Below, piece after piece: positions 1-24,251 of a DNA stretch of 24,251 nucleotides. The position numbers and the translations under genes were made by a program. The first letter of the stretch is position 1; each line of letters begins with the position of its first letter. The notes under the pieces were generated by a model that was not told the DNA's origin, ran no database searches, and worked only from the letters and a program-made list of their open reading frames with translations. This DNA is from a virus: positions 1 through 24,251 of the IMG/VR virus record IMGVR_UViG_3300010885_030603; one strand, given 5' to 3'.

Positions 1-1209
1 GCGTCGGGCGTATTAGGCGCGGCGTCAGGTGCAATATCAGGCGCATTGGGGGCGGTTAGCGGAGCAGTTGCCGGAGCAGCGGCAGGTGTACTTAATGCTG
101 TTGACAACGCAATTGGCACCGCGCTAGGAGCAGCCAACACATCTCTTATCGGGTCACTTGGTTGTGAAGCCGCTCCTGTCTCGGCTGCGTTAGGAAGCGT
201 TGCCGGATCGCTTACAAACTCAGTAAACCGAGCAGCAGTGACAACCGTCAACAACGGATTACGCAGCGTAGCCGGCCCAATTTTATCAGTTACTGGGTCC
301 ATAAGCGCGGCGAGTGGTTCGTTAAGTGCAATTAGCGGCTCACTAAGCAGCATAAGCGGTTCTCTAGGGGGAATTGAGGCACAATCGTCGTTGTCAACAT
401 TAGGAGCTTCTAGTTCATCTATTGGTTTTGCAAGTTCGGAAACCGCAGTAGGGGGATTTGCAAGCACAGGCTCATTGCTCAATAGTAGCGCATCCGGACT
501 GCAACAAGCAGCAATCTCAGTAAGTTCTGGATCATTGCAGGCTTCAGTATCGGCAACGGCTAGCGGAATTGATAACTTACCCGGCGGATCAGGGGCTATC
601 TCTTCTATTATAAGCAATTCTCCTATTTCCCCAACAACAATTGCCGGATTGGGAGCTATCTCGGCATTAGCGGGCCCTTGCTCTACTATTGGCGCCGCCG
701 CAGGAGCAGCAGCTTTGGCTGCAAGTGCTATTGATGCGGTTTCAGGGGACTTACTAGCACTAGCATCTGCGGGATTATCTGCAAGTGCATCTGCGAAATT
801 ACAAACAGCCATAGCGTCGATTGGATCCGGCGGCCCTTCACCAATAAAAATGCCTACTGTAGCAGTGAATACCGTAGACCGCGCTACAGTTACTGCTACC
901 GTTAACTCATTATTAGGAGATCCGAATATACCTGCACCCAATTATTTAGGTGAGGTTTCGGCTTCGGCTGTTACTGCATTAGAGCAAGTACAACAACAAG
1001 CAGATGCAGCAGTAGAATCAGTAGTTCAAATAGATGCTTATGATGCTCAACTACAGGCCGCTTATGAGGCATATGATCAAGCAACTCAAAGTTACCCTCA
1101 AGGAGATCCTCGCATTCAACAAACATACCAAACTTACCAATCTTTATCAACTTCGCCGCAATTAACACAATTATATAGCCAAGCTGATATTAATACCTAT
1201 CAGGTTTAA
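1..1209 (+). CDS. Ala/Gly/Ser-rich low-complexity protein, 5'-truncated
   Basis: The frame is open from base 1 to the TAA at 1207-1209, giving at least 402 residues; the true start lies upstream. The TTG at 46 could only be a nominal start, because the same low-complexity sequence continues before it. The first two thirds are dominated by Ala, Gly and Ser, with small-residue spacing that looks like glycine-zipper sequence, and include three tandem seven-residue SGSL-type units at 301-363. The last 90 or so residues change to Gln/Tyr/Ala-rich, probably helical, sequence. Two Cys are visible (the LGCEAAP and GPCSTIG segments). It ends 11 bases before the gp25-like gene, so it is probably co-transcribed with baseplate genes. 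I do not recognise a family. Its position would suit a baseplate spike, hub or PAAR-type protein with a low-complexity tail, but the informative N-terminus is outside the window. Its start looks richer in GC than its neighbours, which Ala/Gly codons alone could explain. Confidence 0.85.
   Translation, partial: ASGVLGAASGAISGALGAVSGAVAGAAAGVLNAVDNAIGTALGAANTSLIGSLGCEAAPVSAALGSVAGSLTNSVNRAAVTTVNNGLRSVAGPILSVTGSISAASGSLSAISGSLSSISGSLGGIEAQSSLSTLGASSSSIGFASSETAVGGFASTGSLLNSSASGLQQAAISVSSGSLQASVSATASGIDNLPGGSGAISSIISNSPISPTTIAGLGAISALAGPCSTIGAAAGAAALAASAIDAVSGDLLALASAGLSASASAKLQTAIASIGSGGPSPIKMPTVAVNTVDRATVTATVNSLLGDPNIPAPNYLGEVSASAVTALEQVQQQADAAVESVVQIDAYDAQLQAAYEAYDQATQSYPQGDPRIQQTYQTYQSLSTSPQLTQLYSQADINTYQV
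301..363 (+). repeat. Three imperfect 21-base tandem units in the Ala/Ser-rich gene
   Basis: Three consecutive seven-codon units encode ISAASGS, LSAISGS and LSSISGS, followed by a decayed partial unit starting LGG. Third codon positions differ between units, so this is an old or selected protein repeat rather than fresh DNA slippage. Confidence 0.7.
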
Positions 1210-1220
1210 TAAATAATAAT
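1208..1220 (+). promoter_or_regulatory. A/T-rich start region of the gp25-like gene, no Shine-Dalgarno
   Basis: The stretch between the upstream stop and the ATG at 1221 consists only of A and T and includes AATAAATA at 1208-1215. No GGAG-like sequence is present. AATAAATA differs by one base from the T4 late-promoter core TATAAATA. If it acts as a promoter, transcripts would begin almost at the ATG. It could equally be an A/T-rich unstructured translation start site. Confidence 0.3.
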
Positions 1221-1670
1221 ATGTCTACATATATCGGATTTTCAACTATTTTAGCCAACGAACCCAGAAGTACTAATGCCAAGATTGGTAATCAAAACGG
1301 TCCGGGAAGTTTAGTAAAACCTCTTTCTTATGGTAATAAATTTAAGTTAGTCGATCATCAACTAGTATTAAGGGACTTTTTAAATGCCCTTAACATACCA
1401 CTTGGACAAAAAGTAGGACAACCACAGTATGGAACAACGCTTTGGTCATTTGTATTTGAGCCAAACACAGCAGATGTTCAGTTTCAATTAGAAAATGAAA
1501 TTAAAAGAATAGCAGGTTTGGATCCTAGAATCCAATTAGGCTATGTAAAAGCTTTCCCACAACTCAATGGAATACTTTTAGAAGTACAAATGGCTGTAAA
1601 TCCATTCAACGACCCCGCAATATTAAGTATTTTCTTTAATCCTGCCAATAACTCAGCAGTATTGCAGTAA
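1221..1670 (+). CDS. 25: gp25-like baseplate wedge protein
   Basis: This 149-residue protein matches the GPW/gp25 family in length and layout (T4 gp25 is 132 residues). In the T4 baseplate, gp25 joins gp6 and gp53 in the core bundle of the wedge and nucleates sheath assembly; TssE is the type VI secretion counterpart. Visible family features are a helix with LRDFLNALNIPLGQ, then QPQYGTTLWSFVFEPN at about residues 72-87, an amphipathic helix ending IKRIAGLDPRI, and a closing hydrophobic beta strand (GILLEVQMAV). The N-terminal 35 residues, with Gly/Asn/Pro, look like a flexible arm. The ATG at 1221 is the first in frame after the upstream stop. A 52-base spacer separates it from the gp6-like gene, its expected partner. 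The older label 'gp25-like lysozyme' should not be taken as enzymatic activity, since no catalytic residues are evident. Confidence 0.9.
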   Translation: MSTYIGFSTILANEPRSTNAKIGNQNGPGSLVKPLSYGNKFKLVDHQLVLRDFLNALNIPLGQKVGQPQYGTTLWSFVFEPNTADVQFQLENEIKRIAGLDPRIQLGYVKAFPQLNGILLEVQMAVNPFNDPAILSIFFNPANNSAVLQ

Positions 1671-1688
1671 TCTTTAAAAGTCGTATTT

Positions 1689-1720
1689 TTTGTACTGATA
1701 AATAATAAAAACGGTACAAA
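1689..1720. repeat. 7-base inverted repeat around the candidate promoter
   Basis: TTTGTAC at 1689-1695 pairs with GTACAAA at 1714-1720, leaving an 18-base loop that contains GATAAATA. The arms are too weak and A/T-rich, and the loop too long, for a convincing terminator. The run of T at 1686-1691 precedes the hairpin instead of following it. Confidence 0.35.
1697..1704 (+). promoter_or_regulatory. Candidate T4-type late promoter core (GATAAATA)
   Basis: GATAAATA lies in the only spacer longer than 11 bases, 18 bases before the gp6-like ATG. It differs from the T4 late core TATAAATA at the first position; late genes of T4-like phages are driven by such a single -10-like element read by a phage sigma factor. 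The site lies between the arms of a 7-base inverted repeat (1689-1695 and 1714-1720). With one site and a very A/T-rich context, chance is a real alternative. Confidence 0.4.
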
Positions 1721-1722
1721 TT

Positions 1723-4700
1723 ATGGCTGTAGCAAGTAATAGACAATCTAATCTTTTTGGTATTAATCACTGGCAACAGATATACCAAACCTATGCTGGT
1801 GCGGATTTTACCAGTTATAATTATGAAACATTGCGAAAGAGTTTCATAGATTACCTACAGATTTATTATCCAGAAACGTTCAATGACTACATTGAAAGTT
1901 CTGAATTTATTGCATTGCTCGATGTTATGGCGTTTATGGGTCAAGGGTTGGCATTTAGAAATGACTTAAATGCCCGTGAAAACTTTATTGACACCGCAGA
2001 GCGTAGAGATTCAGTTGTTAAATTAGCAAACTTAGTTAGCTATACTGCTCAGCGTAATCTAGCCGGTCAAGGCTTCTTGAAGGTAGTTACAATACAGACA
2101 ACACAAAATATCACAGATATCAACGGGATAAATTTAAGTAATATTCCTATATTATGGAATGATCCAGCTAATCCAAGTTGGCAAGATCAGTTCAACACGA
2201 TTATCAATGCAACATTAGTAAACGCGCAGTTTGTAGGTCGTCCCGGCAATTCTAAAGATATTTTAGGGATAACAACTAGTGAATATGCTATTAGCATTCC
2301 ACCTACAAGTTTGCCAATCGTCCCGTTCAACGCCACAGTAGATGGTAACACGACTAATTTTGAATTAACTAGTATGACTAGCGTAGGAGAAGACTACCTG
2401 TATGAAATCCCCCCTGCACCATCTGGACAGTTCAATATACTATATCGCAATGATCAATTGGGGTATGGTAGTCCGAATACAGGATGGTTCTTTTACTTTA
2501 AGCAAGGGTCGTTACAGAATTACACATTCAATTTAGCTCAACAAATTGCCAATCAAGTGATCAACATTGGAAATATTCAGGGTGTAAACAACACAGATAC
2601 TTGGTTATATCAGCTAAGCACAAATAATGGTACACCTTCGCTTTGGACCCAAGTACAAAATGTGTACGCTAATGCTTATTTACAAGCAGTAGCCGAAGGC
2701 TCGCAGCGAGCGATCTTTTCTGTTAATTCTGGGTTCAACGACATAGTAAGCTACGTGTTTGGCGACGGTGTGTTTTCAGAAATACCAGTTGGTAACTTCT
2801 TAGCTTATGTGCGCGCCGGCAATGCATTGACTTATACAATTTACCCTAGCGATATGCAAGGCGTTAACATAGCATTTTCTTATGTTACTCGTTTAGGTAC
2901 ATTAGAAACATTAACAGTTGGACTAGAACTACAAGAAACTGTTTCTAATGCACAGACTAGAGAAACGATTGGCGACATTAAGCAGCGTGCTCCAGCTGGG
3001 TATTATACACAAAATAGAATGGTAAACGGACAAGATTATAATAACTTCCCGTACTCTTATTATAGTTCTATTATAAAATCTCAGGCTATTAATCGAAGTT
3101 CTATTGGTATTTCAAAGAATATAGACTTACTAGATTCTACTGGCAAGTACTCAAGCACTAATTCATTTGGTAGTGACGGTGCGCTGTATCAAGATGCAGC
3201 TCTTGGCTTTCTAACACTAACTATTAATTCTAATAGTGATATTATAGTATTCTTGACATCAACCCTGGCAGCGGCGCTAGCTGATAACAGAGCCAATCAA
3301 TATTATGTACAATATTATCCTAGATATGCAATTAATGCAAATACTACACCAGGAACAATCATTTGGCAAACAAGTTCAGTTGATGCTAGTAGTGAATCAG
3401 GCTATTTTTATTACACTACCGGAGATCAAAATACACCTGTACAATTGGGCGTGTACTCAACTAATAATTTACAATATATAACAAAGGGCGCACTGTTATA
3501 TTTTACTGCACCTTCTGGTTACTATTTTGATTCTAATAACAGATTAGTAGCAGGAATTGCCGGACCAAATAATATTACTGGGTTTTGGACAACAGTTCTT
3601 AATGTAGTAGGTGATGGTAATAATAACGGTTTAGGTAGTTTTAGTAACGGAACAGGACCTGTCACATTAAACGGCTACGTGCCAACGGGTGCAATACTAT
3701 CTAATAACACTATACCAACAGTGATTCCTGTATTTGATAATGCATTACCAGCGGATATAATACAAGAAATTACTATCAAATTACAATTACAGTTAAGCTT
3801 TAGTTTAGTATTCAATAATGCTATTCCTATAAATCAAGTTCGTTGGTCACTTAGTTATTATGGTGATCCTACGGCTTTTATAAATTTTGCAGCATCGGGA
3901 AATGGGCCTGTAAACAATTACACAGTGACATATCAGCAATTAACTTACTATTTTGGCAGTGTAGCAGATACTCGCTTTGCTCCACCAAGTGGTACGGTTA
4001 TTTATGATCCCTTTTCTGGAAAAATTCTGCAAGACTTTATTAATATATTGCCAATCAACACCTTGCCTGGATCTTCGTATCCGTTAAGTACTCCTGTCAT
4101 AGTCAACATAGTAGGACAACCAACTGAACCTGACGGCTATACAGATGATTTTCAAGTCGAAGTTTCAGCTACAGATACAAATAATAGTCAACTCATTTTA
4201 AATCCTGACTTCTTTAATTTCGTTACTGGATATCAGCAACAAGGACAAAATTTTGGTGTTTATGTATTCTTTCAACAGATTGTAGATGCAACTAACTTAG
4301 CAAGATATCGAATTATACCAACGTCTAAGGTAGTATACCAATATGCGACTAACGCTCAAATAGAGATAGTAAAATACGATTATCCACTTGGGCAATTATT
4401 CTTTGCATACGGTGAGACAAATGTTTCAGGTAGAATTGGTAATTTTTATACTACTGTACAAAATCCTAGTGTAACTACTCCCGACTTCATACTAATTATT
4501 CAACCACAATACTCAGTAGACACCGGGAGACAGGGTTTAGACTTTCAATACAGACACAATTCTAACAACACAACACGAATTGATCCAACTACAACAAATA
4601 TTATTGATTTGTATATTGTAACACAATCCTACTATACACAATATCAAAATTATATTCAAGATACTACCGGTACAATACCTAAACCTAACATGCCTACAAT

Positions 4701-5154
4701 TGATGAATTAAATCAAGACTACGGTAAACTACAAGATTTTAAGATGGTTAGTGATAGTTTAATACCTAACAGCGTGGTGTTCAAACCATTGTTTGGACCT
4801 AAAGCAGATCCTGCGCTACAAGCTACTATCAAGGTAGTTCCAGTTGCCGGCACAAACGCAAGCAATAGTGAAATTATTAGCTCAGTACTCACAGCAATGA
4901 ATAATTATTTTAATATAAATAATTGGAATTTTGGTGATACTTTCTATTTCTCCGAGTTAGCAGCGTACTTACATAATAATGTTGGTCAATATGTAAGCTC
5001 TGCGATATTGGTTGCAAATAATCCAAATCAATCGTTTGGTTCATTATATGAGATTCAATGCGCTCCTTATGAGATATTCGTTAATGCAGCCACCGCAAAT
5101 AGTATTGTGGTGATACCGTCATTGACAGCAGCAGAACTACAAATAGCGTTATAG
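1723..5154 (+). CDS. 6: gp6-like baseplate wedge protein (Baseplate J family), enlarged
   Basis: In T4, gp6 forms the dimeric inner ring of the baseplate wedge and links gp25/gp53 to gp7. This protein has 1143 residues, against 660 in T4. Its N-terminal 130 residues carry the recognisable gp6 pattern: YETLRKSFIDYLQ, a DYIESSEF segment, LLDVMAFMGQ, then ENFIDTAERRDSVVKLA and a Tyr/Ala-rich loop. A central beta-rich part (about residues 480-700) has GALLYFTAPSGYYFD and TGPVTLNGYVPTGAIL, segments I associate with aquatic T4-like gp6 proteins. The C-terminal 130 residues (VVFKPLFGPKADP, then NYFNINNWNFGDTFYFSELAAYLHN) match the family's closing domain. The ATG at 1723 follows a 52-base spacer and is the first in frame. 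The stop, TAG at 5152-5154, lies 11 bases before the giant gene. The extra length looks like added beta-rich loops rather than a fused second protein. The exact domain limits are inference. Confidence 0.88.
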   Translation: MAVASNRQSNLFGINHWQQIYQTYAGADFTSYNYETLRKSFIDYLQIYYPETFNDYIESSEFIALLDVMAFMGQGLAFRNDLNARENFIDTAERRDSVVKLANLVSYTAQRNLAGQGFLKVVTIQTTQNITDINGINLSNIPILWNDPANPSWQDQFNTIINATLVNAQFVGRPGNSKDILGITTSEYAISIPPTSLPIVPFNATVDGNTTNFELTSMTSVGEDYLYEIPPAPSGQFNILYRNDQLGYGSPNTGWFFYFKQGSLQNYTFNLAQQIANQVINIGNIQGVNNTDTWLYQLSTNNGTPSLWTQVQNVYANAYLQAVAEGSQRAIFSVNSGFNDIVSYVFGDGVFSEIPVGNFLAYVRAGNALTYTIYPSDMQGVNIAFSYVTRLGTLETLTVGLELQETVSNAQTRETIGDIKQRAPAGYYTQNRMVNGQDYNNFPYSYYSSIIKSQAINRSSIGISKNIDLLDSTGKYSSTNSFGSDGALYQDAALGFLTLTINSNSDIIVFLTSTLAAALADNRANQYYVQYYPRYAINANTTPGTIIWQTSSVDASSESGYFYYTTGDQNTPVQLGVYSTNNLQYITKGALLYFTAPSGYYFDSNNRLVAGIAGPNNITGFWTTVLNVVGDGNNNGLGSFSNGTGPVTLNGYVPTGAILSNNTIPTVIPVFDNALPADIIQEITIKLQLQLSFSLVFNNAIPINQVRWSLSYYGDPTAFINFAASGNGPVNNYTVTYQQLTYYFGSVADTRFAPPSGTVIYDPFSGKILQDFINILPINTLPGSSYPLSTPVIVNIVGQPTEPDGYTDDFQVEVSATDTNNSQLILNPDFFNFVTGYQQQGQNFGVYVFFQQIVDATNLARYRIIPTSKVVYQYATNAQIEIVKYDYPLGQLFFAYGETNVSGRIGNFYTTVQNPSVTTPDFILIIQPQYSVDTGRQGLDFQYRHNSNNTTRIDPTTTNIIDLYIVTQSYYTQYQNYIQDTTGTIPKPNMPTIDELNQDYGKLQDFKMVSDSLIPNSVVFKPLFGPKADPALQATIKVVPVAGTNASNSEIISSVLTAMNNYFNINNWNFGDTFYFSELAAYLHNNVGQYVSSAILVANNPNQSFGSLYEIQCAPYEIFVNAATANSIVVIPSLTAAELQIAL

Positions 5155-5165
5155 GTTTAAAATAA
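5155..5165 (+). promoter_or_regulatory. A/T-rich start region of the giant gene, no Shine-Dalgarno
   Basis: Eleven bases separate the gp6-like stop from the ATG at 5166, reading GTTTAAAATAA. There is no purine-rich GGAG-type site; the AATAAAT sequence runs into the start codon itself. Together with the other two starts, this suggests that this phage relies on A/T-rich, unstructured initiation regions. Confidence 0.35.
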
Positions 5166-8100
5166 ATGGCAACAGTAATTAGAACATTGGACTTCTTACC
5201 CGAGATATTTCAAACACCCACAAACCAACAGTTTTTGAGTGCAACATTAGATCAATTGGTAAATCCACCAAACCTACAACAGATTCAAGGTTATGTAGGT
5301 AATAGATTTGGATATGGGGTAAATGCTAACGATCATTATGTAACTGAGCCAGACGCCACACGAACAAACTATCAATTAGATCCGGGTGTAGTATTCATTG
5401 CTTCGGCAGATTCAATTAACCCGCCTGCAGGAACTGCCACAGATTTTATCAGTTATCCCGGAATGCTAAACGCTATTACTACAGCAGGTGGATTAGCTAA
5501 TAACAATAGTAGATTGTTTAACTCTCAATTTTATTCTTGGGATTCTTTCACAAACTTAGATCCATTAATTAACTTTAATCAATACTACTGGGCACCACAA
5601 GGCTTGCCTGCTGTTACAGTAGCAGCAGCAACAGTATATGATGCGGCAAGCTATATTGTGACTCCTGAAGCAGACGGCTATAAAATTTCTGTAGCAGGTA
5701 CAGGTTTTGGTAGCATTAATCCTACTCTTACCTTTATTAGAGGTGGCACCTATACGTTTTATGTTAATCAATCTACTCAATTTTGGATTCAAGGAGAGCC
5801 CGGTGTATTAGTTGCTAACCCATCAAATCCTAGTCAAAATGTTCGGCAGATATATGGTGTAGAAAATAACGGTGCTAAAAACGGAACTGTAACATTTACA
5901 GTACCCGCTGCTGATGCACAAAGTCAATATAGTTCTTTACAGGGAAATAATTTAGTAAGTGTAGTTAGTAATGTGCCGTATCAGGCTATCAATGGTCAGC
6001 TAGTATCATCTTTGCGTGGTATCGACGGAGTAACATCGTTAAATGGCTTGACATTAATGTTCTATAATACTGGTATACCAAATGAAGAAGGATTTACTGG
6101 TAGTTTCTTTGACAACGGTCAAAATGGACAAGCATACGATACTAACGACAATACGCTTACAACCCCGCAATCAATTAACATTACTGCAACAGCAACATCT
6201 GGCAATTTGATAACCTGTAGTTCAACAGCGAACTTAGTAGTAAATCAAGCAGTAACATTTACTGGAACTGCATTTGGTACTTTAATTCCTTCTACATCAA
6301 ATAATGATGTCTTGTATTTTGTTTCTAGCATTACTTCTCCTACACAATTTACAGTAGCTCTACAATTGAATGGATCTGAAGTAGTAATGCAAGATGCTGC
6401 AGGATCTATGACTTGCAATATTAATCAAGGGCTATATCAACAAGGATATATTAGCCAAGTAAATTTCAATTTCTATAAGATTACCTATATAGGAGACCCA
6501 TCTAATCCTATTATTAGTCTAAGCGTCGCCAGCGCAATACCGGTCAATCAAATTATTTCCGCAGTTTATGGTAACACCTATGGTGGCGCACGCTTCTTCT
6601 TAGATCAATATGGCAACATAGAAGAAATACCGTATATTTCAGCACCACTGAATACCCTTTATTATCAAGATGGTAGTAATCCAAATGCGGTAGGTGTTAT
6701 AAATCTTATCGAAGCTAATATTTCTAATCAATTGAACGTAGATACTCAAATATTAGGTAAACCAAATTTTACATCAAGCAATGGTGTGGCATTTACTAAC
6801 GGATTAAAAGTACAGTTTAATGGGGATGTAATCCCCACAAGTTACTTAAGTGGGCAGTATTATGTGCAGGGTGTTGGAATAGCAATTCAACTACTTCCAG
6901 TAACGGACTTTTCAGTTCCTGAACCATTCACCGGTAGTATTTATAACCTATGGGACTCTGCTCATTGGGATATTGATAATTTTGATGACACCCTTTATAT
7001 TCCTACAGTTCCTGACTATATCACAATTGCTAGAGAGGCATTGAATAGAAACCCATGGTCACGCAGTAATCGCTGGTTTCATATTGATGTGATCAAGGCC
7101 ACCGCACAGTATAACAATAATCCAGCGATTGTTACATCTTACGCTACTCAAGAAAATAAAGCGGCTAGACCAATTATAGAATTTTATCCAAACTTAGAAC
7201 TGTTTAATTATGGAACAGTGGGCGTAGGCGCAATTGACTTTATAGACTTTAGAACTACTGATTGTTTGAATCTAGTAGCAGGTCAACCTGTGTATTATCC
7301 AGATGTTGATGTGTATACAAATTATAATGCAACTATTAATAATCCCTTTACAACTACTGCTATATTTACTACGCCTACTAATATAAATGGTAGTACTTCG
7401 TATGCACGAATGTTTGCAGTTACTGTTAACTCAGCTGGATTGTTTGTAGCGGTTGGGTATGATAGTAACTATTATCCATTATATGCCACATCACTAGATG
7501 GTAGCACTTGGACTACTCCTGCACTAATGAATGGCAGTACCTCTGTTGCACGAATGACTTCAGTTACAGTTAATTCTGATGGCTTGTTTGTAGCAGTTGG
7601 ATATGGTGGCAGTAACTATCCAATCTACGCCACATCTAGTGATGGTAGCACTTGGACTACTCCAGCAGTAATTAACGGTAGCACTACTAGTGCAACAATG
7701 ACCTCAGTTGCAGTTAACTCAGCCGGACTATTCGTAGCGATCGGGTATGATAGTAACTCTTATCCATTATATGCCACATCACTAGATGGTAGCACTTGGA
7801 CTACTCCTGTTTATATGAATGGTAGCACCGCTGCTGCACAACTATATTCAGTAGCAGTCAATGCTGCTGGCTTGTTTGTAGCGGTCGGGTACGATAACAA
7901 CTATTATCCATTATACGCCACATCACTAGATGGTAGCACTTGGACTACTCCTGCACTAATGAATGGCAGTACTGTCCCTGTATACATGCAGGCTATAACG
8001 GTTAATTCATTTGGGTTATTTGTAGCAGTTGGTTCTGATCAATCAACACGTTTTCCTAGATATGCTACATCAACTGATGGTAGAACTTGGACCACACCCG

Positions 8101-11100
8101 CTAACATGAATAGCAGTAATCCCGCTGCTAACATAAATGCAGTCACCGTAAGCAGTGATGGATTGTTTGTAGTAGTTGGAAGTTATCTTAGTGGTTCTGG
8201 TAATGCTTTATATACAACATCAGTAGATGGAAGCACTTGGACAGCTTTTACAACAATGGGCGGCAGTGCTACTACGCAAACTCCGTTTGGGGTCGCAGTT
8301 AACTCTGATGGACTAATTGTAGCAGTAGGCTTCAATGCCAGCGATACCCCTATCTACGCTGATGCAATAATAACACGAATTGCTGATACCACCACTACTG
8401 TAATTGTACCGGCAAACGCAGTAACTGGCACCTTTGTAGTGGGCATGTACATTAATGATTCATTAAATATATTGCCACCAAATACTCAAATTACTAACAT
8501 TGAGGGCACCACAACATTAACTCTTACAGTATCATGGTTGAATCCTGCAATAATCGTAGGTGAATCAAAGATTTCTATTGTAGCTGATCCTAAAAGTAAC
8601 ACTAATTACGCACTATTTTCAGGAGCCAGAGTTCTATTTGCAGCCGATCCAAAAGAAAATACAAAAATATATGTTGTAAGTTTCTCTACAATATCAGAAG
8701 GGTCTACTCCGGTTATAACTCTTTCAGAAGCTCCAAATGGTAATCTTTTAGAAAATAATGTACTAGCAGTAATTAGAGGGTATAATTATCAAGGTTATAG
8801 TTTTTGGTATAACGGATTAAAATGGATAAAAGCACAACAAAAAATTACTGATAATCAAGCTCCTCTATTCGATGTGTTTGATTCTAGTGGAATAAGTTTC
8901 GGTGACCGTGCATATTATGTAGGCACCTCATTTAAAGGCTCAAAATTATTTGATTATGCGGTTGGCACCGGACCAGATGACCCAGTGTTGGGATTCCCGT
9001 TAAGTTATAGTTTGGTCAACAATATAGGCGATATAAGTTTTGATGTAACGTTCAATTCTGATACTTTTACATACGTGAACAGTGCTGTTCCCGTTACTAA
9101 AAATATTAATACAGGATTTGTTTACAATACTATTGGATTGCATGACCACACTAGGCTATTAGGTTGGCAAACAGCAGTAGGTCCTAGTGTACAATATCAA
9201 ATTTTTGAATTTAATTATGTACGAAATTATGTAACGCCAAATAATACTTTTCAATTAAATGTTGCACCAATAGCAATAGGTGTAGAACCTTGGCCAACAT
9301 TAGAAGTTTATGTAAACAATATTTTACAACCATCTACTAATTACACTGTTACGACTACAAGTACCACTACCACTGTAGTAATTAATATTCCTAACAGCAT
9401 AACACACACACTAGTTCAAGTTTTAATATTAAGTGACCAAGTGAGTAATACTGCATTCTATACAATACCCATCAACTTAAGTAATAACCCGTTCAATACT
9501 GATATTACAACTACAAATGTTGGTGATATCAGAAGGCAATATGCTAGTATCTTCAATAACTGTCCAAATACTACTGGTCAACTACTAGGTCCTAACAACT
9601 ACAGAGATTTAGGCAATCTAGTACCATATGGCAATGCTATTATACAAAATAGTGCATCATTAGTATTGCCGGCAATATTCCTGCGTAATTTAAATTACAA
9701 TATATTTGATTCTTTGGCTTATAATAGCAAGAAATATGTTGAATACAAAAACTTAATTGTTTACACAGTTAATAATTATCCGTTCGATCAGCGGTATGAT
9801 CCTGCCTATGTGTTGAATACTGCAATAGACCTCATAACCGCAACTAAAGATAATTCTCAATCATTCTTTTGGTCTGACATGATTCCTGCTAAAGCACCGT
9901 ATGCATCTAATACATACACCTTTAATAGTAATCTACAACAAACAATTTATCCTTTAACACAGACTTATAATTTTGAAACAGCAAATTACAATGGCGTATT
10001 AGTGTATGTAGCTAGAACAATTAGAGGATTGACAACTACTAAACAGCTAGTTATGAATCAAGAATATACCGTAAGTACAACAGCACCGTCATTAAGAATC
10101 ACCATTGATTTAATCCCCGGTGATGTTGTAACAATTAATGAGTATAATCAAACTTATGGTAGCTATGTACCAAATACTCCTACTAAATTAGGGCTATATC
10201 CTGCATTTATTCCCGAAGTTGTATTAGATAATGGTTACCAACAGCCAACGTATTTTATTAAAGGACACGATGGTTCATATAATAAATTGTATGGTGATTA
10301 TATTGCTGCTACAGATACTCTAGTAGACTTTAGAGATCAGGCACTATTAGAATTTGAAAAGCGTGTTTATAACAATCTTAAGTTAAGTAATACAATTCCA
10401 GTTCAAGCATACGAAGTGACTCCGGGTTTCTTTAGAAACACTGGCTACTCGTATGATGAATGGTTAGAAATCTATACGCCTGGATTCTTAAATTGGGTAG
10501 GACAAAATAGGTTAAACTACCAGCAACAATTCTATGATGCCAATAATCAGTTTACTTGGAATTATAAAAATACTACCAATAAAGTAGATAACACATTAAT
10601 ATCTCCTGGATACTGGAGAGGAGTGTATAGTTACTTTTATGATACAACAACACCTGAATCTACACCATGGGAAATGCTAGGCTACGTTAATGAACCAATT
10701 TGGTGGACAGAGCGTTATGGTCCTGCTCCTTACACTAGTAACAACTTAATTCTTTGGGGTGACTTAGCCGCCGGCTTAGACTGGAATAACGGTAATCCTG
10801 TAATAATCCCCAAAGCAGTGCGTAATGGATTATTGAAGGTTTTACCAGTAGACAGTCAGGGTAAGTTAGTATCACCTTTTGTTAGTGTAGTAAAGAATTA
10901 TTATACTCCATCACTCGATACTAATTGGGTAGTAGGAGATGACGGTCCCGTAGAATTCAGCTACAGAAGAAGCAGTAGTTGGCCATTTGATTTAATGCGT
11001 ATATTAGCGTTGACTAAGCCAGCCGAGTTCTTTAATTTAGGGGTATGGGTAGACGATTACAAGTATAATTTAGAGTTTAATCAATATCTAGTAAACGAAA

Positions 11101-14100
11101 GAAGTCACCTAGTACCTAATCAGATTCCCGTCTATGGTTTAGGGACACCTGTAACAAGTTATGTTAACTGGGTGGTTGATTATCAAAAGCAATATGGCAT
11201 TAATTCTACTGCTGCAATTACAAACATTTTAAATAACGTAGATGTAAGATTAGTTTATCGTTTAGCAGGGTTTAGTGATCAGAACTTACTGAATTTCTAT
11301 ATTCAGAGTACTAATCCTAACGCTAATAATTCATCATTGCAAATTCCAAATGAAAGCTATAAAGTATTACTCTACAGTAATCCGCCATATGGTATACTAC
11401 AGTACTCAAGTGTGATCGTGCAACTTACTACACAAGGACAATACGCTGTGTTTGGTAATTCACAGAGTGCAGCGTATTTTACAACGTACTTACCAAAAAA
11501 TGATGGGCATGTCAGTACTATAAAAATTGACCAAATAGCAGTAAAGGTAGCCGATAATTACACCACTACAGAAGAGATAGTACCGTATGGTACTATATTT
11601 CAAACACCACAAGCTGTGGCGATATTCTTAGCTAGTTACGGCGCTTATTTGCAAGCTAGCGGAGCGACTTACGAATATCAAGCCGGTGCAGTTCCAATCA
11701 CTTGGAGTCAAATGGTTGCAGAATTCCTGTATTGGGTACAGATAGGATGGCAGCCTGGTGCGGTAACAACATTAAATCCTGCAGCATATGAACTTACGAT
11801 TGATAAACAAGATCAAATTGTACAACCATTGAGTGTGCAGGGTGCAAACTTTGTACTAAATCAAAACTTGTATCCAATAAAAAATTCTGACTTGGCTATT
11901 ACAAGAGATGGAACACACTTTAGCGTAACACCATTAAACCAAGGTGATACTATCAGCTATGGTCAGTTTAATTTAAGTAATTTTGAAAATGCCTGTGTAT
12001 TCGACAATTATACATTATTTGGAGATACCATTTATGATTTAATAACAGGAATAAGACAAAACAGAATTTATGTACGAGGGGCTAAAACTGCGGGTTGGAA
12101 TGGAACATACAACGCATCTGGATTTATCATTAATCAAAATAATGTTAAACAGTGGTTACCTACCGCAAAGTACACTAAAGGACAGATAGTACTTTATAAG
12201 AATCAATATTGGATTGCTCAAGACATTGTGCAACCAAATGCAACCTTCCAGCAAAAGCTTTGGGCTCCATCAAACTATAAATCAATTCAAACAGGATTGC
12301 TACCTAATTCAAGTACCAACTCGTTAGATAGCACATACTATTACAGTAATGATCAGACTGCACTTAATCCAGACGCTAACTTATTAAGTTACTCATTGAT
12401 TGGATATAGGCAGAGAGATTATGCAGCAATAGCTGACTTGACCGATGTTACACAAATCAATGTCTATCAAAATCTAATCAAGACCAAAGGCAGTACGAAT
12501 GCTATTAGCGCATTTAAGGGAGCAACTTTACCACAAGGCGGAATTAATTACAATATACATGAAAACTGGGCTATATTAACTAGCAATTTTGGCGGTGTAT
12601 TAAACAATAGTTATGTTCAATTCCAACTTAATGCAGCAGTACTGAGCGGCAATCCATTCATCGTGGGGTTAACAGATGGGGTATACACACCTGGGGTAGA
12701 ACAAGAAGTACCTTTATATGCATTATACAATTATAACTATAATTCACCACCGACTAATCCTAATGTATTGCCTACAGTAAGCCAATATGTACCATCTACA
12801 TTGTTCCCCGATGCAGGATATGTAAATTTTAATGATGTCAAGATGTCAGCATATTTTTACTCGCAGTTAGCTAGTGCGACTAACCAACAAGGTATGGTTG
12901 TTCCACTAACTAATTTTTACGTAGGTGATTATGTTTGGTTAGCTAACTACTTGAATCAGTGGAATGTTTACACTCCAATATCACTTGGATCAGTAGTTCA
13001 AGTAAGTAATAATTTAAACAATACTTGCACGGTGACATTCTCACAAGTACATGAGTTAAAACAATATGATTTGATTGCTATCGCAAATTTCAATAATGCA
13101 GTAAATGGATATTATACGGTTACCAATGTAGTAAACAATTACCAAATTACTATATTATTAACATTAACCTCAAGTTCACGCCAAATTGTAGGTCAGGGTG
13201 TTGGTATGTATTTGTCGTCACAACGAGTAACTACACCTGCACAGATCGCAAATCTTCCATTAGCTGCGTCTGAGTTTGTCGATAACGTTGTTTGGGTAGA
13301 TACTAACACTGACGGTGGCTGGGCAGTATATCAAAAGACAATTAATTATAGCTTTGAAGAAGAGATCACTCAACCAGATAATATTAGTCAGTCATTTGGC
13401 GCAGCAGTTGCTTATAATAGCAGTTTAGGTGGCTATCTAATAGGTGATCCCAATAATAGCAATGTATATAGATACGATTATAACGCAGGTACTGGCGGAT
13501 ATGATCTATTTCAAACTCTTACTTATGGATCTGGATTTGGTGCTTCGGGATTAGGTGCTGCGATAGTTACTAAACAAAACATTTATGCAATAACAGCGCC
13601 GACTGCTACCCAACAATATCGCGGGGTTTACCTCTATGTACTTAATAATTCTATATTATCAGATAACCTAGTACCCTATCAACAAATTAACACGGATCTT
13701 TACCGCCCGTATTCAATCGCGCTATCTGGAGACACTAATTGGTTGTATGTAGGATTAAGTACAAGTACAGAAGAAGGTGACCTTAGCCAAGTTTGGGTAT
13801 ACCAAAAACAAAATATACTAGTGTCTGCCAACAACATGCAATATGGTCAGACATACACTATTGTTAGTGTTGGTAATACTGACTTTACCACTGTGGGTGC
13901 AATAGAAAATAAAGTAGGCATTTCATTTCTTGCTACAGAAGTTGCCCCCGGTGGTACTGGAGTAGTAACCCAATCTAACTATCAACAGGTTGCAACAATA
14001 GATGCTCCGATTTCTATTGGCGGCACTTATCGATTTGGTAGCTCATTAGCAACAGACTATTATGGTGAAAAATTAATAATTGGCCAACCCGATCTTCCTT

Positions 14101-17100
14101 ATAGTGGGGATGTGAGTAACTGGGGAGCCGCGTATGTGTATGATAGAAGTGTTCAAAATTTTCAATCACAACATGAATCACGGACTACTACCAATCCGCA
14201 ACCGCAATTTTTTGACCTAACATGGGTGCCAGCAGAAAATCCAATTCTCGGCAGTCAACCACCGCAGTTTATCGGAACAACCACTGTATCCGCTTCTAAT
14301 TACATTGGATACACCGCTACTGTGGCTCCATTCAATCTGTCTTATTACGCGCAAGGAACTCCTGTAATTTTCTCAGGTGGAAATTTGGGTTCTTCTGGAT
14401 TAAAAAATAACATAATATATTACTTAAATGAAATTGCAGGATCTTATTTTACTGTTGTGGCCTCATTTGAAGATATTGGTACCAGCAACAACGTACCAGT
14501 TAACGATGATTCTGGATTGTCATTTAGAATATATTTTCAGTTCGATCCTATAATGGTGTATTTAAATGGAACTGTAGTAGATAGCAGACATTACGGAGTA
14601 ATATGGGATCTATCTGGCGAATATGCTCAATTGGTATATACATCCCCGCTAGTAGCGGGAGATATCCTTACTGTAAGTGGTAGCAACTTTACGCTAACAC
14701 AAACTCTTACAACTCAAAATACGCCGCAAGTTGGTGTACAATTTGGCACCTCAGTAGACATTACAACATACGGTAATGAAATAATTGTTGGCGCCCCTTT
14801 TGAATTGACACAGCAATTGGTTGAAGGTGCAGTATACAGATTTACAAATAGCGGAAGCAGTTATGGACAAGTAATTGGTACCGCACCAGTATTTACTTCA
14901 GCACCTCGCGTTATATTAATTAACGGATTTGCGGTAACTATACCTGCAGGAGCAGATGCTACACTTGCAGCAAGTACTATTGTAAGTGCTAGCATCATCA
15001 ACGTAACAGCTAGTGCAACGACTGACAACACCTTAATTATTAATTTAATTGATGTTGCACTTGCCCCAGTCGATGAAAAATTGTCAATAACTACAGTAGA
15101 CTCACTTGCATTTGATGAATTGGGCATTCAAATTTACACACAAACTCAAGTAGTATTGTGCCCTCATACTGAAGGAAGAACTCAATTTGGTACAGTAATT
15201 AAATTTAATGAGTCAGGATCGTTTGTAGCCAGTGCGCCAGTTGGCACCCGTTATGAAGATACTACGTTTGATGTTGTATTATATCCTGATCAAGATACCA
15301 TTTTTGACAACAATACTACCCAGTTTATTGATACTTATCCAAATGCTGGCGCAGTCTACATGTTTGACTATTTGGGTGTCTACCATGAAACTATCTATAA
15401 CACCGGCGCATTCGTGTATGCACAAAGTGTGAATGCTACAAACTTAACATACGGCCCTCAGCCAAGGTACGGTACATCACTAGACTTTGTTGATAACAAA
15501 GTAATCGTTGGCACTCCAAAAATGTATAATTATGATACTAATGCAACTGCATTAATTTCAAATGTAACATACACAATTGTATTTGTAGGAACAACAGATT
15601 TTACATTAATCGGGGCATCATCAAACACTGTTGGAACAGTATTCACTGCTACAGGACCCGGTACCGGCTCAGGTGTCGCCACAGACGGACAGTTACAAAG
15701 TTACGGGCAGGCGGTTACTTATAGTAATCCAATTGGAGTGCAAGACTGGGAAGTATATAGACAAACATCAGCTATTGTTGATACATCGCGTATTGGATAT
15801 ATGCAAATTTTCAGCGCACAAACTAATAATACACTAGTAAACTTAGATTACTTTGATCCATTGCAAAATAAGTTGTTAGGTGCAATAGCGGAAAATATAG
15901 ATATAATTTCAAACACTGACCCTGCAAGCTATAATAACGGTAATGTCACCCAGCGCGGGTTAGTTTGGGGAGCAGAGCATGTAGGTACTCTTTGGTTTAA
16001 CACTACAAATGTTAGATTTATAAATTATCACCAAGACGATGTGGTTTACAATAGTAAGTATTGGGGAGCCGTATTCCCAGGTAGTGATGTTGCAATCTAT
16101 TCTTGGGTTGCAAGTAATACACCACCGGCAAATTATCAAGGTCCGGGAACACCTTATAGTATTAACTTATATTCAGTAGAACCAGTCTTGAATGCTTCAC
16201 AAGCAGCAGTACCTACGTACTACTTTTGGGCAAGAAATACTAATATTATCTTCACTAAACAAAATAAAACGCTATCTGATAACGTGCTAGCATCATATAT
16301 TAATAGCCCAGTAAATTCAGGTATTAGTTATATGGCTCCTATATTACCTAATGTATTCTCAGTATACAACGCACAACAATACTTAAATGGTAATGACAGT
16401 GTATTCAATATTGGGTATTCTACTGGGACAACTAATGATGAGCATCATACTGAATATGCCTTAATTAGAGAAAATTATGCTGAAGATTTCCTACCAGGAC
16501 TACCCACATTAGTAAATCCTAACCCATCGTTACTATACCAACGACTTTTATACAGCTTGGCGGGGACAACGATATTCATAGGAAAACCACCGGATATTGT
16601 TACTGCACCTTCCCTTATTAAAGGACAAAGTTATCAAATTATCACTATAGGTACAACAAATTTTACTTTGGTCGGTGCAGGTCTTAATCCAAAGATAGGA
16701 GAAGTATTCACTGCTACAGGACCCGGTACCGGCACAGGCACAACGTTGTTTGTTGCTACCACATATGTTGTGCCCGATCCTTATTTGCCTATTCGCGTAC
16801 AATCAGGTGTTTCTCCAAGACCGCAACAAACCTTCTTCTTAGATCGTCTGACAGCTCTTCAAAATTATTTTGAATTTGCAAACAATACACTGATTAAGTA
16901 TCCTATTGCTGAAACAAGAGAAGGGGCTCCATATCTATATCAGGTTGGTTCTGCAAATCCAAGCAATAATAACTTGCCCTTCTTTAATACGGCTGATTAC
17001 TGGGAGTTTGTGAACTGGTGGGCACCTGGATATGATAATTCTATTAGATCATCAACTGTAGTACCTTTCTATGCAGATTTGATAACCTTAAGTGTAGCAG

Positions 17101-20100
17101 AAGGTACCGTCGTAAAAGTACAAAATAATGGCGCTGGCGTTTCAGAGTGGTATATATTTGAGGGCGGAAATATATGGACACGTATAGGATTACAGAACGG
17201 GACCATACAGTTTAAGTCAAGTCTTTGGAATTATGTTAATGCCGGAACTGGCTGGGACGGTAATTTTTATGGTACTACCCCGTTTGATACGTATCCAAGT
17301 CAGGAAACATATTGGTTAGTTCGTGCGTTAACAGAACAAATCTACACTAATGAATTATTGATTTATAGAAATCAAAGCTTGATTTTATTATTCCAATATA
17401 TTCAAAGTGAGTCGGTATCTTCACAAAATTACCTAACTTGGTTAAATAAAACCTCATTGGTGGATGTCTCGCATAATATTAGGGCATTATTACCTTACGA
17501 AGTCTATCAATCTGATAATCAAGACTTCTTGACTGGTTACTTAGCAGAGGCATTGCCTTACCATGTGTTTATTAAACAATTCGTTTATGTATATACGGGA
17601 AGCGAATTATGGCGAGGTAATATAACTGATTTTGATTTACCTGCGCAATATAACACCACTGTAGACCAGTTTATATCACCGCAACTTGTTTATAGCAATG
17701 CTGATGGTGTTAACACATATTTACCAACTGCTCCAATTTGGCAAGAATCAAATTATAGTCAGTGGTTCAACAATTATGGTTTAAGTTTAGTTGGTCAACC
17801 TAATTTCTTAATCAGTACTTTAGCTGCCTATATGAGTCTCGGCAGTTCTACTATTGTAGTGGCTAATGCATCTGGTTTTCCTTTAAACGGGGTTATCACG
17901 ATTGATGCAGAACAGATCGCATATTCTACAGTAAACCGAGCAACAAACACCTTAACTAATTTAGTTAGAGGATACAACGGTACTAAAATTAGTATTCATT
18001 TACCCGGAACAAAAATCTACACTGATTTGCCAGCAGTATTGCTATTAAATGGCGGTAGAGGATATATTAATCCACCTAAGATAACTGCTTATATAGATAC
18101 TTCTGTTTACCCGGCACCAACTGTACCTGCCCAATTAGCAGCTATAATGAGTTTAGATACGGTTGTGGGAGTCAATGTAATTAACCCGGGTCAAGGCTAC
18201 GCAGTATTGCCAGAAATTATAATTGGATATTCTGAACAAATAATATTTGCAAGCTCAAGCGTTAACGTATTGCTTAATACTATTCAACTTTATGCACCGC
18301 TACTTCTAACAGGTGATTTAGTAAAATATGAGATGTCTCCTGGTGGTATGACTATTAGCGGATTGCAGAACAACCAATGGTACTATGTAAATGTATTACA
18401 AACTAGTCCCACTACTGTAATAGCACTATACACTACCTACGCAGATGCATTAAACGACACAAACAGAGTAGTGATATATAATCAAGGTTCTGGTAGTAAT
18501 CATACACTAAATTTAGGTGCAAATGCATCTGCTATCACTTCGTCTGTTCCAGTAAGAGAAAATATTATATCGTTAAAATTTGATAGAACAAGCTATAATT
18601 CTCGCGTGTCAGATTGGACAGCCGATGCATTTTATGGATCATTCTTTGCAGGTAGCTTATCAAATGCAGAGCAACTGTCTAGCTCTTCAGTAATATTAGA
18701 TAGTGCAAATCCTAATATTAATACAGTTTTAGCTAGTGAGCATGGCTGCTTGTTTGAGATAGTAGATGTTGGTAACAAACAACAGGTAGAATGGTCATCA
18801 TTTATTCGTAATGTATATGCTACAGTTATGGCTACGAACTCAGTAAACCTAATAACTGACGGTAGCATGGCAAACGCATCGGGTTCTACTGTTGGTATGA
18901 CAGTAGGGATGCCGGTAAAATTTACAGGCAATGTTGGCGCAAGTGGATTGGTAGTTGGCGTTGTGTATTATGTTGCCGAAATACTAAGTTTAACCGACTT
19001 TACTATATCAGAAACAGTAAACGGAAGCGTATTTCCGCTAAACGATCAGATTATTGCTACTACACTAACTTGTGCAGTGGCTCAAGTAATTAATACTGCA
19101 ATTATAACAGTAAACTATCCCGGAATAAGACAAGTTACTGCTACAACTGCTTCCTCAACTAACCCAGTAAATAATACGAGGGGGTATCTCACTGTACCAC
19201 TCTCTGAAGTTGGCACGGGAGGCACACAAGGATTCTATACAGGATTACCAGTATTCTTTGTTGGAAGTGTATTTGGTGGAATACGCGAAAATGACACATA
19301 TTATGTTACCACAGTATTAGATAATCAAAATTTTACGCTGTCAACTAGTTCAACTCCATTGACTGTACAAGTCAATTCTACAACTTTTGGAACAACTATT
19401 ATATTTGCACCGGCAATTGTAAACGGTGTTATTTATCAAATTCGATCAATAGGCACTACAGATTTTACATTGATTGGAGCTAGTTCAAATACTATAGGTG
19501 TAGTATTCACAGCGAATACTAGCGTAGTTTCTGGTACTGGAACAGGTACTGTGCTATTAGGAACATTCTACGTAGGTGTAAATTCTACAACTGGACTTTC
19601 AAAAAATGATCCTGTTGTTATCAATAATATGGTTATTGCTGGCACACCAGTTACTAATTTTGGTAATATTGACAATTCTACAATATATTACATATGGAGT
19701 GTTGTTGACGGATTCAACATAATACTTTCTACCCAGTTTAACGGCGATCCCTTCCCGGTTACTACCGTACCTTCAACTACTGATATTGCATCAACATCCT
19801 TAATTGTAGGTGTTACATATACTATCACATTTGTAGGAACAACTGATTTCACTCTTGTTGGCGCATCATCAAATACTCTTGGAGCGGTGTTTGTAGCTAT
19901 TGGTCAAACTACAGGAACAGGTACTGCATCTTGCAAGTCATACGCAACGTTAGTAGATCAGATAAACACGATACCATTAACTACTGCTAGCGGTGATATG
20001 ACAATTAACTTATCATTACCGGTAAGCCCTGGCCAAGTAGATGGTCAACTGTTTACATTCTACGAAACTTCTAATGAGTATTATCCAATTACCAGTGGGG

Positions 20101-23100
20101 TATTTAGTAATCCGTTAACTGGAACAATTGATGCTACAGTTGCTATATTAAACTATGTTGCATTATCATCTGCTAGTAGTGTAATTAATTTCTATATAAA
20201 TATGCCGCTGCAAGTAGGTACTAATATCGGCAATTTGACTACAGGCACAACTTACTACGTAACTGACATTGGAACTGTAAAAATAACGGTGACCAATACT
20301 TCGTCCAACAATCAATTAACTTGCAATAGTACTACTGCACTTTACGTTAATATGCCAATTATTTTCTCTGGTAACGGGTTGGATGGAATTGTGATTAGTC
20401 AAGAATATTTTATAAGCGAAATAATCGATGCTACCCATTTCACTATTAGTGGATCAATAGGCGGTAGCGTACTTATACTCACTACAGATAATGGTACTAT
20501 GACAGGCACCGGAGCTACATACGTTACGGTATCTACTTCTATAGGCGGCGCAAATGTTGCATTAGCAGACGCTTCAGGGCCAGTAACATATGAGCAAACA
20601 CCTATTGTATCTAGTATATTAGGAATTAGTTATTTGATTGGTGGATACTATGTAAACTTAGCTAATCCAGGCCAAGGTTATGCAGTCAGCAATATTATTA
20701 CTGTAAGTGGAACTGATGTGGGAGGCTCGTCCCCCCTAAATGATGTTACTATCACTGTGGATGCTGTTAATAATTACGGAAGAATAGTAAGTGCAATTGT
20801 TTCGGGAACAATACCTTCAGTCCCTCAAAATAGTTATTATCTGCGGGTCACTGGAACAAACACATTTGAAGTATATGAAAACCCACTACTTACCGTACCA
20901 GTGAGCGGACTTGACTTCCCTTATGTGGGCTTTACCGCTACAACAGCAACGGCAATTATCGATATTCCCATAGGTTGGACTACTCCGGCATTAATAAATA
21001 ATCCGTCTACCCTAGGTGTGGCCAATATGTCTATAGCGGTTAATTCATCTGGTTTATTGGTGGCCGTTGGTTATGTGTACGGGACTGCTGCGGTATATAC
21101 CACATCTACGGATGATGGTATTACTTGGACTACTGTTACTGAAATGCCTAACACCGGTCCAGCAAATATCTTCATAAATGCATTAACAGTTAATTCATCT
21201 GGATTGTTTGTAGCAGTTGGATACCTTAAAAATGGTTTTGGAAATGATTATGCCGCATTCGCTACATCTACTGATGGAAGCACCTGGACTACTCCAGCAC
21301 TAATGAACGGCAGTACTGCTACTGCACAAATGTATTCAGTAGCAGTCAATACTGCTGGACTTTTTGTGGCAGTCGGGTATAATGATACTAATTACCCAGT
21401 CTATGCTACATCAGCAGATGGTAGTACTTGGACTACTTCAGCATTAATGAATGGTAGTACTTCGTATGCACGGATGTTTGCAGTTACTGTTAATTCATCT
21501 GGATTGTTTGTAGCGGTTGGATATAATGGCAGTAACTATCCTGTATATGCTACATCTACTAATGGAAGCACTTGGACTACCCCGGCACTAATGAACGGCA
21601 GTACTGCTACTGCAATAATAACCTCAGTCGCAGTTAACTCAGCTGGACTATTTGTAGCAGTTGGGTATGATGGCAATAACTATCCAATCTACGCCACATC
21701 TAGTGATGGTAGCACTTGGACTACTCCAGCACTAATGAATGGTAGCACTACTATTGCAAATATGTCCTCAATCGCAGTCGATGCATCTGGACTGTTTGTC
21801 GCAGTTGGGTATGATGAAAGTGATTCTTCAATTTATGCTATATCTACAGATGGTAGTCTTTGGACTACACCGGCATTGATGGACAATGCTTATACTGCAT
21901 ATACAATCATGACCTCAATTGTAGTTAATGCAGTCGGAGAGTTTGTAGCGGTTGGCTTTAACGGTTCTAGCTATGTAATGAGCGCAAATTATCATCCAGG
22001 ATTAGGAAATGGCATTCAAGTCACTAGTGTTGCTGGCTTTGAGGTTAATGATGCTGTTGCCTTTACCGGAGCAGTGTTTGGAAATTATATAGCTGGTACC
22101 ATATATTATATTTTAACTATCGATGCACTAAACAATCAAATAACTGTCTCTACAACATTAGGTGGTACCACGCCATCACACACCGGCGCAACTCTGACTG
22201 GTTCAATGACAATGGCTAAAGTTGGGTCTTATACATTCTTGCCCGAACCGTTCTATTTTAATCAAAGCATTGTTAAATTCAATCATCAGTTGTACCGCTG
22301 CATTGTCAGCAACAACGACAAAGAATTTATATACGGTAAATGGGAGTTATTAGATTCTGGTGATAGTGCTATAAATGCACTAGATAGAATTGTTGGCTAC
22401 TACCAGCCAACAGTTAACATGCCCGGTTTAGGGTATTATCAAGCATCTGCACTACAAGCAGGTGTGCCAAGTATTGATTTCTCACAACTATTGACTGGCA
22501 CAACATATCCTAACAGTACATATATTGGTAATCCGTTTCAACCAGCTGATCAATTATTAATTGACGTAAAATTACAAGATGAGCCATTCTACCCAACTGA
22601 TATTAGTTTAAATGGGATAGTTTATAACGGTACTACTTACATAGCAACTGCCAATCTTTCAACTGGTGCTGCTACTGTTACTAATATAACAGACAATACT
22701 TGGTTTGTGAAGAACTTGACTAGTTCAAACTCTGGATTAACTTCTATTAACTATAGTAGTGGTAGTTCTTCACCTGTATATATCGTAACTACTACAAATT
22801 CTGCTACTCCAATACTAAGAAGTCAGGATGCACGAATTTGGTCATCGTTAGGATATTATACAAATAATAACACTACAACATTAAACTTAGCAGGACTGGC
22901 GTTGTATGATTCCGCATATGGATTAATTGGCAGTGTAGGTGTTTATGTCGCAGTAGGCACTAGTATTATAAAAAGCGTAGACAGTATACATTGGACAGAA
23001 ACGTATTCTTTTAGTAACTCTACTTTAGACAACATATTATATGGTGTTACTTATGCTAGTATTCCTGGATTTACTGGATTCGTTGCAGTAGGTGGAAATC

Positions 23101-24251
23101 AATATTATAGTATAATATTAACTAGCACTGACGGTGTTAATTGGATTTCGGCTAGTACGGCACTAAGCTATAATTCATTATATACGATAACCACTTCACT
23201 AACTACGCTGGTAGCAGTAGGGGAAAATGGAATAATTTACTATAGTTATGACGGACGTACTTGGTTTGGAGTCAACGAAACAAATGTAATTAGTACCAAC
23301 GGTTCTAATAATATATTAACTGTAGGAAATACTGCAGGGCTATTAGTAAATCAAGAAATAAAGTTTACTTCTTCATTCGATGTTATAACATCGGGTACTC
23401 TTTACTATGTAAAAAGTATAGTAAGTTCTACACAGATCACACTAAGCACTACTTTTGGAGGAAGTGAATTAGATTTGACCGGTGAAAATCCTGCTATATT
23501 AACATTACTTTATGCAGCACCGCACACCGTTAATTTGACCAATATTAGCTACCTAAATACATCATTTGTAGCTTTAGGTAACAATGGATTACTGTTAACA
23601 AGTACAGACGGTATATCTTGGACTACACAGGCACCGGGCACAACTCAAAATCTGCATGATGCAACTTACCATGCAGGTACGTATACAGTAGTAGGCGATA
23701 ACAACACAATTCTGCAATCTACTGATTTAATAACTTGGACAAATACCGCAAAGTTTACTATAGCACCTGCGGTGTACGATGTACAAGGTTCCTCATTTGC
23801 ATCAGGCTTCGGCCCAGAAGAGCTAGTAGCCGGCGTTGTCTCTGACAATTTATCAATGATTGTTAACACTCTTCCTGGAACCAACTGGGATCCTGCGCAA
23901 TATGCCCACACTGGCTACAACGTAGTGTCACTTCAGTTGACTCCTACAAGTTCAACTCAAACAGCTTATAGTTTTGCCGATGCTGTTCAAGTACCGGTAC
24001 AAGTAGCAGTTTATGTAATCGATTATACTACGCAATTATGCACTGGCATTTATGTTGATATAGATTATACAGTAGATTGGGTAACTAAAACGGTGATATT
24101 AAATATTCCGCTACCGTTCATACCAACAGTTGATTCTTTAAGAATAGATGTGTATGAAGTTGGTAACGGATTTCAATTAGTAAAATCCAACACTGACTTA
24201 GATCCTATTGTAACAAATTCAACTACTGGATTTGATCAAATTGTAGTAGAC
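5166..24251 (+). CDS. Giant modular baseplate/tail structural protein, gp7-position, 3'-truncated
   Basis: One frame runs open from the ATG at 5166 to the last base: at least 6362 residues, near 0.7 MDa, with no stop. Scaffold segments that recall the large structural protein after gp6 in aquatic T4-like phages are: NQYYWAP (about residue 138), NRNPWSRSNRWFH (627), NQAPLFDVFDSSG (1230), VLGFPLSY (1274), PWEML with WWTERYGPAPYTSNN (1834-1862), SSSWPFDLMR (1936), NLIKTKG and YNIHENWAI (2436-2466), WFNTTNVRFINYHQ (3610), and DRIVGYYQPTVNMPG (5740). Between them lie three Asp-box propeller arrays, an FG-GAP-like region, GTTDFT modules, YYV modules and GxGY motifs, each listed separately. The residues are mostly Asn, Thr, Ser, Tyr, Val and Ile, as in beta-rich virion proteins. 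No signal peptide, membrane segment, coiled coil or catalytic motif is evident. T4 gp7 has 1032 residues, so this protein is at least six times longer. The structural role is well supported by position and motifs. The gp7 equivalence and any receptor-binding role are inferred. Confidence 0.93.
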   Translation, partial: MATVIRTLDFLPEIFQTPTNQQFLSATLDQLVNPPNLQQIQGYVGNRFGYGVNANDHYVTEPDATRTNYQLDPGVVFIASADSINPPAGTATDFISYPGMLNAITTAGGLANNNSRLFNSQFYSWDSFTNLDPLINFNQYYWAPQGLPAVTVAAATVYDAASYIVTPEADGYKISVAGTGFGSINPTLTFIRGGTYTFYVNQSTQFWIQGEPGVLVANPSNPSQNVRQIYGVENNGAKNGTVTFTVPAADAQSQYSSLQGNNLVSVVSNVPYQAINGQLVSSLRGIDGVTSLNGLTLMFYNTGIPNEEGFTGSFFDNGQNGQAYDTNDNTLTTPQSINITATATSGNLITCSSTANLVVNQAVTFTGTAFGTLIPSTSNNDVLYFVSSITSPTQFTVALQLNGSEVVMQDAAGSMTCNINQGLYQQGYISQVNFNFYKITYIGDPSNPIISLSVASAIPVNQIISAVYGNTYGGARFFLDQYGNIEEIPYISAPLNTLYYQDGSNPNAVGVINLIEANISNQLNVDTQILGKPNFTSSNGVAFTNGLKVQFNGDVIPTSYLSGQYYVQGVGIAIQLLPVTDFSVPEPFTGSIYNLWDSAHWDIDNFDDTLYIPTVPDYITIAREALNRNPWSRSNRWFHIDVIKATAQYNNNPAIVTSYATQENKAARPIIEFYPNLELFNYGTVGVGAIDFIDFRTTDCLNLVAGQPVYYPDVDVYTNYNATINNPFTTTAIFTTPTNINGSTSYARMFAVTVNSAGLFVAVGYDSNYYPLYATSLDGSTWTTPALMNGSTSVARMTSVTVNSDGLFVAVGYGGSNYPIYATSSDGSTWTTPAVINGSTTSATMTSVAVNSAGLFVAIGYDSNSYPLYATSLDGSTWTTPVYMNGSTAAAQLYSVAVNAAGLFVAVGYDNNYYPLYATSLDGSTWTTPALMNGSTVPVYMQAITVNSFGLFVAVGSDQSTRFPRYATSTDGRTWTTPANMNSSNPAANINAVTVSSDGLFVVVGSYLSGSGNALYTTSVDGSTWTAFTTMGGSATTQTPFGVAVNSDGLIVAVGFNASDTPIYADAIITRIADTTTTVIVPANAVTGTFVVGMYINDSLNILPPNTQITNIEGTTTLTLTVSWLNPAIIVGESKISIVADPKSNTNYALFSGARVLFAADPKENTKIYVVSFSTISEGSTPVITLSEAPNGNLLENNVLAVIRGYNYQGYSFWYNGLKWIKAQQKITDNQAPLFDVFDSSGISFGDRAYYVGTSFKGSKLFDYAVGTGPDDPVLGFPLSYSLVNNIGDISFDVTFNSDTFTYVNSAVPVTKNINTGFVYNTIGLHDHTRLLGWQTAVGPSVQYQIFEFNYVRNYVTPNNTFQLNVAPIAIGVEPWPTLEVYVNNILQPSTNYTVTTTSTTTTVVINIPNSITHTLVQVLILSDQVSNTAFYTIPINLSNNPFNTDITTTNVGDIRRQYASIFNNCPNTTGQLLGPNNYRDLGNLVPYGNAIIQNSASLVLPAIFLRNLNYNIFDSLAYNSKKYVEYKNLIVYTVNNYPFDQRYDPAYVLNTAIDLITATKDNSQSFFWSDMIPAKAPYASNTYTFNSNLQQTIYPLTQTYNFETANYNGVLVYVARTIRGLTTTKQLVMNQEYTVSTTAPSLRITIDLIPGDVVTINEYNQTYGSYVPNTPTKLGLYPAFIPEVVLDNGYQQPTYFIKGHDGSYNKLYGDYIAATDTLVDFRDQALLEFEKRVYNNLKLSNTIPVQAYEVTPGFFRNTGYSYDEWLEIYTPGFLNWVGQNRLNYQQQFYDANNQFTWNYKNTTNKVDNTLISPGYWRGVYSYFYDTTTPESTPWEMLGYVNEPIWWTERYGPAPYTSNNLILWGDLAAGLDWNNGNPVIIPKAVRNGLLKVLPVDSQGKLVSPFVSVVKNYYTPSLDTNWVVGDDGPVEFSYRRSSSWPFDLMRILALTKPAEFFNLGVWVDDYKYNLEFNQYLVNERSHLVPNQIPVYGLGTPVTSYVNWVVDYQKQYGINSTAAITNILNNVDVRLVYRLAGFSDQNLLNFYIQSTNPNANNSSLQIPNESYKVLLYSNPPYGILQYSSVIVQLTTQGQYAVFGNSQSAAYFTTYLPKNDGHVSTIKIDQIAVKVADNYTTTEEIVPYGTIFQTPQAVAIFLASYGAYLQASGATYEYQAGAVPITWSQMVAEFLYWVQIGWQPGAVTTLNPAAYELTIDKQDQIVQPLSVQGANFVLNQNLYPIKNSDLAITRDGTHFSVTPLNQGDTISYGQFNLSNFENACVFDNYTLFGDTIYDLITGIRQNRIYVRGAKTAGWNGTYNASGFIINQNNVKQWLPTAKYTKGQIVLYKNQYWIAQDIVQPNATFQQKLWAPSNYKSIQTGLLPNSSTNSLDSTYYYSNDQTALNPDANLLSYSLIGYRQRDYAAIADLTDVTQINVYQNLIKTKGSTNAISAFKGATLPQGGINYNIHENWAILTSNFGGVLNNSYVQFQLNAAVLSGNPFIVGLTDGVYTPGVEQEVPLYALYNYNYNSPPTNPNVLPTVSQYVPSTLFPDAGYVNFNDVKMSAYFYSQLASATNQQGMVVPLTNFYVGDYVWLANYLNQWNVYTPISLGSVVQVSNNLNNTCTVTFSQVHELKQYDLIAIANFNNAVNGYYTVTNVVNNYQITILLTLTSSSRQIVGQGVGMYLSSQRVTTPAQIANLPLAASEFVDNVVWVDTNTDGGWAVYQKTINYSFEEEITQPDNISQSFGAAVAYNSSLGGYLIGDPNNSNVYRYDYNAGTGGYDLFQTLTYGSGFGASGLGAAIVTKQNIYAITAPTATQQYRGVYLYVLNNSILSDNLVPYQQINTDLYRPYSIALSGDTNWLYVGLSTSTEEGDLSQVWVYQKQNILVSANNMQYGQTYTIVSVGNTDFTTVGAIENKVGISFLATEVAPGGTGVVTQSNYQQVATIDAPISIGGTYRFGSSLATDYYGEKLIIGQPDLPYSGDVSNWGAAYVYDRSVQNFQSQHESRTTTNPQPQFFDLTWVPAENPILGSQPPQFIGTTTVSASNYIGYTATVAPFNLSYYAQGTPVIFSGGNLGSSGLKNNIIYYLNEIAGSYFTVVASFEDIGTSNNVPVNDDSGLSFRIYFQFDPIMVYLNGTVVDSRHYGVIWDLSGEYAQLVYTSPLVAGDILTVSGSNFTLTQTLTTQNTPQVGVQFGTSVDITTYGNEIIVGAPFELTQQLVEGAVYRFTNSGSSYGQVIGTAPVFTSAPRVILINGFAVTIPAGADATLAASTIVSASIINVTASATTDNTLIINLIDVALAPVDEKLSITTVDSLAFDELGIQIYTQTQVVLCPHTEGRTQFGTVIKFNESGSFVASAPVGTRYEDTTFDVVLYPDQDTIFDNNTTQFIDTYPNAGAVYMFDYLGVYHETIYNTGAFVYAQSVNATNLTYGPQPRYGTSLDFVDNKVIVGTPKMYNYDTNATALISNVTYTIVFVGTTDFTLIGASSNTVGTVFTATGPGTGSGVATDGQLQSYGQAVTYSNPIGVQDWEVYRQTSAIVDTSRIGYMQIFSAQTNNTLVNLDYFDPLQNKLLGAIAENIDIISNTDPASYNNGNVTQRGLVWGAEHVGTLWFNTTNVRFINYHQDDVVYNSKYWGAVFPGSDVAIYSWVASNTPPANYQGPGTPYSINLYSVEPVLNASQAAVPTYYFWARNTNIIFTKQNKTLSDNVLASYINSPVNSGISYMAPILPNVFSVYNAQQYLNGNDSVFNIGYSTGTTNDEHHTEYALIRENYAEDFLPGLPTLVNPNPSLLYQRLLYSLAGTTIFIGKPPDIVTAPSLIKGQSYQIITIGTTNFTLVGAGLNPKIGEVFTATGPGTGTGTTLFVATTYVVPDPYLPIRVQSGVSPRPQQTFFLDRLTALQNYFEFANNTLIKYPIAETREGAPYLYQVGSANPSNNNLPFFNTADYWEFVNWWAPGYDNSIRSSTVVPFYADLITLSVAEGTVVKVQNNGAGVSEWYIFEGGNIWTRIGLQNGTIQFKSSLWNYVNAGTGWDGNFYGTTPFDTYPSQETYWLVRALTEQIYTNELLIYRNQSLILLFQYIQSESVSSQNYLTWLNKTSLVDVSHNIRALLPYEVYQSDNQDFLTGYLAEALPYHVFIKQFVYVYTGSELWRGNITDFDLPAQYNTTVDQFISPQLVYSNADGVNTYLPTAPIWQESNYSQWFNNYGLSLVGQPNFLISTLAAYMSLGSSTIVVANASGFPLNGVITIDAEQIAYSTVNRATNTLTNLVRGYNGTKISIHLPGTKIYTDLPAVLLLNGGRGYINPPKITAYIDTSVYPAPTVPAQLAAIMSLDTVVGVNVINPGQGYAVLPEIIIGYSEQIIFASSSVNVLLNTIQLYAPLLLTGDLVKYEMSPGGMTISGLQNNQWYYVNVLQTSPTTVIALYTTYADALNDTNRVVIYNQGSGSNHTLNLGANASAITSSVPVRENIISLKFDRTSYNSRVSDWTADAFYGSFFAGSLSNAEQLSSSSVILDSANPNINTVLASEHGCLFEIVDVGNKQQVEWSSFIRNVYATVMATNSVNLITDGSMANASGSTVGMTVGMPVKFTGNVGASGLVVGVVYYVAEILSLTDFTISETVNGSVFPLNDQIIATTLTCAVAQVINTAIITVNYPGIRQVTATTASSTNPVNNTRGYLTVPLSEVGTGGTQGFYTGLPVFFVGSVFGGIRENDTYYVTTVLDNQNFTLSTSSTPLTVQVNSTTFGTTIIFAPAIVNGVIYQIRSIGTTDFTLIGASSNTIGVVFTANTSVVSGTGTGTVLLGTFYVGVNSTTGLSKNDPVVINNMVIAGTPVTNFGNIDNSTIYYIWSVVDGFNIILSTQFNGDPFPVTTVPSTTDIASTSLIVGVTYTITFVGTTDFTLVGASSNTLGAVFVAIGQTTGTGTASCKSYATLVDQINTIPLTTASGDMTINLSLPVSPGQVDGQLFTFYETSNEYYPITSGVFSNPLTGTIDATVAILNYVALSSASSVINFYINMPLQVGTNIGNLTTGTTYYVTDIGTVKITVTNTSSNNQLTCNSTTALYVNMPIIFSGNGLDGIVISQEYFISEIIDATHFTISGSIGGSVLILTTDNGTMTGTGATYVTVSTSIGGANVALADASGPVTYEQTPIVSSILGISYLIGGYYVNLANPGQGYAVSNIITVSGTDVGGSSPLNDVTITVDAVNNYGRIVSAIVSGTIPSVPQNSYYLRVTGTNTFEVYENPLLTVPVSGLDFPYVGFTATTATAIIDIPIGWTTPALINNPSTLGVANMSIAVNSSGLLVAVGYVYGTAAVYTTSTDDGITWTTVTEMPNTGPANIFINALTVNSSGLFVAVGYLKNGFGNDYAAFATSTDGSTWTTPALMNGSTATAQMYSVAVNTAGLFVAVGYNDTNYPVYATSADGSTWTTSALMNGSTSYARMFAVTVNSSGLFVAVGYNGSNYPVYATSTNGSTWTTPALMNGSTATAIITSVAVNSAGLFVAVGYDGNNYPIYATSSDGSTWTTPALMNGSTTIANMSSIAVDASGLFVAVGYDESDSSIYAISTDGSLWTTPALMDNAYTAYTIMTSIVVNAVGEFVAVGFNGSSYVMSANYHPGLGNGIQVTSVAGFEVNDAVAFTGAVFGNYIAGTIYYILTIDALNNQITVSTTLGGTTPSHTGATLTGSMTMAKVGSYTFLPEPFYFNQSIVKFNHQLYRCIVSNNDKEFIYGKWELLDSGDSAINALDRIVGYYQPTVNMPGLGYYQASALQAGVPSIDFSQLLTGTTYPNSTYIGNPFQPADQLLIDVKLQDEPFYPTDISLNGIVYNGTTYIATANLSTGAATVTNITDNTWFVKNLTSSNSGLTSINYSSGSSSPVYIVTTTNSATPILRSQDARIWSSLGYYTNNNTTTLNLAGLALYDSAYGLIGSVGVYVAVGTSIIKSVDSIHWTETYSFSNSTLDNILYGVTYASIPGFTGFVAVGGNQYYSIILTSTDGVNWISASTALSYNSLYTITTSLTTLVAVGENGIIYYSYDGRTWFGVNETNVISTNGSNNILTVGNTAGLLVNQEIKFTSSFDVITSGTLYYVKSIVSSTQITLSTTFGGSELDLTGENPAILTLLYAAPHTVNLTNISYLNTSFVALGNNGLLLTSTDGISWTTQAPGTTQNLHDATYHAGTYTVVGDNNTILQSTDLITWTNTAKFTIAPAVYDVQGSSFASGFGPEELVAGVVSDNLSMIVNTLPGTNWDPAQYAHTGYNVVSLQLTPTSSTQTAYSFADAVQVPVQVAVYVIDYTTQLCTGIYVDIDYTVDWVTKTVILNIPLPFIPTVDSLRIDVYEVGNGFQLVKSNTDLDPIVTNSTTGFDQIVVD
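6204..6416 (+). repeat. YYV-type beta module, copy 1
   Basis: Residues 347-417 of the giant protein. The pattern begins LITCSSTANLVVNQAVTFTG, continues with a loop, LYFVSSI, then FTVALQLNGSE and closes near GSMTC. The same order (short strand, P/A-[hydrophobic]-F-T/S-G, YYV/YFV, FT[IV]S, a GG/GS turn, GSMT) recurs about nine times in this protein. This copy is N-terminal to all propellers. Confidence 0.6.
7365..8366 (+). repeat. Asp-box propeller array A (seven units, 144-base period)
   Basis: Residues 734-1067. Units of 48 codons (49-50 in the last two) carry the consensus SVAVNSAGLFVAVGYD, then YPLYATS, DGSTWTTPALMNGST. There are seven 'GLFVAVG' strands and six Asp boxes (SxDGxxW). The array starts with the tail half of a unit (FTTPTNINGST) and ends with the head half (GFNASDTPIYAD), so the seventh unit is split between the ends. 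That is the usual closure of a ring-shaped propeller. Unit copies at 7455-7521 and 7743-7809 match over 67 bases with one difference, so the array has expanded or been homogenised recently. Asp boxes are structural turns in BNR/sialidase-type propellers and do not imply an enzyme. Confidence 0.85.
12153..12272 (+). other. Possible small CBM5/12-like segment in the giant protein
   Basis: Residues 2330-2369 read WLPTAKYTKGQIVLYKNQYW, then IAQD and, after a short gap, FQQKLWAP. The order Y-x2-G-x2-V-x-Y-x2-x-Y-W-x-A ... W resembles the small aromatic chitin-binding CBM5/12 fold, which is common in phage structural proteins. A related, weaker segment occurs at about 22260-22350 (SIVKFNHQLYRC, then KWELL). 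Sugar binding is only a possibility. Confidence 0.4.
13845..13967 (+). repeat. GTTDFT module, copy 1
   Basis: About 41 codons: GQTYTIVSVGNTDFTTVGA, then IENKVGISFLAT and GGTGVV. This is the most divergent of five copies and lies inside the FG-GAP-like region. Confidence 0.7.
14283..14512 (+). repeat. YYV-type beta module, copy 2 (divergent)
   Basis: Contains GTPVIFSGGNLGSSG, then IIYYLNEI and SYFTVVAS. It matches the module pattern through P-V-I-F-S-G and YYL but lacks the GSMT close. It is inserted between FG-GAP-like units. Confidence 0.55.
15561..15680 (+). repeat. GTTDFT module, copy 2
   Basis: Forty codons: NVTYTIVFVGTTDFTLIGA, SSNTVGTVFTATGPGTGSG. It directly follows the last FG-GAP-like unit. 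Bases 15638-15668 are identical to 16703-16733 in copy 3 (31 bases). Confidence 0.8.
16623..16742 (+). repeat. GTTDFT module, copy 3
   Basis: Forty codons: GQSYQIITIGTTNFTLVGA, then GLNPKIGEVFTATGPGTGTG. It shares an exact 31-base stretch with copy 2 over the FTATGPGTG part, although the flanking bases have diverged. Confidence 0.8.
17835..17998 (+). other. Conserved 'ITIDxExIxY ... RGxNGT' segment
   Basis: Residues 4224-4278. It contains SSTIVVANASGFPLNGVITI, DAEQIAYS and LVRGYNGTKISIH. I recall this pattern (short strand, G-x-I-x-I-D-x-E-x-I-x-Y, then R-G-x-N-G-T and His) from tail and baseplate proteins of aquatic phages. It is a small beta element of unknown function. Confidence 0.5.
18048..18240 (+). 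repeat. Paired GxGY motifs
   Basis: NGGRGYINPPKITAYI begins at 18048 and NPGQGYAVLPEIIIGYS at 18183. A third copy, NPGQGYAVSNIITVSG, begins at 20664. The G-G/Q-x-GY turn followed by P and a beta strand is a frequent small repeat in phage structural proteins. Its function is not known to me. Confidence 0.5.
18837..19073 (+). repeat. YYV-type beta module, copy 3
   Basis: Contains VNLITDGSMANASGSTVGMT, VGMPVKFTG, VVYYVAEI and LTDFTISETVNGSVFPLND. This is a well-kept copy. It opens a run of small modules (18837-20513) between scaffold segments. Confidence 0.7.
19143..19373 (+). repeat. YYV-type beta module, copy 4
   Basis: Contains GLPVFFVGSVFGGI, DTYYVTTVLDNQNFTLSTSS. It keeps P-V-F-F-x-G, YYV and FTLS in the same spacing as copy 3 and follows it closely. 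Confidence 0.7.
19425..19553 (+). repeat. GTTDFT module, copy 4
   Basis: Forty-three codons: GVIYQIRSIGTTDFTLIGA, SSNTIGVVFTANTSVVSGTG. It has a three-residue insertion before the GTG close. It sits between YYV copies 4 and 5. Confidence 0.8.
19563..19766 (+). repeat. YYV-type beta module, copy 5 (divergent)
   Basis: Contains LSKNDPVVINNMVIAGTPV, TIYYIWSVVDGFNIILSTQ and FNGDPFPVTT. YYI and ILST replace YYV and FTIS, but the spacing is kept. Confidence 0.5.
19809..19928 (+). repeat. GTTDFT module, copy 5
   Basis: Forty codons: GVTYTITFVGTTDFTLVGA, SSNTLGAVFVAIGQTTGTG. It is closest in wording to copies 2 and 4 and directly follows YYV copy 5. Confidence 0.8.
20133..20300 (+). repeat. YYV-type beta module, copy 6 (short)
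   Basis: Contains NFYINMPLQVGTNIGNLTTG, TTYYVTDIGTVKITVTNT. It lacks the closing GG...GSMT part and runs straight into copy 7. Confidence 0.5.
20301..20513 (+). repeat. YYV-type beta module, copy 7
   Basis: Contains LTCNSTTALYVNMPIIFSGN, then YFISEIIDATHFTISGSIGG and NGTMTGTG. This is the clearest match to the consensus, including the M-P-I-I-F-S-G strand and the GTMT close. Confidence 0.7.
20973..21998 (+). repeat. Asp-box propeller array B (seven units)
   Basis: Residues 5270-5611. It has the same unit as array A: seven 'GLFVAVG'-type strands and six Asp-box positions (one has N for D, TNGSTW). It starts with a half unit (GWTTPALINN) and ends with the complementary half (GFNGSSYVMSANYH), the same split as array A. 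Bases 21677-21731 are identical to 7613-7667 in array A (55 bases), and 21450-21493 matches 7386-7429 with one difference. Both pairs share the offset 14064. The first two units are more diverged and longer. A YYV module (22005) follows directly. Confidence 0.85.
22005..22211 (+). repeat. YYV-type beta module, copy 8
   Basis: Contains NGIQVTSVAGFEVNDAVAFT, TIYYILTIDALNNQITVSTT and TGSMT. It links propeller array B to the scaffold segment with DRIVGYYQPTVNMPG at 22383. Confidence 0.65.
22821..23738 (+). repeat. Asp-box propeller array C (diverged, interrupted)
   Basis: Residues 5886-6191. Six Asp-box-like segments are visible: SQDARIW (22821), SVDSIHW (22974), STDGVNW (23124), SYDGRTW (23244), STDGISW (23601) and STDLITW (23718). 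Strands such as VYVAVG, FVAVGG, LVAVGE, FVALGN and YTVVGD accompany them. Unlike A and B, the units are divergent at both DNA and protein level and vary in length. A YYV module (23292-23512) splits the array between the fourth and fifth boxes. A further weak blade may follow (SDNLSMI with GTNWDP, about 23848-23894). Confidence 0.7.
23292..23512 (+). repeat. YYV-type beta module, copy 9, nested in array C
   Basis: Contains ILTVGNTAGLLVNQEIKFTS, LYYVKSIVSSTQITLSTTFG and GSELDLTGEN. It sits between two Asp-box blades, so it would project from a loop of the propeller without breaking it. Confidence 0.65.

Follow-up and report, generated by a model that had tools for sequence, protein, structure and literature searches.

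Jumbo myophages of the RaK2/121Q type, which are T4-like, encode a large protein that PHROGs lists as family 10938 under the name virion structural protein. Its named members have lengths of 3,323 aa in 121Q (gp582), 3,326 aa in RaK2 (ORF070), 3,340 aa in CBB (CBB_236), 3,771 aa in Vibrio 2.275.O, 3,807 aa in SCTP-2 (gp140), 3,857 aa in PA5oct (gp355), 4,449 aa in Atu_ph07 (gp180), and 4,555 aa in Phosso (294). CBB_236 was detected in virions by mass spectrometry with 21 unique peptides and a coverage of 7.72% (PMC5259590, Table 4), and gp355 is flagged ESI-MS/MS in the PA5oct record. The gene lies directly 3' of gp6 in 121Q, RaK2, PA5oct, CBB, Atu_ph07, Phosso, and Vibrio 2.275.O; the gene of T4 gp7, the baseplate wedge initiator of 1,032 aa, is likewise located 3' of gp6. 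Proteins of up to 7,694 aa, some of them tentatively structural, were reported from huge phages in 2020, although the family treated here is not named in that report (PMC7162821).

In this study, we analysed the window, an entire record of 24,251 bases. A single frame starts at the ATG at position 5166 and is still open at the last base, giving 6,362 codons without a stop in table 11; no other frame of such length was observed in the window, and the stop lies outside the record. An earlier note had correctly described this frame as having at least 6362 codons.

The locus and the protein family

PHROG 10938 matched three pieces of the giant ORF with E-values of 2e-65, 7e-128, and 9e-36, and the profile match spans residues 9 to ~3774. 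Pairwise matches to the named jumbo phages reach about residue 4,290, and further on only uncultivated relatives match. Thus, the earlier description of motifs of one structural family at residues 138-5740 is correct only in part. Judging from these matches, the giant ORF can be solidly assigned as an oversized PHROG 10938 member of RaK2/121Q-type jumbo myophages. A megablast search against named phages gave no match, and hence the phage is considered to be uncultivated. A search of NCBIfam also gave no match.

As shown in Table 1, the giant ORF is located directly 3' of a gp6-like gene, which is preceded by a gp25-like gene; the locus had rightly been recognised as a phage baseplate locus. 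The 805-aa protein encoded before gp25 showed a faint hub-lysozyme match (phrog_27932, 2.2e-6, residues 119-248). Further upstream, an overlapping contig carries gp53-like, gp5/hub-like, gp55-like/late sigma, and gp46/47-like/SbcC/SbcD genes. In its gene content, the cluster agrees with that of the named phages.

Table 1 Features identified in the window
Feature	Position	Strand	Evidence or remark
3' part of 805-aa Ala/Ser/Gly-rich hub-region protein	1..1209	+	complete in L079:12482-14896
gp25-like baseplate wedge protein, 149 aa	1221..1670	+	Pfam PF04965, 27.3 bits, cut-off 27.2
gp6-like baseplate wedge protein, 1,143 aa	1723..5154	+	phrog_10646, 9.7e-234
Giant virion structural ORF, 6,362 codons, 3' end past record	5166..24251	+	open frame, dN/dS, profile match
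N-terminal segment, residues 1-160	5166..5645	+	kept in all members including 121Q, RaK2, CBB, PA5oct, Atu_ph07; candidate docking part
Array 1, residues 734-1067: six 48-residue units and two complementary halves	7365..8366	+	
Family core, residues 1424-2327 (PHROG 10938 positions 595-1466)	9435..12146	+	7e-128
FG-GAP-like repeats, residues 2742-2896	13389..13853	+	
Further FG-GAP_2 match	14733-14837	+	
Family core, residues 3527-3774 (PHROG 10938 positions 1796-2070)	15744..16487	+	8.9e-36
~75-residue beta repeats and 38-residue GTTDF modules	17823..20975	+	uncultivated clade only
Array 2, residues 5269-5608, second seven-blade array	20970..21989	+	only in the window among the loci read
Conserved BNR-like repeats, residues 5854-6197	22725..23756	+	in most uncultivated relatives

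The gp6 adjacency of the family is not universal. In Salicola phage SCTP-2 (MF360958.1), the gp6 match is found at 231-235 kb and the giant gene at 128-139 kb, about 90 kb apart; SCTP-2 shares the profile and the N-terminal segment with the window, as do Atu_ph07 and Phosso, but is the exception in gene order. Gene position is also the one basis on which the giant ORF may be called a wedge protein. We infer a tail placement for the PHROG 10938 protein, against which the PHROGs category of the family, 'head and packaging', has to be counted.

The reading that we prefer, with a probability of about 0.6, is that the giant ORF encodes an enlarged PHROG 10938 scaffold arm at the periphery of the baseplate, which would be attached to the gp6 wedge and carry putative glycan-binding propellers; its location and orientation and the binding are what we infer. 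The conserved N-terminal part and the core would anchor the protein to the gp6 wedge, and the protein would take the place held by gp7 in T4. The long C-terminal half, expected to consist of beta sandwiches and propellers strung together, would reach outwards, and the propeller arrays may bind cell-surface glycans and aid the first contact with the host.

Relation to T4 gp7

The earlier note had compared the giant protein, as one of wedge type, with T4 gp7, and this comparison is based on gene order. Kinship with gp7 could take the form of a true homologue that has diverged past sequence recognition, a possibility that we regard as unlikely but deserving serious consideration: the order gp25-gp6-giant gene resembles T4 gp6-gp7, and no other gp7 is evident in eight relative genomes, in which T4 gp7 as the query found nothing. 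When 450-residue windows and the N-terminal segment of the giant protein were compared by hhalign with six gp7 sequences, however, the scores were equal to those of the reversed controls throughout. Profile searches of the PDB with the giant protein did not retrieve gp7.

Subsequently, the fold was compared using AlphaFold2 models of residues 1-735 and 1640-2699, whose overall pLDDT values were 57.6 and 62.3, respectively, with domains at 80-90. Among the 50 best Foldseek matches of these two low-confidence models in the PDB, there was no gp7; laccase/cupredoxin-like, E1-FCCH-like, and endosialidase beta domains were found. In BFVD, Foldseek retrieved the giant protein's own family, including Atu_ph07, and homologues from uncultivated phages in UniProt are already held there. 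Residues 1-147, which are kept in every family member, gave no fold when modelled alone; this would be expected of a gp7-like bundle that needs gp6 partners, and any interface requiring gp6 may behave in this manner. The gene following the giant gene in relatives is phrog_11259 and showed no gp8 match, which may also count against a diverged gp7. No sequence, profile, or fold similarity to gp7 was detected, the fold comparison being made on models of low confidence, and homology to any solved baseplate protein was not detectable.

Modules and propeller arrays

The named family members are without the C-terminal half and the propeller arrays of the giant ORF, whereas the uncultivated clade has about 3,000 residues more than the named phages, past residue 4,290. 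In the entire giant protein, 10 copies of the ~75-residue beta repeat, a kind that corresponds to E1_FCCH by Pfam in one relative, and 5 copies of the 38-residue GTTDF module were detected. Pfam BNR_2 was also found above its cut-off. The IMG/VR relatives G002, G003, G007, G009, G012, G013, G015, G016, G018, G023, and G051 show the same architecture with 33-86% identity, and all of them are without array 2. These observations support the earlier view of one very long, modular virion structural gene with inserted repeated modules in a T4-like baseplate cluster.

Arrays 1 and 2 are inserted seven-unit arrays, each of which begins with a second-half unit, continues with six full 48-residue units, and ends with a first-half unit. 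Seven-bladed propellers are classically closed in this manner, by six units with two complementary halves, and the two arrays are accordingly predicted from their unit counts to form closed seven-bladed beta-propellers. The best sequence match of both arrays in the PDB was the seven-bladed lectin PLL2, with E-values (array 1, 3e-6; array 2, 2e-3) that are inflated by compositional bias. Like the Photorhabdus lectins PLL2 and PHL, which they match weakly in sequence, the arrays have seven repeats of ~48 residues with Trp in nearly all of them. In PLL lectins, which have seven blades, the sugar sites are located between the blades (PMC6943638). These lectins are stand-alone and secreted, whereas the rings of the window are inserted in a giant structural protein and their sugar binding is putative.

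Array 1 is shared with G003/G004 only, and array 2 was found in no other locus read. At the DNA level, the blades of arrays 1 and 2 are up to 87% identical to each other, whereas identity between the blades of G003 and those of the window does not exceed 76%; synonymous sites elsewhere are saturated. Because the blades of the two arrays are closer to each other than to those of G003, the arrays have been copied or homogenised within the giant gene since its split from G003, and this exchange or duplication was recent. We tentatively propose that a baseplate scaffold has turned into an adhesin by insertion of lectin-like propellers at two sites of the giant protein, with homogenisation by intragenic recombination, although we give this proposal much less than an even chance.

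The 48-residue propeller was also observed in unrelated phage proteins, namely those encoded at L092:1502-4456 (985 codons) and L091:2284-4299 (672 codons). In the former, the propeller is joined with DUF7483, a family of tail-fibre/virion structural proteins (Pfam 9.8e-80).

The strings of beta domains and propellers, the lectin-like arrays that differ among relatives, weak matches to tail-fibre PHROGs, and a core domain placed by Foldseek near phage endosialidase/tailspike domains would all be expected if the giant ORF encoded an adhesin like a tail fibre or side fibre within the baseplate cluster. In that case, the conserved part would serve for attachment only and most of the mass would be a receptor-binding fibre. 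We consider this reading, which together with a diverged gp7 is the main alternative, rather doubtful, since the conserved core exceeds 2,500 residues, which is much larger than an attachment peptide, and adjoins gp6 across distant jumbo phages. Furthermore, the core is under the strongest constraint, with a dN/dS of 0.03-0.07 at residues 1501-2500.

Extent and integrity of the frame

The chance of a stop-free run as long as the giant ORF is about 1e-193 given the base composition of the window, and the other five frames contain 373-635 stops over the same stretch. The codon-position composition is uniform from the start to the window edge. In comparison with the three nearest relatives, dN/dS was 0.03-0.26 in every computable 500-codon block along the ORF, and thus the giant ORF is selected as a protein over its length. 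Recoding of stop codons was considered and is unnecessary, since no stop interrupts the frame in table 11 and the upstream genes stop with TAA, TAA, and TAG.

Processing of a precursor into more than one virion protein, or translation of multiple products from internal starts, would agree with the low peptide coverage of CBB_236, which is compatible with processing, and with the nature of propellers and beta strings as separable domains. Such an arrangement seems improbable. A Shine-Dalgarno-like sequence was found upstream of 1 of 58 in-frame ATGs and of 10 of 315 out-of-frame ATGs, showing no excess over chance, and the frame is unbroken in all relatives checked but one. At the sequence level, no sign was seen of the separate internally started proteins that the earlier note had named as a refutation. 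Nor was the frame broken, which was its other refutation; it is retained in an independent contig and in many assemblies made independently.

Closed orthologous frames with stops were obtained from 10 records, encoding 5,555, 6,057, 6,118, 6,282, 6,378, 6,450, 6,463, 6,491, 6,494, and 7,256 aa. In 36 further records, an uninterrupted frame of 4,694-7,757 codons was observed, a part of them being ended by contig ends. The independent contig, G026 (loci L079 and L080), overlaps bases 1-10703 of the window and differs by 12 substitutions without any indel; this overlap of 10.7 kb runs through array 1, and array 2 and the final 13.5 kb of the window are covered by one contig. With this contig and the many closed orthologues, the giant gene is real and not an assembly artefact. 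That repeats or chimeric joins had lengthened the frame is very improbable: the window is a metagenomic contig with internal repeats and one relative has a broken frame, but the independent overlap, array blades no more than 87% alike, and more than 20 other assemblies with long frames argue against it.

The sole relative checked with a broken frame is G019, in which about 60 codons are absent and the frame is shifted near residue 3,600 (L037 near 18007). The frame resumes after the break and reaches the same C-terminus, and both a deletion and an assembly error are possible.

In a MAFFT alignment, the ten closed relatives extend 535-1,513 residues past the last residue of the window, with 1,041 residues in the two nearest relatives and 853-1,115 in most. 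The complete protein is thus probably ~7,200-7,450 aa, of which ~850-1,115 residues would be missing from the record. Its visible part has a mass of 688 kDa and a pI of 4.3. The closed relatives have in common the C-terminal motif TWN..GDPLQI..T...FL and identical following genes. A contig with the 3' end of exactly this gene was sought, and distant relatives only were found.

A further branch of the family was observed in L171-L177, in which the frames have 3,573 codons or more and the C-terminal motif is a related one; a C-terminal domain of 140 residues is shared with the window at 31-38% identity. Another family member is carried by G052, a half-megabase phage contig of 524,565 b. Downstream of the giant gene in relatives such as L060 and L062, three short tail-type genes are followed by runs of 3-5 paralogous ORFs with CxxxPW..CC motifs, which look radical-SAM/SPASM-like by eye and have an epimerase-like gene beside them. 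These genes may constitute an island for the modification of surface glycans or peptides.

Discussion

The size of the giant ORF, which the earlier note had called exceptional, is normal for its clade. Frames of ~5,500-7,750 codons are usual there, and the longest, of 7,757 codons, was found in G051:C1 near 30829-34005. Likewise, the protein cannot be called undescribed: its named orthologues are annotated and share with it the profile, the N-terminal segment, and, in 121Q, RaK2, CBB, and PA5oct, the place after gp6, CBB_236 is proven by mass spectrometry, and published phage proteins fall in the same size class. The size class and the annotated family are therefore known already, and it is the homogenised lectin-like arrays that deserve further attention.

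Virion proteins of ~0.7-0.8 MDa belong to the largest proteins of viruses, and their production is routine in this clade. If one copy is present per wedge, the six wedges would add more than 4 MDa, and T4 alone would not suffice as a model for such baseplates. The two homogenised propeller arrays provide a concrete case of the growth of a giant protein and connect a structural gene with glycan recognition in a way that can be tested. If the scaffold is indeed an adhesin, the wedges of the contractile tail would themselves bear multivalent rings that bind glycans, and the host range could shift via blade exchange inside a structural gene.
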